A stretch of DNA of 64,000 nucleotides, from the NCBI RefSeq assembly GCF_000788395.1, contig NZ_CP009889.1:1054001-1118000 (forward strand), written 5' to 3'. Below, in pieces: positions 1 through 64,000 of the stretch (position 1 is the first letter of the stretch; each line of letters starts with the position of its first letter). The stretch comes from Pseudoalteromonas piratica (GTDB lineage: Bacteria; Pseudomonadota; Gammaproteobacteria; Enterobacterales; Alteromonadaceae). A program made the position numbers and the translations under genes. The notes beneath the pieces are model-generated. The model saw nothing but the letters and a program-made list of their open reading frames with translations. It was not told where the DNA came from and ran no database searches.

Positions 1-731
1 ACCATTTAATTGGCAATCTATTTGAACTTGAAGGTAGAACACTGCCAACGGTAATGACGACCCGTGATTCAATCGTTTATTTCAATATGAATGATGACAG
101 TGAAACCATTAGTAATAAGATTTTAGAAAATCCACACCATCAGTTTCTTGTGTGTGATGGACAGTTAGACAACTTACTTGGCACAATCGAATCAAAAACA
201 ATTTTGCATCAATTATTGAATGGTGGAAAAGCCGAACTCAGTTTACAAGCGTTGAACAAAGATTTGTTGTATTTGCCTGAAACATTGACGCTTTCAGACG
301 CATTAAATGCATTTAAATCGGCTTCCACACAGTTTGCTGTCGTAGTGAATGAATATGCGCTTGTTGTAGGCGTAATCACACTAAAAGACTTAATGAACTG
401 CTTTATGGGTGATTTGGTACCTTATAATGACGATCAACAAATTGTTAAGCGAGATGAAAATTCTTGGTTAGTCGATGGTGCAACACCAATAGTCGATATA
501 AAAAAACTACTTGAAATTGATGAGTTTCCCGACGAAAGTTATTACGAGACTATAGCAGGATTTATTATTTATAAAATGAAACGCATGCCCAAGTGTGCCG
601 ATTACGTGTTCCATGCAGAATTTAAATTTGAAGCTGTTGATATAGACGGTATTCGGGTGGACCAATTATTAATTACGCGACTTGAAACGAATGAGTTATC
701 AACGACACTTGATAATCAGCTGATTAGCTAA
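1..731 (+). CDS. paeA: PaeA/YtfL-type CBS-domain membrane protein, 3' part only
   Basis: The reading frame is open from base 3, so the true start lies outside the window and the first ATG at 54 is internal. The visible part is the cytoplasmic half of a CNNM/CorC-type protein. The stretch ending in TVMTTRDSIVYF opens the CBS pair; FAVVVNEYALVVGVITLKDL is the second CBS motif. The C-terminal CorC_HlyC domain carries DENSWLVDGATPI and DEFPDESYYETIAGF. This order and wording match E. coli YtfL, renamed PaeA, which protects against cadaverine and putrescine stress and is proposed to export polyamines at the inner membrane. The missing N-terminal part should hold the DUF21 transmembrane domain. It could be another member of the hemolysin/CorC family, but the C-terminal resemblance to YtfL is close. 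MgtC follows 18 bases later, probably in the same transcript. Confidence 0.85.
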   Translation, partial: HLIGNLFELEGRTLPTVMTTRDSIVYFNMNDDSETISNKILENPHHQFLVCDGQLDNLLGTIESKTILHQLLNGGKAELSLQALNKDLLYLPETLTLSDALNAFKSASTQFAVVVNEYALVVGVITLKDLMNCFMGDLVPYNDDQQIVKRDENSWLVDGATPIVDIKKLLEIDEFPDESYYETIAGFIIYKMKRMPKCADYVFHAEFKFEAVDIDGIRVDQLLITRLETNELSTTLDNQLIS

Positions 732-749
732 TAATGAGACGAAGAAACA

Positions 750-1232
750 TTGGAATTATTAACATTTTTTGATGTAAGCCCTTTTGCATGGTCCAAAATC
801 GCGGCCGCAATTTGTTGCGGCTTTATTGTTGGCTTGGAGAGACAGTTACGTGGGAAACCCGTTGGAATTCGCACTTCTGCCCTAATAGTGCTTGGCACTT
901 ATATGTTCATTGCAGCATCTAATTCATTAAATAATGATGTGACAGATACATCTCGTATAATCGGACAAATTGTCACGGGGGTGGGGTTTTTAGGCGCGGG
1001 CGTCATGCTTGCAAAGGACGGTATCGTAGTCGGTGTGACTTCTGCAGCAACGATTTGGGTACTTGCCGCTATAGGTGTAGCGATTGATATTGCTGGTGAG
1101 CTTAGCGCAATCAAATTAAGCGTATTGGTTGTCGGTATTTTATATGGTGTTGATGTATTAGAAGACTACTTCACCTCACTTACACAGGGCGTACATACAA
1201 AATTTCATGACTGGAAAAAACGTAAAAAGTAA
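750..1232 (+). CDS. MgtC/SapB family inner-membrane protein
   Basis: A 160-residue protein with four to five hydrophobic helices. It shows the family signature early (GLERQLRGKPVGIRTSALI, about residues 27-45) followed by VGFLGAGVMLAKDG and a further helix pair. MgtC/SapB proteins sit in the inner membrane; Salmonella MgtC is tied to low magnesium and intramacrophage survival, while most environmental members have no assigned substrate. The start is a TTG; no in-frame ATG lies upstream before a stop at 735, and only a weak GAAGAA is available as ribosome site. It trails the paeA-like gene by 18 bases. The C-terminal ACT-like extension of Salmonella MgtC is absent, so this is the short SapB-like form. 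Confidence 0.85.
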   Translation: MELLTFFDVSPFAWSKIAAAICCGFIVGLERQLRGKPVGIRTSALIVLGTYMFIAASNSLNNDVTDTSRIIGQIVTGVGFLGAGVMLAKDGIVVGVTSAATIWVLAAIGVAIDIAGELSAIKLSVLVVGILYGVDVLEDYFTSLTQGVHTKFHDWKKRKK

Positions 1233-1253
1233 CCTGTTACTTTTTACGTTTTT
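1216..1253. terminator. Bidirectional intrinsic terminator after the MgtC gene
   Basis: A perfect 18-base-pair stem: AAAAACGTAAAAAGTAAC at 1216-1233, a 2-base loop, then its exact complement at 1236-1253. It overlaps the MgtC stop codon. A-runs on one side and T-runs on the other suit termination from both directions, for the plus-strand MgtC gene and the minus-strand peptidase ending at 1263. Confidence 0.85.
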
Positions 1254-1262
1254 AATATTTGT

Positions 1263-2549
1263 TTACTTAGCTTGCGCCATGTAATCAAGGGTAAAATGGG
1301 TCAATGCTTTTGTCCCTAATTTAAACGATGATTCATCTGCGTAAAAGTATGGCGAGTGATTGCTCGGTGCATCTTTAGGGTCAATTCCTTTTGGTGTGCC
1401 TCCTAAAAAGACAAATAGCCCCGGAACTTCCATTGCATAAAACGAGAAATCTTCCGCCCCAGTAATCTTAGGCATTTCAATTAAGTTCCCTTTGCCCGTC
1501 ACTTTTTCAAGAGCCGGTAGCATTTTTTTAGTCAGCTTAGGGTCATTAACAGTAACCGGATACCCTTCGTAAATCGTCACGTGTGCAGTATTGCCAGACG
1601 ACATCGCAATATGCTCTGCCGTGGTTTTAATCTTTTCAAAAATTTGTTGACGGTTGTCCATATCAAAATTACGAATTGTGCCTACCATTTCCACTTCTTC
1701 TGGAATGATGTTGTTACGAACTCCACCGGCTATTTTACCAAATGACACAATTGCAGGTTCTTTAGTAATATTAATTTGGCGACTGACAATATGGTTTACC
1801 CCTGTCACGATTTGCGCCGCGGCAGCAATTGGATCTGCGCCTGCCCATGGCGTTGAACCATGAGTTTGCTCCCCTCTAACGGTAATCTCAAAGCGATCCG
1901 CACTGGCCATTGCCGGACCACTGCGATAACCAATTTGGCCAACATTTAATTTTGAAGTGATATGTAAACCAAAGGCCACATCTGGTTTGTATTTTTTAAA
2001 AATACCTTCTTTAAGCATCAATTCAGCACCACCCTCTTCACCTTGTGGTGCGCCTTCTTCAGCAGGTTGAAAAACAAACATCACATTACCAGCTAGCTCA
2101 CTTTTCATGTTTGCCAAAACTTCTGCAGCCCCCATTAACATAGCAACATGGGTATCATGGCCACATGCATGCATTATGCCTACATCAACACCGCGATAAT
2201 TAGTCGTTTTTGTCGACTTAAAAGGCACATCTGTTTTTTCGGTTACGGGTAATGCATCCATATCTGCTCGTAACATAACGGTTGGCCCTGGTTTAGCACC
2301 TTTTAATAATCCCACTACGCCGGTATAAGCGATACCTGTTTCGACTTCCATGCCCAATGATTTTAAGTGTGCTGCCACAATGCCAGCCGTGCGTGTTTCT
2401 CTGTTACCAAGTTCGGGGTTTTGGTGGAAATCACGTCGCCACTCAATCACTTTTGGTTCAGTTTGTTTAAAGAGTGAATTGAGGTCACTTGATGCATATG
2501 TACCCAATGAAAAACTCGATAATACGAGGGCAAGCAGTGTTTTATTCAT
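1263..2549 (-). CDS. Secreted M20-family amidohydrolase/metallopeptidase
   Basis: A 428-residue protein with a Sec signal peptide (about residues 1-20) and the M20D amidohydrolase layout. The first metal-ligand cluster is MHACGHDTHVAML (Cys129, His131). The catalytic Glu pair lies in FVFQPAEEG (164-165), and a late His-containing SNHSPYFYADE motif closes the active site. M20D enzymes hydrolyse N-acyl amino acids, hippurate or indole-acetyl amino acids with a two-metal centre; with a signal peptide this one should act in the periplasm. An AGGAA ribosome site lies upstream of the ATG. It stands alone, convergent with the MgtC gene. The substrate cannot be read from sequence. Confidence 0.9.
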   Translation of the reverse strand: MNKTLLALVLSSFSLGTYASSDLNSLFKQTEPKVIEWRRDFHQNPELGNRETRTAGIVAAHLKSLGMEVETGIAYTGVVGLLKGAKPGPTVMLRADMDALPVTEKTDVPFKSTKTTNYRGVDVGIMHACGHDTHVAMLMGAAEVLANMKSELAGNVMFVFQPAEEGAPQGEEGGAELMLKEGIFKKYKPDVAFGLHITSKLNVGQIGYRSGPAMASADRFEITVRGEQTHGSTPWAGADPIAAAAQIVTGVNHIVSRQINITKEPAIVSFGKIAGGVRNNIIPEEVEMVGTIRNFDMDNRQQIFEKIKTTAEHIAMSSGNTAHVTIYEGYPVTVNDPKLTKKMLPALEKVTGKGNLIEMPKITGAEDFSFYAMEVPGLFVFLGGTPKGIDPKDAPSNHSPYFYADESSFKLGTKALTHFTLDYMAQAK

Positions 2550-2770
2550 GCATAAATTCCTGTCGTTTTTATTATTAGTTCACAACAACAATACCATCAA
2601 AAGCGTGCTAAGCAATTAACATAAAGTCCAAAGTCAATATAAGGTCAAACCATCGCGAAAATAGTACTGAATAGATATTCATATTCTCTGAATTGAACAC
2701 CCACGCAGTGTGATAAAGTGTAATAACTTTCTCATATTTTTTTCCGATAAATGTTTTATTTCCGTACCTA

Positions 2771-2790
2771 TTTCGCGTAAAATCGCGAAA
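2771..2790. promoter_or_regulatory. Inverted repeat upstream of the giant secreted protein gene
   Basis: TTTCGCG (2771-2777), a 6-base spacer, then CGCGAAA (2784-2790), 43 bases before the start codon. A further copy of the half-site TCGCGAAAA occurs at 2653-2661. This may be a regulator operator or a short RNA hairpin in the leader. The rest of the 283-base gap is AT-rich, with no other element I can name. Confidence 0.3.
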
Positions 2791-2832
2791 AAATTTCCAC
2801 TAATTATAAGCTGTTAGCAATTTGGAGCCCCT

Positions 2833-5800
2833 ATGAAACTAAATGCTGTTCGTACACTTGTGTGTGCAGCCCTTGCTACCTCTGGATTTTCTGCACATTC
2901 GAAGTGCCATAGTCCTATGTATGGTATTGCAAGTGATGCTGGTCAAGGTGTTATTCACACACTAGATGAATACACAGGTCAAAGCCTGTCGAACTCAATC
3001 GCTTTATACGATTCTGCTGCGATTGCATTAGATACAGACAATCAGCGTTTATATTATGTTTCAGTGCCTCAAACTAATGGCGTAAGTTACTTAGCTTACT
3101 ACGATATTAATGCAGGTTCTCATCATCAAGTTGGTAAAACAAAGTTTACCTACCGCCTTGTGAGTGACCCTGATCAAAACCTATTGTGGGCTGCACATGA
3201 CGATACACTTTTCACTATCGATCCAAACACTGGTTATGCGTCAATTTACGGTGAATTAACCGGCTTTCGTAATGAACAAGATAAGAACTGGGGTGATTTA
3301 ACCTTCATCGGTGACACCTTATATTTAGTGAGCAAAAACAGTATTTATCGTGTCGATACAGATGCATTAACCGTTGAAATTGTTAATAAGCACAATTTGG
3401 CTTTAGCGACTGGGGCAGCTAAAAACCATGTTGGTGAATTAATTGTTTCTCGCCAAGACAACTTAGGTGGCTCTGAATTTTTTGCTTATGATATGGGTAA
3501 ATCATCGCTCAGCTATTTATCGACAAGCAGTCATCGTTTTACTGACTTAGCTGCCGCAAACTGTGGCACAGGTGACTCTGGTTCATCGGGTGGTGAAGAT
3601 AGCTATTACAAAATCAGTGCAGTATACAGCTTAGATAAAAGCCCAGAAGAAGGTGATGAAGCGCATCTGCGTGTTAAATTCAACAAAGACCTAGATGAAG
3701 AAAAGGATCTTAATCTAAAACTTAGTAGCGGCACTGCACAAAAAGGACAAGATTTTGATACAACAGCATTTGTTTCGTTTAATCGTGGTGAAAGCTATCC
3801 ATACGTCATTGATCTTGCTAGCCCTCAAAAAATAAGCGTCCCACCTGGTGGCCGCCATATTGATATTTTGATTGGCCTAAATAATGATGGCAAAGATGAA
3901 AATACCGAATATTTCACACTTGAAGCATGGCACCGAGAGACGCTTTCAGACCGCTTAACACTTAATCAAGATATTCTAGACCCTTCAAGTAATCAGGGTG
4001 ATTTGCGTGTAAATGCTGTTTACTCACGTCATACTGATGATTTAGTAGAAGAAGGCCGTACCATTAAGTACCGCTTGAAATTCAATAAAGAGTTAGTATT
4101 ACCAACACCTCTAACCCTTGAAATTGAAGGCTCATCTGCAACTAAAGGTGATGATTTTTCAACGCTTGCAAAAGTCTCTTTTGACCGCGGCGAAACATTC
4201 GTAGAAAACGTTGACCTAGCAACACGTAAACAAATCTTAGTGCCACCTGGTGGGCGATATGTCGACATTCAATTTGAATCCTATGAAGACGATTTAGAAG
4301 AAGGATTTGAAGCCTTAAAACTTCATGCTTGGCACCGAGCTGACCAATCTGACCATGAATTTGAAATTGTGCGTCTGCATGATGAAGATGCAGACCTCGA
4401 CCTTGCAAAAGATGCGGTGCATTCTGTATTCGCCTTAGACAGTAACGTTGAAGAAGGCGAATTTGTTACTTTCAGAGTTAAATTTAATCAAGCATTAACA
4501 GAAGATACAAAATTACGCCTACGATTAAATGAAGGTGCTGCTGAAGCATCTAAAGATTACAACCCACTTGCAGAAATATCGCTTGATGGTGGCATTACAT
4601 GGCCAATGGAATATGATTTGTCGTCTAAGCAGCGACCTCGCATTCCTGAAGGTACTGAGTATGTCGATGTTCGAGTACATACTTGGCGTGATGATGAAGC
4701 TGAAAGTACTGAAGACTTTAATTTAGCAGCGTATCTAATTAGTGGTGGCAAGGATACACAAACTGCAACCGTTACTATCAGCGATCGCAGCGAAAACTCT
4801 GGTGATTTCCCTGAGGTTGCTAGTATTACTGCAACACCATTTAAAGTAACAGAAGGCAATGCCGCACTATTTAACGTGTGTTTAGATGGTACCACCAGCC
4901 AAACACAAGATTACTACCTAGAAATAAACCCAGATACTGCAACGATTGCAGATATTGATACCACTGCGTTTGTTAGTTTTGATCAAGGGGTATCTTTCAC
5001 CAACGAAATAAACTTAGCGAGCGCTGCAACGGTTGCTGTTCCACAAGGTTTAACTTGCTTTGATGTGAAGGTAAATACCCTAAAAGACTCAGTCGATGAA
5101 CAAAGCGAAGCGTTAATTCTCGCCGCGTGGGGCAAAGATGATGGCATCGACCGTAAAACGCAAACGCTTATTATTGATAATCAAGCTGGCAACCAAGCAC
5201 CGAAAATTTCTGGTATTTTCCTTGATAGTAAACAGGTAAAAGAAGGTGAAAGCCAAACCTTTACTGTGTTGTTAGCTGAAGCAACTTCTGCTGTAGTTAA
5301 ATACTCACTTGCACTGAAAGACATTGAAGCAACACAAGATAAAGACTATGCCTCTTTACTTGAGTACACCACTGATAATGGTACTACCTGGACGCAAGTA
5401 ACCCTAGTTGATGATCTTGAAATTTCAATTCCTGAGGGAATTAACCAGTTCCAAGTTAAGGTGACAACATTAACCGACCAGGAAGTAGAACAGACCGAAA
5501 GTTATCAATTCACTGTCGCAGATACATCAACGATTGCTGAAATTCTTGATAACCCTGATTCAATTCCGGCGCGTTTAGAAAGCAATAATGCCCGTGAATA
5601 CGAAGTAACAGAGGGTAATTATGCCGTCTTCGAATTAGCTCTGGATAAGCAAATTCCAAGTGCTCAAAATGTCTTTATTGCGCTTGAAACACAAGACGCA
5701 ACAGCTGCGACAGACTTTGCCACGCAAGCTGAGTACTCTTTTGATGATGGTGCATTCTGGCAACCGATTGATTTAACATCTGAAGCTTCATTCTTACTTG

Positions 5801-8800
5801 CTGAAAATACACAAGATTTCTTAGTGCGCGTATCGGTTCTTAAAGATCAGGAAGCGAATGAAGAAATTGAAATGCTTACCTTGAATGCTTGGACTGAAGA
5901 TACACAGAGCGATCTAATAGCAGCACCTGTATTACTGATTGATGCAACGCCTGTAAAAGCCGTTATCGATTTCATTAGTGTTGATAAAAACCCAATTATG
6001 GAAGGTGAAGAGGTCATCTTCAATATCATGTTTGACCGCAAATTAGCACAATCTCAGTCATTGCGTTTTAATGTTGCAGGTTTAGGGGACACTACAAATG
6101 CTGACTTTTTAAACTATGGTCAGGTGTCTTTAGATAATGGCACCACATGGCAAGATATGTCATTGATTGATAATACTTCCGTAAACGTGCTGTCAGAAAG
6201 CCTGAATGTCTTAGTAAAAGTAACGTCAATGGTGGATGACGCGATTGAAGAAAACGAAGCATTTGAGTTAAGCGCATGGTTTGAAGACAGTGATAAAGTT
6301 ACTAAATCTGTTGCAGTATCAGACGGCACAGCTCCAAAGCCACAGGTAATGTCTGTTATTGCTATGCCAGATCCTGTATCAGAAGGCGCTTCAACTACCT
6401 TCGAAATTAGTCTGGATAGCAAAGTTGAACGAGAAATTACTTACCCGTTCCAACTACAAGACGGTAATGCCATTGCACAAGATGATTATGATACAACGGT
6501 AGAAATTAGCTTTGATCTTGGCCAAAGTTGGCAAACACTGCTGCTTGCCACTACACAAAATGTTACCGTACCAGAAAATACAGACACAATTTTTGTTAAA
6601 GTTGCCACACTGCCTAATGATGAATTTGAGCAGAGTGAAAGTTTTGCATTAGTGGTTGATCAGGTTGTTGGCAATGTGTTCATTAACGATGATGACAATG
6701 CTGAGCCAATTGCTAACCCAGATGAATTAACCATTGCCGAGGATGAATTCGCTGAATCGATTGCTGTGCTTGCAAACGATGAAGATCCAAATTTCGACCC
6801 GCTCACTATTTTAGACGTGCCAAAGGCGCTTCATGGTGTTGTTACTGTAAATGATGACAATAGCATCAACTATCAACCTAAGCCTGACTACTATGGCAAA
6901 GATATTATTATTTACAGCATTAGCGATGGTCGCGGTGGTGTTGCTAGTAGCCAAGTAACCGTTGAAATAACACCTGTTAATGACGAGCCTCGTCAAACTG
7001 ACCGTAGCTTAACCACCAAAGAAGATGTCGCCATCAAGCACATCAATTTATTACAAGGTATTACTGATCCCGAAGGCGAAGCTTTAACGATTGTGGGCCT
7101 ACCTATTGCGACAAATGGTCAGTTAATTGATGAAGGTAACGGTCAGTTTACCTACAAACCTAATGAAAACTATTTCGGTGACGATGAAATCGTATTTGTC
7201 GTTACTGATGGTGAAAAAGAGTTAAATGCCAAAATCTCTGTCACGGTGACGCCGGTTAATGACTTACCAACAGCTGAGGTTGCGTCTTTGACTGTTACAG
7301 AAGATGCAAAAAATGAGATTATTGATACATCACCTTACACCAATGATGTAGATGGCGACACACTAACAGTCACATCTGCACAGGCAGACCATGGTGACGT
7401 AACAGTCAACCCAGACGGTACTTTAAGCTATTCGCCAAATGCTAACTATGCTGGTAATGACCAAATTAGTTACACGGTGGTTGATGGTAATGGCGGCTCT
7501 GTAACAGGCAAAATTAATGTGCTGATTACAGGTGAAACCGATGCCCCTAATGCAAATAATGATGAAGCGCAAACAGACGAAGACACTAAAATCGATGTTA
7601 TCGATGTGCTGTCAAACGATACCGACCCAGACAATGATAAGTTAACTGTGACACAGGCAACTGCTGATAACGGTATTGTTACAATAAGTGCTACAGGCAC
7701 ATTAAGTTATCAACCAAATGATAACTACTTCGGTAAAGACACCATCCATTACACCGTAACTGATGGCGAATTCACTGACAGTGCTGTGGTTGTGGTAACA
7801 GTCAATGCTGTTAATGACGACCCTACTACCACTGAAAAAGCCATTGTCGTTGACGAAGACTCAAAAAATAACGTTGTCGATTTAACGCAACATATTTTTG
7901 ATGTGGATGACGATCCGGCTAAAGCGGTTTCTGCAACCGCTATTAATGGTAAAGTAGAAGTTAAATCAGACGGCAGTCTGCGCTACACGCCAAATGAAAA
8001 CTTCTATGGTGAAGATACTATTACTTACCAGGTAGAAGATGGTAACGGCGGTCAAGCACAAGGTGTCGTTAAGGTAACTGTAAATCCATTAGATGATGCG
8101 CCTATTGCACGTGGCGATAACGTCTCCATCAATGAAGACGAATCATTAATAGGCTTTGATGCACTACAAAATGACGAAGACCCAGATGGTCAAGTAATTA
8201 CGTTAGTTTCCGCAACCGCATCAAAAGGTCAAGTAACCTTGAATGGTAATTTAATTAATTATCAACCAGATGCTGATTTTTATGGTGAAGTAAGCATTGA
8301 GTACACCATCACCGATGGTGAAAAACAAGCAACGGCTTATGTCACAGTAGATGTTCAACCAGTTAATGATGCGCCGACTATACAACCTGCTTCAACAGCG
8401 GTTGACGAAAACTCGCAAAACAATGCTATCAATGTGCTTGATAAAATCACCGATAAAGATGGCGATAATGCAAAACCAATCTCTGCAACAACCAACGATG
8501 GTAGTGTGTCAGTTGATGGCAATGGCATCGTTTACTTTACGCCGAACAAAGATTTCGTCGGGACTGCAAAAATTGATGTAACGGTTTCAGATGGTAACGG
8601 TGGTACTGCCATAGGTTACATAACGGTTGTTGTTAATTCAGTAAACCAGCCTCCTGTTGCAGTTGACGATGGCATTCAGGTATTCCAAGACACACCTCTT
8701 TATAATATCGATGTGTTGTGGAACGACTCTGATTTGAACGGTGATGATTTAACGCTGGTATCAGCTGTGGCACAAAATGGTTCTGTTGATATTGATAACA

Positions 8801-9858
8801 ATCAAAACCTAACTTACACACCAAATGCAGGTTTCTATGGCCAAGATTGGATCACATATACAATCAAAGATCCTGAAGGGTTAACAGACAGTGCGTTGGT
8901 TGATGTTCGTGTTAAACAAAACAACTTGCCTGTTGCTAACAATGACAGTACCACTATTGATCAAGATACAACACTGTCTCGCTTTAATGTATTAGCGAAT
9001 GACACTGACCTAGATGCAGATGCACTTACGGTTTCTCGTGCAGTGACAAGTGTGGGTGAAGTAACCGTTAACAGTGATAACACAGTAACATTTACGCCAC
9101 CAACCGGTTGGATTGGTAAAGCAACTATCACTTACACCATCACCGATGGCAAAACTAATGGTACAGCCCAAGCTGTTCTAGAAGTAACTGTTTTATCAAC
9201 CAATACTGCTCCAATTGCAAATGTTGATTCAGCAACAGTAACTCAGGGTGAAACACTAAGTGCAATCAATGTATTAGGTAATGATAATGACCCTGATGGT
9301 GACACTTTAACAGTGATGTCTGTTAACCCAAGCCATGGTACTGCAACAATTAATGCGAATGGTACAGTGCGTTATCAAGCACCAGCCAATTATGAAGGGC
9401 TTGTGGTTGTGACCTATGGCATCAGCGATGGAAATGGCGGTACTGCCACAAGCCAAGTAAACATTACCGTTAATAAAGCATTAGCTCAATGTATTACTGA
9501 GTCGGGCAATGGCCTAACTTTCGCCGCTGGTACTAGCATTGCCTTTGCCCATAAGCGCAGTGCTGATTATGCACAAGGTTATAAGGTGTTATCGAACGGT
9601 TCTGCTATCACAAACTGGCAATACCCAGCAAACACTAGTAGCTGGGTTGAGCGAGCCACACTTTCAGGTGGTAGCACATTCTCGATTACTTATAAGTTTA
9701 AAGAAAATAACCGAACTTGGAAGTATGGCAATTGTAAAACAACCATTGGTGCTAATCACACAGGTTACATCGATTGCGATGACACAGGTGGTGACGGTGA
9801 TTACAACGATACCCAACTACGCTTTAGAATCACCAACGCGTCGGGTATTTGTGAATAA
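2833..9858 (+). CDS. Giant secreted modular protein: Calx-beta-like and cadherin-like tandem domains
   Basis: A 2341-residue protein with a Sec signal peptide (about 1-24). Residues 25-250 form a beta-propeller-like head with YGIASD, LAYYDIN, LFTIDPNTG and IYRVDTD strands. Residues about 256-1290 hold eight Calx-beta-like modules of roughly 120-135 residues, each with a V-(E/S)EG motif, a VSFDxG hairpin and a late xEEFxL strand. Residues about 1294-2219 hold ten cadherin-like modules of 91-93 residues, with xEDT, VLxNDxDPDxDxLTV, LxYxPNxxYxGxDxIxYTVxDGxGG and TVxxVND motifs; these acidic motifs suggest calcium binding. The last 120 residues are a different domain with four cysteines and an acidic DGDYND loop. 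I see no RTX repeats, LPXTG, PEP-CTERM or autotransporter barrel. A role as surface or extracellular adhesin or matrix protein is inference. The ribosome site is TTGGAG; an intrinsic terminator follows. Confidence 0.85.
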   Translation: MKLNAVRTLVCAALATSGFSAHSKCHSPMYGIASDAGQGVIHTLDEYTGQSLSNSIALYDSAAIALDTDNQRLYYVSVPQTNGVSYLAYYDINAGSHHQVGKTKFTYRLVSDPDQNLLWAAHDDTLFTIDPNTGYASIYGELTGFRNEQDKNWGDLTFIGDTLYLVSKNSIYRVDTDALTVEIVNKHNLALATGAAKNHVGELIVSRQDNLGGSEFFAYDMGKSSLSYLSTSSHRFTDLAAANCGTGDSGSSGGEDSYYKISAVYSLDKSPEEGDEAHLRVKFNKDLDEEKDLNLKLSSGTAQKGQDFDTTAFVSFNRGESYPYVIDLASPQKISVPPGGRHIDILIGLNNDGKDENTEYFTLEAWHRETLSDRLTLNQDILDPSSNQGDLRVNAVYSRHTDDLVEEGRTIKYRLKFNKELVLPTPLTLEIEGSSATKGDDFSTLAKVSFDRGETFVENVDLATRKQILVPPGGRYVDIQFESYEDDLEEGFEALKLHAWHRADQSDHEFEIVRLHDEDADLDLAKDAVHSVFALDSNVEEGEFVTFRVKFNQALTEDTKLRLRLNEGAAEASKDYNPLAEISLDGGITWPMEYDLSSKQRPRIPEGTEYVDVRVHTWRDDEAESTEDFNLAAYLISGGKDTQTATVTISDRSENSGDFPEVASITATPFKVTEGNAALFNVCLDGTTSQTQDYYLEINPDTATIADIDTTAFVSFDQGVSFTNEINLASAATVAVPQGLTCFDVKVNTLKDSVDEQSEALILAAWGKDDGIDRKTQTLIIDNQAGNQAPKISGIFLDSKQVKEGESQTFTVLLAEATSAVVKYSLALKDIEATQDKDYASLLEYTTDNGTTWTQVTLVDDLEISIPEGINQFQVKVTTLTDQEVEQTESYQFTVADTSTIAEILDNPDSIPARLESNNAREYEVTEGNYAVFELALDKQIPSAQNVFIALETQDATAATDFATQAEYSFDDGAFWQPIDLTSEASFLLAENTQDFLVRVSVLKDQEANEEIEMLTLNAWTEDTQSDLIAAPVLLIDATPVKAVIDFISVDKNPIMEGEEVIFNIMFDRKLAQSQSLRFNVAGLGDTTNADFLNYGQVSLDNGTTWQDMSLIDNTSVNVLSESLNVLVKVTSMVDDAIEENEAFELSAWFEDSDKVTKSVAVSDGTAPKPQVMSVIAMPDPVSEGASTTFEISLDSKVEREITYPFQLQDGNAIAQDDYDTTVEISFDLGQSWQTLLLATTQNVTVPENTDTIFVKVATLPNDEFEQSESFALVVDQVVGNVFINDDDNAEPIANPDELTIAEDEFAESIAVLANDEDPNFDPLTILDVPKALHGVVTVNDDNSINYQPKPDYYGKDIIIYSISDGRGGVASSQVTVEITPVNDEPRQTDRSLTTKEDVAIKHINLLQGITDPEGEALTIVGLPIATNGQLIDEGNGQFTYKPNENYFGDDEIVFVVTDGEKELNAKISVTVTPVNDLPTAEVASLTVTEDAKNEIIDTSPYTNDVDGDTLTVTSAQADHGDVTVNPDGTLSYSPNANYAGNDQISYTVVDGNGGSVTGKINVLITGETDAPNANNDEAQTDEDTKIDVIDVLSNDTDPDNDKLTVTQATADNGIVTISATGTLSYQPNDNYFGKDTIHYTVTDGEFTDSAVVVVTVNAVNDDPTTTEKAIVVDEDSKNNVVDLTQHIFDVDDDPAKAVSATAINGKVEVKSDGSLRYTPNENFYGEDTITYQVEDGNGGQAQGVVKVTVNPLDDAPIARGDNVSINEDESLIGFDALQNDEDPDGQVITLVSATASKGQVTLNGNLINYQPDADFYGEVSIEYTITDGEKQATAYVTVDVQPVNDAPTIQPASTAVDENSQNNAINVLDKITDKDGDNAKPISATTNDGSVSVDGNGIVYFTPNKDFVGTAKIDVTVSDGNGGTAIGYITVVVNSVNQPPVAVDDGIQVFQDTPLYNIDVLWNDSDLNGDDLTLVSAVAQNGSVDIDNNQNLTYTPNAGFYGQDWITYTIKDPEGLTDSALVDVRVKQNNLPVANNDSTTIDQDTTLSRFNVLANDTDLDADALTVSRAVTSVGEVTVNSDNTVTFTPPTGWIGKATITYTITDGKTNGTAQAVLEVTVLSTNTAPIANVDSATVTQGETLSAINVLGNDNDPDGDTLTVMSVNPSHGTATINANGTVRYQAPANYEGLVVVTYGISDGNGGTATSQVNITVNKALAQCITESGNGLTFAAGTSIAFAHKRSADYAQGYKVLSNGSAITNWQYPANTSSWVERATLSGGSTFSITYKFKENNRTWKYGNCKTTIGANHTGYIDCDDTGGDGDYNDTQLRFRITNASGICE

Positions 9859-9870
9859 TCAATAACACAA

Positions 9871-9895
9871 AAAGCCTGCATTCGCAGGCTTTTTT
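9871..9895 (+). terminator. Intrinsic terminator of the giant protein gene
   Basis: AAAGCCTGC (9871-9879), loop ATTC, GCAGGCTTT (9884-9892) running into a T tract, 12 bases after the stop codon. Confidence 0.9.
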
Positions 9896-9975
9896 CTTCT
9901 CCTTGCATATTTCCTATTCCATATTGGGTTAATAGTTTGTAAACTCAACACATCTGACCAGTTGAGAAAGCGATT

Positions 9976-11010
9976 ATGCAAACACGCATTACCCAATTAT
10001 TCGGCATTGAAAAACCCATTGTGCTTCCAGGAATGAGCTGGATTTCCACACCTGAACTCGTAGCAGCTGTATGTAATGCCGGCGGTTTAGGCATTTTAGC
10101 CTCTGGTCCACTTAGCCAACAACAAACGCGTGACGCTATTGCTAAAATCCGCTCACTTACAGATAAACCTTTTGGTATTGGCATTACGCTAATGATGCCT
10201 GGTGCAAAGCAAAACGCTAAAATTGCACTCGAACTTGAAGTGCCCGTTATCAACTTCTCACTAGGAAAAGGTGATTGGCTAGTTGACGGTGCAAAAAAAT
10301 ATGGTGGTAAAGTCATCGCAACTGTTGTGACCGAAAAGCATGCGCTCGCGGCACAAAAATCAGGGGTAGATGCCCTACTTGTCACAGGCCATGAAGCCGC
10401 TGCCCATGGCGGTGAAGTTACCTCGTTGTGTTTAGTGCCGAATATTGTCGATATTGTTGATATTCCAGTGATTGCTGCCGGAGGCTTTGCGGATAGCCGC
10501 GGTTTAGTCGCGGCCCTTGCACTCGGTGCTGATGCAGTTGCAATGGGGTCTCGCTTTGCTACTAGCAGTGAAAGCCCTGTTCATCAAAACGTGAAAGATG
10601 CTGTGGTAGAAAAACGCGTTGCGGATACTATTTATTCGAAGAATTTTGATGGTTTATATGCACGCGTAATGAAAACGCCTGCGGCTGAGAAAGCTACTAA
10701 AAAACCGATGAATTTCTTTATGGCCACAATCAAATCGTTTAAGGCCGCAAAAATGGTTGATATGCCACTTTGGAAGTTGCTGGTGGGCTTAGTAGCCCAA
10801 TTTGATAAAATAAAAATGCTGTCATTATTTGGTGCTGCTACGGAAAAACTAGAGGCCGCCACCATTAAAGGTGATTTAGCCCATGGTGTGCAATTTATTG
10901 GGCAATCACAAGGTGTTATTCATCAAGTACAATCGGTACAACAAATTGTTGATGATGTTGTTTTAGGTGCTGAAGCGCAAATTCAACAACTCGCAAACAA
11001 ACAAATTTAA
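9976..11010 (+). CDS. Nitronate monooxygenase (2-nitropropane dioxygenase family)
   Basis: A 344-residue TIM-barrel FMN enzyme. It begins with a typical IEKPIVLPGMSWISTPELVAA-like opening (split around residues 11-32), then NAGGLGILASG (34-44). The family hallmark VTGHEAAAHGG lies at 136-146, and GGFADSRGL plus GADAVAMGSRFATS close the phosphate-binding face. Family members oxidise alkyl nitronates such as propionate-3-nitronate to aldehydes or oxo acids. The gene is monocistronic, between two terminators. Some relatives are FabK-like enoyl reductases, but the EAAAHGG motif favours nitronate monooxygenase. Confidence 0.85.
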   Translation: MQTRITQLFGIEKPIVLPGMSWISTPELVAAVCNAGGLGILASGPLSQQQTRDAIAKIRSLTDKPFGIGITLMMPGAKQNAKIALELEVPVINFSLGKGDWLVDGAKKYGGKVIATVVTEKHALAAQKSGVDALLVTGHEAAAHGGEVTSLCLVPNIVDIVDIPVIAAGGFADSRGLVAALALGADAVAMGSRFATSSESPVHQNVKDAVVEKRVADTIYSKNFDGLYARVMKTPAAEKATKKPMNFFMATIKSFKAAKMVDMPLWKLLVGLVAQFDKIKMLSLFGAATEKLEAATIKGDLAHGVQFIGQSQGVIHQVQSVQQIVDDVVLGAEAQIQQLANKQI

Positions 11011-11040
11011 CTTCCCCCTAAATAAGTTAAGTAAAACAAA

Positions 11041-11065
11041 AGCCCCGATATTCTCGGGGCTTTTT
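11041..11065. terminator. Bidirectional intrinsic terminator
   Basis: AGCCCCGA (11041-11048), a 5-base loop, TCGGGGCT (11054-11061) followed by Ts; the bases before it are A-rich. It separates the convergent nitronate monooxygenase and S9 peptidase genes. Confidence 0.9.
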
Positions 11066-11084
11066 ATTTAAGCTTAATTAACGC

Positions 11085-13130
11085 TTAGTTTGCGTCAGTG
11101 CGATACTTCTCAAACCACGCAACAATATTGCCTACTTTTTGGACCAGGTTACTTGGTCTTGCCGCAATACCATGACTTGCTTTCGGAATACGCACCATGG
11201 CTGATTCAACTTTGCGTAATTGCAACGCTTGGTAATATTGCTCAGTTTCACTCATAGGAGTGCGCACATCTTCTTCACCAGTCAATAACATAGTAGGTGT
11301 TGATACATTTCCCACCAGTGATAATGGTGATCGTGCCCATAAATGCTCAACATGATCCCAAGGCATGCCCGGCATCCAATATTTTGTAAAATAAGAATAG
11401 CCATCTGCCGTCAAGGCAAAGCTCAGCCAATTTATTACTGGCTTAGCGACAACAGCAGCTTTAAAGCGATCTGTTTTACCTACTATCCATGCCGTTAACA
11501 CGCCACCACCAGAGCCGCCTGTTACAAATAAATTAGTATTATCAACATACGGTTTTGCCACCATGCCATCTACTACATCCATTAAGTCGTTATAGTCTTG
11601 TGATGGGTAATTATGGTGAATTAAATTGGCAAATTCTTCACCATAAGATGTGCTTCCGCGCGGGTTAGCCCATACAACCACATAGCCTTTTGCGGCCATC
11701 AGTTGCACTTCGGTACTAAAGTTAGGACCATAAGCCGTATGAGGACCGCCATGGATTTCTAGAATGAGTGGATACTTTTTCGATGGGTCAAAGTTAGGCG
11801 GTAAAGCATACCACGCTTGAATATCACGATTATCTACTGAGGATTTAACCGTTAGTTCTTTAACTTTTGCAGTTGTTTTATGCGCCAACAAGTCTTCATT
11901 CAGCATCGTTATTTTTCGTACTTTGCCTTTTTTGACAATGGCAAGATCCGCCGGACGCTCACTGTTTGCATGTGTATAAACTAATTCATCATTATCAATC
12001 ACAGCAAACTGACCCGAAGTATATGGACGTCCTAAAGATTGCCCACCCAGTTTTGCTATTTTTTCTTTGATTTTACCCTTTAAACTTACGTAGCCTAGGT
12101 ATTTCTGACCAAAGTCATCATAACTAAAATAAAGACCGCGCCCCTTTTTATCCCATTTGGGCGAATTGATTGGTCTATCAAGCGATGCAGTTAAGTTAGT
12201 GACTTTACTGCCATCTAAATTCATCACATAAATGTCGTTATTTTGGCTCGATAGTTTCTTATCATCAAAACGTAAATACGCAATGTTTTTACCATTTGGC
12301 GATAGGACCGGTGCAGCATCAGGCCCCGGTCGGTTAGTTAGGTTCGACGTTTCGCCGCTTTCAATATCAATCTGGTAGATATCAGATTCGCGGGGACGAT
12401 CTTGCCAATCTTTATTGCGGTCACCACTAATAAACAAGGCTTTACTATCTTGACGCCAAGTAATTTGGCCCCCATGATGGAAATCACCGCTACTTACTTG
12501 TCGTGGCGTGCCGCCTTCTGCTGGTACAACATAGATATGACGAAAACCACTTTTCAGAAACCCGCGACCGTCGCTACGGTAACTCATTTGGTCGATATAT
12601 TTAGCGGTACCTGCCCAATTCGCACCTTTTGGTTTTTTAGGCATATCTTTAAAGATACTATTAGTTGCTTGTGGTTTAAACATTGAAAAAGCGAGCCACT
12701 TGCCATCTGGTGACCAGCTAATATTACTTACACCCTCAGCAACATTTGTTACGCGCGCTGTTTGCTCATTACTAAGCCAACGCACATAAAGTTGGTTATC
12801 ACCCTCTTTATTAGACAGATAAGCAAGTTGTTGCCCATTTGGCGAAAAGCGCGCCATACGATACTGTGCTTTGCCAGAAAGCAGCGGCATATGGCTATTA
12901 TTACTAAGGTTATATTGCCATAAATTAGTGCGTGTACTGTCGCTCATAATATCCATGGCACGACGCTCATAGATTATCAACTCGCCATCAGGACTTACTT
13001 GCGGCGCCGCAGCATATTCAATGTTAAACACATCTTCGTACTGCCACACATCACTTTCTTGTGCCATCACACCTGAGGTTGCAACTGATAACAATCCAGC
13101 GAGCAATGTTATTTTAAATCTGTTACCCAT
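11085..13130 (-). CDS. Secreted S9-family prolyl oligopeptidase / acylaminoacyl-peptidase
   Basis: I place the start at the ATG at 13130 (681 residues), because a GGAAA ribosome site sits 8 bases upstream and a clean signal peptide follows (MGNRFKITLLAGLLSVATSG). A longer frame to 13190 lacks both. The N-terminal two-thirds is a WD40-like beta-propeller with TolB-type SPDGKWLAFS and SPNGKNIAYLRF repeats. The C-terminal alpha/beta-hydrolase domain has the HGGPH oxyanion motif and a catalytic triad readable as Ser540 (GGSGGG), Asp621 (GEEDVRTP) and His653 (ASHG). S9 peptidases cleave short peptides after proline or remove N-acyl residues; here this would occur in the periplasm. Confidence 0.9.
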   Translation of the reverse strand: MGNRFKITLLAGLLSVATSGVMAQESDVWQYEDVFNIEYAAAPQVSPDGELIIYERRAMDIMSDSTRTNLWQYNLSNNSHMPLLSGKAQYRMARFSPNGQQLAYLSNKEGDNQLYVRWLSNEQTARVTNVAEGVSNISWSPDGKWLAFSMFKPQATNSIFKDMPKKPKGANWAGTAKYIDQMSYRSDGRGFLKSGFRHIYVVPAEGGTPRQVSSGDFHHGGQITWRQDSKALFISGDRNKDWQDRPRESDIYQIDIESGETSNLTNRPGPDAAPVLSPNGKNIAYLRFDDKKLSSQNNDIYVMNLDGSKVTNLTASLDRPINSPKWDKKGRGLYFSYDDFGQKYLGYVSLKGKIKEKIAKLGGQSLGRPYTSGQFAVIDNDELVYTHANSERPADLAIVKKGKVRKITMLNEDLLAHKTTAKVKELTVKSSVDNRDIQAWYALPPNFDPSKKYPLILEIHGGPHTAYGPNFSTEVQLMAAKGYVVVWANPRGSTSYGEEFANLIHHNYPSQDYNDLMDVVDGMVAKPYVDNTNLFVTGGSGGGVLTAWIVGKTDRFKAAVVAKPVINWLSFALTADGYSYFTKYWMPGMPWDHVEHLWARSPLSLVGNVSTPTMLLTGEEDVRTPMSETEQYYQALQLRKVESAMVRIPKASHGIAARPSNLVQKVGNIVAWFEKYRTDAN

Positions 13131-13219
13131 GATCAATTTCCATTTTTCATTATTTAATAGCCAATGTAGCAAGCCTCTTATTTTTTGCAATTCACCTAAG
13201 ACAAATCACAGATAACCAA

Positions 13220-13244
13220 GTTAAATGTCATGCTTACATTTAAC
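13220..13244. promoter_or_regulatory. Operator-like inverted repeat between divergent genes
   Basis: GTTAAATGT (13220-13228), 7-base spacer, ACATTTAAC (13236-13244): a perfect 9-base inverted repeat. It lies between the divergent starts of the S9 peptidase (13130) and the membrane protein gene (about 13306). The symmetry and location suit a dimeric regulator; I cannot name it. Confidence 0.4.
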
Positions 13245-13305
13245 ATCATGTTATTAAAATAGATTTATGCTAAAATTAAGGTGTTTCTAACGACTAAAAG
13301 GAGTA

Positions 13306-14673
13306 TTGAATATCGACCGAGAAGTCAAACTCAGCCAAGATGAAAGTTTGTCTATCAAACTTAGTTATCTTCTATTACCCAAAGAATCACAACGCCTTGA
13401 TTTATATTTTTCCTTACCCGTAGAGATGGGAATTAACGCCAGCACACTGAGCGAAGAAGATTATTTCCATGCCCATGTAAAAAGTCATAGTGCGTATTAC
13501 TCTAAGCAATTACACCTTCCCCTTGTTCGAAGTCGTTTTATTAGCCAATCAAAAGGGGAAAAAGCCGATTATCGCTTAAACCTAAACCTCTATTCTTATC
13601 AAATTAGATTGGCATTAGAGGCCGATATAAAACAAACAATACAACTCAAAGAAGCTGATGAGTTTTACCCTGCAGCCATTGAATTAGTTGAACAAGCGCA
13701 AGTTTTACTGAAAAAGCTTCGCCGCTATACACCGCCTGATAAAAAACTTAAGTCCTATTTTGAAAATGCAGATAACTATTTAAGTTGGCACACCGAACAA
13801 ATGTTTTTAAAACTTTTATCCAAAGGCCCAAAAAATAGTGACTACTCGAAAGCGAGAGAAATCTTGCGAGCATTTTGCCGTGGGGAAAACCAATATCGCA
13901 GTGAACAAGAATATAATTCGGTACTGACCTTAGACGATCCAAATCGTATTACGAATAAAATGCGATTATTGCAAAGGCTTACAGAATATGGCGTGGTATT
14001 TAGTAAAGAAACAAAAAACTTAAATTTAAACCTGCAACGATTAGTTCGCGGCACTGTTACTGCGGTAATTATGGCATTTGTCATGTTTTTAGTGCTCAAT
14101 GCGCGTTCAAACTTTCAAGAAATAACCGTCGCTTTGATCGCATTTTTAGGCGTACTTTATGGCTTACGTGAAATTTTTAAAGATGATTTAACGCGGATTA
14201 TTTGGCGAAAAATAAAACAAGGCAGACCAAAATGGCGACATATTTTCCGCAGTAGCTTTGATAATAAAACCATTCATACACAAACGGTTTGGTTAGAACA
14301 TATCCGTCGGAAGTCGTTGCCAGAAGCGGTATCTAACCTTTTTAAAAAACGCCGACAGCAAAATAAACAAGCAGCCCATTTAATTCATTATCGCTGTGAT
14401 AGTAAGGTGATCGCGAAAGAGTTTTTACCCGGTTATGAAGAAATTCAGCAACAAGTTTATTTTAACTTGACGCCCTTTGTACGTTATTTAAAAAAAGGCG
14501 CAGGTAAATTATACAGCTTGGAAGGTAATAAAGTATCAGGTCAATCTGTTGAGAGGCGATACCAAATAAACTTGGTGGTTACTTACAGTGCCAATAGCTC
14601 TCATACTGCAACACGCTATAAAATCACGTTAAATCGTTCCGCCATTGTTAGTATTGAAGAAATGCCTGACTAG
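13306..14673 (+). CDS. Unrecognised protein with two central membrane helices
   Basis: About 455 residues. I do not recognise a family. The N-terminal 240 residues are charged and helical without a signal peptide. Two adjacent hydrophobic segments follow at about 247-265 (TVTAVIMAFVMFLVLN) and 272-290 (VALIAFLGVLYGL). A basic C-terminal cytoplasmic part then carries KKRRQQNKQ and ends in a strand-rich region. This suggests an inner-membrane protein with both large ends in the cytoplasm. The start is uncertain: a strong AAAAGGAG at 13296-13303 ends only 2 bases before the TTG at 13306, so initiation a codon or two downstream, for instance at the ATC at 13312, is possible. A terminator follows; it forms no operon. 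Confidence 0.7.
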   Translation: MNIDREVKLSQDESLSIKLSYLLLPKESQRLDLYFSLPVEMGINASTLSEEDYFHAHVKSHSAYYSKQLHLPLVRSRFISQSKGEKADYRLNLNLYSYQIRLALEADIKQTIQLKEADEFYPAAIELVEQAQVLLKKLRRYTPPDKKLKSYFENADNYLSWHTEQMFLKLLSKGPKNSDYSKAREILRAFCRGENQYRSEQEYNSVLTLDDPNRITNKMRLLQRLTEYGVVFSKETKNLNLNLQRLVRGTVTAVIMAFVMFLVLNARSNFQEITVALIAFLGVLYGLREIFKDDLTRIIWRKIKQGRPKWRHIFRSSFDNKTIHTQTVWLEHIRRKSLPEAVSNLFKKRRQQNKQAAHLIHYRCDSKVIAKEFLPGYEEIQQQVYFNLTPFVRYLKKGAGKLYSLEGNKVSGQSVERRYQINLVVTYSANSSHTATRYKITLNRSAIVSIEEMPD

Positions 14674-14696
14674 CCATAAAGTTTTTCAATAGGTGT

Positions 14697-14723
14697 GCGC
14701 ATAATAACGTTATGCGCTTTTTT
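14697..14723 (+). terminator. Intrinsic terminator after the two-helix membrane protein
   Basis: GCGCATAA (14697-14704), 5-base loop, TTATGCGC (14710-14717), then six Ts. It lies in the convergent gap before the TonB-dependent receptor stop at 14739. Confidence 0.85.
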
Positions 14724-14738
14724 CCCCTGAGAAAATCA

Positions 14739-16733
14739 CTAGTTGAAATTAAATTGGTAGTTAACCCTCAGGTTTCTGCCTTTACCTGGTACTGCTCCAT
14801 TCCATACTCTTGGGTCAAAAATTGCGTACTCTTTGTCTAAAAGATTTTCCGCTGATAGAGAGACGCTATGCTTTCCGAATTCGCGTTCCATCTTAAAATT
14901 GACCAAACTATAACTCGCTTGAAAAAATTGCGTTTCTTCCGAAAGTGCCTCATCAATCTTATCTCGCCAAATAGTGTTCAAATAGAGTGTGGCAAAGGAG
15001 GTGGGATAACGAAGCGATAAATTTGCAAAACGCTTAAAGCTTGCATTTATCGGGTCATCAAAAAGTTGCGTGTAATTAACTAACACATTCAACTTACTAA
15101 ATGCCTTGCTGGCTGAGAACTCCACACCTGTAATATTTTCATTTACTGTATTATCAAAGGTAAAAAAACTGTTCCCCTCAATTGGCACTAGATTAATAAA
15201 ATCCCTCAATTGATTGTGAAATATCACAGTTTCAAGGGACAAATTAGTATCCGTGTATAGCCAAACAAGCTCACTGGTTTTCACGTACTCAGAAGTTAAA
15301 TCGGGGTTTCCTTTGGTCACGCTATCACTTGAATACAATTCATTATTTACAGGAGTTCTAAATGACTCGCCATATTGCAGTTTAAAACTGTGATGGTTGA
15401 TTGGCTTCCAAATAGCTGAAAACCGTGGCGACAATTTACTATCTATCCCCTGAATATCATCATATCGCGCACCGATAAAGAGTAACCACTTTTCATCTAA
15501 TTGCCATTTAAGTTGACTGAATACGCCATAAAAATCATGAGACGCTCGAAGTGCTGCAAACTCCGGGATATTATCCAGACGTACTAAACTGCCTAAATAA
15601 TTACTGTCATCAGGAATTATTAATTCACTTTGATAATCATAATAGTTAGTTGTTACACCGGCTTGATATTGGCTCGCATGACGATATTCAATACCAGAAT
15701 TAAACTGTTTGCTGTCATCTAAAATATAGCGATGAGCTAATTTAAGTTTGCTCCACTGTGTACGCCAATTAGGCCCTGTTAGAAAATCTTCACTCACAAT
15801 ACCAAGCTCTTTAGGCAGCACCATGCCTGATGAATCTATCTGAAAATTGGCATAACTAATTAAACCATCAAAGGTGTTTTTTTCATCTTGCCATAGCATA
15901 TGACTTAGGGTTGCACTCATTGACTGACTCTTATGCACGTTGTCTTTGCTGTAACCTCCAAGGTTTATAAATTCATCTAATTGGTTCTCAATTAAATGCA
16001 AAGTTAATTTAGTATTCTCATAAGTGACTTGGGCATTTAAAAATAGATGCTTGAGTGGATCATTTACTTCTTCAACGGCTTCGTTGTAAGACTCACCATT
16101 CGCTTGTTGTAATGATAAGTTTGCGTTAAACGCGATATCATTTTTCTTGAGGTGATAGCTTGCATTCAATGCCTGATAGCCATTCTCACCCAATGACAAT
16201 GCCAATTCTTGATGTTGCTTTTTAGTAATAAAATTAACCACTCCTAAAAAGGCATTACTACCATAAAGTGCAGAACCCGGGCCCCTAATTATTTCCACTC
16301 GTTCGAGTACAGATGCGGCAATAAAAGGGGTATAGACTGTAGCTTTACCAAATGAAGTTTCATTAAGACGGACACCATCAAGGAGAATTAATAAGTAGCC
16401 ATTGTCGAGTCGAACGCCTCGCGCGTGTTCTTTTGGAACAGCACCCACCCAGTCACCACGCGCCATTTGCATGCCAGGCACATAATTGAGCACATCAAAC
16501 GCATTTATAACACCGAGTGAGGCGAGTTTTTGCTCATCAAATACCGTGATTGTCGACGGCGCTGTTGCTTTCGTTTCAGATGTATTACTTGCTATGGTTA
16601 CTTCTAATTGACTGAGTTGTGCAATATCTAGTGAGAATAGATCAGGTTGTGAACTGTTACTTGTTGCAAAGCAACGTGAAGTGACAGCCAAGAGCAAAAC
16701 ACAACATAAGCAATAATAAAACAGTTTTGGCAT
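14739..16733 (-). CDS. TonB-dependent outer-membrane receptor
   Basis: I use the ATG at 16733 (664 residues), which gives a normal signal peptide (MPKLFYYCLCCVLLLAVTS). The longer frame to 16829 would run into the divergent gene start. The plug domain shows TITVFDEQKL, DVLNYVPGMQMARG, LLILLDGVRLNE, RVEIIRGPGSALYGSNAF and GVVNFITKK. The remainder is a 22-strand barrel type sequence ending AENLLDKEYAIFDP and YQFNFN. Such receptors import siderophores, cobalamin or other scarce ligands using TonB energy. The plug wording resembles BtuB/CirA-type receptors, but no neighbouring transport gene reveals the ligand. No ribosome site stands out before the chosen start. Confidence 0.85.
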   Translation of the reverse strand: MPKLFYYCLCCVLLLAVTSRCFATSNSSQPDLFSLDIAQLSQLEVTIASNTSETKATAPSTITVFDEQKLASLGVINAFDVLNYVPGMQMARGDWVGAVPKEHARGVRLDNGYLLILLDGVRLNETSFGKATVYTPFIAASVLERVEIIRGPGSALYGSNAFLGVVNFITKKQHQELALSLGENGYQALNASYHLKKNDIAFNANLSLQQANGESYNEAVEEVNDPLKHLFLNAQVTYENTKLTLHLIENQLDEFINLGGYSKDNVHKSQSMSATLSHMLWQDEKNTFDGLISYANFQIDSSGMVLPKELGIVSEDFLTGPNWRTQWSKLKLAHRYILDDSKQFNSGIEYRHASQYQAGVTTNYYDYQSELIIPDDSNYLGSLVRLDNIPEFAALRASHDFYGVFSQLKWQLDEKWLLFIGARYDDIQGIDSKLSPRFSAIWKPINHHSFKLQYGESFRTPVNNELYSSDSVTKGNPDLTSEYVKTSELVWLYTDTNLSLETVIFHNQLRDFINLVPIEGNSFFTFDNTVNENITGVEFSASKAFSKLNVLVNYTQLFDDPINASFKRFANLSLRYPTSFATLYLNTIWRDKIDEALSEETQFFQASYSLVNFKMEREFGKHSVSLSAENLLDKEYAIFDPRVWNGAVPGKGRNLRVNYQFNFN

Positions 16734-16817
16734 TATTATTAGTGTATAGTTATCGGCAAAAGCATAATTTAAGAATAGTAAAAAGTACTGTAACAGCAAG
16801 TGGTTAAAATTTAATTT

Positions 16818-17210
16818 ATGATCGAACAAACGTTAAGACAGATACCCAATCTCTCACTATTTCAACGCGTCACCTGCCAAGTACTTATTCAGCTAAAATC
16901 TGAATTTCCAACGCCTTGCGATATTTCTTGCACGCAACTAGCGCAGCAAATGATCCATGAATTACAGCTGAAAAATTCGCTACCGATTGACCTCGCAATT
17001 GAAATCAGCGCAGTTATTTCATGGCTGGAAAAGGCCGAATTAATTTGGGTTGGTGGGCATGAATTAAATGATTTTTTTGATGTAACACTCTCTAAATATG
17101 CCCTTTCACTGCTTATTGGTGAACACAATGGGATCAGTTTAGCTGAGCAATTATCCAGTGCTAATTCTGATGACGAACAACTGTTTGTAATTCAAAAATT
17201 ACTTCAATAG
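16818..17210 (+). CDS. Unrecognised small protein divergent from the TonB receptor
   Basis: A 130-residue soluble protein, mostly helical by composition, without signal peptide or membrane segment. Motifs such as CTQLAQQMI, EISAVISWLEKAELIWVGG and LIGEHNGISLAEQL are reminiscent of a small winged-helix or effector fold, but I recognise no family. It starts 84 bases from the receptor start on the opposite strand, so the two genes share one control region. A role in controlling the receptor is only a guess. The ribosome site is poor. A long hairpin follows the stop. Confidence 0.6.
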   Translation: MIEQTLRQIPNLSLFQRVTCQVLIQLKSEFPTPCDISCTQLAQQMIHELQLKNSLPIDLAIEISAVISWLEKAELIWVGGHELNDFFDVTLSKYALSLLIGEHNGISLAEQLSSANSDDEQLFVIQKLLQ

Positions 17211-17220
17211 AAGCTATTAA

Positions 17221-17260
17221 TGGGGTATTAATCCTTATCTAACTAAAAGTTAATACCCCA
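17221..17260 (+). terminator. Long-loop hairpin after the 130-residue gene
   Basis: TGGGGTATTAA (17221-17231), an 18-base loop, then the exact complement TTAATACCCCA (17250-17260). There is no T tract, so it may stabilise the 3' end or act with Rho rather than being a classical terminator. Confidence 0.45.
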
Positions 17261-17528
17261 AACTCTGTATTCCATTATATCTCTTTTATACCTTTTATAG
17301 CCTCCCGCCAATTTAACACATTAGCCTTATCAACTATTGCATTGTGCTTTAGCTGGTTCCTTGCGTCTTTATTACAGTCTGTAACATTGTAAAAGTCTGT
17401 CGCCCTAAAAACAGAGCCTCAATTTAGTTTCACTTGAAATAATATGACAACAAATAAAAATAAATTAAAAACTCAAAATTTCATTATTTATTTCAATTAT
17501 TTCAATCACATAATAAAAACATAAAGTG

Positions 17529-17550
17529 TTTGATTTAATTTTAAATCAAA
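17529..17550. promoter_or_regulatory. Perfect AT-rich inverted repeat upstream of betI
   Basis: TTTGATTTAA (17529-17538), 2-base spacer, TTAAATCAAA (17541-17550). It lies about 80 bases before betI in a 419-base gap (17211-17629) and is a likely binding site for a dimeric regulator. The first part of the gap (17261-17528) shows nothing else I can name. Confidence 0.4.
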
Positions 17551-17578
17551 TGCTTTGAAGTTGTCACATTGAAAATTT

Positions 17579-17588
17579 AGTTCGAACT
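17579..17588. promoter_or_regulatory. Short palindrome AGTTCGAACT upstream of betI
   Basis: A perfect 10-base palindrome between the larger inverted repeat and the BetI-like box. It could be a second half of a composite operator or part of the promoter region. Confidence 0.3.
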
Positions 17589-17605
17589 CATTACAATTTA
17601 TTTTT

Positions 17606-17619
17606 ATTGAACGATCAAT
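17606..17619. promoter_or_regulatory. BetI-like operator
   Basis: ATTGA-ACGA-TCAAT, ending 10 bases before the betI start. Known BetI boxes are centred on a TTGAACGTTCAA-like palindrome, and this site keeps the TTGA/TCAA arms around the same centre. The position suits autorepression of betIBA relieved by choline. Confidence 0.6.
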
Positions 17620-17629
17620 TAATAAAAAT

Positions 17630-18220
17630 ATGCCTAAAGTTGGATACGAACCCATACGTCGTCAACAGCTGATTGACGCGACATTAAACTCAGTTGCAGA
17701 GCTCGGATTAAAAGCGACAACCATTAATACCATTAGTAAACGTGCTGGATTGTCCTCGGGCATTATCAGTCACTACTTTGGCAGTAAGAATGGGTTAATT
17801 GAAGCGACCGTGCGCTACTTGCTCACCAGTTTAAAATCCAGCCTAATCTCAAAAATCGACAATAATGTAAGTCAGCAGCAACGCCTAATGTTAATCGTCG
17901 AAGCAAATTTCTCCGTTGTACAAAAGCAGGCTCATGTCACCAAAACCTGGCTGAGTTTTTGGGCAGAATCAATGCATGACGAACAATTACACCGCTTGCA
18001 AACGGTTAACGCAAAGCGTTTGTACAGCAATTTACTTTATTCGTTCAAAACGTTATTGCCATATGAACAAGCATTACAAGCTGCAACCCTCAGCGCAGCG
18101 ATGATCGACGGCCTTTGGTTACGTGCCGTATTAACCAAAGCAAACGAAGCCGAATTTAGCAATGCAGAATTGCTTGCTAAAAACTACGTTAACTCTCTTA
18201 TTCCCGTGTGTCAGGATTAA
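17630..18220 (+). CDS. betI: BetI, choline-responsive TetR-family repressor
   Basis: A 196-residue TetR-family protein. The N-terminal helix-turn-helix (about residues 8-55) contains [32 protein letters not shown] and [15 protein letters not shown], which are characteristic of BetI. The C-terminal ligand domain has the [11 protein letters not shown] stretch typical of the family. BetI represses bet genes and releases DNA in the presence of choline. The gene heads betI-betB-betA, with betB starting 2 bases after its stop, and a BetI-like palindrome lies directly upstream. Confidence 0.95.
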
Positions 18221-18222
18221 TT

Positions 18223-19686
18223 ATGTCTCTTCCTAAATTGCTCAATTTTATTCATGGCGAACTGCTTGAAAACAAATCAGGTCAGTCGTTTGATGTTATC
18301 AATCCCGCTACAAACGAGGTTATTTACCAAACTGAAATCGCAGACGATTTTATTAAAGAGCAAGCCATTGAAAGTGCCAAACAGGGTTTTGCAACTTGGT
18401 CAGCATTGAGCGCTGTTGAACGCAGCCGAATTTTATTAAAAGCAGTTGCCCTGTTACGTGAGCGCAACGACGATTTGGCAAAAATTGAAGTACTGGATAC
18501 AGGTAAGCCAATTCAAGAAGCCGATTGTGTGGATATTGAAACGGGTGCCGATGTGATTGAATATTTTGCAGGCCTTGCACCAACACAACTAGGTTCGCAG
18601 CAAACGGTTGGTAATGACTTCTTTTACACGCGAAAAGAACCTTTAGGCATTTGCGCGGGTATTGGCGCGTGGAACTATCCACTGCAAATTGCCTGCTGGA
18701 AATCGGGCCCAGCACTTGCAGCAGGTAACGTTTTACTTTTCAAACCATCTGAAGAAACTCCTCGCGGTGCGGTTGAACTTGCCAAAATATTTATTGAAGC
18801 TGGCATGCCAGCAGGTGTATTCAATGTGGTACACGGCGCAGGCGATGTCGGTCAATGGTTAACAACACACTCAGATATTGAAAAAGTCTCGTTCACTGGC
18901 GAAGTCGGCACAGGCCAAAAAGTGATGCAAAGTGCAGCCAGTAACTTAAAAGAAGTGACCATGGAACTGGGCGGTAAATCGCCGCTAATCGTGTTCGATG
19001 ATGCCGAAATCAGCGAAGCGGTAAGCGCTGCAATGCTTGGTAACTTTTATACCCAAGGTGAAGTGTGTACAAACTGTACCCGTGTTTATGTTCAAAGAAA
19101 TGTTTATGATGAGTTTATCGAAGAGTTAAAAAAACGAACCGAGAATAACATTGTAATGGGCGACCCACTCGATCCAAATGTTAATTTAGGCGCGCTAATT
19201 TCGAAAAAACATTTAGCCTTAGTTTTAAACTACATCGAGCTTGGTAAAGAGCAAGGTGCCACAGTTTTAACTGGGGGTTATCAGGCAACGCCAGATTCTG
19301 CACCTAACGGTAACTTCGTTGCGCCGACTATTTTTGTTGATTGCAATGACGACATGACCATAGTCAAAGAAGAAATTTTTGGCCCAGTAATGTGTGTACT
19401 GCCATTTGACGATGAAGACGACGTGATTAAACGCGCAAATAACACAGAACTTGGTTTAGCCGCTGGCGTCTTTAGTCAAAACATCAAACGCGCTCACCGT
19501 GTGATTCATCAATTAAATGCCGGTATTTGTTGGATAAATAGCTATGGCAATTCGCCTGCTGAAATGCCCGTAGGCGGATACAAGCGCTCAGGCATCGGCC
19601 GTGAAAACGGTGTTGAAACACTAAATAGCTACACCCAAACCAAATCAATTTATGTTGGCATGAGCCAAATTGAAAGCCCATTTTAG
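18223..19686 (+). CDS. betB: BetB, betaine aldehyde dehydrogenase
   Basis: A 487-residue NAD(P)-dependent aldehyde dehydrogenase. The ATG at 18223 has a TCAGGA ribosome site inside the betI end; an upstream GTG is not needed. Key motifs: [19 protein letters not shown], the [11 protein letters not shown] nucleotide-binding loop, the general-base Glu in [10 protein letters not shown], and the nucleophile Cys in [14 protein letters not shown], where the paired Cys is typical of BetB. It oxidises betaine aldehyde to glycine betaine, the second step of choline-derived osmoprotectant synthesis. It is co-transcribed with betI and betA. Confidence 0.95.
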
Positions 19687-19697
19687 CGAGTAATTTT

Positions 19698-21347
19698 ATG
19701 CAGTACGATTATATTATTGTCGGCGCAGGCTCAGCTGGGTGTGTGCTCGCCAACCGGTTGTCTGAAAATCCTGATCACTCGGTACTTTTATTGGAAACCG
19801 GTGGTTCGGATAAAAGTATTTTTATTCAAATGCCAACGGCGTTATCAATTCCAATGAATGGTGATAAATACGCATGGCAATTTCATACTGAAAAAGAGCC
19901 TTACCTTAATAATCGCAGTATGCACTGCCCGCGCGGCAAGGTATTAGGCGGTTCTTCGTCAATTAATGGCATGGTGTACGTACGTGGTCATGCAAAAGAT
20001 TTTGACGAATGGGCCGAACACGGCGCCGAAAATTGGGATTACCAAGCGTGTTTACCTTACTTTAAAAAAGCCGAAAGCTGGTATTTAGGTGAAGATAATT
20101 ATCGCGGCGGCAATGGTGAACTTGGCGTTAATAACGGAAATGAAATGGCTAACCCTTTGTACCGCGCGTTTATAGAAGCGGGTAAACAAGCAGGGTATGA
20201 CCATACTCACGACTACAACGGTGAAAACCAAGAAGGTTTTGGCCCAATGCATATGACCGTTAAAAACGGCATTCGCTGTTCGGCAAGTCGTGCTTATTTA
20301 GATCCAATAAAGCACCGCAAGAATTTAACCATAGTAACCAATGCACTGGTAACTAAAGTACGTTTGGAAGGCAAAAAAGCAACGGGTGTGAACTACACCA
20401 TTAAAGGGAAAGCGCATCGTGCTATCGCTGATAAAGAGGTTATTTTAAGCGCCGGTCCGATTGGCTCACCCCATATTTTGCAATTATCGGGCATTGGACC
20501 ACGCGACGTGCTTGAACAAGCCGGCGTAAAAGTGCAGCACGAGTTACCAGGTGTCGGTCAAAACTTACAAGATCATCTAGAGTTTTATTTTCAGTACAAA
20601 TGTAAAAAGCCAATTACGTTAAATGGCAAGTTAGGGCTGATTTCAAAAGGTTTAATTGGCGCACAATGGTTGTTTGCAAAATCAGGTCTTGGAGTTACTA
20701 ACCACTTTGAATCCTGTGCGTTTATTCGCTCAAAAGCGTGCGTTGAATGGCCTGATATTCAATATCATTTTTTACCTGCCGCGATTCGTTACGATGGTAA
20801 ATCGGCATTTGATGGCCATGGTTTTCAGGTACATGTGGGCCATAATAAACCGAAAAGCCGTGGTGCAGTGACAATTCAATCCTCTGATCCGAGTATTGCT
20901 CCAAAGATTCAGTTTAATTACTTGCAGCACCCCGACGATATTGAAGGGTTCCGCGCTTGCGTGCGTTTAACTCGCGAGATTATCGCACAGCCTGCGTTTG
21001 ATGATTACCGCGACGGTGAAATTCAACCTGGCGAACAAATTCAAACTGATGAAGAAATTGATGCCTTTGTGCGTGATGCCGTTGAAAGTGCTTATCACCC
21101 AAGTTGCTCATGCAAAATGGGTGAAGACCATATGGCGGTAGTAAATTCAAATACGCAAGTGCGTGGAATAAGCAATTTACGCGTGGTGGACTCTTCTATT
21201 TTCCCAACCATACCGAATGGCAATTTAAATGCGCCAACCATTATGGTTGCAGAAAAAGCGGCTGACATCATTTTGGCAAAGCCAGCGCTTAATTCAACTA
21301 CACCGCCTGTTGGCATAAAGCCAAATTGGCAGCAGCAACAGCGCTAA
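19698..21347 (+). CDS. betA: BetA, choline dehydrogenase
   Basis: A 549-residue GMC oxidoreductase. The FAD-binding opening is [39 protein letters not shown] is GMC signature 1 and [16 protein letters not shown] is signature 2. The C-terminal [12 protein letters not shown] carries the active-site His, and [15 protein letters not shown] ends the FAD contact. It oxidises choline to betaine aldehyde at the membrane face. It lies 11 bases after betB, and a hairpin follows. Confidence 0.95.
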
Positions 21348-21360
21348 AAATTGGTAGTAG

Positions 21361-21392
21361 CGATGAAAGCATCACAACTTTCATCGTTATTT
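21361..21392 (+). terminator. Hairpin between betA and the BCCT gene
   Basis: CGATGAAAG (21361-21369), 8-base loop, CTTTCATCG (21378-21386), followed by TTATTTTC. This is a moderately strong terminator or attenuator separating betIBA from the transporter. A second small inverted repeat (AATAGC, 5 bases, GCTATT at 21399-21415) lies just after it. Confidence 0.6.
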
Positions 21393-21447
21393 TCAACAAA
21401 TAGCAACTCGCTATTAATTATCTATGACAACAATAAATAGGAAAACT

Positions 21448-21498
21448 ATGGACTATTTTTACTTATACTGGGAGGGTGACAATGACCTTATGGCTTAG
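21448..21498 (+). CDS. 16-codon leader ORF overlapping the BCCT start
   Basis: An ATG at 21448 with an upstream TAGGAAA ribosome site opens a 16-residue frame, MDYFYLYWEGDNDLMA, ending at a TAG at 21496. It runs through the transporter's GGGAGGG ribosome site and past its ATG (21482) in another frame. Translation of the leader would open or mask the transporter start, so this looks like a translational-coupling or attenuation peptide. The peptide is rich in Tyr, Phe and Trp. It is too short to judge by codon use and may be fortuitous. Confidence 0.4.
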   Translation: MDYFYLYWEGDNDLMA

Positions 21499-22699
21499 TG
21501 CTGGCATTTTGTTCACCTTACTTTCAATCGCCTTTATTTTATATAAATGGGGCAATATGCAAGTAGTGGGTGTCACTCCTGTTAAAACATTTACCTTTAT
21601 TGCAATTCTGTTTACATCTGGCCTCGACGTTGGCCTGATCATGTTCCCGCTAACCGAGTTTGCCGGTTATGCAGACATAAAAGCAAGCCCAGAATATGGC
21701 TTCACAAACCCGCTTGCGATTGAGTTTGGTTTTTGGGGATTCTTGATTTGGGGTTTCTACTTTTTGACCTGTTTTTATTTCTGTGTAATTGAGCCCAAAG
21801 TGAAATTTTTCGAGATTCCACTGGTAAAATTGGTTAACAACGTGGTGATTATCGGCACATGTGCGTTTACTGCCTTTTTGTTACTGAGCAACTTGCCTTG
21901 GTACCTACCTGCGGTGGGTGATGGTGAATCAATTGTGCCAACATTTTACTTAATTGTATTTGCTGCAATTTGTTTTGCCACTTATTCAAGTACCAGTATT
22001 CGTTATGTACGCTTTTTAAGTATTACAACAACCTGGGTCTTTATCGCGTTAATCGTTGCTATGTGGGCAGGTGCTTTTATATTTGGCGACAGTGAAATAA
22101 GTGCATACACAAAGAACCTGGCATTAATTGGCGACTATTTCACCAACATGCACCATTTTGTATTGCCGCTTAACGATTACCATGAATTCTATTTATTCTG
22201 GTGGTTTGCGTGGAGCATTATGATAGGTCAATTCACCTCTCGTTTTGTTGGTGGACTTAAAACCTACCAAGTACTCGCAGCGATGTTAATTTTCCCGTCA
22301 ATTCCAATTGCTGCGTGGTTTGCCGTGCTGTATCACTACCACGATGCAGGTATTGCAACCGATGGTCTGGTGAACTTTGCCATGGTATTTGTCGGTATTG
22401 TGTTTGTGATTAATTCACTGGATTCATTGATCCGCTTATACACAGATAACCTTAACCTAACCGTCGCCCGTTTAGGTAAGCGCAATTATCTGCTACTAAA
22501 TATTATTGCACTTTCACTTTTAACACTATTATTTAAACTGAACTTTCTACAAATCCAATGGGTTGGTGCCATTGTTATTGCGATTTTCTTTGCTGGTTTT
22601 GGTTTTATTTTGGTTAATAAGTTCAAAACAGTTAAGACTATTCATAGTTCACCAAAAGAAAACGCAATTGATTTTAATAAAATAGAGACAATAAGCTAA
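21482..22699 (+). CDS. Short BCCT-type transporter, probably choline or betaine
   Basis: The ATG at 21482 has a strong GGGAGGG site; a GTG two codons earlier overlaps it. The 405-residue protein has about 11 hydrophobic segments. FTSGLDVGLIMFPLTEFAGY (about 45-64) matches the glycine-rich BCCT helix 3, and WWFAWSIMIGQFTSR (about 240-254) matches the BCCT signature in helix 8. Typical BCCT proteins have 12 helices and more than 500 residues; here the first helix and long loops are missing, and there is no osmosensing C-terminal tail. BCCT carriers move choline, betaine or carnitine with Na+ or H+. Location after betIBA suggests choline uptake. The porin gene begins 4 bases after its stop. Confidence 0.7.
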   Translation: MTLWLSAGILFTLLSIAFILYKWGNMQVVGVTPVKTFTFIAILFTSGLDVGLIMFPLTEFAGYADIKASPEYGFTNPLAIEFGFWGFLIWGFYFLTCFYFCVIEPKVKFFEIPLVKLVNNVVIIGTCAFTAFLLLSNLPWYLPAVGDGESIVPTFYLIVFAAICFATYSSTSIRYVRFLSITTTWVFIALIVAMWAGAFIFGDSEISAYTKNLALIGDYFTNMHHFVLPLNDYHEFYLFWWFAWSIMIGQFTSRFVGGLKTYQVLAAMLIFPSIPIAAWFAVLYHYHDAGIATDGLVNFAMVFVGIVFVINSLDSLIRLYTDNLNLTVARLGKRNYLLLNIIALSLLTLLFKLNFLQIQWVGAIVIAIFFAGFGFILVNKFKTVKTIHSSPKENAIDFNKIETIS

Positions 22700-22703
22700 T
22701 CAT

Positions 22704-23402
22704 ATGAAAAATATAATTAAATTATCATTAATCCCGGTTGCAGTAATGACAAGCGTGGCGCATGCCGATTGGAGTACAACAGTAACAGGCGCCTCTGACT
22801 ACACCTTCAACGGTGTTAGTCAAACCATGAACGACCCTGCGCTACAGGTTAGTCTCGACAAATCATTTGAGAATGGCTTTTATGCAGGTAGTTGGGCATC
22901 AAATGTAGATTTTGGTGACGACACTAACATTGAATGGGATTTTTACGCTGGTCACTATATCAGCCTAAACGATGCGTTAAGCCTTGATTATGGTATCGCG
23001 TATTACACCTACCACGGCGCGAGTTATTCAGATGAGGGAAACTACCCTGAAGCTTACGCAAAATTTGGCTATTCATCTGCCCTTGGTAATACCGAGTTTA
23101 ATTTCTGGTATAGCTGGGATTACTTTGGCACAGGTGCAGGCCATACCATTGCGATGCTAGCGCATTCTTATGAAATCGCGCCAAATCATACGCTGCGCGC
23201 AAGTTTTGATGTGTCAAACTCGCTTGATGGCGATAAATGGTTATGGGATGGCGATAACTCTTCATACCATCATTATCGTCTGGCTTATCAAACAAGCTTT
23301 AAAGGGTTTAACCTAGAACTTGCGGCAGAAAACACCAACCTTGATTGGGACACCGCAGATGAGCGCTTAGTGTTCTCTGTTTCAAGAACATTTTCGCTGT
23401 AA
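22704..23402 (+). CDS. TorF-family putative outer-membrane porin
   Basis: A 232-residue protein with a signal peptide (about 1-21, cleaved after AHA). The mature part is a beta-barrel: alternating aromatic strands begin WSTTVTGASDYTFNGVSQT, the mark of the TIGR02001/Gcw_chp 'TorF' family, and it ends with the strand ERLVFSVSRTFSL. Members are small outer-membrane proteins of unknown specificity. It follows the BCCT gene by 4 bases, so it probably provides an outer-membrane route for the same solute. A terminator follows. Confidence 0.8.
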   Translation: MKNIIKLSLIPVAVMTSVAHADWSTTVTGASDYTFNGVSQTMNDPALQVSLDKSFENGFYAGSWASNVDFGDDTNIEWDFYAGHYISLNDALSLDYGIAYYTYHGASYSDEGNYPEAYAKFGYSSALGNTEFNFWYSWDYFGTGAGHTIAMLAHSYEIAPNHTLRASFDVSNSLDGDKWLWDGDNSSYHHYRLAYQTSFKGFNLELAAENTNLDWDTADERLVFSVSRTFSL

Positions 23403-23427
23403 CCAACGATACTTAAAGACATAAAAT

Positions 23428-23455
23428 AAAAAAAGGCGCACGTTGCGCCTTTTTT
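23428..23455. terminator. Bidirectional intrinsic terminator
   Basis: AAAGGCGCA (23432-23440), loop CGT, TGCGCCTTT with further Ts, flanked by A- and T-runs. It lies between the porin gene and the convergent lipoprotein gene. Confidence 0.9.
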
Positions 23456-23467
23456 ACCTGAATTAGG

Positions 23468-23995
23468 TTAACCGAGTTCTGCCAAACGGGTAATTAACTC
23501 ATTGAGTGCAGCAACACTAAAACCACGATCATAAAAATACGCCACCTTGCCTTGGCGATTTAATAATACAACACGTGCATTATTTGGCTTTTCATTGCCG
23601 GTAAAAGCCTGAATACGCTCACCATCCTCATAAATTGTAATTACCCCACCCCATAACTCTTTGGGAATGCCGCGGCGCATACCTTCATCAATTTGGGTAC
23701 TAAACATACGCGGAAACATACCTGCAATAGTGGGCAATTCAAAAGCAACCACATTCACTTCTTTCATATCAAGACCAATCAACCAACGGTCAATATCAAA
23801 TTGCGAATCTTGTTTATAGCCAATTAAGTATACGCTCGGCTTACCACTAACATGCGCTGGTAGGCTAACTGTTTGTTTTTCTAAACTAGTGCCTGTCACA
23901 CTAGGAAAAGCCTGTCCCTCGATATTTTGATTTGGATACTGAGTAGCACAGCCAGACAAGGTAAAAATAAGTAATAAGTTAAGGATTGCTTTCAT
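23468..23995 (-). CDS. Lipoprotein with a redoxin-like fold but no CxxC
   Basis: A 175-residue protein with lipobox LSGC (Cys16). After it come GQAFPSVTGTSLEKQTVSLP and KPSVYLIGYKQDSQFDIDRW, then VVLLNRQGKVAYFYDRGFS near the C-terminus. This resembles the AhpC/TSA or ATP10-like thioredoxin fold, but the CxxC pair is absent, so it is probably not a disulfide enzyme. It is expected to be lipid-anchored in the envelope. It is a single gene; function unknown. Confidence 0.7.
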   Translation of the reverse strand: MKAILNLLLIFTLSGCATQYPNQNIEGQAFPSVTGTSLEKQTVSLPAHVSGKPSVYLIGYKQDSQFDIDRWLIGLDMKEVNVVAFELPTIAGMFPRMFSTQIDEGMRRGIPKELWGGVITIYEDGERIQAFTGNEKPNNARVVLLNRQGKVAYFYDRGFSVAALNELITRLAELG

Positions 23996-24072
23996 AAAAG
24001 TCTCAAATTGATTTTGTTAATTCTTAGCAGAGTTCGAAACAGCTTTATACATCAAAAAAAGTAAGCGCATTA

Positions 24073-24333
24073 TTAGTCCACTTCTTTAACAAGGGACTCT
24101 AATTTGCTCATAAATACATCTTTTAATTTGCTGTGTTCATAATCGAGGTGATAGGTATTATGAAAACCGAAGCGCAGTAATACACCATTTCCTTTCAAAT
24201 AAATGGTGTAGCCGTCGATGTCAGAAAATGCGGTAATTCCTTGATAGAGTTTACCGTCTTCAAAGTCTTCGCCTTTTTGATAGATAAGGTCGAACACTTT
24301 TAATAATAGCTTGGCGTCTAGCTCGTTCTTCAT
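24073..24333 (-). CDS. DUF3081 family small protein
   Basis: An 86-residue soluble protein. The MKNELDAKLLLKVFDLI opening, the FSDIDGYTIYLKGNGVLLRF core and the FHNTYHLDYEH motif match DUF3081, found in Vibrio, Shewanella and Pseudoalteromonas. No function is known. It sits alone between a lipoprotein gene and a VF530-type gene, all on the same strand but with gaps of 67 to 77 bases. Confidence 0.75.
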   Translation of the reverse strand: MKNELDAKLLLKVFDLIYQKGEDFEDGKLYQGITAFSDIDGYTIYLKGNGVLLRFGFHNTYHLDYEHSKLKDVFMSKLESLVKEVD

Positions 24334-24400
24334 AATTAAGTATTCCCTGATTTCTCATATCGATACTTAATTATAGTGAGCAAGCACGCGTTTAGATCAG

Positions 24401-24616
24401 TTAGCGGAACGTATCAAGATAAAGAGCTTCAACTTTGTCTCGTGCCCACTGAGTGCGACGTAAAAATTTAAGCGACGATTTAATGGAAGGTTCATTGGCA
24501 AAGCAATTTATTTTAATCTCGCGGTAAAGACCATCCCAACCATACTCTTCAACCAATTGTGTCAAAATTTTCTCTAAGGTTAAGCCATGAAGCGGATTGT
24601 TTGGTTGGTTTTGCAT
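24401..24616 (-). CDS. VF530 family protein (DUF2132)
   Basis: A 71-residue protein. [21 protein letters not shown], here given in part, then [20 protein letters not shown] and [12 protein letters not shown], match the VF530/DUF2132 family almost throughout. The family founder, a Vibrio fischeri protein of solved structure, has a helical fold proposed to bind DNA. The length equals the family norm. Confidence 0.85.
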
Positions 24617-24667
24617 TTTGTTGCCTTAATCGGGTTATTGCTCTATCTACAAAGATAAACAGCACAT

Positions 24668-24692
24668 AAAAAAAGCCCAACCTGGGCTTTTT
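24668..24692 (-). terminator. Intrinsic terminator ending the aryl polyene operon
   Basis: On the minus strand: AAAAGCCCA, a short loop, TGGGCTTTT with seven Ts in a row. It lies 18 bases after the 24710 stop and is the first strong terminator downstream of the long minus-strand run that begins at 42046. Confidence 0.85.
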
Positions 24693-24709
24693 CAAATTAT
24701 GTTAAACAT

Positions 24710-25138
24710 TTATAGTTTAACTAAATCACCTTTTAATGTCACACCGGCCATTACAAAACCTGCGCCACATTCAAATTCAGTTTCACTGACAAACTCACGT
24801 TTTTTATAGTATGAACTGATGTTCATTACCGCATTCATACCTTCTCGGCGAGCACGATCTTGTAATGCCTTTAAAGCACTTAGCATTACCCATTGACATG
24901 CTTCTTTATCGCTTTTGTTGAACGCATTGGTTTTTTTGTTAGTTTGCACTTCGCCGTAAGTTGACTTTACTTCGCCCGCTTTCTGCTTGCCAAAAAATAG
25001 TTTAATATTTGAATCAAGCGCCTGCTCAGCTTTCGCTGTGTTTAGTAGCTCTTCAACTGAATAACGACCAATATCATCACGGGCGATTGAAGCTGATGAG
25101 GCTAAAACCAACGTCATACCAAGTATTAATTTTTTCAT
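24710..25138 (-). CDS. Small periplasmic protein often misnamed excinuclease subunit
   Basis: A 142-residue protein with a signal peptide (about 1-19). Conserved stretches are RDDIGRYSVEELLNTAKAEQ, NKKTNAFNKSDKEACQWVML, ALQDRARREGMNAVMNISSYY and TEFECGAGFVMAGVTLKG. Databases often label such proteins 'excinuclease ATPase subunit', but there is no ATPase motif; a short envelope protein is what the sequence shows. The two cysteines (in EACQW and FECGAG) could form a disulfide. It lies 12 bases after the MipA/OmpV gene, at the end of the aryl polyene operon. Confidence 0.7.
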   Translation of the reverse strand: MKKLILGMTLVLASSASIARDDIGRYSVEELLNTAKAEQALDSNIKLFFGKQKAGEVKSTYGEVQTNKKTNAFNKSDKEACQWVMLSALKALQDRARREGMNAVMNISSYYKKREFVSETEFECGAGFVMAGVTLKGDLVKL

Positions 25139-25150
25139 TTTTTCTCCCTA

Positions 25151-25951
25151 TTATTTAAATGAATAAAACTTCCATGCAAAACCTAACCCGAACGCGACAT
25201 TATCGTGTTCTCGCATCAGCGGGCTATGTTGATTTGCGCTATTTGAATAATTGTAATAACGAACGAATCCACCAGCCCATAGCCAGTTATTATCGTAAGT
25301 TAAGCCTACACTAAAAATTGAGGCAAGGTAGCCTGCTTTTGCATCATATTGTTGGCGTTCTAAGGTTTGAAACTGCTCAGCTACCTGATAAAAGTAATTG
25401 TTATAGGCATGAGAGCCAAAACGTGAACTGACTCTTGCAGTTAATTTTACATCATGCTTTTTTGTGCGATACAACTGTTTACCCGTTTCAACAATGACGC
25501 CGTAAACACTACCAATATCATCAAAATTGAAATTATCGACGGCATACGCTTTACGAATGAAGGGGGAAACATAAAAGTAATCATCAGAAAGCGGGTTACC
25601 ATAACTAAAATATTCATAACTTGGCCCTATTTCTCCTACCCAGCCAAGATCATCCATGCCCTCACGTGCACGATTTTCATTACTTGCTACCGCAATCGCC
25701 CCGCCAGCACTCAGGCTTAAATAGTGTTTCGGTGCAATTTTTAAAAAAGAAGCAAACTCATTGCGTTCAACCTTGTAATGGGGCTTTTTGATATGAATAT
25801 ACGGTAGCGGTACAAAGTAGTTTTCATTTTGCTGCGCACCTAAATAATGCGGAATCGAAGAATAAAAACCACCAATACCTAGAGTCACTTCATCTGCAAA
25901 ACTGATGGGTGACAGAAAGAAAAGAAGTAAGGCAATCCATTGCTTGAACAT
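25151..25951 (-). CDS. MipA/OmpV family outer-membrane protein
   Basis: A 266-residue protein with a signal peptide (about 1-19) followed by VTLGIGGFYSSIPHYLGAQQ, the usual MipA/OmpV start with its 'G..Y.G' loop. Alternating strands and a terminal GLGFAWKFYSFK strand indicate an outer-membrane barrel. MipA in E. coli scaffolds murein enzymes; most relatives have unknown ligands. The start lies 2 bases after the apeR stop, so it is translated from the aryl polyene transcript. A role in placing or tolerating the pigment lipid in the outer membrane is inference. Confidence 0.8.
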   Translation of the reverse strand: MFKQWIALLLFFLSPISFADEVTLGIGGFYSSIPHYLGAQQNENYFVPLPYIHIKKPHYKVERNEFASFLKIAPKHYLSLSAGGAIAVASNENRAREGMDDLGWVGEIGPSYEYFSYGNPLSDDYFYVSPFIRKAYAVDNFNFDDIGSVYGVIVETGKQLYRTKKHDVKLTARVSSRFGSHAYNNYFYQVAEQFQTLERQQYDAKAGYLASIFSVGLTYDNNWLWAGGFVRYYNYSNSANQHSPLMREHDNVAFGLGFAWKFYSFK

Positions 25952-25953
25952 TA

Positions 25954-27177
25954 TTAAGACCAGCGTTTAAAAATTAAAGAGGTATTAATACCACCAAAGG
26001 CAAAGTTATTACTCATAATATAATCAGTACTAATTTCACGGCCATTAACATCAAGGTAATCTAGTGGAGCACAGTCTGGATCAACACTGTCTAAGTTAGC
26101 AGTACCGCTAAACCAATTATCATACATCATATGAATACTGGCCCACGCTTCAATTGCGCCACAGGCACCTAACGTATGTCCAAGGTAACTTTTCAGTGAA
26201 CTAATAGGCACCTCACCTAATGCGTTAAATGTTGCATGCGACTCTGCTATATCACCTCGGTCAGTGGATGTGCCATGAGCATTTACATAACCAATTTTCG
26301 ATTTATCAATACCAGCTTCTGTGATTGCTTGTTCAATCGCCACTTGCATGGTTTCGCTGGTCGGTTGGGTTACATGTTGTCCATCTGAATTACAGCCAAA
26401 TCCGACTATCTCAGCAATAATATTGGCACCTCGCGCCTTAGCATGTTCCAATTCTTCTAAAATGAACGTGCACGCACCTTCCCCTATAACGAGTCCATCT
26501 CTGTCTTTGTCAAATGGACGCGGCGTTTGCTTTGGCGTATCGTTTTTACAGCTGGTTGCATACAAGGTATCAAACACCGCTGCTTCAGTGACACAAAGCT
26601 CTTCTGCACCACCCGCCACCATTAATTTTTGGCGGCCAAATTTAATTGCTTCGAATGCGTAGCCAATGCCTTGCGAGCCGGAAGTACAAGCTGAACTGGT
26701 GGTAATCACCCGGCCTTTTAAACCAAAAAACACACCGACGTTAACCGGGGCAGTATGCGCCATCATTTGGATATAACTCGTTGCTGTCACACCTGTCATT
26801 TCACCCGTTTCCATCATGCGACCAAACGGGATAAGCGGTGCCGTAGAACCAATAGATGAACCAAAAGCAATGCCCGTATCACCATTTGTAAGTGATGGGT
26901 GCTCTAATAAACCAGCTTGCTCTAGGGCAAGTTCAGTAGTGCGCGTTGCCATAAGCGAAACACGCCCCATTGAACGAATTTTCTTTCGTGAATAATGGTT
27001 TGGTTTTTCAAAGTGTTTAACTGGCGCCGCAAGGTTGGTATTTAAACCATTGATAAATTCCCAATCGGGCATTGTCTCAACTGCATTAACACCTGTTTTA
27101 AGCGCCGCTTTGAATGTTTGCCAATCATCACCTAGCGCAGTGATTGCCGACATACCGGTAACAACAACACGTTTCAC
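25954..27177 (-). CDS. apeR: Aryl polyene 3-ketoacyl-ACP synthase (ApeR-type)
   Basis: A 407-residue FabF-fold condensing enzyme with a complete triad: Cys164 (TTSSACTSGSQG), His301 (NAHGTSTDRGD) and His334 (KSYLGHTLGACG). In the aryl polyene pathway, a non-canonical type II polyketide system, a ketosynthase of this kind extends an aryl starter on ACP by malonyl units. It is the last of the colinear ape genes and overlaps apeQ by one base. Plain FabF is an alternative, but the context decides. Confidence 0.88.
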   Translation of the reverse strand: MKRVVVTGMSAITALGDDWQTFKAALKTGVNAVETMPDWEFINGLNTNLAAPVKHFEKPNHYSRKKIRSMGRVSLMATRTTELALEQAGLLEHPSLTNGDTGIAFGSSIGSTAPLIPFGRMMETGEMTGVTATSYIQMMAHTAPVNVGVFFGLKGRVITTSSACTSGSQGIGYAFEAIKFGRQKLMVAGGAEELCVTEAAVFDTLYATSCKNDTPKQTPRPFDKDRDGLVIGEGACTFILEELEHAKARGANIIAEIVGFGCNSDGQHVTQPTSETMQVAIEQAITEAGIDKSKIGYVNAHGTSTDRGDIAESHATFNALGEVPISSLKSYLGHTLGACGAIEAWASIHMMYDNWFSGTANLDSVDPDCAPLDYLDVNGREISTDYIMSNNFAFGGINTSLIFKRWS

Positions 27178-27902
27178 TAAACTAACCCACCATTAACTGA
27201 AATTACTTGGCGAGTAATGTATGCCGCATCATCTGACATTAAAAATGACACAGTACCTGCCACTTCCTTTGGCTCTGCCATACGGCGCATTGGCACCATT
27301 TTAAGAATTTCATCAACAGGTAAATCATCTACCATATCCGTTGCCACTAACCCTGGTGCTACACAATTTACAGTAATTTTGCGTTTAGCTAACTCTAGGG
27401 CAAGTGCTTTGGTAGCACCAATAAGGCCTGCTTTTGCTGCGCTATAGTTAACTTGTCCACGATTACCGGCAATACCAGATACTGACGCCATAGTGATGAT
27501 ACGCCCGCCTTTACGTGTTTGCACCATCGGCATTACTAACGGTTGCACCACATTGTAAAATCCATCTAAACCGGTCTCAATTACCTGATCCCATTCTTCG
27601 CCGGTCATCGCAGGGAACGCCGTATCTCGTGTCACGCCTGCGTTACATACAACGCCATAATAAGCACCATGTTGTTCAACATCGGCAAGCAAGCTACTTT
27701 TTGCTTTTTCACGATCACACACATCAAATTGACAAACCGTTACATGGCGACCAAGTGCCTCTATTTGTGCCTTTACTTCAAGTGCAGCATCTATCCCATT
27801 GCGACAATGCAATGTAATATCAAAGCCATCTTCGGCTAACCTTAATGCAATGGCTTTACCGATTCCACGACTTGAGCCAGTAACTAAAACACGTTTTGTC
27901 AT
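27177..27902 (-). CDS. apeQ: Aryl polyene 3-ketoacyl-ACP reductase (ApeQ-type, FabG family)
   Basis: A 241-residue short-chain dehydrogenase: TGSSRGIG cofactor loop (8-15), CNAGVTRD (86-93) and catalytic Ser140, Tyr153 and Lys157 (YSAAK). It reduces the beta-keto group after each condensation with NADPH. It overlaps the dehydratase gene upstream by 4 bases and apeR downstream by 1, so translation is coupled. Confidence 0.9.
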   Translation of the reverse strand: MTKRVLVTGSSRGIGKAIALRLAEDGFDITLHCRNGIDAALEVKAQIEALGRHVTVCQFDVCDREKAKSSLLADVEQHGAYYGVVCNAGVTRDTAFPAMTGEEWDQVIETGLDGFYNVVQPLVMPMVQTRKGGRIITMASVSGIAGNRGQVNYSAAKAGLIGATKALALELAKRKITVNCVAPGLVATDMVDDLPVDEILKMVPMRRMAEPKEVAGTVSFLMSDDAAYITRQVISVNGGLV

Positions 27903-28354
27903 TGTTGTTCCTTTAAAAACTGCACAGGGTCTTCTGGCTGAAAGACATTAATTTTTGCCTCAGCAAACACCGTTTCACCCTCAAAAATGCGACATTCAAA
28001 TACACTTAAGCCTGAGTCTTCTTGAAATAGCTTTTTTACCGATACTGATAAGATCTGGCCTAACTTAAATTCAGGTGAATACGTTTTATATTTGCGAGAA
28101 CCAATTAGAAAGCCAATTTTGACAGGCAAATTATCGTCCAGTGCCAGCGCACCTGCGTATGCTGCGATGGATTGTGCCATATATTCAGTGCCAATGTAAC
28201 TTGCAACTGTTTGAGTTTGCTCATTATAAAATGCAGATTCAGGCGTAATATCGACTTCACAAATAGCCGAATCTTGGTCATAACTTACCAAGCGCGATAA
28301 TAAGATCATTGGGTCGGTATGAGGTAATACCGCCTCAATCGAATACTGTGTCAT
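27899..28354 (-). CDS. apeP: Aryl polyene hotdog dehydratase (ApeP-type)
   Basis: A 151-residue single hotdog-fold protein. The LPHTDPMILLSRLVSYD opening gives the catalytic-type His12, and IGTEYMAQSIAAYAG supplies the Glu of the central helix. In the studied aryl polyene system ApeP pairs with ApeI to dehydrate 3-hydroxyacyl-ACP and install the conjugated double bonds. It lies between apeO and apeQ, overlapping the latter. Confidence 0.85.
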   Translation of the reverse strand: MTQYSIEAVLPHTDPMILLSRLVSYDQDSAICEVDITPESAFYNEQTQTVASYIGTEYMAQSIAAYAGALALDDNLPVKIGFLIGSRKYKTYSPEFKLGQILSVSVKKLFQEDSGLSVFECRIFEGETVFAEAKINVFQPEDPVQFLKEQQ

Positions 28355-28360
28355 GTTGTG

Positions 28361-29548
28361 CTATTTTCCAAAAATTAGCGATACGTTATTGCCACCAAAC
28401 GCAAACGAATTAGATAAACAGCGCGCTATTTTACCAGAAGTTTGCTTAGCTGTGAGTTTAATTGGTGCAAGTTTTTCATCTAATTCGGCAATCGGGTAAT
28501 TCTCAGGCACACTATGTTTGTGGTTTAACTCACTGAGTAATAACCAACAAATGGCAGCTTCAAGTGCGCCGGCAGCACCAAGCGTATGCCCAGTGATTCC
28601 TTTAGTGGAGCTCACTTCACAATCAAAGCCAAGTGTATGAATTGCTTTTGCTTCCATTTCATCATTCTTCACCGTACCTGTGCCATGTGCATTGATGTAA
28701 TCAATGTCCTTTGCCTCTAGGCCTGCATCACTAAGTGCCATTGACATACTTGCTATTGCACCACGACCTGTTGGCTCTGGCGCAGAGACATGATACGCAT
28801 CGGAGCTTTCACCTGCTCCTAGCAGCTTTACAGCTGAATGCCCTTTTATGCTTTCTTTTGTCATAACAAAAAGCGCTGCCGCTTCACCAATATTGATCCC
28901 ATCGCGGCTGGCATGAAATGGCTTGCAGTAATCAGCAGCTGTTGATTCAAGCGCCTTAAAACCATTCAGTGTCATTTCGCACAAACTATCTACACCACCA
29001 CACAAGACAATGTCAGCAATTCCACTCTCTATAAGGCCTTTCGCACTAACAAATGCCTTACCACTTGAGCTACACGCGGTAGAAATGGTATAACACGGTC
29101 CTTTCGCACCCGTTAAGTGCGCTAAGTATTCACTGGGGGCATGTAATTCTTGCTGACTGTATTCAAACTGCGCAGGGTATTGTCCTGTTTGTGAAAATGT
29201 TTTGTAAGCACGTTCACCTTCACTGATGGCGCTTGTACTCGTACCTAGGACAATGGCAATACGTTCATTGGCAATAGATTTAGCCAATTGCTGAAATGTC
29301 GATGCTATTTGTTGATAGGCTGATAACAATAATTGATTATTGCGTGTATTAAAGTATTTCTCTGAAATTTCTGGTAATTCAGCATTAACAGCACCTACAA
29401 AAAAAACTGTGCCATCATTCCCTGCTTTAGCAAATTGTGACATCACCTCTTGCTGTGACAGATGCTCATCACCTAATGCTGTCATCACACTCTGTTTACT
29501 ATTTCCTAGGCTACAGATCAGCCCTAAATCGTTTAATGCTACAGCCAT
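28361..29548 (-). CDS. apeO: Aryl polyene 3-ketoacyl-ACP synthase (ApeO-type)
   Basis: A 395-residue condensing enzyme with Cys159 (TISTACSSSGKAF), His288 (NAHGTGTVKND) and His321 (GITGHTLGAAGA). In Xenorhabdus the ApeO ketosynthase works with the ApeC chain-length factor, and here apeC is encoded at the other end of the same operon. It lies 2 bases after the DUF3261 lipoprotein gene. Confidence 0.88.
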   Translation of the reverse strand: MAVALNDLGLICSLGNSKQSVMTALGDEHLSQQEVMSQFAKAGNDGTVFFVGAVNAELPEISEKYFNTRNNQLLLSAYQQIASTFQQLAKSIANERIAIVLGTSTSAISEGERAYKTFSQTGQYPAQFEYSQQELHAPSEYLAHLTGAKGPCYTISTACSSSGKAFVSAKGLIESGIADIVLCGGVDSLCEMTLNGFKALESTAADYCKPFHASRDGINIGEAAALFVMTKESIKGHSAVKLLGAGESSDAYHVSAPEPTGRGAIASMSMALSDAGLEAKDIDYINAHGTGTVKNDEMEAKAIHTLGFDCEVSSTKGITGHTLGAAGALEAAICWLLLSELNHKHSVPENYPIAELDEKLAPIKLTAKQTSGKIARCLSNSFAFGGNNVSLIFGK

Positions 29549-29550
29549 GA

Positions 29551-30096
29551 TTAATTAATCTCTTCAATAGTAATTGTGTAGTGACGACGCAAATGTGTAA
29601 GGGTGGTTTTATTATCTGCAAATGAAATTACCATCAGATGGCCCTTTTCATCAGCGACAACGCGCCTAGTCTCTTCATCCCTTAAAACAGCTCCCTCTAA
29701 ACCGTTTTTAATGGATTTAATGGGCCAACTGGCAAGTTGCATATCGGCCAACATATGACTTGGGTATAGGTTTAAGCCTGGAATATGCTTCTCGAGGGTA
29801 TAACTGCCGTCTTTAAATAGCGACATCGAAAAAACACTCATGCCTTGCACTGTTAGCGCAGCAATATTTAACTGTTCACCCTGTAATTCACTTTGCAATA
29901 ATAAGGATTGCTGCTTATTTTCACGTGTTATGGTAATTAGCTGCAAGGGTGATTGAATTGGCCAATTACTCGGCACAGCTTGTAATTGGTAGCTTACAGA
30001 CTCATCGAGTAAAACACGCTGAGGTGAGTGTACACTGCTACAACCAACAACAAGGGCCATACAAATGGCCATTAAACTTATTGATACGCTTTGCAT
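29551..30096 (-). CDS. apeN: DUF3261 lipoprotein of the aryl polyene cluster (ApeN position)
   Basis: A 181-residue protein with lipobox LVVGC (Cys19). The rest is strand-rich (LQLITITRENKQQSLLLQSE, MSVFSMSLFKDGSYTLEK) and matches DUF3261, a LolB-like lipoprotein that sits in aryl polyene clusters next to the LolA-like protein and MMPL exporter. It probably receives or inserts the lipid pigment at the outer membrane. It overlaps the upstream flavoprotein gene by 19 bases. Confidence 0.8.
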   Translation of the reverse strand: MQSVSISLMAICMALVVGCSSVHSPQRVLLDESVSYQLQAVPSNWPIQSPLQLITITRENKQQSLLLQSELQGEQLNIAALTVQGMSVFSMSLFKDGSYTLEKHIPGLNLYPSHMLADMQLASWPIKSIKNGLEGAVLRDEETRRVVADEKGHLMVISFADNKTTLTHLRRHYTITIEEIN

Positions 30097-31325
30097 AACT
30101 TCGCTAACACGTCTAAACGGCGCTCACTTTGCGCAACATATGGGTTGCTAGTATCCCATGCATAGCCCGCTAAAATCGAGCTAACCATTTTTCTGATCTG
30201 TGCATCCTGATCTTTGTGGAAAATAACATCTTGAAAGCGGCCATCATACCAAGCAGTTACAAATGTTTTAAAACAATCAACTCCTTGCTTAAGTGGTTTT
30301 GCATAATCATTTTCAAGGTCAACGGTTTTGCCGTCTAATAAATCGTTAAGAACAGGCGCAATTAACGTAGCAGACCGAAGGGCAATCGTAACGCCACTTG
30401 AAAATACCGGATCTAAAAACTCGCCCGCATTACCCAAAAGTGCAAAACGTTCACCATGTAAGCGCGTAACATCAGCGGAATAACCTTTAATTTGTCTTAC
30501 CGGAGCAATGGTTTTAGCATTTTTAAGCAAACGTGACAGATTAGGAACTTGATTAATGTAATCAAATAAAATGGCCTCATGCTCTCGTTCAGGGCTTATT
30601 ACCTTATTTGGCTCAATGACCACTCCCACACTTGCGGTGCCATCAGAAAATGGGATCAACCAATACCATATATCTGAATAATCTGGATGTACGGTGATTA
30701 AAATCTTGTCGCGATCAAAGTGTTGATCGTCAATATTGTCTTCAACATGCGTAAAATAAGAGCTGCGTACAGGAAATTTTGACGGTTTTTCTAAATCGAG
30801 TAATCGCGGTAACACGCGCCCAAAACCGCTAGCATCTAAAACGAATTTTGCCTCAACAGTGTATGTTTCACCAGCCTCATCAACCACCACTAAACGCATA
30901 AAATCTGGATGTTCTGCTACTTCAATTACTGTATGTTGGTAGCGAATGGTAACGCCTTGTTCGGCTGCACCATCGGCAAGCAACTTATCAAAATCAGCAC
31001 GTTTTACCTGATATGTCGTACCTGGTCCGCTGGTAAATTTGTCGGTGAAGTCAAAGAAGGTATGCTCACCTGATTTTTCAAATGCAGCGCCATTTTTAAA
31101 TTGAAAACCAAGTGCATGGGCATTTTCATCTAAACGCTCAGCTAAACCTGCTTCGGCTAAATAAGCCATACACTGAGGCAATAAACTTTCCCCGATTGAG
31201 AAACGTGGAAACGTATCACGCTCAAGTACAACAACTTGTTTTCCTTGTTTATTTAAAAGACTACTTGCAAGGGCACCGGAAGGACCTGCGCCAATTACAA
31301 TTACGTCAACTTTTTCAACCTTCAT
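30078..31325 (-). CDS. FAD-dependent halogenase-like oxidoreductase
   Basis: A 415-residue flavoprotein: VDVIVIGAGPSGALASSLL (FAD-binding GxGxxG), FPRFSIGESLLPQ (40-51, wording of phenol/carrier-type halogenases such as CmlS and CndH), and Lys77 in GFQFKNGAAF, at the place of the CmlS active-site lysine. WYWLIP at 220-225 fits the WxWxIP signature of flavin-dependent halogenases. The GNAGEFLDPVFSSGV motif completes the fold. It may halogenate the aryl head of the polyene; bromine is plausible in a marine host, and xanthomonadin pathways use such an enzyme. Alternatives are a ring hydroxylase or a geranylgeranyl-reductase-like enzyme. It overlaps apeM by 4 bases. E. coli-type clusters lack this gene. 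Confidence 0.75.
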   Translation of the reverse strand: MKVEKVDVIVIGAGPSGALASSLLNKQGKQVVVLERDTFPRFSIGESLLPQCMAYLAEAGLAERLDENAHALGFQFKNGAAFEKSGEHTFFDFTDKFTSGPGTTYQVKRADFDKLLADGAAEQGVTIRYQHTVIEVAEHPDFMRLVVVDEAGETYTVEAKFVLDASGFGRVLPRLLDLEKPSKFPVRSSYFTHVEDNIDDQHFDRDKILITVHPDYSDIWYWLIPFSDGTASVGVVIEPNKVISPEREHEAILFDYINQVPNLSRLLKNAKTIAPVRQIKGYSADVTRLHGERFALLGNAGEFLDPVFSSGVTIALRSATLIAPVLNDLLDGKTVDLENDYAKPLKQGVDCFKTFVTAWYDGRFQDVIFHKDQDAQIRKMVSSILAGYAWDTSNPYVAQSERRLDVLAKLCKAYQ

Positions 31326-33583
31326 TTCCTTTCCTTGACAATACAGGGAGCTAAAACATACAGACTTATCAACCCTATCACTAAGGTTAAACCAAAACTA
31401 AATACGGCTGGTGTTTTACTAAATATTAAAATGCCAAACACCAAACATGATGAACACAATGATAAACTGATTGCTTGTAAGTTACTTTGACATAAGCCCT
31501 TACTGCGATAAAAAATCAAATAATCGATTGCGAGCGCTAGAATTAAAATTGTCGCAAGGTAATTAAATAAATTCACCGAAGTTTGTAGCCAACTTGAGAG
31601 TAATAAAGCACACACAGTGACCGTGCAAATAATCACACCGGTGAACAATGCGGTGGCCAAATCAAATCGTAATGCCATCACAATCATTGCAACTAACACA
31701 CTCAAAACCATCAGTCCCATTACTGTCGTTCGATAATGGCCTAATGCATCAGAAATTTCTTGGCGTTTATCTATTAAGTTTAAAAAACGTGAATGGGATG
31801 AGAGTAACTGTGCAAGCGTCTGTTCCGATAATAAATCTGTGCTAAACCATAATACGCTCGCATCATCAGTTTGCGTAATCTGATGCACTTGCAACAATGG
31901 CGAAAGCACTGAGCGCTCAAATGCACTGACAGTTAAAGGTGAATATTCGCGAAGGCCAACATTAATACCTAATGTGTCACTGACTTCTGTGTAATGCCCT
32001 GCTGTGACTTTATTCGTGAGTGTTTTATAAGTCGCCTGCTGTTGCGCTAGGGATGGCAGATAGTTAGCTAAGCTGTTTACTTGAATTGTTTCGTCCGTGT
32101 CTTTTAGCCAAGCAATGACGGCTTCTTGTTTTTCTAACGCATCTTGTATTGAGCTGCCAACTATTAAAAAGTGATGCTTATTACTTTGGCCAAATAATGT
32201 TAGATTTAGCGCTTCATTACGTTGTAGTTCGTCACTTGAACTACTTAATAATGCAACGTCATCTTGATGAGTAATCGGTTTGACAACAAAGCCAACGCTG
32301 AGAACGAATACCGCTGAGGCAAGTATTTGAAGCTTGAAACGATTAATGAAAACAAGGCTATTTTGCCAAATAATACGCGGTATTGTCACGTTTAACACAA
32401 GGTATTTTTGACAATACAGCGCAAAGATAAGTGCACCTAATAAGCCAAAAATCATAAACACAGCGACTTGTTGTAATAATACCATTGGCGCAAAACTATA
32501 AAGCGCATATCCTGCCGCGGTTGTCATGAAGCCAAGTATTAAACTACTGGTAATGGACTCTTTATCAGCGCAAAGCACATGAAATAAATAATCAATTGCT
32601 ACGCCTATTAAGGTGATCGAAAAAACCAAACCAATCAACTCAACACTCTCAAATGTGATGACAAGTGCCGTAATTCCCCACAAACAAGCATTAAAAATGG
32701 TGGCAAACATTAAGCCTATTACAGTTAAGTTGCGAAAAAATAAAACAACCAACAATGCCACTGAAACAAGACTGAATAAACCAAAGGTAGAGATTTCATG
32801 CTCAGCTTGCTCTGCATTTTCACTGCCATGAAACGCAAAGCCTGAATAATAGATTGGGCTGTTATATTCAGTTTCTATCTTTTCAATTTCACTTTTGATG
32901 CTTTGCGTTAGTTGGATACTTTGCGAAAAGTCCGCTGCATTTAGATTTTGCACAAAACGTACAAAATAAAACGATGATTGTTTGTCAGTCTCTAAGCTTT
33001 GTAAAAAGGGAGCTGGATTTAAAGTCGTTTTATATATGCCATCTTCTTGTTGCAATGCACCCGTTTTCGCAACACCGTTAAGAAAACTTGCTAGCGCTAA
33101 AGTAGGATCCTTCTCAAGAGAGTTTGCGCTTAATGTGCTATCAGGTTTGGTCAGCTCAGCCAAGGTATAATTTAAGAGTCCATTTGGTTGAGATAAGTGG
33201 CTCGGGTAGTTACTCGCCATCAAACTTCCCGGATAATTTGTATAAAAGTTTACAACATCACTCAATGCAATATCTGGTGGCGCAACATACGATAATAATG
33301 GATTGGCTTTTAGTACATTTGTAAGCGCCACAATGGCAGATTTATTGTCGCTACTAAAAACAAGCTGGTCTGAAGAACGTTGTTGTAGCGTGTTTTTTGC
33401 ATTTTGTAGAATCGGTGAATCAATTTCAGCACGGTTTGGCACTACCGCTAAAATATCACTGCTAAAATCAGTATAGCCTTGCGCTAGGCGCAAACCAGTA
33501 GTTACTAGACAAGCCACTGCAATTAACACAAATGCCAATGCATAGCTATAACGAAGTGTATTGTGATTAGCGTGTCGGACCAT
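31322..33583 (-). CDS. apeM: MMPL/RND-type exporter (ApeM-type)
   Basis: A 753-residue membrane protein with the MMPL layout: one N-terminal helix (about 12-30), a large periplasmic loop, about five helices near 270-400, a second periplasmic loop, and five helices from about 620 to 745. Sequences such as VALLVVLFFRNLTVIGLMFA and LIGVAIDYLFHVL resemble the membrane core with its Asp-containing helix IDYLF. In aryl polyene clusters the MMPL protein is thought to move the lipid-linked pigment from the inner membrane to the LolA-like carrier. It overlaps the LolA-like gene by 17 bases. Confidence 0.87.
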   Translation of the reverse strand: MVRHANHNTLRYSYALAFVLIAVACLVTTGLRLAQGYTDFSSDILAVVPNRAEIDSPILQNAKNTLQQRSSDQLVFSSDNKSAIVALTNVLKANPLLSYVAPPDIALSDVVNFYTNYPGSLMASNYPSHLSQPNGLLNYTLAELTKPDSTLSANSLEKDPTLALASFLNGVAKTGALQQEDGIYKTTLNPAPFLQSLETDKQSSFYFVRFVQNLNAADFSQSIQLTQSIKSEIEKIETEYNSPIYYSGFAFHGSENAEQAEHEISTFGLFSLVSVALLVVLFFRNLTVIGLMFATIFNACLWGITALVITFESVELIGLVFSITLIGVAIDYLFHVLCADKESITSSLILGFMTTAAGYALYSFAPMVLLQQVAVFMIFGLLGALIFALYCQKYLVLNVTIPRIIWQNSLVFINRFKLQILASAVFVLSVGFVVKPITHQDDVALLSSSSDELQRNEALNLTLFGQSNKHHFLIVGSSIQDALEKQEAVIAWLKDTDETIQVNSLANYLPSLAQQQATYKTLTNKVTAGHYTEVSDTLGINVGLREYSPLTVSAFERSVLSPLLQVHQITQTDDASVLWFSTDLLSEQTLAQLLSSHSRFLNLIDKRQEISDALGHYRTTVMGLMVLSVLVAMIVMALRFDLATALFTGVIICTVTVCALLLSSWLQTSVNLFNYLATILILALAIDYLIFYRSKGLCQSNLQAISLSLCSSCLVFGILIFSKTPAVFSFGLTLVIGLISLYVLAPCIVKERK

Positions 33584-34106
33584 AACTTAATTTTATCTCA
33601 GTGATATGCCCTGCGGTTTCACGCAAAATAATGTCTGAAACGGTACCCTTCCCGCACAAAGTAACGCTGCTAAACACTTGGTTTAACGGTGCTTTGGCTG
33701 TTAAATCAATGCAACTATCATCACCACTTTGAACCATTAAAAAGTCTGACAGTAATTCAGGGTCTTGCAGTAGTAACGCTTTAAGTAGTGGTATATATCG
33801 ATCTGCATTATTTAGTTTACTGATATTACCAAGGTGGTCTTCGCTATGAACGCCGCTTTTGTCCATCCTTATGGTCGATATAACAGGTACAGTTTGTTGC
33901 CATTTAAAACCAGTTGCATTGGCACTAAACACACCTTTAGAGACTATTTTATTTTTAAGTATTTTAATTTTCTTGTGCTGCTCAAATTCACCTGATACTT
34001 CCGATTGTTTTACCAAAGAAAGCCTTTCAAATGCATCTGCCATGGCATTTTCTGCCAGAACCGGCAATGTTATAAAACTTACAAGAAGAAGTAATAGATT
34101 ACGCAT
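33567..34106 (-). CDS. apeL: LolA-like periplasmic carrier (ApeL-type)
   Basis: A 179-residue protein with a signal peptide (about 1-18). EFEQHKKIKILKNKIVSKGVF and FKWQQTVPVISTIRMD follow the LolA pattern, and the C-terminal TEIKLSYGP strand fits. LolA proteins carry lipids across the periplasm in a half-barrel; this paralogue is dedicated to the aryl polyene lipid by context. It overlaps the thioesterase gene (8 bases) and apeM (17 bases). Confidence 0.85.
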   Translation of the reverse strand: MRNLLLLLVSFITLPVLAENAMADAFERLSLVKQSEVSGEFEQHKKIKILKNKIVSKGVFSANATGFKWQQTVPVISTIRMDKSGVHSEDHLGNISKLNNADRYIPLLKALLLQDPELLSDFLMVQSGDDSCIDLTAKAPLNQVFSSVTLCGKGTVSDIILRETAGHITEIKLSYGPTR

Positions 34107-34530
34107 TAATTACCTTTGCTAGTTTTTCGATAAGTGCAGGTGGACTAACATACTGCATCTCACCATCACTAATGCTTACCGCGACTTGAATAGAATAACC
34201 TTTCGTCAACTTTGCCCCGGTGTCTTTACACGTGATGATATAATCAATTTTCAAGCGGTTTTCATATTCTTTCAAATAGGCTGACACCACTATTGTTTGA
34301 CGAAAACGCGCTGGTTTTATGTATTTACAGCGCATATCAATGATCGGCCACATAAAACCCGACTCAGCCATCTCATCATAATCGTAATCAAACTCACGCA
34401 ACAGTGCGCATCGTGCAACTTCAAAATAACGTGCATAATTGCCATGCCACACCACCTGCATTGGATCGCAATCATGAAATGGCACATCAATCTCAACGTG
34501 TTTTGTCAAAATCGCATTACGATTATTCAT
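34099..34530 (-). CDS. apeK: 4-hydroxybenzoyl-CoA-type thioesterase (ApeK-type)
   Basis: I start at the ATG at 34530 (143 residues), which has a GTGGAAA ribosome site; a longer frame to 34572 has none. The 4HBT hotdog motif HDCDPMQVVWHGNYARYFE carries the catalytic Asp. It probably releases finished or stalled acyl chains from ACP. Its start lies inside the last codons of the ammonia-lyase gene, so the two are translationally coupled. Confidence 0.87.
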   Translation of the reverse strand: MNNRNAILTKHVEIDVPFHDCDPMQVVWHGNYARYFEVARCALLREFDYDYDEMAESGFMWPIIDMRCKYIKPARFRQTIVVSAYLKEYENRLKIDYIITCKDTGAKLTKGYSIQVAVSISDGEMQYVSPPALIEKLAKVINA

Positions 34531-36076
34531 ATAATTTCCACTTTTGCTGTTGGATCGCATCAACAGTGTCACGTAAGGTGCGCTCTAGCGGGCGATCTTC
34601 ATCAAGATTTGGAAAATAGCCTGTGATATCGTGATACATTTCCAATAAACCATGAGCCAAGCTATCGAGCGCTAGCTCATCACGTTCTTGACGAATGCGC
34701 AACGCTTGAATCGCTGCAAGCAGTGTACTCGCAAGTACTTGCTCTGTGAGTTGGATAACACGCAGTGCATCACGTGCTGCTATGGTACCCATACTGACTT
34801 TATCTTGATTATGACATTCTGTAGAGCGTGAAAATACACTCGCAGGCATGGTAAGTTTTAATGCTTCTGCAGTATAGGCTGATGCACCAATTTGCACGGC
34901 TTTAAATCCATGGTTGATATATTGACGCTGAGGATCACCGTTTGACAAATTACTGGGCAACCCATTGTTAAATTTACTATCAACTAGTGATGCAATTTGA
35001 CGGTCTGCTAAATCAGCCAAGTTGGCAACCGCCGTTTTAAGGGTATCCATCGCCATTGCGATATGCCCACCATAAAAATGCCCACCATGCAGAACATGCT
35101 CACCAATGCCATCGATTATGGGATTATCGTTAGCTGAATTAAGTTCATTTTCGATTAATTGTCTTAACCAAGGCAGTGTATCGGCCAACACACCAATAAT
35201 ATGCGGTGCACAACGGATTGAATATCGATCTTGTAAGCGGTCTGCATTACGCGGATGAGTGTGATAATTCAAATCATCACGGATCCATGCCGCAACTTGT
35301 TGCTGACCAGCATGGGGTTTTACTGAGAATAAAATATCGTCAAAATGATGAGAGTTACCCATCAAGCCTAAACTGCTCAGTGATGTTAAGCGCGTAGCAA
35401 GTTTCACAAGGTACTCTGCGCGACTAAACGCCAAACATGCAAGCGCAGTCATAACAGCTGTACCATTCATAATTGCAAGGCCCTCTTTAGGCCTTAACGT
35501 AAGCGGCGATAAGTTAAGTGATTTCATCACTTCACCACTATTTGCCACTTCCCCTTTAAAATACACATCACGTTCACCTACTAAGGCACCCGCAACGTAT
35601 GAAAGTGGGGTTAAATCGCCACTTGCTCCCACTGAGCCTTCTTGCGGAATGACAGGTACCACATCATGATTTAAATATTCTTTTAAGAGCGACAACATGT
35701 CCCAGCTAACACCTGAGTAACCTTGGGCAAGCGAGTTTAAGCGTGTTGCAAGAATTGCACGGCCTTGTTCTTTTGAGAAAACATCCCCTAAACCACATCC
35801 GTGAAAGCGCGTTAAGTGAAGTGGCAGTTCATTAACCAATGGCAGAGGTACTGCACGTGTTACTGAATCACCATAACCTGTAGTAACACCATAAATAACA
35901 CCATCTTCTGCAAGCAGCTTATCTAAAAAAGCAACACCTGCGTCAATGCGCTGAGTAAAGTCAGTATCATTCGACAGCGTCGCATCAGAATGTCCTTTTG
36001 CTATCGCAACAATATCCTCTATTGAAAGCGGTCCTTGGCCAAACACAAGTGACCTTTTTTGCTGTTGATTAATCAC
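34523..36076 (-). CDS. Aromatic amino acid ammonia-lyase (HAL/PAL/TAL family)
   Basis: A 517-residue MIO enzyme with a GTG start and a CGGAG site. The MIO tripeptide Ala151-Ser152-Gly153 lies in GSVGASGDLTPLSY, and the catalytic Tyr is Tyr62 (YGVTTGYG). The substrate-selectivity loop reads LTRFHGCGLG, with Phe91-His92 where bacterial tyrosine lyases have His-Leu, histidine lyases Ser-His and plant phenylalanine lyases Phe-Leu. No other histidine-degradation gene is nearby; the gene is embedded between aryl polyene genes. The likely role is to form cinnamate or p-coumarate as starter for apeH activation, but the preferred amino acid cannot be settled from sequence. Confidence 0.87.
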   Translation of the reverse strand: MINQQQKRSLVFGQGPLSIEDIVAIAKGHSDATLSNDTDFTQRIDAGVAFLDKLLAEDGVIYGVTTGYGDSVTRAVPLPLVNELPLHLTRFHGCGLGDVFSKEQGRAILATRLNSLAQGYSGVSWDMLSLLKEYLNHDVVPVIPQEGSVGASGDLTPLSYVAGALVGERDVYFKGEVANSGEVMKSLNLSPLTLRPKEGLAIMNGTAVMTALACLAFSRAEYLVKLATRLTSLSSLGLMGNSHHFDDILFSVKPHAGQQQVAAWIRDDLNYHTHPRNADRLQDRYSIRCAPHIIGVLADTLPWLRQLIENELNSANDNPIIDGIGEHVLHGGHFYGGHIAMAMDTLKTAVANLADLADRQIASLVDSKFNNGLPSNLSNGDPQRQYINHGFKAVQIGASAYTAEALKLTMPASVFSRSTECHNQDKVSMGTIAARDALRVIQLTEQVLASTLLAAIQALRIRQERDELALDSLAHGLLEMYHDITGYFPNLDEDRPLERTLRDTVDAIQQQKWKLYE

Positions 36077-36089
36077 TTCTTACTCCGAG

Positions 36090-37025
36090 TTAATCGCGAC
36101 TGACGTGGTGGTCGTCAGTCCAAAAATCATAAAAATTAAACCATTGGTAAGGGTACTGACAGGCAAAATACCCCAACCTATCAGAAAAATGTTGAATGGT
36201 TGTTTGGAGATCCTGCTGTCTGGTTTTGCGGTTAAATTTCAACTTATCTGAAACTTTTTCAAAGATTACCTGATAGCGATTTTCCGTTTTTAAACAAAAT
36301 AAATAATACACTGGGCACTCAAGCAAACTGGCTAAAATAAACGGTCCCTGTGAAAACGGTGCTGGTTTTCCTAAGAATTGACAATAGTTTACCCTGCCCG
36401 CAACCGACGAGCTAGTGCGATCGCCTACAATAACAATCACTTCCCCTTGTTCGATTTTTTGTTTTAACAAAATAGCCAAGGTAGGGCTCATATCACTAAC
36501 TTGGATTAAGTTAACTTGGGCATCAGCATTAATTTGTTGTAGCACTTTATTAAACTCAACCGCATGATGTGTAAATACCAAGACATTAATTGTGACGGCA
36601 TAGCGACCCTGGCTCAGGGCTCGGCACACTTCAAGGTTACCTAAATGGGAACCAATAAAAATGGCACCTTGTTTGTTTTGCTGCAATTTGGCAAATTCTT
36701 GCTGGTTTTGATATTCGATCGCATCAATGGGAATACGTCCAAGCCACGCATCAATTTTATCAAAAGCGGAGTCTGCAAATTTGCAAAAGTGCGCTAACCC
36801 CTGCCAAAACCCGGCACGAACTGGTTGTTGTTTGAACTTTTCAACTTGCTTTAGAAAGCGGATACTGGCATTACGTTGTGCTTTTCCCGTGCAATAGAAG
36901 TAAAAAACCACTGGAAACAACATCAGCCAGAGTACTCTGCGCCCTACTATTCGGTAAAATCCAAGCAACACACGCATACCAAGCAAGGTGCCGCGCTCTT
37001 GTATTGTTGACCAGTGTTTAGCCAC
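36090..37025 (-). CDS. LpxL-like acyltransferase (acyltransferase half of ApeJ)
   Basis: A 311-residue protein with a GTG start, an N-terminal membrane helix (about 30-48) and the acyltransferase motif SHLGNLEV (HX4E) near residue 123, followed by VIVGDRTS. This is the lysophospholipid/lipid A acyltransferase superfamily. In E. coli-type clusters acyl- and glycosyl-transferase are joined in one ApeJ-like protein; here they are separate, overlapping genes. It probably joins the polyene acyl chain to its lipid or sugar carrier. It overlaps the glycosyltransferase gene by 8 bases. Confidence 0.85.
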   Translation of the reverse strand: MAKHWSTIQERGTLLGMRVLLGFYRIVGRRVLWLMLFPVVFYFYCTGKAQRNASIRFLKQVEKFKQQPVRAGFWQGLAHFCKFADSAFDKIDAWLGRIPIDAIEYQNQQEFAKLQQNKQGAIFIGSHLGNLEVCRALSQGRYAVTINVLVFTHHAVEFNKVLQQINADAQVNLIQVSDMSPTLAILLKQKIEQGEVIVIVGDRTSSSVAGRVNYCQFLGKPAPFSQGPFILASLLECPVYYLFCLKTENRYQVIFEKVSDKLKFNRKTRQQDLQTTIQHFSDRLGYFACQYPYQWFNFYDFWTDDHHVSRD

Positions 37026-37752
37026 TGAACTTTCTCCACAGAAGTTTTGGTATGCGCGGCAACATGCCGAAGAATAAGCGCGTATGCATCCAACTGATCA
37101 ATACATTGTCTTCAAGGGCTCGAAAGTGCGAACTTCCCCCTTCAGGATAAATGACTTTGGTAGGCATAAATATACTTTTGACACCTCGCCAATACAGTCG
37201 CACCATAATTTCAATATCGAAATCCATGCGCTTACCCAAACGTTTTTCACGTAACAGTTTCGCAGTTATTGCCACCGGGTAGCAGCGAAAACCGCACATC
37301 GAATCTTTCACGCTGAACGAAAGTGTTTCTATCCAAACCCAAAAGTGCGTAATGTACCGACTGTATAAACGAACTTTAGGCACGGATTCATCGTATACAG
37401 GACGGCCGCTTATCAAACTATTAGGATGTGTTTTACCTAGCTTAATCAAGGTTTTGATATCATTTAAATCGTGTTGGCCATCCGCGTCTACTTGTATAGC
37501 ATGGGTAAAGCCGAGTTTATCGGCTGTAAGTAAACCTGTTTGTACCGCGCCGCCTTTACCTTGATTATGTTGATGCTCAATCAAGGTAAGAGATTCAAAT
37601 TTCGCCGCACAGTAACGCATTACTTCTGATGCCTCGCCGGAGGAACCATCATTTACCATAATAATTGGCAGCGATAGCGCACTCAACTCGGTTAAAACCG
37701 CTTCAATAACAGCTACATGGTTGTAGTTTGGAATAACAATACAGGCGCGCAT
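37018..37752 (-). CDS. Family 2 glycosyltransferase of the aryl polyene cluster
   Basis: A 244-residue GT-A enzyme: IPNYNHVAVIEAVL, IIMVNDGSSGEAS and VDADGQHD (the DXD metal site). KRMDFDIEIMVRLYWRG follows the usual dolichol-phosphate-mannose-synthase-like pattern. There are no convincing membrane helices. It likely transfers a sugar to the lipid anchor of the pigment; sugar and acceptor are unknown. It lies 5 bases after apeI and overlaps the acyltransferase gene. Confidence 0.85.
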   Translation of the reverse strand: MRACIVIPNYNHVAVIEAVLTELSALSLPIIMVNDGSSGEASEVMRYCAAKFESLTLIEHQHNQGKGGAVQTGLLTADKLGFTHAIQVDADGQHDLNDIKTLIKLGKTHPNSLISGRPVYDESVPKVRLYSRYITHFWVWIETLSFSVKDSMCGFRCYPVAITAKLLREKRLGKRMDFDIEIMVRLYWRGVKSIFMPTKVIYPEGGSSHFRALEDNVLISWMHTRLFFGMLPRIPKLLWRKFSG

Positions 37753-37757
37753 AACAA

Positions 37758-38114
37758 TTAACTTGGCAAGACAATACGGCCTGATGAATGCTGACCATGA
37801 TCTGAGTGGAAACTAAAGGTGAATTTGTTATCGGCTTTTTTCGTGAGCGTTAGTTCTATTAAAGAATTGGCTAAAATGACCACCTGAAATTTTAATACTT
37901 CTACATTTTCGACATGTTGGGAGCTTAATGAAAAATGCTGATGCGCAAACTTAACCGCCCAATCTAATTGCACTACTCCAGCTAAAATTGGCGCTTCAGG
38001 GAAATGGCCCTCAAAGTAATCAAGCGCACCATCAACCCACAAGGTCAATTTTACACTATTCTCTTGCTTGTCAATTGCTCTTACTTCAGGCAATGACTCT
38101 TTCAGCTTAGTCAA
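37758..38114 (-). CDS. apeI: Aryl polyene hotdog dehydratase (ApeI-type)
   Basis: A 118-residue FabA/FabZ-like protein. The catalytic motif EGHFPEAPILAGVVQLDWAV keeps His, with Asp (QLDW) where FabZ has Glu, as in FabA. No ATG is available: the TTG at 38114 has GGAG 7 bases upstream inside the end of apeH, whereas the frame can extend to a TTG at 38135 without such a site. In the studied system ApeI and ApeP form the dehydratase. It overlaps apeH by 8 bases. Confidence 0.83.
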   Translation of the reverse strand: MTKLKESLPEVRAIDKQENSVKLTLWVDGALDYFEGHFPEAPILAGVVQLDWAVKFAHQHFSLSSQHVENVEVLKFQVVILANSLIELTLTKKADNKFTFSFHSDHGQHSSGRIVLPS

Positions 38115-39429
38115 ACAACTTCTCCAATTCAGCAAAAACTAATTTGCCTTGACTGTTTACGGGTAAAGACGCTAAGTAGCGGAATTTCCTTGGCATACAT
38201 ATCGCTTCAAAACGACCCGACAACAGGCGTTTCAAATGTTTATTAAGTGCTAGTTTACCGTGTTTATTCAATTCACTAAAGCCATAGTCGGTTAATGACG
38301 CCACTAAACCTAATTGCTGACGTTTACCTTTAGTGAGCACAATTACTTTGCAAGCCTGGATGGTTTTATCGGCGCACAATGTGCGTTCTAATGCATCAAG
38401 ATTGACGCGTTTTTCTTCCAGCTTAATCGTTCGGTCTAGGCGCCCCAACAACATAAATTGACCATTTTCCAGCAGTTCAACCATGTCTTGGGTAATAAAC
38501 ACGTCCTCATCAAAATAAGGTGAACAAACAGCAAGTTGCTGTTCTTGTGTTGTCACTGTGATGCCATCAAAACACTGCCAAGCAGTCTTTGCCGATTGCG
38601 TTACCTGTCGATAAGCAATCCCACCGGTTTCGGTACTGCCGTAAATTTGTGTTGCAGCAATGCCTAATTGTTCAAAAAGTCTTATTGCACTGATATCAGA
38701 CAACGGGCCACCCGATGAAAACAAGCCAATAATCTTGTCTTTACATTCCATCAAGACATTGTCGCGAATCAGACGGTCAATAAACGCTGGGCTAGAAATG
38801 ATCACAGCGTTCTTTTCTAAAACAAGTGATTGTAATTGCTCCGGAAATTCGACAAACGTAAATTCAATTGTGTGACCAGAAAACAAGGGCCACAACAATT
38901 TAAACAACAAACCATAGATATGCTGATGCGAAACTGTTGCTACAATTTGGCATGGCTGTTCAAAGCAAAACGTGTGATCAAGGTTAGCTACTTCCGCATT
39001 GATATGGCGCCAGTTTTTTTCAATTGGTTTACCGTAACCTGTTGAGCCTGATGTATAAAATGTTAGCTTGCCTGACTGTGGTAATGTTAATGCGCTGATA
39101 CAATGATCGGCATCAAGGTTTGTATCAACAGCAGCTAACATCTCGGCATTAAGCTGCTTTGCCCCTTTATAACTATCAACAAAAACATAATCAGCATTGA
39201 GGCTTGCTGTTTCTATATTCTCAGTTTGTCCATTCGCAGGAAAAATAATATCAAATCCAGCATGAGCCGCAGCCAACAAGCGAATTAAGAATACCTCACT
39301 CGATGTATGGTAAAGCACTAAGGTTTTGCCACCAAAAGTCCTTTTATGCTGCTTAAGTGCAACACAAAGTGTCTTTACTCGAGATGATAGGAATTGCTGT
39401 TGTTCGGAAAGTGAATGAGTGCTTGGCAT
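38107..39429 (-). CDS. apeH: Acyl-activating AMP ligase (ApeH-type)
   Basis: A 440-residue ANL-family enzyme, shorter than a CoA ligase. P-loop LTFYTSGSTGYGKPI, then QIYGSTETGG and the LLGRLDRTIKLEEKRVNL hinge; the C-terminal lysine is probably in VNSQGKLVF. ApeH adenylates the aromatic acid and loads it onto ACP; with the ammonia-lyase in the operon the acid may be a cinnamate or coumarate. It lies 5 bases after apeG. Confidence 0.85.
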   Translation of the reverse strand: MPSTHSLSEQQQFLSSRVKTLCVALKQHKRTFGGKTLVLYHTSSEVFLIRLLAAAHAGFDIIFPANGQTENIETASLNADYVFVDSYKGAKQLNAEMLAAVDTNLDADHCISALTLPQSGKLTFYTSGSTGYGKPIEKNWRHINAEVANLDHTFCFEQPCQIVATVSHQHIYGLLFKLLWPLFSGHTIEFTFVEFPEQLQSLVLEKNAVIISSPAFIDRLIRDNVLMECKDKIIGLFSSGGPLSDISAIRLFEQLGIAATQIYGSTETGGIAYRQVTQSAKTAWQCFDGITVTTQEQQLAVCSPYFDEDVFITQDMVELLENGQFMLLGRLDRTIKLEEKRVNLDALERTLCADKTIQACKVIVLTKGKRQQLGLVASLTDYGFSELNKHGKLALNKHLKRLLSGRFEAICMPRKFRYLASLPVNSQGKLVFAELEKLFD

Positions 39430-39434
39430 AAAAA

Positions 39435-40034
39435 TTAAGACTGCAGTCCGTGGCGCTTTTTAGCAAAGTGACGAACAATTAATTCACCCGTCATAAGTAA
39501 CCCCATAAAAATATATGCGATTAGGCCGTTATAAAGTGTCCAAAGCGCTAAATCGTCGCTTAAAATAGTGTACATCGAAATAACGATGTTAATACTAAAA
39601 AAAGCACACCATACTTTTGTCACATTACGGGTGTAATTGACTACATGAAGGGGTAATGTCACCTGCTCATTGTCTTTTGCTTTACGTTTTTCTTCTAACA
39701 AAGCAAAACTTTCAATCACACTTGGCCCTTTAAAAAGTGAATAGGCAAAGGTCATCAGCATGGTTGTAGAAATTAATACAGGATAAAACAGAGTAATTTT
39801 GCTGTTATTCAAAAACCAAGCAAGTAACACACACCCAGTTCCAAGTATTGTTGCAGGCAATAACCACGGCATTGTCTTACTGGCCGACTTACTAAATAAG
39901 TAACGGCCAATAATTGCAACTAACAGCAAAGGCGCAATACTGGTCAAACTAAAATGCTGCAACCCAAAATAAATAAGTACTGGGTATGCTAGCAATAAGC
40001 CGATGAACAGAGTATTCAGTATTGCTTTTGTCAT
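39435..40034 (-). CDS. apeG: Aryl polyene cluster membrane protein (ApeG position)
   Basis: A 199-residue integral membrane protein with about six helices (for example ILNTLFIGLLLAYPVLIYFG and LYNGLIAYIFMGLLMTGEL). It matches the COG4648-type proteins that regularly lie between the ACP and AMP-ligase genes in aryl polyene clusters. The biochemical role is unknown; anchoring of the soluble assembly enzymes is one possibility. Confidence 0.78.
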   Translation of the reverse strand: MTKAILNTLFIGLLLAYPVLIYFGLQHFSLTSIAPLLLVAIIGRYLFSKSASKTMPWLLPATILGTGCVLLAWFLNNSKITLFYPVLISTTMLMTFAYSLFKGPSVIESFALLEEKRKAKDNEQVTLPLHVVNYTRNVTKVWCAFFSINIVISMYTILSDDLALWTLYNGLIAYIFMGLLMTGELIVRHFAKKRHGLQS

Positions 40035-40038
40035 GCTA

Positions 40039-40287
40039 CTATTCGGTAACGAGTTTGCTAACTTCGTTTACCACATCTTCTACTGTGCGTACTTGTTTAA
40101 ACGCTTCTGGATCGATTTTCTTACCCGTGATTTCGCGTAATTTTACTACTAAATCAACCGCATCAATGCTATCTAGATCAAGGTCTTGATATAGGTTTGC
40201 TTCTAAAGCAACATCATCCTGATCAATTTCAAATTCTTCCACCAAGATATCAGTTAAAACTGCGAAGATTTCTTGTTGTGTTTTCAT
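40039..40287 (-). CDS. apeF: Acyl carrier protein (ApeF-type)
   Basis: An 82-residue ACP with phosphopantetheine site Ser40 in DLDLDSIDAVDLVV. It is acidic and the normal length. It is one of two ACPs carrying starter and growing chain. No phosphopantetheinyl transferase is encoded in the window, so activation must be by an enzyme elsewhere. Confidence 0.9.
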   Translation of the reverse strand: MKTQQEIFAVLTDILVEEFEIDQDDVALEANLYQDLDLDSIDAVDLVVKLREITGKKIDPEAFKQVRTVEDVVNEVSKLVTE

Positions 40288-40300
40288 AACCTACCCGCTG

Positions 40301-40555
40301 TTATGCGTTTTGTTCAATAAAGGCAGCTAATGCATCAACTGACGCAAAATGCTGTTTTGTTTCTTCTGAGTTTGCATCGATTTTAATATCAAACTCTTTT
40401 TTAATCGCCAGACCCAGTTCTAGCGCATCAATGCTATCTAAACCTAACCCATCGATAAAAAGGGGTTCACTGTCTTCAATATCATCGATTGTAATGTCTT
40501 CTAAATCTAATGATTCAATAATGAGTTTTTTGATTCTTATTTTTAAATCACTCAT
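40301..40555 (-). CDS. apeE: Acyl carrier protein (ApeE-type)
   Basis: An 84-residue ACP with Ser41 in GLGLDSIDALELGLA. It overlaps the acyltransferase gene upstream by 8 bases and lies 13 bases before apeF. The two ACPs differ in sequence, in line with separate tasks for starter and elongation. Confidence 0.9.
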   Translation of the reverse strand: MSDLKIRIKKLIIESLDLEDITIDDIEDSEPLFIDGLGLDSIDALELGLAIKKEFDIKIDANSEETKQHFASVDALAAFIEQNA

Positions 40556-41321
40556 AAGTATCCAATTCTCCTTGAAAAAATGCCTGCATTTCGCGAGTAA
40601 AGCTACGCGCTTGTTGCGTCAACTTTGCCGTATCAACGACCGGAAGTTGCAGTTGTTGTCTGGTCATTGCTAGATCAAATTTCGCTTGTGTCGGCGCAAC
40701 TTCATACCACATTTCAGATTTTGTTAACGTTGAAGGTGATACATGAATTAATACTGACACAATCTCAGCGCGACATCGCAATGCAATGTTTGCAGCACCG
40801 CGTTTAAATTTGAGTGCTTGTCCCGGTGTTGTGCGTGTCCCCTCAGGGAATACGATTACGTTATTGCCACTGGCAAGTGACGCTGCGCAATCAGTTAATA
40901 ACCCATCAGGACAATCATTACTGATATAACCGGTGGATTTTATCACACCTCGCATAAATGGGTTACTAAATAAATGGGCTTTTACAACACAATCAGCGTT
41001 TGGAATAAGGGATATTAACACCACAACGTCAATTAAAGTTGGGTGGTTTGCCAGCACCAGTTTGCCATGTAAATTTGCAAATTGTTTTTTATCAGCAATG
41101 GTGAACTTAAATATGCCTAGCATGCCCATTAAGCCAACAAAAAATTTAAACAATAAATGTACGGTAAAGCGTGCTGCTTTCCTGCGTTTTTGTTTATCGC
41201 GATAAAGTAAAAATTGAATTGGCAAGACAAATAAGGGAACAAGCAAGCCGCCCAATCCAAATACCGAAAAGCAAAATCCTGTTGCTAATATACGCCAAAA
41301 CCGTCCTAGCTTTGTTAACAA
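40548..41321 (-). CDS. apeD: 1-acylglycerol-3-phosphate-type acyltransferase (ApeD-type)
   Basis: A 257-residue PlsC-family enzyme: an N-terminal hydrophobic segment (about 10-32), NHPTLIDVVVL (HX4D), and VFPEGTRTTPG (substrate glycerol-phosphate motif). It begins with TTG (41319-41321), with GGAG 7 bases upstream inside the end of apeC; the 7-base overlap couples the two. It probably acylates the lipid anchor with a fatty or polyene chain. Confidence 0.85.
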   Translation of the reverse strand: MLTKLGRFWRILATGFCFSVFGLGGLLVPLFVLPIQFLLYRDKQKRRKAARFTVHLLFKFFVGLMGMLGIFKFTIADKKQFANLHGKLVLANHPTLIDVVVLISLIPNADCVVKAHLFSNPFMRGVIKSTGYISNDCPDGLLTDCAASLASGNNVIVFPEGTRTTPGQALKFKRGAANIALRCRAEIVSVLIHVSPSTLTKSEMWYEVAPTQAKFDLAMTRQQLQLPVVDTAKLTQQARSFTREMQAFFQGELDTYE

Positions 41322-42046
41322 TGTTTAACTCCGTCTATTGTTATTTGCCAACTAGTTTGCGCGCCAAGTACTACACTATCACCGGCGTCTTTGGTCGCAA
41401 GGAACTCAACAAATTGTTTTGCTTGTAGCGGTGTTTTATTACTATCCGATGAGCATGATAAATTCAGAGAAATCCCCGTTTCAGCATTTTTAGACACAAT
41501 AAAAGCACACGCCAGATCAACACTGTCTTGATGATCAAATTGGGCATATTCTTTAGTAAGTGGTTGATCGCAATATACAACCAGCACCTGCTCTGTGTCG
41601 GCCTTATTGAGTTGCACATACGCTTCAATCAAGGCCATTAACAAGGTATTTTCACCCGCCGCAATGCTGTTCATCGGTTGTTGATTTTTAGTAAGAATCG
41701 AATAGAGACCCACCACGGCATTATGAACCGACAAGCCAAAAGACGTTGGACTAACCACTTCTCCTTCAGCCAAATCTTTTAAAATACTGGAAGTACGATG
41801 AAAGTCGCCATGTTGAGAAGCATAGACAACTGGCAGAGATTTTCCGTCATATGCCTTTGCACTATTAGCAGCAACAAATAATGCCATTTTTGCATAATGG
41901 CTTAAACGGCGGCGCTGCATGGCAGGCACCCAGTCTAACTGTGGACTTTTGCTAGCAGAGTCTAACATTTCAATTTTAGAATCGGTTAGCTGTGCATCAT
42001 CCTTAGCTTTACACCAATAATTGAAATGAGAGAGCACCATTTTCAT
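41315..42046 (-). CDS. apeC: Ketosynthase-like chain-length factor (ApeC-type)
   Basis: A 243-residue truncated ketosynthase fold (PF13723-like). ASQHGDFHRTSSILKDL and SPTSFGLSVHNAVVGLYSI mark the dimer face. The nucleophile Cys is replaced (NSIAAGENTLLMAL), so it cannot condense on its own. In the Xenorhabdus system ApeC partners ApeO as chain-length factor. It is the first gene of the operon; the ATG at 42046 and another at 42040 are both possible. Confidence 0.83.
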   Translation of the reverse strand: MKMVLSHFNYWCKAKDDAQLTDSKIEMLDSASKSPQLDWVPAMQRRRLSHYAKMALFVAANSAKAYDGKSLPVVYASQHGDFHRTSSILKDLAEGEVVSPTSFGLSVHNAVVGLYSILTKNQQPMNSIAAGENTLLMALIEAYVQLNKADTEQVLVVYCDQPLTKEYAQFDHQDSVDLACAFIVSKNAETGISLNLSCSSDSNKTPLQAKQFVEFLATKDAGDSVVLGAQTSWQITIDGVKHC

Positions 42047-42426
42047 GAGCGTGCGTCCATGTTATGTGAAAATGAGGCGAAACTATAAAAAAACTGTGTA
42101 AAAGAAGCAATGCAAAAACGTAAGAAACTGTAATTTGCACCAATATCCGCATACTTTTAATTCAATTTAGCGCTTTTAACCGCACGTTAAAGCATTTTTT
42201 GGCATGAATCCAAGTGGGTCGAGTCTTACATTTTGTCCACTTATTCAAAAATATACCTGTAGAGACAGCTACTTGCATGAGCTAGTGACCCAGACGTATT
42301 TACATACACAAGGTTGGTATTCACAGCATTATCACAAAAATAGGGCAGACCAAGGTCGAATTTTGCTCAAACAAAAATTAACCTACCTTTAGTAAGGTCT
42401 CTCACAAAAACAGTTAGGAGCCTGAA
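42047..42426. promoter_or_regulatory. Divergent control region between the aryl polyene operon and prpE
   Basis: A 380-base gap that must hold promoters for both directions. Near 42172-42200 an imperfect hairpin (GCTTTTAAC / GTTAAAGC) runs into six Ts on the plus strand, like an attenuator or the end of a short transcript. I see no clear operator and no convincing gene. Confidence 0.4.
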
Positions 42427-44304
42427 ATGACGGGCAATTATCACGCATCTTATGACGCATTTAAGCAGGATCCGCAGGCATTCTGGTTAAATCAGAGCAA
42501 ACGCATTCCTTGGTTTAAATCGCCTAGTAACGCATATCAGCAAGACAACAATGGTCGCTATCATTGGTTTGCCGGTGGCGAACTCAATACCTGCTATCTT
42601 GCGCTCGATCAGCACATTGAGAACGGTTTCGCAAACGAAACAGCACTGATATACGATTCACCTGTTACTCATACTAGCCAAACTTTTTCCTATTTAGAGC
42701 TTCATGAAAAAGTTGCACGCTTTGCTGGTGTACTTGCAGATTTGGGTATCGAGAAAGGTGATCGTGTTGTCATTTATATGCCAATGATCCCTGAAGCAGT
42801 CGTGGGTATGCTCGCCTGTGCTAGGCTCGGCGCAATTCACTCTGTGGTTTTTGGTGGTTTTGCAGCTCATGAATTAGCCGTCAGAATCGATGATGCAAAG
42901 CCAAAAGTAATTTTGAGTGCATCATGTGGCATTGAAATAGAACGTGTCATTCCCTACAAGCCGATGCTTGATGAGGCCATTGAGTTAGCATCTCATAAAG
43001 TACAAAACAGTATAATCTTACAAAGAGAGCAATCGCTTGCAACAATGAACTCGCCACGCGATCTTGATTGGCATCTTATTGAAAAAGAAGCAACGCCTGT
43101 TGCACCTACTCCAGTAAAAGCAGAAGACCCTTTGTACATACTTTACACCTCAGGTACCACAGGCACACCCAAAGGCGTAGTACGCGAAAATGGCGGTCAC
43201 GCTGTTGCCATGCACTATAGTATGGAAACTGTTTATGGTATGAAGCCAGGAGATGTTTTTTTGGCTGCATCAGACATTGGTTGGGTTGTTGGTCATTCTT
43301 ATATCGTTTATGCACCACTTATTTATCGCTGCGCTACTGTTTTGTATGAAGGAAAACCAATCCGCACGCCCGATGCGAGTGCATTCTGGCGCGTTGTTGA
43401 GCAATACAAAGTCAATGCGTTATTCACCGCGCCAACGGCATTTCGTGCGATTAAAAAAGAAGATCCTGAAGCCATGGGCTTTAAGCAGTATGATACACGT
43501 AGTCTAAAACGCCTATTCTTAGCCGGTGAACGTCTGGATCCACCAACTTACCATTGGTTGTGCGATAAAACCCATCTACCCGTACTAGATCATTGGTGGC
43601 AAACGGAAACTGGCTGGGCGATTGCCTGTAATCCAATAGGCATCGAACAATTACCAACAAAAGTGGGCAGTGCTGGGGTCGCAACTCCAGGCTTTGATGT
43701 GCAAATTTTGGATATGGACGGTAACCAATGTGAAGCGAATGAAAGTGGTGCTGTGGTCATAAAGTTACCCTTACCACCGGGCTGTTTACCGAGTATTTGG
43801 CAAAATGACGAACGATATGCGTCAGGTTATTTAAGTCAATATGATGGGTACTATTTAACTGGTGACGGTGGTTATCTCGACGATGATGGCAACTTATTTA
43901 TCATGGGCCGCACCGATGACGTAATCAATGTCGCCGGACACCGTCTCTCAACAGGGGAAATGGAAGAAATTGTTGCAGCGCACCCTGCGGTGGCTGAATG
44001 TGCGGTATTTGGTGTTAACGATCAGCTAAAAGGACAAATTCCAATGGCGATGATTGTGCTAAAAGATGGGCAAGAAATAGCACAAAGCGATATTGAGCAC
44101 CAACTCATCAATACGATTCGAGGAAAAATTGGCGCGATTGCATGTCTTAAAAATATCGTCTGTGTTGAGCGTTTACCAAAAACACGCTCAGGTAAAATTC
44201 TACGTAAGAACCTTCGACAATTGGTGGATGGTGAAACGCTGAGTATTCCTTCGACGATTGATGATCCCAGCATTTTCAATGAAATTCAAAGCTTATTGCC
44301 ATAG
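42427..44304 (+). CDS. prpE: PrpE, propionyl-CoA synthetase
   Basis: A 625-residue acyl-CoA synthetase of normal PrpE length, with a GTTAGGAG-like ribosome site. Motifs: N-terminal ACAS-type NTCYLALDQHIENG, P-loop YILYTSGTTGTPKGVVRENG, LDHWWQTETGWAIACNPIG (PrpE wording), YYLTGDGGYLDDDGN, and the acetylatable lysine in KTRSGKILRKNLRQ. It forms propionyl-CoA from propionate, ATP and CoA. No methylcitrate-cycle genes are next to it. It is a single gene with its own terminator. Confidence 0.9.
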   Translation: MTGNYHASYDAFKQDPQAFWLNQSKRIPWFKSPSNAYQQDNNGRYHWFAGGELNTCYLALDQHIENGFANETALIYDSPVTHTSQTFSYLELHEKVARFAGVLADLGIEKGDRVVIYMPMIPEAVVGMLACARLGAIHSVVFGGFAAHELAVRIDDAKPKVILSASCGIEIERVIPYKPMLDEAIELASHKVQNSIILQREQSLATMNSPRDLDWHLIEKEATPVAPTPVKAEDPLYILYTSGTTGTPKGVVRENGGHAVAMHYSMETVYGMKPGDVFLAASDIGWVVGHSYIVYAPLIYRCATVLYEGKPIRTPDASAFWRVVEQYKVNALFTAPTAFRAIKKEDPEAMGFKQYDTRSLKRLFLAGERLDPPTYHWLCDKTHLPVLDHWWQTETGWAIACNPIGIEQLPTKVGSAGVATPGFDVQILDMDGNQCEANESGAVVIKLPLPPGCLPSIWQNDERYASGYLSQYDGYYLTGDGGYLDDDGNLFIMGRTDDVINVAGHRLSTGEMEEIVAAHPAVAECAVFGVNDQLKGQIPMAMIVLKDGQEIAQSDIEHQLINTIRGKIGAIACLKNIVCVERLPKTRSGKILRKNLRQLVDGETLSIPSTIDDPSIFNEIQSLLP

Positions 44305-44311
44305 AAGCAAC

Positions 44312-44348
44312 GCTGTATATGTGTAACCTTACACATATACAGCTTTTT
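44312..44348 (+). terminator. Intrinsic terminator of prpE
   Basis: GCTGTATATGTGTAA (44312-44326), 2-base loop, exact complement (44329-44343), then five Ts. It starts 7 bases after the prpE stop. Confidence 0.9.
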
Positions 44349-44476
44349 CTAATCTAAAATTCACCTCTAATCATTGATTTATCAGGCATTGAACGGATAA
44401 AAGTTTGCACTACATCTTGCATTAATAACGACTATAGTTGAATAATGTACCGACTTTAGTCTCAAAATAGTGTGCC

Positions 44477-47071
44477 ATGCCCTTAGTTGTCTATTTTTTG
44501 TTGTTTTTACCTTTTTGCTTAGCTGCTAATACCCAGTTTGACAAAATTTTTGAAGACCACACCGCAGTGATGCTATTAATTGATCCAATGTCTGGTGATA
44601 TTGTCAAAGCAAACGATGCGGCTGCAAATTTTTATGGCTACCCCCTAGACGCACTAGAAAATAAATCCATTCAAGAAATTAATCTTTTCACTAAAGAGCA
44701 AGTTGCCGAAGAACGTAAAAACGCCAAATTACAAAAGCGCAATTACTTTATCTTTCGCCATCAAATTGCGAGCGGTGAGGTTAAAACTGTCGAAGTTTAT
44801 TCCGTACCTTTAGAGTATGCAGGCCGCACTTTGTTATTTTCAATCATTCAAGACATCTCTGAGCAACGCCAATACCAAAGTGATATCTGGCAATATCAAG
44901 AAAATCTTGAAGAAATGGTTGATGAGCAGCTTTCAACCATTAACGCAAAAAACAACAAAATTCATGCGATTTATTTAACTGGTATTACAACGCTTGTGAC
45001 TGTTGCACTGTTTTTGGTGTATTTGTTACGCATTACACGAAATGCTGAAAAGCGCAGTTTTGAGCTAAGTCAGATTGTTGAGCAAAGCCCCTCTGCCATC
45101 ATCACAACTGACCACAACGGTAATATCCTGTATCAAAATAATCACAGTATGCGCACGCTGTTTGCCAACATTAGCAAAAATAAAAATGTGTTTGCTGTGT
45201 TAGAAACGCTTGTGAACGACCAAACACGCTTAAATAATGCAATTAAACAACGTCAACCTTGGGTGTACGATTTGTCAGTCAATCAAGGTCACACGTTTTT
45301 GCGTGTTCACCTTTACCCAATTAACAGTAAGCAAAGTAGTAAAAGTGGTTATGTATTCATCCTTGACGATATTACAAAACAAAAACAAGATGAAAAGCAA
45401 TTAAGGCTTACTTCAACCGTATTCCAAACTGCCACTGAAGCAGTGATGATTTGTGATAAGCATTACAAAATACAAGCGGTCAACGAAGCATTTACCAAAA
45501 TCACAGGATTTGACAGCCACGAAGTGCTCAATCAAACACCCGAAATTTTAAGCGCTGGGCTTAAAAATGAATCGATTTATAAAAATATTCAACATCAGCT
45601 CGATGAAAATAATCAATGGCAGGGCGAAATTTCGAATCGTCGTAAGAGTGGTGAAATTTACTATGAATGGCTTTCAATAACAGCGCTAAGAGACAATAGC
45701 GGAGAGATTGACGCTTTTGTTGCATTATTTAGCGATATTACCAAACGAAAAAAAGCCGAAAGTAAGATTTACCAACAAGCTAACTATGATTCACTCACTG
45801 GGCTTGCCAACCGGAATTTATTTTTAGATAGGTTTGAGCAAGCGCTCAATAAAGCCGAACGTGACCATAGTTACGTCACCTTGTTATTTATCGACTTAGA
45901 TGGTTTTAAACATGTAAATGATACGCTTGGTCATTCTCAAGGCGACTTATTACTGAAGCAAACCGCACAACGACTGTCGGCAACGTTGCGCAAATCTGAC
46001 ACCATCACACGCCTCGGTGGTGATGAATTTGCTGTACTAATTTCCACTGAAAAGTGTGATTTTAATATTCGTAAAGTCGCAGGCAAGATTCAAACCGCCA
46101 TTGCACGTCCTTTTGAGCTTGAAAATGCCCAAGGGTTTGTGTCTGCCAGTATTGGCATCACCAGTTATCCAAATGATGGAAAAGATGTTGAAACACTAAT
46201 GCGTAAAGCTGACAGTGCTATGTATAAAGCCAAAGCGAATGGTAAAAATAACTTTCAGTTTTTTACCGCAGAAATGGATGAAAAAGCACTTAAACGCCGC
46301 GCACTTGAAAGTGAACTGCGTCTCGCGATTGAAAAGCAGCAATTTATTGTCCATTACCAAGCTATTTTTGATACAGAAAAGAACCATATTTATGCATCAG
46401 AAGCCCTCGTGCGCTGGCAACATCCTGAAAAAGGGCTGTTATCCCCCTTCCATTTTATTGAGTTAGCAGAAGAGCTTGGGCTTATCGCTGACATTGGAGA
46501 GTTTGTTCTAAACACAGCATGTGACTGCGCAGCGAGTTGGCACAAATCATTTGATAATGCGCCAAGTATCAGTGTGAATATTTCAAGTATGCAATTTCAG
46601 CGTGATGGCTTTTTAGAAAGTATCGAAAATGCGCTAAACAAAAGTGGGCTGCCAGCTGAAAAATTGATATTGGAAATTACTGAAAGCGTCTTTATTGAAA
46701 ATGACCAAAAAACCATAACACAACTCACTAAACTCGCAGACAGTGGTATTAAAATCGCCATTGATGACTTTGGCACTGGCTATTCATCTCTCAGCTATTT
46801 GAAGAAATTTCCAGTCAACAAGTTGAAAATTGATCGCAGTTTTATCAGTGATATCGAACATAATCATGAAAACCAAGCGCTCACAAAAGCGATTATTGCA
46901 ATGGGCCAAAGTTTAAAATTAGAGGTCATAGCTGAAGGTGTTGAAACACGCGATCAAATGCAGTGGCTGAAAGATTCTGAGTGTGCATTAATTCAAGGTT
47001 ATTGGTTTGCCAAACCAAGTGATCACGAAGATTTTAAAACATTGTTATTCAAACACAATTTAAGACGCTAA
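44477..47071 (+). CDS. Membrane-bound PAS-GGDEF-EAL cyclic-di-GMP enzyme
   Basis: An 864-residue protein. A signal-anchor or signal peptide (1-17) leads into a PAS domain (about 20-130), then a coiled region and a membrane helix (about 163-185), so this PAS should be periplasmic. Two cytoplasmic PAS domains follow (about 195-300 and 310-425). A GGDEF domain (about 430-595) has an intact RLGGDEFAVL and an RKSD inhibitory-site pattern five residues before it. An EAL domain (about 610-860) has SEALVRWQHPEKGLL and DDFGTGYSSLSYL. Both catalytic halves look intact, so it could make and degrade cyclic-di-GMP under periplasmic control. Its stop lies 2 bases from that of the convergent kinase gene. 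Confidence 0.9.
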   Translation: MPLVVYFLLFLPFCLAANTQFDKIFEDHTAVMLLIDPMSGDIVKANDAAANFYGYPLDALENKSIQEINLFTKEQVAEERKNAKLQKRNYFIFRHQIASGEVKTVEVYSVPLEYAGRTLLFSIIQDISEQRQYQSDIWQYQENLEEMVDEQLSTINAKNNKIHAIYLTGITTLVTVALFLVYLLRITRNAEKRSFELSQIVEQSPSAIITTDHNGNILYQNNHSMRTLFANISKNKNVFAVLETLVNDQTRLNNAIKQRQPWVYDLSVNQGHTFLRVHLYPINSKQSSKSGYVFILDDITKQKQDEKQLRLTSTVFQTATEAVMICDKHYKIQAVNEAFTKITGFDSHEVLNQTPEILSAGLKNESIYKNIQHQLDENNQWQGEISNRRKSGEIYYEWLSITALRDNSGEIDAFVALFSDITKRKKAESKIYQQANYDSLTGLANRNLFLDRFEQALNKAERDHSYVTLLFIDLDGFKHVNDTLGHSQGDLLLKQTAQRLSATLRKSDTITRLGGDEFAVLISTEKCDFNIRKVAGKIQTAIARPFELENAQGFVSASIGITSYPNDGKDVETLMRKADSAMYKAKANGKNNFQFFTAEMDEKALKRRALESELRLAIEKQQFIVHYQAIFDTEKNHIYASEALVRWQHPEKGLLSPFHFIELAEELGLIADIGEFVLNTACDCAASWHKSFDNAPSISVNISSMQFQRDGFLESIENALNKSGLPAEKLILEITESVFIENDQKTITQLTKLADSGIKIAIDDFGTGYSSLSYLKKFPVNKLKIDRSFISDIEHNHENQALTKAIIAMGQSLKLEVIAEGVETRDQMQWLKDSECALIQGYWFAKPSDHEDFKTLLFKHNLRR

Positions 47072-47073
47072 CG

Positions 47074-48429
47074 TTATGCTTGTAGAAGGTGGTTTTCTGC
47101 AAGCGGCAATGTAATCGTAAACTCGCTGCCAGACTCATTTGAAGTAACACTTAAATTACCTTTGTGTTCATCACATATAATGCGATAACAAATAGCTAAA
47201 CCCAGGCCCGTTCCCTCGCCGATTGGTTTAGTGGTGTAAAAGGGTGTAAAAATATCTTTTAAGTCTGCTTGGGGTATACCACACCCTGTATCCCGAATGC
47301 TGATTACGATATTTTGTTCTTTGACCATCGACGCGATAAATATTTCACCATCGCCATCAAACGACTGTTTTGCATTTATAATCAAGTTCATAAACACTTG
47401 ATTAAGCTTACTCATATTTACTGTGGTTTCTGGCAGTGGATTAAGAGTCAAATGCACCTTACACGTATCTTTTAATTCATTTCTTAGAATATTGAGCGTC
47501 GACTCAATGCCTTTGTTAATATCGCTTAGCTCGTGAACATCTGAATCCCCACGCGAGAAGCGCTTTAAATCCAGCATTATTTGTTTCGCAGAGTTTAGTC
47601 CATTCACAGTTTCCGATGTCAACTCAGTCAAATCATCTAAAATATATGTAAGCTCATCATCAAATACGCGGCTTTTAATTTCATTTGATACTGAAGGGTC
47701 ATTTTTTAATGCAGTAAATCGCGAGATGACGTCAGGTAAGTAATCCTGCTTTATGGTGTTGATATTGCTTATTGCAAAGCCAAGAGGCGTATTAATTTCA
47801 TGGGCAATGCCCGCTGATAGCACACCCAATGCCGCCATTTTTTCAGATTCAATCATCACGCTTTGATTATGAGCTAATTGCGCCAAGCTTTCTTGTAACT
47901 CGCGATTACTTCGCTCTAACCGTAATTGAGTTTGTTGTAGTTCCAAACGATACTGTGCAGAGGCAATGCGTGGCGCTGCGATATTGGCAATAACTTGCAA
48001 TAATGCCATTTCAAATTCTGAATAGTCACCTACTTTGTCTGACTCTGAGTCAATAACGGCTATCGTGCACCCTTCATAAATCACAGGCACTGCAAGTTCA
48101 GATAATCCCTCAAACTGGTCATTTATGTAACGGCTATCAACACGCGTATCAGAGACAGTTTCTGCAATGCCAGTTTCAGCGACGGTGCCCACAATGCCCT
48201 TGCCAATTGGAATTTCAATGCGCTCAAAAATCTCACGATCTTTTGGGTTTTTAATACCATACGCCGCCATTTGCACCAATTTATCTTCGTTGCGAAGATA
48301 AATAACACAATCCTCAAATGACATAATTTCGCCAACGCCCTGCGCAATCGACCACAGCAAATCATCGAGTTCAGCCTGATTCAACATGGCAAGTGCAAAC
48401 GCATTTATTTTATCTACACCATAAAACAT
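47074..48429 (-). CDS. Soluble GAF-domain histidine kinase
   Basis: A 451-residue protein with no membrane segment. A GAF domain (about 15-165) with AVIDSESDKVGDYSEFE is followed by a coiled coil (about 165-200), the phosphoacceptor box MAALGVLSAGIAHEINTPLG and an HATPase with NLIINAKQSFDG, DTGCGIPQADL, FTPFYTTKPIGEGTGLGLA. No response regulator is adjacent, so it is an orphan kinase; the ligand or light/redox input of the GAF is unknown. Confidence 0.88.
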   Translation of the reverse strand: MFYGVDKINAFALAMLNQAELDDLLWSIAQGVGEIMSFEDCVIYLRNEDKLVQMAAYGIKNPKDREIFERIEIPIGKGIVGTVAETGIAETVSDTRVDSRYINDQFEGLSELAVPVIYEGCTIAVIDSESDKVGDYSEFEMALLQVIANIAAPRIASAQYRLELQQTQLRLERSNRELQESLAQLAHNQSVMIESEKMAALGVLSAGIAHEINTPLGFAISNINTIKQDYLPDVISRFTALKNDPSVSNEIKSRVFDDELTYILDDLTELTSETVNGLNSAKQIMLDLKRFSRGDSDVHELSDINKGIESTLNILRNELKDTCKVHLTLNPLPETTVNMSKLNQVFMNLIINAKQSFDGDGEIFIASMVKEQNIVISIRDTGCGIPQADLKDIFTPFYTTKPIGEGTGLGLAICYRIICDEHKGNLSVTSNESGSEFTITLPLAENHLLQA

Positions 48430-48518
48430 AATGCACGCCCCTCAGTGTTCATAACTACTAGTATAGTGCAAAGAACGTAACACCTTTAATTGCAAAACAT
48501 CAAAGGTGAAGACAAAAG

Positions 48519-49901
48519 CTAGGATTCACGGGTTAAACTCGGCTGAGTTAATGGGTTGTCATCATTGCGGATAAGTTTCTTTTTAAACTCGCGTTTAAGT
48601 AATAAATGACTTACCGCTGCTTGAATAAACACTGTGGCGATAGAGCAATACCAAATTTGTTCAATGTAAAAATCGTCTTGGTAGACTAAATAGATAACGG
48701 AGATTGCAAACAAAGATAAGCGAGTGAAAGTGCTAAGCAGCGCAGGCCATGTATTACCTAAAGCCTGAAACATCCCTGAAATTGCAAACACATAACCAGC
48801 AGGCACAAAATTAACACCAACAAAACTTAAAAAGGTTGCCGCTATTAAAATGACTTGTTGGCTTTCACTAAATCCAGAGACAAAAAAGCTCGGTACCCAT
48901 AAACATAACAGCATTAATAAAGCCATTAAGCCACAGGTAAGTAATGCGGTTGTGGTAAAGGTTTTATAGACTCGGTCAATTTTACCCGCAGCATAATTTT
49001 GACCCGCAATAGCTGGTGCTGCAAAGGCAATAGCCATAACGGGTAAAAACAGTGATTGCATAATTCTAGAGCCTAAGCCAAAACCTGCTTGTGCTTCGGC
49101 CGACACGCGGCTTAATGCCCAATAAATTATCGACATATAAAGAAAGGTTAAGAAAAATTCGCCACCTGATGGCAAGCCGATATTTAAGATTTTTCTGACT
49201 GTTTTAATGTTTAACGAGAACGACAACCAATCAACACGTAAATATTGCTCCTGTCGATTGAAATAGCGGATTAACAGTACAAATGACAACGCCATTGACA
49301 CACTACTCGCTAATCCTGCACCAGCAACACCCAGTTCAATGCCGTGTCCCCATCCGGTGATCATGATGGGTGATAAAATAATGTTGGCAATAACCCCAAT
49401 AATGGATAGTGTCATGACGGGTTTTACCACCCCCGTGCCACGTAGCGCTGCACTTAGCGCAGTAAACACAAACTGCATTAATAGTGATGGTAAAAAGTAA
49501 TAAAAGTAATTTTTAGCTAATGTTTGTGTTGTCACATCGGCTGCCATAAAACTAAAAAAGTAGTCTGCAAACAGATATCCAAACACAGTGAAAAGCAAGG
49601 TTGCCCAACTGGCAAGCGCCAGGGCCTGATTACAAAGATGGTTTGCCTCATCATGGTCTTTTCTGCCAACGGCATGAGACACTAACGTTGCACAACCAAT
49701 ATTGAGTACTTGTGTTAACGCCATGACAAAAAAGAACACACTGCCAGCGCTACTCACTGCTGCAATTGCTTCAGAGCCAAGGCGTCCAACAAAATATAAA
49801 TCGACTAAAAAGTACAGTGTCTGAATAAATAAACCAATCGCAATTGGCACTGCCATGGCAATAATATGTTTGGAAATATTCCCTTTAGTGAGGTCTTGCA
49901 T
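48519..49901 (-). CDS. MATE-family multidrug efflux transporter
   Basis: A 460-residue protein with 12 predicted helices. It opens LTKGNISKHIIAMAVPIAIG, with the two MATE halves visible (VDLYFVGRLGSEAIAAVS; SPIMITGWGHGIELGVAGAG; AGQNYAAGKIDRVYK). MATE pumps export cationic drugs with Na+ or H+. It stands alone upstream of the orphan kinase gene on the same strand. Confidence 0.88.
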   Translation of the reverse strand: MQDLTKGNISKHIIAMAVPIAIGLFIQTLYFLVDLYFVGRLGSEAIAAVSSAGSVFFFVMALTQVLNIGCATLVSHAVGRKDHDEANHLCNQALALASWATLLFTVFGYLFADYFFSFMAADVTTQTLAKNYFYYFLPSLLMQFVFTALSAALRGTGVVKPVMTLSIIGVIANIILSPIMITGWGHGIELGVAGAGLASSVSMALSFVLLIRYFNRQEQYLRVDWLSFSLNIKTVRKILNIGLPSGGEFFLTFLYMSIIYWALSRVSAEAQAGFGLGSRIMQSLFLPVMAIAFAAPAIAGQNYAAGKIDRVYKTFTTTALLTCGLMALLMLLCLWVPSFFVSGFSESQQVILIAATFLSFVGVNFVPAGYVFAISGMFQALGNTWPALLSTFTRLSLFAISVIYLVYQDDFYIEQIWYCSIATVFIQAAVSHLLLKREFKKKLIRNDDNPLTQPSLTRES

Positions 49902-49940
49902 AAATTTAGCTAAATTCCATTTTGTCTTTGAAAGGTACTG

Positions 49941-50387
49941 TTAACGTGCTTTGGCAAGTGCTTTATCTAATTCATCAGCAAACGCTTTTTTATCCGCATT
50001 TGAAAGTGCACTCGGGCCACCTGTTTCCACCCCACTGGCACGTAAAGTATCAAAAAAGTCACGCATATTTAAACGCGATTTAATATTACTAGCAGTTAGC
50101 AGTTCACCGCGAGGAGTTAAGGCAATTGCTTGTTTAGTAATAACTTCATCAGCAAGTGGGATATCTTGCGTAATCACTAAATCACCAGGGGCAACACGTT
50201 GTGCAATCACGTTATCCGCCACATCAAAGCCTTTTTCAACCTGTAAACGTTTTATAAATTGCGAAGGAGGAATGCGAAAACTATGATTCGCAATAAAGGT
50301 CGTCATGATTTGCGTGCGTTCAGCAGCGCGAAACAAAATTTCTTTAATCACAACCGGACAGGCATCAGCGTCTACCCAAATATTCAT
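49941..50387 (-). CDS. yaiI: YaiI/YqxD family protein (DUF188)
   Basis: A 148-residue protein beginning [20 protein letters not shown], with [20 protein letters not shown] and [21 protein letters not shown]; these are constant in the UPF0178/DUF188 family. The acidic residues recall a PIN-like nuclease fold, but no activity has been established. Length is normal. Confidence 0.9.
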
Positions 50388-50451
50388 AAATTACCTATAA
50401 CCACATTTTTTGCCAGATTATACGGGAACAAATAGGTTAAAAGCGAATGAA

Positions 50452-51705
50452 TCAATGCTTTAATCTAACGTTCGTAAAATCAAGGGTAAAGGTTGTGCCC
50501 TGCTTATCAGATGTAACACTAATGGTAATTGCTAACCGATCACACAGGCGTTTTACAATGGCAAGCCCAAAACCAAGCCCTTGGCTGCTTTCGCTTTTTA
50601 CGCCTTGTTCAAATACGGTATCAATAATTTGGTTATCAATCCCCTTGCCAGAATCACATAAAGTCAAACACCCTTGGTCATAACTAATAGCAATCATGCC
50701 ACCATGTGTATGGTGAAATGCATTGCTAATTAAATTACTGAGTACCATTTTTAATGCATCTTGATTGCTGATAATTGTGGTATCAGGGGTCACATTGATA
50801 GCAAGTTCAATCGCTTTATTTTCAATTAATTTATGATGAACCAAAATAGCTTGCTCTATTAGCGGTAGCAGTTTTATGTCACTCAATTCATAGTCTTGCT
50901 CTCGTGCCATTGCTAATAAGCCAGACACCGACTGCTGCATATCACGTTGTGCATTCTCAATTCGGGATACCAATACCTGCTGTTCGTCGCTAAGAGGTGT
51001 TTCTTTTAATAACGCAAGCGCACCAACACTAATCGCGATTGGCGTACGTAACTCGTGTGAGGCATCTCGGGTAAAGTTTTGTTCACGTTCAATAAATTTT
51101 TGTACTCGTGTAAAAGCATTATCAAGTGCCTTGGCAAACACCCCTACTTCATCTTGTTTAAACTGTGAGGAAAAGCCAACTGGCATCTGATCCGATTGCG
51201 TGTTCGAAATAAGTTCATTTAATGTTTTTATTGGCTTAGTGATGCGTTTAGCTAAAAACCATGCAACTAAGATCACAATGAGTAATATAAAAGTGACAAA
51301 GAATAATGAAAAACTCAGCATGCCCCCTTTATTTTTCCTCACAATCAGTTGCTCGCTCACTTCAGCAACCAAATAGCCCTTAGTTAAAGCCACGATATGA
51401 TAGTGCTTGTCCCCCTCTCCAGGAAATTCAGTACGATTTGGTTCATCAAGTAAGATGTTATAAATGACTTTCGGCAAAGCTTCTTTTGACTCTACATAAT
51501 TAACAAAAGGGTAATGCGTCAAAATAGCTTGGTTTGTTGCCAACTGCTGCTCAACTTGCTCGCGCTCACCGTTTAGAATAAAGCGAAAGAAGCCATCTTC
51601 GACTTCATAAGAAAAAATAAACCCTAAACCAATAAAGAGTGTACTGACAAATAAAGCAATGCTGATAAACGACGTAATAATGCGCGTTCGAATTAATGTA
51701 AACAC
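50452..51705 (-). CDS. HAMP-domain sensor histidine kinase
   Basis: A 417-residue membrane kinase with a GTG start. It has helices at about 10-32 and 132-152, a periplasmic sensor of roughly 100 residues, HAMP (about 152-205), the H box FTRDASHELRTPIAIS, and HATPase with NLISNAFHHT, DSGKGI and GLGFGLAIV. It follows its response regulator by 12 bases. The sensed signal is unknown. Confidence 0.9.
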   Translation of the reverse strand: MFTLIRTRIITSFISIALFVSTLFIGLGFIFSYEVEDGFFRFILNGEREQVEQQLATNQAILTHYPFVNYVESKEALPKVIYNILLDEPNRTEFPGEGDKHYHIVALTKGYLVAEVSEQLIVRKNKGGMLSFSLFFVTFILLIVILVAWFLAKRITKPIKTLNELISNTQSDQMPVGFSSQFKQDEVGVFAKALDNAFTRVQKFIEREQNFTRDASHELRTPIAISVGALALLKETPLSDEQQVLVSRIENAQRDMQQSVSGLLAMAREQDYELSDIKLLPLIEQAILVHHKLIENKAIELAINVTPDTTIISNQDALKMVLSNLISNAFHHTHGGMIAISYDQGCLTLCDSGKGIDNQIIDTVFEQGVKSESSQGLGFGLAIVKRLCDRLAITISVTSDKQGTTFTLDFTNVRLKH

Positions 51706-51717
51706 AATCTCAATCTC

Positions 51718-52416
51718 TTAAAAGGTTAAACTAAAGCCAACACCATGAATGGTTTTAATGATTGCTTGCTCGAAGGGTTTATCAAGCACTTTTCGAAGTT
51801 GATAAAAATGCGAGCGTAATGCATCTGAATCGGTTGGTTCATCTCCCCAAATTTTGTCGCACAACTCAGAACGCGAGACAGCCCTTGGATAGGCTTCCAT
51901 CAAAATACGTAAGATTGCGAACCCTATCGGCTGAAGATGAATTTCAGTGCCTGCACGAATCACCTGTTTGCTGGCAAAATCTAACACCAGCTCAGTGTCG
52001 TCACGACCTAATTTGAGTTGTTTACTTTTGGCACTCACTTGTTGACGCTGAGTTATCGCTAAGCAGCGAACATAGAGCTCTTCGAGTTCAAATGGTTTTG
52101 TTAAATAATCATCCGCTCCTTGCTCAAATCCCATTACCTTATCGCTTAACGTGTCACGTGCCGTTAGCATAATAATCGGAATATGACGTTCTGCTTGAGC
52201 GCGTATTGCTTGACACACAACCAGACCATCCTTTTTTGGTAGTGCGATATCCAAGATAATACAGTCGTAAAAGTGTGAAAGTGCTAACGTAATTCCTTGT
52301 TCACCATCGTAAGCAAAATCCATAATAGCTTCTCGGTTGCTAAAGTAGCTGGCAATATTATTGGCAATTGCCACATTATCTTCCACCAGAAGTACTTTAA
52401 GCTGTTGTTCTTTCAT
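51718..52416 (-). CDS. OmpR-family response regulator
   Basis: A 232-residue regulator: receiver domain with acidic pocket (LLVEDN) and phosphoacceptor Asp in CIILDIALPKKDG, Lys in DYLTKPFEL. A winged-helix DNA-binding domain (about 130-230) contains SRSELCDKIWG and LRSHFYQLRKVLDK. It is the first gene of a two-gene operon with the HAMP kinase. The divergent short frame at 52488 and the DJ-1-like gene beyond it are possible targets. Confidence 0.92.
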   Translation of the reverse strand: MKEQQLKVLLVEDNVAIANNIASYFSNREAIMDFAYDGEQGITLALSHFYDCIILDIALPKKDGLVVCQAIRAQAERHIPIIMLTARDTLSDKVMGFEQGADDYLTKPFELEELYVRCLAITQRQQVSAKSKQLKLGRDDTELVLDFASKQVIRAGTEIHLQPIGFAILRILMEAYPRAVSRSELCDKIWGDEPTDSDALRSHFYQLRKVLDKPFEQAIIKTIHGVGFSLTF

Positions 52417-52487
52417 TTTAAATGTTCCTTTTACGCTTAATCTACAACGCTAGCATTTAAAGGTAATTAACGTAAGGGGTTAACGTG

Positions 52488-52658
52488 ATGAATAGCCACA
52501 TAAGTGCACTCATTGCACTATTAAGTGCGATGAGTGCCAGTGTAAATTGTTTCACAAACATTAGCTTTCTCATTAAAGCGACTGAACGTCTGTCAGCAAT
52601 GTTGCGATTTCCGGATTCTCTGGAAACTTCTTTTGTGCAGCTGATAGATGATTTTTAG
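52488..52658 (+). CDS. Possible 56-residue small hydrophobic protein
   Basis: A short frame (MNSHISALIALLSAMSASVN at its start) with a good AAGGGG ribosome site 8 bases upstream. It diverges from the response regulator. One hydrophobic segment (about 5-30) suits a small membrane protein. Its second half is antisense to the 3' end of the DJ-1-like gene, which weakens the case. I recognise no family. Confidence 0.3.
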   Translation: MNSHISALIALLSAMSASVNCFTNISFLIKATERLSAMLRFPDSLETSFVQLIDDF

Positions 52659-53694
52659 CAGTGTTGAAATCATTGTCTGCCAGCAGGGTTTTCGCAATTG
52701 CTAGTTCAATAGCAGGATGGTTGACATCGCTGCTTGTAACCTTAAGTAACGTCAGCGCGGCTTCTCGTTCCATCTGGCTTTGCGCGTGCTTACCTAAATA
52801 GACGCCAAGCATCGCAAGTAGCATACTATCGTAGTCTTGTTTACTTGCGTTATAAGTAGCTAGTGCAGCGGTTTTATCAGCGACAAATTGCTCTGCTAGT
52901 TTAATGGTACGATCATCTTTAAACTCGATACTTTTCTCAAGAGTTAGACCCAACTTTTTGGCCACAGCAATTGCAGTATCAGTGGTAGAAAAAGGGTTTT
53001 GTCCCGTTAATAAATTGCCATCAAAACTTACTTGATTAAACATTAAGCTATCTTGTTGATATAAAGCGCCTTGCTCGCTTAATTTATCGGCTAGAGAAAA
53101 AGGCATTTGCCATTTTTTAGTAAACGCGCTCTCCTCTAAATTGGTAAAGCCAGATACACGCTTGCCCGCTAGCAAGTACTCACCACTACTTAATTTAACA
53201 TCCAATAATGCAGCAGGCCCATGACACACAGCGCCAATAACGCCATCATTTTCATACACTTGTTTTATTATTTGTTTCACTGAATTGTCTGTTGCTAAAT
53301 CAAACATCGGGCCTTTTCCGCCAACCACATAAACAGCATCGAAGTCTTGATGATTCAACGTAGCGAGTTTTTGCGTATTTTCTAATTGCGCTACAGCGCT
53401 TTTATCGTCTAAAAATTTGGCATTGTACTGTTTCGCTTTGTTGTATTTATCTGCCAATACTTTGCCCCCTTTTGGCGAAGCAAATGTTACTTTTGCACCT
53501 GCAGCTTTAAAAACCAAATACGACTTACTCATTTCATCAAATTCGTAACCTGGTTTTATCAATTCTCCCTGCGCATCAGTTTCGCCATAACTGCTTAAGA
53601 CCATTAAAATATGCTTTTGCTCATCCGCCATTAAATTAAGTGAAGAAAGGCCGAGTAAACTTGCTAGTAAAGTGTGTTTAATTGGGTTTGTCAT
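52573..53694 (-). CDS. Periplasmic DJ-1/PfpI (Hsp31-like) protein with helical C-terminal extension
   Basis: A 373-residue protein with a signal peptide (about 1-23). Residues 25-250 form a DJ-1/PfpI class I amidotransferase-like domain with the nucleophile elbow GAVCHGPAALLDV, an upstream YVVGGKGPMFDL and the Hsp31-like PGYEFDEMSKSYLVFKAAG. The last 110 residues are helical and TPR-like (ALTLLKVTSSDVNHPAIELA, AKKFPENPEIATLLT-type ending), an unusual addition. Hsp31 relatives act as glyoxalases or chaperones. It is monocistronic upstream of the two-component operon. Confidence 0.85.
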   Translation of the reverse strand: MTNPIKHTLLASLLGLSSLNLMADEQKHILMVLSSYGETDAQGELIKPGYEFDEMSKSYLVFKAAGAKVTFASPKGGKVLADKYNKAKQYNAKFLDDKSAVAQLENTQKLATLNHQDFDAVYVVGGKGPMFDLATDNSVKQIIKQVYENDGVIGAVCHGPAALLDVKLSSGEYLLAGKRVSGFTNLEESAFTKKWQMPFSLADKLSEQGALYQQDSLMFNQVSFDGNLLTGQNPFSTTDTAIAVAKKLGLTLEKSIEFKDDRTIKLAEQFVADKTAALATYNASKQDYDSMLLAMLGVYLGKHAQSQMEREAALTLLKVTSSDVNHPAIELAIAKTLLADNDFNTAKNHLSAAQKKFPENPEIATLLTDVQSL

Positions 53695-53776
53695 AACATG
53701 CTCCTTTTGATTGTTGAGTGCAATCTAACAAGGGGCATGTGAAGAAAGTGTGAAGTGAAAAGTGACGCTTTAAAAA

Positions 53777-54103
53777 TTAGCTATTTTTTCTAACCGAAGT
53801 CATAAACTGTTCAACCTTGAGCGTAATGAATTCATCGACCGCTTCTTCAATCGATTCAACAGTGAAATTATGTAACTCAAGCACACGATCTGCTTGGTTT
53901 TCACTTATCAACTTGTCATTCAGTAAAAATTCCCACTCCGGTAACGACTTGTCATAACGCGGGATAACATTCAGTGCAACAAAAGGATAACTAAAATCAA
54001 CCTTGTTTATCAGGCGGCAAAAGTCTTCAACATAATCGGCACCCGTCGGACCTAAGCAACCAGGTTCTAAACGAAAACGAATCATTAATTTTATATTAGA
54101 CAT
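53777..54103 (-). CDS. Unrecognised small conserved-looking protein
   Basis: I start at the ATG at 54103 (108 residues), which has an AAAGGGTGG ribosome site; a longer frame to 54145 has none. Soluble, acidic, with IKLMIRFRLEPGCLGPTGAD at the N-terminus and a VIPRYDKSLPEWEF motif. No family is recognised with confidence. It stands alone between the DJ-1-like gene and mscS. Confidence 0.65.
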   Translation of the reverse strand: MSNIKLMIRFRLEPGCLGPTGADYVEDFCRLINKVDFSYPFVALNVIPRYDKSLPEWEFLLNDKLISENQADRVLELHNFTVESIEEAVDEFITLKVEQFMTSVRKNS

Positions 54104-54313
54104 ATACCACCCTTTATTTATTAACAGCTGCAAAACACTGTTCAATTCAAACTATGTGATCGTTCTTAACATTTCGCAAGTGAATGTTTAGTAAATTATT
54201 GATAAATCAATTTTAGCGGCTTTGCCATTAAGTAGTAACTAAACAATTTTTTGTCACTTGAACACCAAGATAAGATAGCTTAGTGTATATTTTTTAACTA
54301 AACGGGAACACTC

Positions 54314-55144
54314 ATGGAAGATTTTATCGCACAACTCGACCTAAACCAGTACCTACCAACTGCACTTGACTGGGTAACCAACCTAATATTAGCTCTGGCA
54401 ATTCTAATCGTTGGTGTTTGGCTTGCTGGCAAAGTGAATAAAGCCATCATCAACATTGCCAATAAACACGCCCAACTTGATGACACACTGTTTAAGTTTT
54501 TCGGCAGTGTTGCGAAATACACCATTTTAGCCTTTGTGGGTATTGCCGTACTAAATCGCTTTGGTGTGCAAACGGCTTCTATCATTGCATTACTTGGTGC
54601 AGCGGGTTTAGCAGTAGGTTTAGCCCTACAAGGTACATTGTCCAATTTAGCTGCGGGTGTAATGTTACTTATCTTCCGTCCTTATAAAGTGGATGACTTT
54701 ATCGAAACCGGCGATCAATTTGGTAAGGTGGCAGAAATAGATATGTTCACCACTATTTTACATACCTTTGATAATCAACGTATTATCATTCCAAATAGCG
54801 ATATTTGGGGCAGCAAAATTATCAATCATTCTCACCATGCTATACGTGGTGTAGATATGCGATTTGGTATTGCCTATGACGAAAACATTGATGCAGCCCG
54901 CAAGGTAATAGAGGGCGTATTAAGCGCACACCCTCATGTATTGAATGAGCCAAGCCCTTTTGTTGAGGTAGAAACACTCAACAATAGTTCTGTGGATTTT
55001 TTAGTGCGTCCATTTTGTCAGGGTGAGCACTATTTCGATATTTTATACTCAGTACCAGAGCAAATTAAAAAAGCCCTTGATGAGGCCAATATTGAAATCC
55101 CATTCCCTCACCGCAAAGTAATCTTAGTTAATGAAAGCAAATAA
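54314..55144 (+). CDS. mscS: Small-conductance mechanosensitive channel MscS
   Basis: A 276-residue protein close to E. coli MscS length. Three N-terminal helices are followed by the pore-lining TM3, rich in Gly and Ala (LLGAAGLAVGLALQGTLSNL), FRPYKVDDFIETG, and the cytoplasmic beta and alpha/beta domains with NSDIWGSKIINHS. It opens under membrane tension to release solutes at hypo-osmotic shock, a natural counterpart to betaine accumulation by the bet locus. Confidence 0.93.
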   Translation: MEDFIAQLDLNQYLPTALDWVTNLILALAILIVGVWLAGKVNKAIINIANKHAQLDDTLFKFFGSVAKYTILAFVGIAVLNRFGVQTASIIALLGAAGLAVGLALQGTLSNLAAGVMLLIFRPYKVDDFIETGDQFGKVAEIDMFTTILHTFDNQRIIIPNSDIWGSKIINHSHHAIRGVDMRFGIAYDENIDAARKVIEGVLSAHPHVLNEPSPFVEVETLNNSSVDFLVRPFCQGEHYFDILYSVPEQIKKALDEANIEIPFPHRKVILVNESK

Positions 55145-55209
55145 CTAAGCAATCAGGTGGTGTTTCTTCACTAAACTAAACACCACTCTTTTAGCCTAAA
55201 AGGATAGCA

Positions 55210-55581
55210 ATGAATCTAAACCAAGTTACCTTACCCGTCACAGATATGAACCAAGCTGTGACTTTTTATCAAACGCTCGGTTTTGAACTTATCGTCGACA
55301 CACCACATTATGCACGTTTTGCCTGTCCCATGGGCGGTTCAACATTTTCATTATCACTAGAAGGTCAAACCATAAATGGTGCCATAATTTATTTTGAGCA
55401 CCCAGATCTCGATAACTGGGTTGAGCAACTGATTGCAAAAGGTATTTCGTTTATAACACTGCCAACAGATCAACGATACCTTTGGCGAGAGGCCGTGTTA
55501 GCGGATCCTTCTGGTAATAAAATCAAGCTCTATTGGGCTGGGGAAAATCGATTAAACCCGCCTTGGCGCGTTCAAAATTAA
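55210..55581 (+). CDS. VOC-superfamily (glyoxalase-fold) protein
   Basis: A 123-residue protein with paired beta-alpha-beta-beta-beta units: VTLPVTDMNQAVTFYQTLGF and WREAVLADPSGNKIKLYWAG. The latter ends in the usual metal-ligand region, but Glu/His ligands of glyoxalase I are not obvious. It may be a dioxygenase-like, resistance or binding protein; substrate unknown. It lies 65 bases after mscS and 35 before the DUF3291 gene, perhaps one transcript. Confidence 0.82.
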   Translation: MNLNQVTLPVTDMNQAVTFYQTLGFELIVDTPHYARFACPMGGSTFSLSLEGQTINGAIIYFEHPDLDNWVEQLIAKGISFITLPTDQRYLWREAVLADPSGNKIKLYWAGENRLNPPWRVQN

Positions 55582-55616
55582 TTATTTCATTTAATGATCA
55601 TTAGTAAAGGAAGTAT

Positions 55617-56093
55617 ATGCAACTAGCTCAACTTAATATCGCACTGCCCAAATACCCCCTTGATGCCGCTGAAATGAAAGACTTTGTTGATAATTTAGAC
55701 TCTGTCAATGCATTGGCTGAGCAAACGGATGGGTTTATATGGCGATTGCAAGATGACTCAGGTGATGCCACCAGTATTCAAGCATTCGAAAACCCCAATA
55801 TGCTCGTTAATATGTCTGTTTGGCAAACAGTTGATAGCTTAAAAAACTTTATGTTTCGCACCCATCATCGCGATTTTATGCGCCGTAAAAATGAATGGTT
55901 CGAGAAACTTAATGAAGATAACTATGTGCTTTGGTGGTTAGAAGATGGTCATATTCCGACTGTAGCAGAAGGTATTGCACGGTTAACACACCTTCGTAAT
56001 GAAGGTGATTCGCCTTATGCCTTCAGTTTCAAAACAAACTTTACGCCTCTGGATCTCAAAACTGAACTAAGTCATTCAGTTCAACCACAATAA
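55617..56093 (+). CDS. DUF3291 family protein
   Basis: A 158-residue protein: QLAQLNIALPKYPLDAAEM, MSVWQTVDSLKNFMFRTHH and YVLWWLEDGHIPTVAEG are the hallmarks of DUF3291, a dimeric alpha/beta-barrel (antibiotic-monooxygenase-like) fold. An AAAGGAAG site precedes the ATG. Function unknown. Confidence 0.85.
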   Translation: MQLAQLNIALPKYPLDAAEMKDFVDNLDSVNALAEQTDGFIWRLQDDSGDATSIQAFENPNMLVNMSVWQTVDSLKNFMFRTHHRDFMRRKNEWFEKLNEDNYVLWWLEDGHIPTVAEGIARLTHLRNEGDSPYAFSFKTNFTPLDLKTELSHSVQPQ

Positions 56094-56110
56094 TATCTGC
56101 TGTGCTCAAA

Positions 56111-56135
56111 GGGATAACAACCCAGCCGTTATCCC
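56111..56135. terminator. Hairpin between convergent genes
   Basis: GGGATAAC (56111-56118), 9-base loop, GTTATCCC (56128-56135), then AAATTCATTTTT. It overlaps the last codons of the minus-strand hydrolase gene and probably terminates the plus-strand DUF3291 transcript. Confidence 0.55.
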
Positions 56136-56821
56136 AAATTCATTTTTACATTAAGCCAATTTTTAACTGGGATAAGCCATGCATCGTTAGGTCTGTAAAA
56201 TGCGCCATGAGAAAGCCCAGTATTAATCCCAACTTCCTCAAATGAAGTTAACGACATACTTTTGGCTTTTAATTTCACGCACGACTTTGCACCATCACTT
56301 TTCTCGTAAATCGATAACACATGACCATACACTTGAATATTTGCATGTTTAGACGAAATAAGTCGCCCACACCCGGCAAGTAATACTGTGTTAACCCCAA
56401 CATCCGCAAGGTAGTTAGATGTCAGCCCAGTAATAAATGCACCTCTAGAAAAACCAACAACAGTGATGTGTGATGGCTTTACGCCATGTTTAACAAGCGT
56501 TCGAATGTTTTCGCTTAACGCCTTGGCATACACAAATGGGTCAGTATTCTTTTTTCGGTGCGTTGCAATCAGGGTATAACTAGGGTTTGCTAGGGCCTTT
56601 TTTATATTTGGAAAATCGTACAGTCCCCAACGATGTTTCGTCTCTACCGGCCTAGGGTTATCGCCTTCAACAATATAGCCATGAGAATAAAACACAAATT
56701 TGTCAGCAGCGCTGTAATTTTCTGGTATGTGAGAAAGCACTTCCTTTGCCATCAGACTGGCAGATACCATCAAACTTAAAATACAGGCAATCCTTTTCAA
56801 AAAAGTGGGGAGTTTTAACAT
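56129..56821 (-). CDS. Secreted alpha/beta hydrolase
   Basis: I use the ATG at 56821 (230 residues); a TTG three codons earlier is also possible. The signal peptide is about 25 residues (MLKLPTFLKRIACILSLMVS). The nucleophile elbow is GFSRGAFITG, and a late His is in LSHGAFYRP. The fold is a small alpha/beta hydrolase of unknown substrate, expected in the periplasm. Confidence 0.75.
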   Translation of the reverse strand: MLKLPTFLKRIACILSLMVSASLMAKEVLSHIPENYSAADKFVFYSHGYIVEGDNPRPVETKHRWGLYDFPNIKKALANPSYTLIATHRKKNTDPFVYAKALSENIRTLVKHGVKPSHITVVGFSRGAFITGLTSNYLADVGVNTVLLAGCGRLISSKHANIQVYGHVLSIYEKSDGAKSCVKLKAKSMSLTSFEEVGINTGLSHGAFYRPNDAWLIPVKNWLNVKMNLG

Positions 56822-56926
56822 CGCTTTCAATTACTTTGTAAATAAATGAATTTTAAGCGTTAATTAGAAGCTTGTATATCGATAACCTAGTTGCGATTGA
56901 TCATTTGATCACACTTTCCTCTTTCT

Positions 56927-57002
56927 TGCCTAGCTGAATGAAGGTAGAAGCGAGCGCAGGATTCATTAGCTTTTGCTCGATATTGGCTTGAAGTGCTAGG
57001 CA
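56927..57002. repeat. 76-base nested inverted-repeat element
   Basis: Outer arms TGCCTAGC (56927-56934) and GCTAGGCA (56995-57002) enclose inner arms CGAGC (56951-56955) and GCTCG (56975-56979), so the strand can fold into one two-tier hairpin. It sits in the 351-base gap 56822-57172 between divergent genes. It resembles a REP- or MITE-like element in design, or a structured RNA. No second copy is visible in this window. The rest of the gap shows nothing further. Confidence 0.45.
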
Positions 57003-57172
57003 CACATCAATTACCGCGATATTAGAACACTTAAACAGAACAAAAATAGAAAAATTAATCTCAACACGCCCTAAGCACATTTATTTACCACAACTCGAGT
57101 TAATAAATTGTTAATCCAATTGAATTCTGTATCATAGTTTTGAACGCAAACAACAACTTAAATGGAAGCCCA

Positions 57173-59020
57173 ATGATAAAAACAATACTGAAGTGGCTAA
57201 TGCTGAGTATAGTAATACTGGCATTTTTAGCAGGCGCATTTGTCGCTCACGAGTGGTATGCCAAAAAACCGCTGCGATTCAAATCGTACGTAGATCGTAC
57301 TATGGTAAAAATGGCGTTTGATAGCCCTGAAACGCTTACATCTCTCGGTTTTTTAGAGAGTTTAGGGTTTACTAGTCACAATGCAGAGCTTGATGATGCA
57401 AGCCTTGCAAAAGACGATGAATTGTTCGCCTTATTACCCGAAATTAGACAAGGTGTGCTGCAATATGACGATAACGATCTCGATAAATCAGATCGTATGT
57501 CAAAAGAGATCGCGCTCTATTTACTTGATTTTGGCGTTGAAGCCAGCGAGTTCCGTTACCATAGTTACCCTGTAAACCAATTATTTGGCATTCAAAATGG
57601 CTTTCCTAGCTTTATGGATGCACAGCATCAGGTAAATTCTCTCGAAGATGCCAATAACTACATTAGTCGTTTATCACAAGTGAAACGCAAATTTTCACAA
57701 AGTTTAGAAGGACTCAAAATACGCGAAGAAAAGAACATTATTCCACCTCGTTTTGTTATCGACCGCGTATTAGACGAAATGACCACGTTTGTCGACACAC
57801 CGATTAATGAAAATATCCTATACACCTCGCTACAAGCTAAAATGAACAAAGCGCAAGAGCAGGCGAAAAGTTCGGGGGATTCAGTGTTTGATGCCCAAAC
57901 TCAAGCACAAATCCTCGCAGATGTGGAAGTGGCAATGACCGAATCCGTGCACCCTGCGTATCAGCTTTTTATTGATTATTTTACAGCACTACGCGACAAA
58001 GCGACGACCGACGACGGCTTTTGGAAGTTGCCAAATGGTGATAAAGCTTACGCTAGCTCACTTAAATTTTTCACCACCACCAACTACACTGCAGACTTTA
58101 TTCACCAAACCGGCCTTGAAGAAGTAGCACGTATTCAAGGTGAAATTCTTGCAATTTTAACCAGTGAAGGTTTTGATACAAGCCTTGGTTTTAGTAATGC
58201 TATCGAGGCGTTAAAAGCCGATGAGCGTTTTTATTACCCGGATACCGATGAAGGTCGCGAACAGATATTAGCTGATTACCAAACTATCTTAGACGAAATT
58301 GATAAAGGACTGGACGGCGCATTTAATATTCGACCTAAAGCAGGCATGAAAGTACGCCGTATTCCAGAATTTAAAGAGAAAACCGCACCGGGAGCTTATT
58401 ATCAGCAGCCCGCCATCGATGGTTCTCGACCAGGCTTATTTTTTGCTAACTTATACGACATAAAAGCAACCCCTAAGTACTCAATGCGCACACTCGCCTA
58501 TCACGAAGGTATTCCAGGTCATCATTTCCAAATTGCCATTGGCATGGAAGCAGAAGGCTTACCACTTTTTAGACGTATGTCGCCATTTACTGCTTACACC
58601 GAAGGTTGGGCGCTTTACGCTGAGCAAGTTGCATGGGAGCTAGGCTTTCAAAACGATCCTTACGATAATATTGGCCGCTTACAAGCTGAACTGTTCAGAG
58701 CCGTTCGTTTAGTGGTAGACACAGGTATTCACCATAAACGCTGGACCCGTGAACAAGCCATTGACTATATGCTTAAAAATACTGGCATGGCTGAATCAGA
58801 TGTCACATCTGAAATTGAACGTTATATTGTGATGCCAGGTCAGGCAACCGCATACAAAGTTGGTATGATGAAAATTTTAGAAATTCGCGAAAATGCAAAA
58901 GCAGCACTTGGTGATAAGTTTGATCTTGCTGAGTTCCATGATGTAGTGCTGAAAAATGGCGCAGTGCCATTGGACATTTTAGCGCGCATTGTTGATGACT
59001 ACGTTAGCAGTAAACAATAA
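57173..59020 (+). CDS. DUF885 family membrane-anchored metallopeptidase
   Basis: The ATG at 57173 has GGAAG upstream, giving 615 residues; a TTG at 57140 is less likely. A signal anchor (about 8-28) is followed by a helical DUF885 domain with the zinc motif YHEGIPGHHFQIAIG (HExxPGHH) and TEGWALYAEQVAWELG. These are distant relatives of M32/M3-like peptidases; in Pseudomonas and Stenotrophomonas relatives are only predicted. It likely digests peptides in the periplasm. A terminator follows. Confidence 0.87.
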   Translation: MIKTILKWLMLSIVILAFLAGAFVAHEWYAKKPLRFKSYVDRTMVKMAFDSPETLTSLGFLESLGFTSHNAELDDASLAKDDELFALLPEIRQGVLQYDDNDLDKSDRMSKEIALYLLDFGVEASEFRYHSYPVNQLFGIQNGFPSFMDAQHQVNSLEDANNYISRLSQVKRKFSQSLEGLKIREEKNIIPPRFVIDRVLDEMTTFVDTPINENILYTSLQAKMNKAQEQAKSSGDSVFDAQTQAQILADVEVAMTESVHPAYQLFIDYFTALRDKATTDDGFWKLPNGDKAYASSLKFFTTTNYTADFIHQTGLEEVARIQGEILAILTSEGFDTSLGFSNAIEALKADERFYYPDTDEGREQILADYQTILDEIDKGLDGAFNIRPKAGMKVRRIPEFKEKTAPGAYYQQPAIDGSRPGLFFANLYDIKATPKYSMRTLAYHEGIPGHHFQIAIGMEAEGLPLFRRMSPFTAYTEGWALYAEQVAWELGFQNDPYDNIGRLQAELFRAVRLVVDTGIHHKRWTREQAIDYMLKNTGMAESDVTSEIERYIVMPGQATAYKVGMMKILEIRENAKAALGDKFDLAEFHDVVLKNGAVPLDILARIVDDYVSSKQ

Positions 59021-59040
59021 TCTACAAGCCAACAATACAA

Positions 59041-59067
59041 AAAAGAGCAGTTAATCCTGCTCTTTTT
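59041..59067. terminator. Bidirectional intrinsic terminator
   Basis: AAAAGAGCAG (59041-59050), 6-base loop, CTGCTCTTTT (59057-59066) with further Ts; A-rich upstream. It lies between the DUF885 gene and the convergent dehydrogenase gene. Confidence 0.9.
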
Positions 59068-59090
59068 TTATTTAACAATGTGAATACTTG

Positions 59091-60386
59091 CTAACGCTGG
59101 GATTGTGCATTGAAATAGTCGGTTGTACCATGTGCTTCGATGGCTTCTGTCAAAGCTAATAACGCCACATTATACACGCTGTCGCGAAGTGATATGCCTT
59201 TGTCAGTATAAATATCCCACGCATTTTCAAATGCGCTTTCCAGCTTTTGATGCAGCTTTTCTTCAACTTTATCAAGTGACCACTGTTCACCTTGTCGGTT
59301 TTGCAACCACTCAAAATAGCTTACGATAACACCGCCCGAGTTGGCTAAAATGTCGGGTACAATAGTGACATTATTTTCCTGCAAGAGACTATCAGCATCA
59401 CTTTCAACCGGGCCATTAGCAATTTCTACAATGTATTTTGCTTTGACGTCATTTGCATTATCTTTTGTGATTACCCCATCAAGGGCTGCAGGGATCAAAA
59501 TATCCACACCCATGGTGATCAAATCTTCATTGCTAATATGATCAAAATCTAAGGTTTCGCACACAGATTGGTTACAGTACACCGCAGTTAATTTTTTACT
59601 GCGCTGTTTTTCTTGATAAATACTGGCAACATCCAATCCCTGTTCACGGTAGATGCCGCCTTGCGAATCACTAATTGCAACGATATTAAATCCCGCTTGC
59701 TGCAGTAATTTTGCACAGTGATACCCACCATTACCAAAACCCTGAATCGCAACGGTTAATTCACTTGGCTTTAACCCTAACTTGCTAACTAACATCTGAG
59801 TGCAAATAAAGGCCCCTCGCCCTGTAGCACTTTCACGGCCTAAACTGCCACCCAATGAAATCGGTTTTCCCGTAATCACTGCGGGTGCTTTACTGCGCGT
59901 GATTTTTTCATATTCATCCATCATCCAACCCATAATGCGTGCGTTGGTGTAAACATCAGGGGCTGGAATATCAGTATCTGGACCAATAAAGTCTGCCATT
60001 GCGCGCACATAGGCTCGCGATAAACGCTCTAATTCCATAGGGGATAATTTTTTAGGGTTTACAGTCACCCCACCTTTGCCACCGCCCAACGGTAAACCGA
60101 CCACCGCACATTTAAGCGTCATCCAAAAGGCTAACGCTTCAACCTCATCTTGATTAACGTCTTGATGAAAACGGATCCCCCCTTTGCAGGGACCTAAAAT
60201 ATCATTGTAGCGACAACGGTACCCTTTAAAGTATGCAAGTCTGCCGCTGTCTAATCGTACTGGTAAATTAGTTGCCAGAGTTGCATGAGGGTGACTTAAT
60301 GCTTCGATAACTTGGCTGGATGTATTCGCTTGTTTGCCAATACGATGCAAACGCTCAATGGCACTTGCGAGAACTGAGTTACTCAT
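59091..60386 (-). CDS. Glu/Leu/Phe/Val dehydrogenase, probably glutamate dehydrogenase
   Basis: A 431-residue enzyme: MTLKCAVVGLPLGGGKGGV with the substrate-binding glycine-rich loop and catalytic-type lysines, then IPAPDVYTNARIMGWMMDEY (catalytic Asp region). A Rossmann domain has VAIQGFGNGGYHCAKLL and EIANGPVE. The length suits the hexameric NAD-type glutamate dehydrogenase family. It would interconvert glutamate and 2-oxoglutarate. Leucine dehydrogenase is a less likely reading. Confidence 0.88.
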   Translation of the reverse strand: MSNSVLASAIERLHRIGKQANTSSQVIEALSHPHATLATNLPVRLDSGRLAYFKGYRCRYNDILGPCKGGIRFHQDVNQDEVEALAFWMTLKCAVVGLPLGGGKGGVTVNPKKLSPMELERLSRAYVRAMADFIGPDTDIPAPDVYTNARIMGWMMDEYEKITRSKAPAVITGKPISLGGSLGRESATGRGAFICTQMLVSKLGLKPSELTVAIQGFGNGGYHCAKLLQQAGFNIVAISDSQGGIYREQGLDVASIYQEKQRSKKLTAVYCNQSVCETLDFDHISNEDLITMGVDILIPAALDGVITKDNANDVKAKYIVEIANGPVESDADSLLQENNVTIVPDILANSGGVIVSYFEWLQNRQGEQWSLDKVEEKLHQKLESAFENAWDIYTDKGISLRDSVYNVALLALTEAIEAHGTTDYFNAQSQR

Positions 60387-60721
60387 ACCTACTCCTTAGT
60401 ATTTTCTTATAATTAAAGGTAATTTTTATAGAAATTCAAATTCTTAGTATTAAAAGCTGTGCCAACACAACGCTAACCTGTGTAGATTCAAAACAGCTTA
60501 TAAAACACTGCAAATCAGTTAGAAATTGATACTGTATTGAGACTGTTTTGGATTAACTAAGATGAAAACAAGCAAAATGGTTGGTATTAAGGTGCTTTAA
60601 ACACGTAATAAATCATAAAGGTAAAAGGAGTGTGGAAGATTTGAAAAGGTGGGGATACATTCGCCCTTTCAATCATCAAAGGATTTGAAAGGGCGTTGTA
60701 ATTGTCAGTATGTTTAGAAAA
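60387..60721. other. 335-base intergenic region with one long hairpin
   Basis: It holds the control region of the dehydrogenase gene and, at 60662-60695, a perfect 11-base stem (CGCCCTTTCAA / TTGAAAGGGCG) with a 12-base loop. No T tract follows on either strand. The hairpin lies 27 bases past the stop of the small membrane protein gene at 60722 and may end that transcript. Nothing else is evident. Confidence 0.45.
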
Positions 60722-60988
60722 TTAAGAGGCAGTTTGTTTACGCGACTTAGCCACCACCTTTTCAACACTCTTGCCTGTTACTGCCCAAATAAGTAACCCC
60801 GACCATGCAATAAAGGAGAATCCAGCAGGCACACACGCTGCAGCGATTATTTTTACATGTTTTCGGTTTAGGAAAAATGCAAGTAATGCAGGCAAAAACC
60901 ACAAAAATAGCGTAACGAGCGCCACACCTAAAATAAATACAGGGTTTGCATTAGCAAATAATTCTTCAAAAAAAGTAAGCGTTTCCAT
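60722..60988 (-). CDS. Small membrane protein resembling superinfection-immunity family
   Basis: An 88-residue protein with two hydrophobic helices (about 15-40 and 47-70). FLWFLPALLAFFLNRKHVKI followed by WSGLLIWAVTGKS recalls the T4 Imm-like 'superinfection immunity' family (PF14373), which is widespread outside phages and mostly of unknown function. No phage genes are nearby, so an immunity role is not implied. Confidence 0.5.
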   Translation of the reverse strand: METLTFFEELFANANPVFILGVALVTLFLWFLPALLAFFLNRKHVKIIAAACVPAGFSFIAWSGLLIWAVTGKSVEKVVAKSRKQTAS

Positions 60989-61143
60989 AGGTCAATTTCC
61001 AGTTCATTAAGTAAGTAACATGGCTAGACTAATTTATTCAAAACATGGAAAGCACGTTAAGTGTTAAGCGGTTATATCGAATGATTGACGGTAAGAGGGT
61101 AAAAAGAGCCTTGTAGTAAAGGGTTACTACCCGTTTGTTTTAT

Positions 61144-61410
61144 CTAATCGTTATTATTCAAGGCGTATGTTAAACAGGTTACGCGTAACATCGAGGTTAG
61201 GTTTTTAACACTGCCATGACGCGCTATAACCTCTTGATACAAGGTGGCAATAAATTCTGGCACAGTAACATTTTCAGCATCGGCAATGTGCGCCAATATT
61301 TGCCACATCTTATTTTCAAGCGAAATGCTCGTCACCTGACCTTGCAAGCGTATCGACCTTTTGGTGCTGTCGTAAGACGATTGCGGTTCTTGAGCATATA
61401 ATTCACACAT
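61144..61410 (-). CDS. Ribbon-helix-helix domain protein
   Basis: An 88-residue protein starting MCELYAQEP, then STKRSIRLQGQVTSISLENK (the DNA-contacting strand and first helix), MWQILAHIADAENVTVPEFI and LTSMLRVTCLTYAL. This is the RHH_4 pattern of small dimeric DNA-binding proteins. Its start codon lies 14 bases from that of the divergent glyoxalase-fold gene, so it is well placed to control that gene and itself. Confidence 0.8.
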   Translation of the reverse strand: MCELYAQEPQSSYDSTKRSIRLQGQVTSISLENKMWQILAHIADAENVTVPEFIATLYQEVIARHGSVKNLTSMLRVTCLTYALNNND

Positions 61411-61424
61411 AAGGGTTTCCGTTT

Positions 61425-61820
61425 ATGGCTAAAATGATTCACAGCATGATCCGCGTAGTAAACGAATCAAAGTCACTGCAATTTTACCAAACTATTCTTA
61501 ACTTAACAGAAAAACGCCGCATCACATTTGATAGCTTTTGTTTAATTTATCTCGGTAATGATGAATCTGATTTTGAACTTGAATTAACAGTAAACTTTGA
61601 TACCAAATGCGCTTACGAGCATGGCAATGGCTACGGCCATCTTGCGGTGAGCGCCGAAAATATTGAACGTATTCACCAAAAAGCGTGCAATCTTGGTTAT
61701 CAGCCAAAAGACATCAAATCATTTTACAATGGCGATGAGTTGGTTGCTAAATTCTTCTTTATCAACGACCCCGATGGCTACGCCATCGAAGTCATTGAAC
61801 GTTCCGACACCTTTAGCTAA
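61425..61820 (+). CDS. Lactoylglutathione-lyase-like VOC protein
   Basis: A 131-residue glyoxalase I-like protein: MIHSMIRVVNESKSLQFYQT, FELELTVNFDTK, GHLAVSAENIERIHQKA and NDPDGYAIEVIER. The metal ligands of glyoxalase I are visible as His in HSMIRV, Glu in FELELT, His in GYGHLAV and Glu in YAIEVIE. It may detoxify methylglyoxal with glutathione or act on a related aldehyde. It is divergent from the RHH gene. Confidence 0.8.
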   Translation: MAKMIHSMIRVVNESKSLQFYQTILNLTEKRRITFDSFCLIYLGNDESDFELELTVNFDTKCAYEHGNGYGHLAVSAENIERIHQKACNLGYQPKDIKSFYNGDELVAKFFFINDPDGYAIEVIERSDTFS

Positions 61821-61826
61821 GCGTCG

Positions 61827-63056
61827 CTAGTTTGTATTTTGCGCGGCATTGTCATCTGCTAACTTTTCTTCTTTAGAAAGAATAATAAAGCCACGCGTTA
61901 CGGGAATAGCAATTTGTGAAATTAACGCTGTTCCCCATAACATATTGCCCACCAAAGCCGGTACATAAGGCACGACAAAAAAAGTAATAACGGCTAACGC
62001 AATACCAAATAACCTAATTGCTGGCGTGGCAAATCGATGAGCAATGCGCGTTTCAATAGTCGATTGGATCCACATTAAACACACTAAATAAAGCGCTAAT
62101 CCCGCGCAGCCAACTGCCGCATATTTTAAAGGAAAAGGTTGCCAAAAACCGACTTTAACCTCACCAGCCAATGCAACCCCCACCATCACCGCAGCAAGCA
62201 TTAAAAATAAATGGGCTATCCACCAGCTAACCAGAGTCCATTTTTTTGTGTCTTTCGGTTTACCATTACCGACAAAATCAAAATAAATCCAACACAGAAC
62301 AAAAACAGCAAAGCCGCCAAACACAAAGTTAACAAAAATTTCAGGGCTCACTTTATACACGCCTTTTTCTGACAAGGTGATAACGAGCTTAAAAAAGCCC
62401 TCGCCCACCACAATCAACAGCAATAACGCAAAGCGCTCAGCCATATGCCCTAATCGTGGCACAAAACGGCTGCATTCTAACACCCCAACTTTTGGCAACA
62501 TGTAAAGCAATTGAATGCTAATAATGCCTAAAGCAAACACCACAAAGTTAATCGGCTTAGGCAAAAAGGCGCTTATTGCGAATACCACAGCCAGTAAAAA
62601 GAAGTTGCGACTAACTTTGCTAGCCAATACCGTTTCTTCAACCCCTAACTGGTTGGTGCGGTAAAATAAATAAGCCGTAATAAATCGATTAAAGGCATAA
62701 GCGAGTGCAAAATAAGCCCAGCCTTTATCGAGAATGTGTGGTATGGATGCTGCCATCACCATTGCACTGACAATTTGGATTGACATTAATAAGCGATGTT
62801 TAACATCAGTACTGACGTAAAGTGAATTAAAGACACTCGAATCAGCCCAAGCAAACCATATGGCAATAAATATACCTGCAAATACCGCAAAACCACTTAG
62901 TGTAAGGTGATCACTTAAGAAATTACCTAACAAAAATACAATCACAACATGAATAAGATCATAAAATAGTTCTATCCAATGAACATGATCGTGAGATTTT
63001 TCTACGTCCATATGATGTTGTGGCGCACGCCACATCGGATGTCTGTCTAACGGCAT
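61827..63056 (-). CDS. Low-temperature-requirement LtrA family membrane protein
   Basis: A 409-residue protein with about 11-12 helices. It opens with HWIELFYDLIHVVIVFLLGN, the LtrA family start (WxELFYDLxxV), and has AERFALLLLIVVGEGFFKLV in the middle (xERxxxxxIIxLGE). LtrA was found through a Listeria cold-growth phenotype; its transport role is undefined. Its stop lies 6 bases from the stop of the plus-strand glyoxalase-fold gene. Confidence 0.85.
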   Translation of the reverse strand: MPLDRHPMWRAPQHHMDVEKSHDHVHWIELFYDLIHVVIVFLLGNFLSDHLTLSGFAVFAGIFIAIWFAWADSSVFNSLYVSTDVKHRLLMSIQIVSAMVMAASIPHILDKGWAYFALAYAFNRFITAYLFYRTNQLGVEETVLASKVSRNFFLLAVVFAISAFLPKPINFVVFALGIISIQLLYMLPKVGVLECSRFVPRLGHMAERFALLLLIVVGEGFFKLVITLSEKGVYKVSPEIFVNFVFGGFAVFVLCWIYFDFVGNGKPKDTKKWTLVSWWIAHLFLMLAAVMVGVALAGEVKVGFWQPFPLKYAAVGCAGLALYLVCLMWIQSTIETRIAHRFATPAIRLFGIALAVITFFVVPYVPALVGNMLWGTALISQIAIPVTRGFIILSKEEKLADDNAAQNTN

Positions 63057-63238
63057 AATATGACTCTGTCATTGCTTGTGTAACTTTTAGCATAAGAGAT
63101 TTTTTAAGGCTGATAAACCCCATTCTTCTTAACGTATTGTTTAGATTACTGACTATCGTTTAGTGCTAACACGCTTCATTAAGCCGTAAAGCTCGCCTTG
63201 TAAGGTATTCACGTCCCTATTTTATGTAATTCCATCAC

Positions 63239-63265
63239 CTATTTAGGAAAAAGATTCCTAAATAG
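63239..63265. promoter_or_regulatory. Perfect 11-base inverted repeat upstream of the right-end receptor
   Basis: CTATTTAGGAA (63239-63249), AAAGA, TTCCTAAATAG (63255-63265). It lies 18 bases upstream of the Fur-like palindrome in a 312-base gap. It may be an operator, or a hairpin near a promoter. The left part of the gap (63057-63238) shows nothing I can name. Confidence 0.45.
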
Positions 63266-63282
63266 AATAAATATCAAACATT

Positions 63283-63301
63283 AATGCGAATTATTAGCAT
63301 T
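63283..63301. promoter_or_regulatory. Fur-box-like palindrome
   Basis: A 19-base 9-1-9 palindrome, AATGCGAAT-T-ATTAGCATT, with 8 of 9 symmetric matches. It keeps the TGnnAAT-n-ATTnnCA core of Fur sites (7-1-7). It lies 67 bases before a siderophore-receptor start, a fitting place for iron repression. Confidence 0.6.
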
Positions 63302-63368
63302 TGGTATTTCAATACTGTTTTATTTTCTATAGAATGCCCGCACTTTTTCTGGGATTATTAGGTTTAGT

Positions 63369-64000
63369 ATGAAGTTAAATCACATTACCAAAGCAATTAC
63401 ACTGTCACTTTTATCACTTTCAGCAGCCGCTGTAGCAGATGAAAAAAAATTAGAAGTTATTGAAGTAAAAGGCACTTACTTTAACGATTACAAAGTAGAT
63501 GATGCCTCTGGCGCAATGCGTGGTAACACATCACTACTTGAAACAGCACAGTCTGTTACTGTTATCCCAGAAACCATTATTTACGAGCAACTTGCAACCA
63601 CATTAGGTGAAGTATTAATTAATGATGCCAGCCTTTCACCCGGCTCAAAACAACGTAACCGTGAAGTATTTAATTCACGCGGTTTTGCCCTTAGTTCATC
63701 AAATGGTTATTTACGTGATGGCCATCAACACTGGTCGCACTACCAGCAGCCAATTGAAACACTATCACGTGTAGAGGTCATTAAAGGCCCTTCAAGTGTG
63801 CTTTACGGCCAGTCGGCACCGGGTGGATTAGTTAACATGGTTACGAAAAAGCCTACGTCATCATCGCTGTTAGATATCAGCGCAGACGCGGATCAAAATG
63901 GCTCTACACGTTTTATGTTAGATGCTGGCGGTAACTTAATTGAAAACCTAAATTACCGTGGTGTGTTAGTAAAACAAGATGTGGTTTATGACCGTGAATA
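63369..64000 (+). CDS. TonB-dependent siderophore-type receptor, 5' part only
   Basis: The frame is open from the ATG at 63369 to the window end, about 210 codons. A signal peptide (about 1-23, ending AAAVA) is followed by LEVIEVKGTYFND (TonB-box region) and a plug with LLETAQSVTVIPETIIYEQL, LGEVLINDASLSPG, FNSRGFALSSSNGYLRDG, SRVEVIKGPSSVLYGQSAPG and GLVNMVTKKP. The wording is that of ferric siderophore receptors (FhuA/FecA/PupB class). A Fur-like palindrome upstream supports an iron role. The barrel lies beyond the window. Confidence 0.88.
   Translation, partial: MKLNHITKAITLSLLSLSAAAVADEKKLEVIEVKGTYFNDYKVDDASGAMRGNTSLLETAQSVTVIPETIIYEQLATTLGEVLINDASLSPGSKQRNREVFNSRGFALSSSNGYLRDGHQHWSHYQQPIETLSRVEVIKGPSSVLYGQSAPGGLVNMVTKKPTSSSLLDISADADQNGSTRFMLDAGGNLIENLNYRGVLVKQDVVYDRE

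Follow-up and report, generated by a model that had tools for sequence, protein, structure and literature searches.

What product is made by the dense array of minus-strand genes at this Pseudoalteromonas piratica locus? Within the window (the whole stretch of DNA analysed, 64,000 nucleotides), 20 ORFs are packed on the minus strand from position 42046 down to 25151, and the gaps between them never exceed 13 bases. The original prediction of a packed aryl polyene (APE) operon was therefore right about the packing and about overlaps or gaps of about 13 bases at most, but counted 19 genes instead of 20. The ORFs, followed by one gene beyond the end of the span, are as follows (percentages are identities).

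41315..42046, minus strand: ApeC-like ketosynthase chain-length factor, no active-site Cys seen (Pfam Ketoacyl-synt_2, 195 bits; 33% to E. coli ApeC)
40548..41321, minus strand: ApeD-like lysophospholipid acyltransferase (Pfam Acyltransferase; 41% to ApeD)
40301..40555, minus strand: ApeE-like acyl carrier protein, DSID motif (Pfam PP-binding; 61% to ApeE)
40039..40287, minus strand: ApeF-like acyl carrier protein, DSID motif (Pfam PP-binding; 56% to ApeF)
39435..40034, minus strand: ApeG-like membrane protein (no Pfam; 35% to ApeG)
38107..39429, minus strand: ApeH-like AMP-dependent acyl ligase, predicted to load the starter (Pfam AMP-binding; 30% to ApeH)
37758..38135, minus strand: ApeI-like dehydratase (Pfam ApeI-like; 29% to ApeI)
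37018..37752, minus strand: GT2 half of ApeJ (Pfam Glycos_transf_2; 57% to ApeJ residues 8-242)
36090..37025, minus strand: LpxL-type acyltransferase half of ApeJ (Pfam Lip_A_acyltrans; 38% to ApeJ residues 247-549)
34523..36076, minus strand: aromatic amino acid ammonia-lyase, extra gene 1, predicted to convert tyrosine to 4-coumarate (Pfam Lyase_aromatic, 546 bits; MIO motif ASG, FH/Gln signature)
34099..34572, minus strand: ApeK-like thioesterase (Pfam 4HBT_2; 51% to ApeK)
33567..34106, minus strand: ApeL-like LolA-type periplasmic carrier (NCBIfam LolA2_flexi, 27 bits, below the cut-off of 125; 27% to ApeL)
31322..33583, minus strand: ApeM-like MMPL/RND exporter (NCBIfam HpnN, 20.7 bits, below cut-off; 23% over full length to ApeM)
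30078..31325, minus strand: predicted AltN-type flavin-dependent halogenase, extra gene 2 (Pfam Trp_halogenase, 80 bits; Lys77, WYWLIP 220-225; 39% to AltN-like protein)
29551..30096, minus strand: ApeN-like lipoprotein, DUF3261 (Pfam DUF3261, 112 bits; 30% to ApeN)
28361..29548, minus strand: ApeO-like ketosynthase, Cys-His-His visible (41% to ApeO)
27899..28354, minus strand: ApeP-like dehydratase (Pfam ApeP-like, 86 bits; 33% to ApeP)
27177..27902, minus strand: ApeQ-like ketoreductase (58% to ApeQ; NCBIfam FabG2 over cut-off)
25954..27177, minus strand: ApeR-like ketosynthase, Cys-His-His visible (61% to ApeR; NCBIfam NF006587 over cut-off)
25151..25951, minus strand: MipA-like outer-membrane protein, extra gene 3 (Pfam MipA, 88 bits; matched in 12 of 80 named loci)
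24710..25138, minus strand: small signal-peptide-like protein (142 aa), probable 21st operon gene (no Pfam; position beyond apeR in other loci)

The reference is APEEc, the APE cluster of E. coli CFT073, for which 4-hydroxybenzoate is the predicted starter (PMC8253772). Counterparts of all 16 of its apeC-apeR proteins were found by blastp in matching order, as had been predicted, and the same order recurs in named relatives across many genera, which places it far beyond chance. The core set is present (ApeO ketosynthase, ApeC chain-length factor, ApeR ketosynthase, ApeQ ketoreductase, ApeI and ApeP dehydratases, two acyl carrier proteins and an AMP ligase), as are the genes for lipid attachment and envelope transport (D, J, G, K, L, M and N), L, M and N being weak matches but in position. 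The locus differs from APEEc in that apeJ is split into separate GT2 and acyltransferase genes, in the small gene beyond the span, and in three genes added inside it: the lyase, the halogenase-like flavoprotein and the MipA-like gene. Pfam places the first two where the original prediction had located its two inserted genes; the third (25151-25951) had been overlooked. Neither apeA nor apeB found a match when the 20 ORF products were searched by blastp (E 0.01) or the window by tblastn (E 0.1), although the same tblastn search also missed apeL and is thus of incomplete sensitivity. A scan of positions 41900-42500 returned neither promoter-like nor terminator-like sites; at 24300-25300 there was no terminator-like site, and promoter-like sites numbered five where 2.7 were expected (sd 1.9). 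Neither region gave a clear signal. The genes, their order, their intact catalytic motifs and their recurrence can be read directly from the DNA and, judged by these, the aryl polyene operon is real and intact.

The 142-aa gene starts 12 bases beyond the 20-ORF span. Apart from the window's own stretch, 26 of the fetched loci contain relatives of its product, and in 23 of these the gene lies on the apeR strand, 29-867 bases beyond apeR. Given that apeR is matched in 103 fetched loci, and that the sequence continues for more than 1.8 kb beyond it in 54 of these, the gene is far from universal. The operon probably continues to 24710, with this gene as its 21st member. The protein has 648 database relatives and carries the database name 'excinuclease ABC subunit A'. 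We rejected its identification as ApeA, as neither blastp nor phmmer gave a match to CFT073 apeA and no profile score was convincing.

Does the flavoprotein halogenate the product? A GAGPSG or GAGPAG sequence (GxGxxG), a lysine and a W-x-W-x-I-P motif are kept in all 65 aligned rows; we take these to be the motifs of flavin-dependent halogenases, and the lysine to be the halogenase lysine. The lysine and WxWxIP are also found in five of five AltN-like rows (the labels AltN-like and AltA-like were assigned by gene order in the genomes, not taken from a named record). The flavoprotein matches the AltN-like protein with 308 bits and approximately 39% identity, and any named halogenase in the PDB with at most 153 bits. 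In our tree, the AltN-like protein falls in the flavoprotein's subfamily, and deletion of altN is reported to abolish alterochromide bromination (PMC5577590). Orthology with xanthomonadin-type halogenases was rejected, as the halogenases of two clusters labelled xanthomonadin-like in this analysis (L110 and L111) share only 23-24% identity with the flavoprotein. Ring halogenation is the best prediction for the flavoprotein, and on balance we expect the product to be halogenated. The halogenation suggested originally is thus retained as a prediction, based on Lys77, WxWxIP and kinship to AltN.

The same APE operon might instead yield a halogen-free lipid, with the flavoprotein hydroxylating or otherwise oxidising the ring or chain. 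Among solved structures, its closest relative is 3nix (333 bits), which bears the name 'Flavoprotein/dehydrogenase'. A literature search for 3NIX together with halogenase returned nothing. The three best NCBIfam models all score below their cut-offs (CmlS halogenase, 163 bits; geranylgeranyl reductase family, 127 bits; QhpG monooxygenase, 105 bits), and 39% identity to the AltN-like protein leaves room for another reaction, such as hydroxylation. The gene is also found in APE clusters that lack the lyase: in a class-wide sample, 14 of 29 ApeP-positive genomes have the flavoprotein, and seven of these 14 loci have no lyase within 10 kb, so that a head derived from coumarate need not be the enzyme's substrate. 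Nevertheless, we consider a halogen-free lipid rather unlikely in view of the invariant lysine and WxWxIP and of the shared subfamily with AltN-like protein, altN being required for bromination (PMC5577590). The seven lyase-less loci also led us to reject the flavoprotein as a marker of lyase-bearing clusters only. One of the seven does have a cluster-type lyase, but approximately 56 kb away.

Among 80 named loci holding the lyase, apeC is present in 77 and the flavoprotein in 64. Since the other 16 have no flavoprotein match, a few of them ending early at contig ends, the flavoprotein is probably non-essential for pigment. In Pseudoalteromonas, 42 of 108 genomes contain the lyase, and in 40 of these the same contig also encodes the flavoprotein; an AltA-class lyase is present in 20 genomes, half of which (10/20) have no AltN-class match. 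Judged by these counts, the lyase and the flavoprotein are normal parts of this gene set in marine Gammaproteobacteria, and not the special feature that 'two extra tailoring enzymes' had implied. As a single locus this is an ordinary one, containing yellow membrane pigment genes of a widespread known type. More tentatively, and with some doubt, the AltN-type halogenase may be regular in marine APE clusters and a large class of brominated or chlorinated APE lipids, as yet unseen by chemistry, widespread at sea, for which 4-coumarate or other 4-hydroxyaryl units may be the starter. Should halogenation be routine in the marine form, existing descriptions of a common marine pigment class lack its halogen, and the flavoprotein gene would offer a subfamily of ring halogenases for which a likely type of substrate can be named.

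The starter unit depends on the substrate of the lyase. The 83 aligned rows include the window lyase, its duplicate entry L001 and L002, a second lyase of the same genome; the MIO motif is invariant in all 83. The selectivity motif is FH in 81 rows, YH in one and TH in L002; the Gln of TAL/PAL-type enzymes is present in 82 rows and the HAL-type Glu only in L002. The latter adjoins a urocanate-hydratase-like ORF (read from the translation) and looks like HutH; with a separate HutH-like gene in the genome and Gln in place of Glu, a role of the window lyase in histidine catabolism was rejected. The window lyase is approximately 42% identical to its AltA-like counterpart in the alterochromide-like clusters of Pseudoalteromonas, and all seven AltA-like lyases fetched from the genus have YH and Gln. 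AltA is reported to convert tyrosine to coumarate (PMC5577590), and flexirubin FlxA, which combines a HAL-like motif 1 with a TAL/PAL-like motif 2, to prefer tyrosine approximately 1000-fold (PMC3992019). Because of its FH/Gln signature and the AltA-like relatives in the same genus, we predict with good confidence that the window lyase acts on tyrosine, and 4-coumarate is the best prediction for the starter. The cinnamate start proposed originally, which would require phenylalanine as the substrate, is improbable: Phe at the first selectivity position of the window's FH motif is also found in some PALs, but His at the second is shared with the AltA-like rows (YH), and AltA itself uses tyrosine. 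A phenyl head would also be a poorer substrate for halogenation.

A product between the aryl polyenes and the xanthomonadins and flexirubins had also been suggested, but gene content does not support it. Flexirubin clusters (Chitinophaga, Flavobacterium) share the ammonia-lyase start and an acyl-CoA ligase (PMC3992019), but the FlxA, FlxB and LolA2 models gave only weak matches, all below cut-off. The xanthomonadin-like clusters L110 and L111 contain aryl polyene genes and a halogenase adjoining the CLF/KS pair (cf. PMC3691225), but this is the halogenase of 23-24% identity described above. The reading of the product as a true xanthomonadin, or as a flexirubin-like ester carrying a dialkylresorcinol, could draw on the hybrid APE-resorcinol cluster reported in some Pseudoalteromonas strains (PMC9966250) and on the genes for a halogenase and an MltA-interacting protein listed for arcuflavin clusters (PMC3949708). 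It is nevertheless very improbable, as the four StlD/DarB model matches in this genome all fall short of the cut-off (best 30 bits against 450) and the FkbO/Hyg5-type chorismatase model (TIGR04444; no positive control that it catches XanB2) has no match. One of the four StlD/DarB matches is apeR itself.

We consider it reasonably likely that the locus is an intact operon for an APE lipid, of the kind found in marine Gammaproteobacteria, with a 4-coumarate start and ring halogenation. In the proposed pathway, the lyase would convert L-tyrosine to 4-coumarate, which ApeH would load onto ApeE/ApeF. ApeO-ApeC and ApeR would lengthen the chain with malonyl units, and reduction by ApeQ followed by dehydration by ApeI/ApeP would give a 4-hydroxyphenyl polyene acid. 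The ring would receive bromine (or chlorine) from the AltN-type halogenase. ApeK, ApeD and the split ApeJ are predicted to release the polyene acid and join it to a lipid, and ApeM, ApeL, ApeN and ApeG to transport the pigment lipid to the outer membrane, a task in which the MipA-like and 142-aa proteins probably share. The pigment in the outer membrane would be antioxidant or photoprotective.

The alterochromide (alt) clusters of Pseudoalteromonas resemble the locus in their homologous lyase and halogenase, their type II polyene synthesis and their genus. They differ in having NRPS genes and making a lipopeptide, whereas the window has lipid-attachment and envelope-transport genes. In the alterochromide-like cluster, 10 of 14 ORFs were scanned and are consistent with the published altA-N table. 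The APE clusters of the marine Vibrio/Shewanella/Pseudoalteromonas type combine the core genes with the lyase and mostly the flavoprotein; APEVf of V. fischeri ES114, the heterologous expression of which is reported in PMC8253772, is probably related to them. The Vibrio, Photobacterium and Aliivibrio loci differ in that any matched flavoprotein gene lies upstream of apeC in divergent orientation, outside the operon; 24 of the 80 named loci have a divergent flavoprotein gene.

The region from 25151 to 42046 holds 20 minus-strand ORFs (19 genes in the original prediction) with overlaps of at most 50 bases and gaps of at most 13. All 16 apeC-apeR proteins of Escherichia coli CFT073, named by gene order following the available part of PMC8253772, were matched by blastp among the 20 products and in the same order, which bears out the predicted aryl polyene (APE) pathway. 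CFT073 apeJ (558 aa, GT2 plus acyltransferase) corresponds to two separate genes in the window. Pfam matches identify the diagnostic members of the operon: ApeP-like, ApeI-like, Ketoacyl-synt_2, two ACPs, two full ketosynthases, DUF3261, MipA, aromatic lyase and Trp_halogenase. Neither apeA nor apeB was matched by blastp among the 20 products or by tblastn (E 0.1) in the window, the latter a search of incomplete sensitivity that likewise missed apeL. In the translated sequences the catalytic residues look intact: ApeO and ApeR contain Cys-His-His, both ACPs have the DSID serine, and no active-site Cys was seen in ApeC, as expected for a chain-length factor (CLF). The features discussed below are:

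24710-25138: 142-aa ORF, 12 bases past the MipA-like gene
25151-25951, minus strand: MipA-like gene
25954-27177, minus strand: apeR-like gene
30078-31325, minus strand: halogenase-like flavoprotein gene
34523-36076, minus strand: aromatic amino acid ammonia-lyase gene

The operon is probably longer than originally predicted, with the 142-aa ORF as its 21st gene; the observation as a whole is sound, with its gene number and probably its end needing correction. Relatives of this ORF were found in 26 fetched loci besides the window's own stretch. In 23 of these the relative lies on the apeR strand, 29-867 bases past apeR; in two it is elsewhere or on the opposite strand, and one locus has no apeR match. 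The gene is not universal: apeR was matched in 103 fetched loci, and in 54 of these >1.8 kb of sequence follows it. The ORF does not match CFT073 apeA and was rejected as such. Its relatives are often named 'excinuclease ABC subunit A' in databases, which reads like a propagated misnomer, given that the protein has only 142 aa and a signal-peptide-like start. Divergent from the operon start is an acetyl-CoA-synthetase-like gene (42427-44304; ACAS_N, AMP-binding), and a 2341-aa ORF occupies 2833-9858 on the plus strand.

The extra lyase and flavoprotein genes, previously regarded as rare, proved not unusual in three sets of genomes. A lyase scan of genome contigs returned at least 593 relatives, 80 of which were kept as named loci; the closest named relative among the matches listed is from Pseudoalteromonas sp. 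P1-9 (94% identity). In this lyase-selected set, apeC was matched in 77/80 loci, apeR in 75/80 and the flavoprotein in 64/80 (40 on the operon strand, 24 divergent, mostly in Vibrionaceae). Two of the lyases, from Idiomarina aquatica and Photobacterium chitinilyticum (both 65% identical), have almost no APE genes matched nearby, which possibly points to other products or locations. In a class-wide sample of 276 genomes selected independently of the lyase, ApeP exceeded the cut-off in 29, including the window's genome (4.8 Mb, two contigs). With adjacency judged by reading coordinates, 11 of the 29 have a lyase (≥52% identity) within 10 kb, 14 a flavoprotein (≥43%) within 5 kb, and seven have both. 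Within the genus, the cluster lyase is present in 42/108 genomes and the flavoprotein (≥55%) in 40/108, always on the same contig and a few kb from the lyase. No further strong flavoprotein copy is present in the window's genome. In the two lyase-bearing genomes without a flavoprotein (G301 and G308), the cluster lies at the start of a contig and is shorter. These loci (L140 and L139, respectively) gave matches to apeC, ACP, ligase, two dehydratases, thioesterase and apeO, and none to MMPL, GT2, apeR or the flavoprotein. An in-frame stop interrupts one genus lyase (L128, G334:C152, ~8.7-10.3 kb), whose cluster also appears to have apeR in two pieces; this cluster is a decaying or mis-sequenced copy.

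A second lyase class, 42-43% identical to the window lyase, occurs in 20/108 genus genomes. A second flavoprotein class (39-42% identity) occurs in 10/108, all of them among these 20; the other ten gave no second-class flavoprotein match. The two genes lie ~31 kb apart on one contig in six of the ten genomes and on separate contigs in four. In one such genome (G347), we scanned 10 of the 14 cluster ORFs against Pfam and found a lyase, an AMP ligase, a KS, a FabA-like dehydratase, a KR, a thioesterase, two NRPS proteins and a halogenase; the tenth ORF, at the ACP position, had no Pfam match. The ORF order equals that of the altN-altA table in the accessible portion of PMC7333567, and we use AltA-like and AltN-like on the basis of this order. 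According to the part available of a review (PMC5577590), AltA converts tyrosine to coumaric acid, an altA mutant is rescued by coumarate, and loss of altN abolishes bromination. Taking the gene-order names as given, genetically tested counterparts of both extra enzymes thus exist within the genus.

The substrate of the cluster lyase was considered from an alignment of 83 sequences (the window, its own genome copy, the genome's second lyase and the 80 named loci). The MIO motif is kept in all 83. Motif 1 is FH in 81, YH in one and TH in the second lyase; motif 2 carries Gln in 82 and, in the second lyase only, Glu. The cluster lyase is thus not HutH, as Glu is confined to the second lyase, which adjoins a urocanate-hydratase-like ORF (read from translation). 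In the section seen of PMC3992019, FlxA of Chitinophaga has a HAL-like motif 1 and a TAL/PAL-like motif 2, with k cat/K M values of 7728 for Tyr and 7.7 for Phe. That section also gives position 1 as Phe in some PALs and His in TALs, which counts against the tyrosine reading favoured here for the window lyase. The cinnamate start of the original prediction is doubtful.

Lys77 and the WxWxIP motif are present in all 65 flavoprotein sequences, and Lys and WxWxIP also in all five fetched AltN-like sequences. The window flavoprotein scores 308 bits against an AltN-like protein and 333 bits against 3nix, compared with ≤153 bits against named PDB halogenases. In a tree of 86 sequences, the five AltN-like proteins form one group (100/99), as do the 24 encoded by divergent genes (100/98). 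The exact branching is unsure, since the split of all 80 APE sequences from AltN is supported by 94/85 only, the midpoint root involves one very long outgroup branch, and the joining of L098 with L115 was flagged as possible long-branch attraction. The six flavoproteins from clusters lacking the lyase are scattered over the tree (6 changes; 500/500 shuffles as low), suggesting, from few sequences, no tie between flavoprotein and lyase. Judged from sequence, halogenation of the product is plausible. APE clusters in Pseudoalteromonas have already been published (PMC9966250, seen in part). In a partial literature search, which is no proof of absence, we found no report of an AltN-type halogenase in marine APE clusters or of a halogenated lipid from them. 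APEVf of V. fischeri is not known to be halogenated.

The gene content had been placed between those of aryl polyenes and of xanthomonadins or flexirubins, a position that the analysis did not support. Across the window's entire genome, the StlD/DarB model gave four sub-threshold matches (best score 30 bits, cut-off 450), one of them apeR, and it matched 9/14 control genomes, exceeding the cut-off in one. No FkbO/Hyg5-type chorismatase was matched, with a model run without a positive control for XanB2. By gene content, the cluster would not be a flexirubin cluster and bears no sign of xanthomonadin. Two clusters that we label xanthomonadin-like (L110, L111) have their own halogenase directly beside the CLF gene, an arrangement noted for several selected genomes in a figure legend of PMC3691225, seen in part. 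Their halogenase is only 23-24% identical to the window flavoprotein and belongs to another halogenase subfamily.
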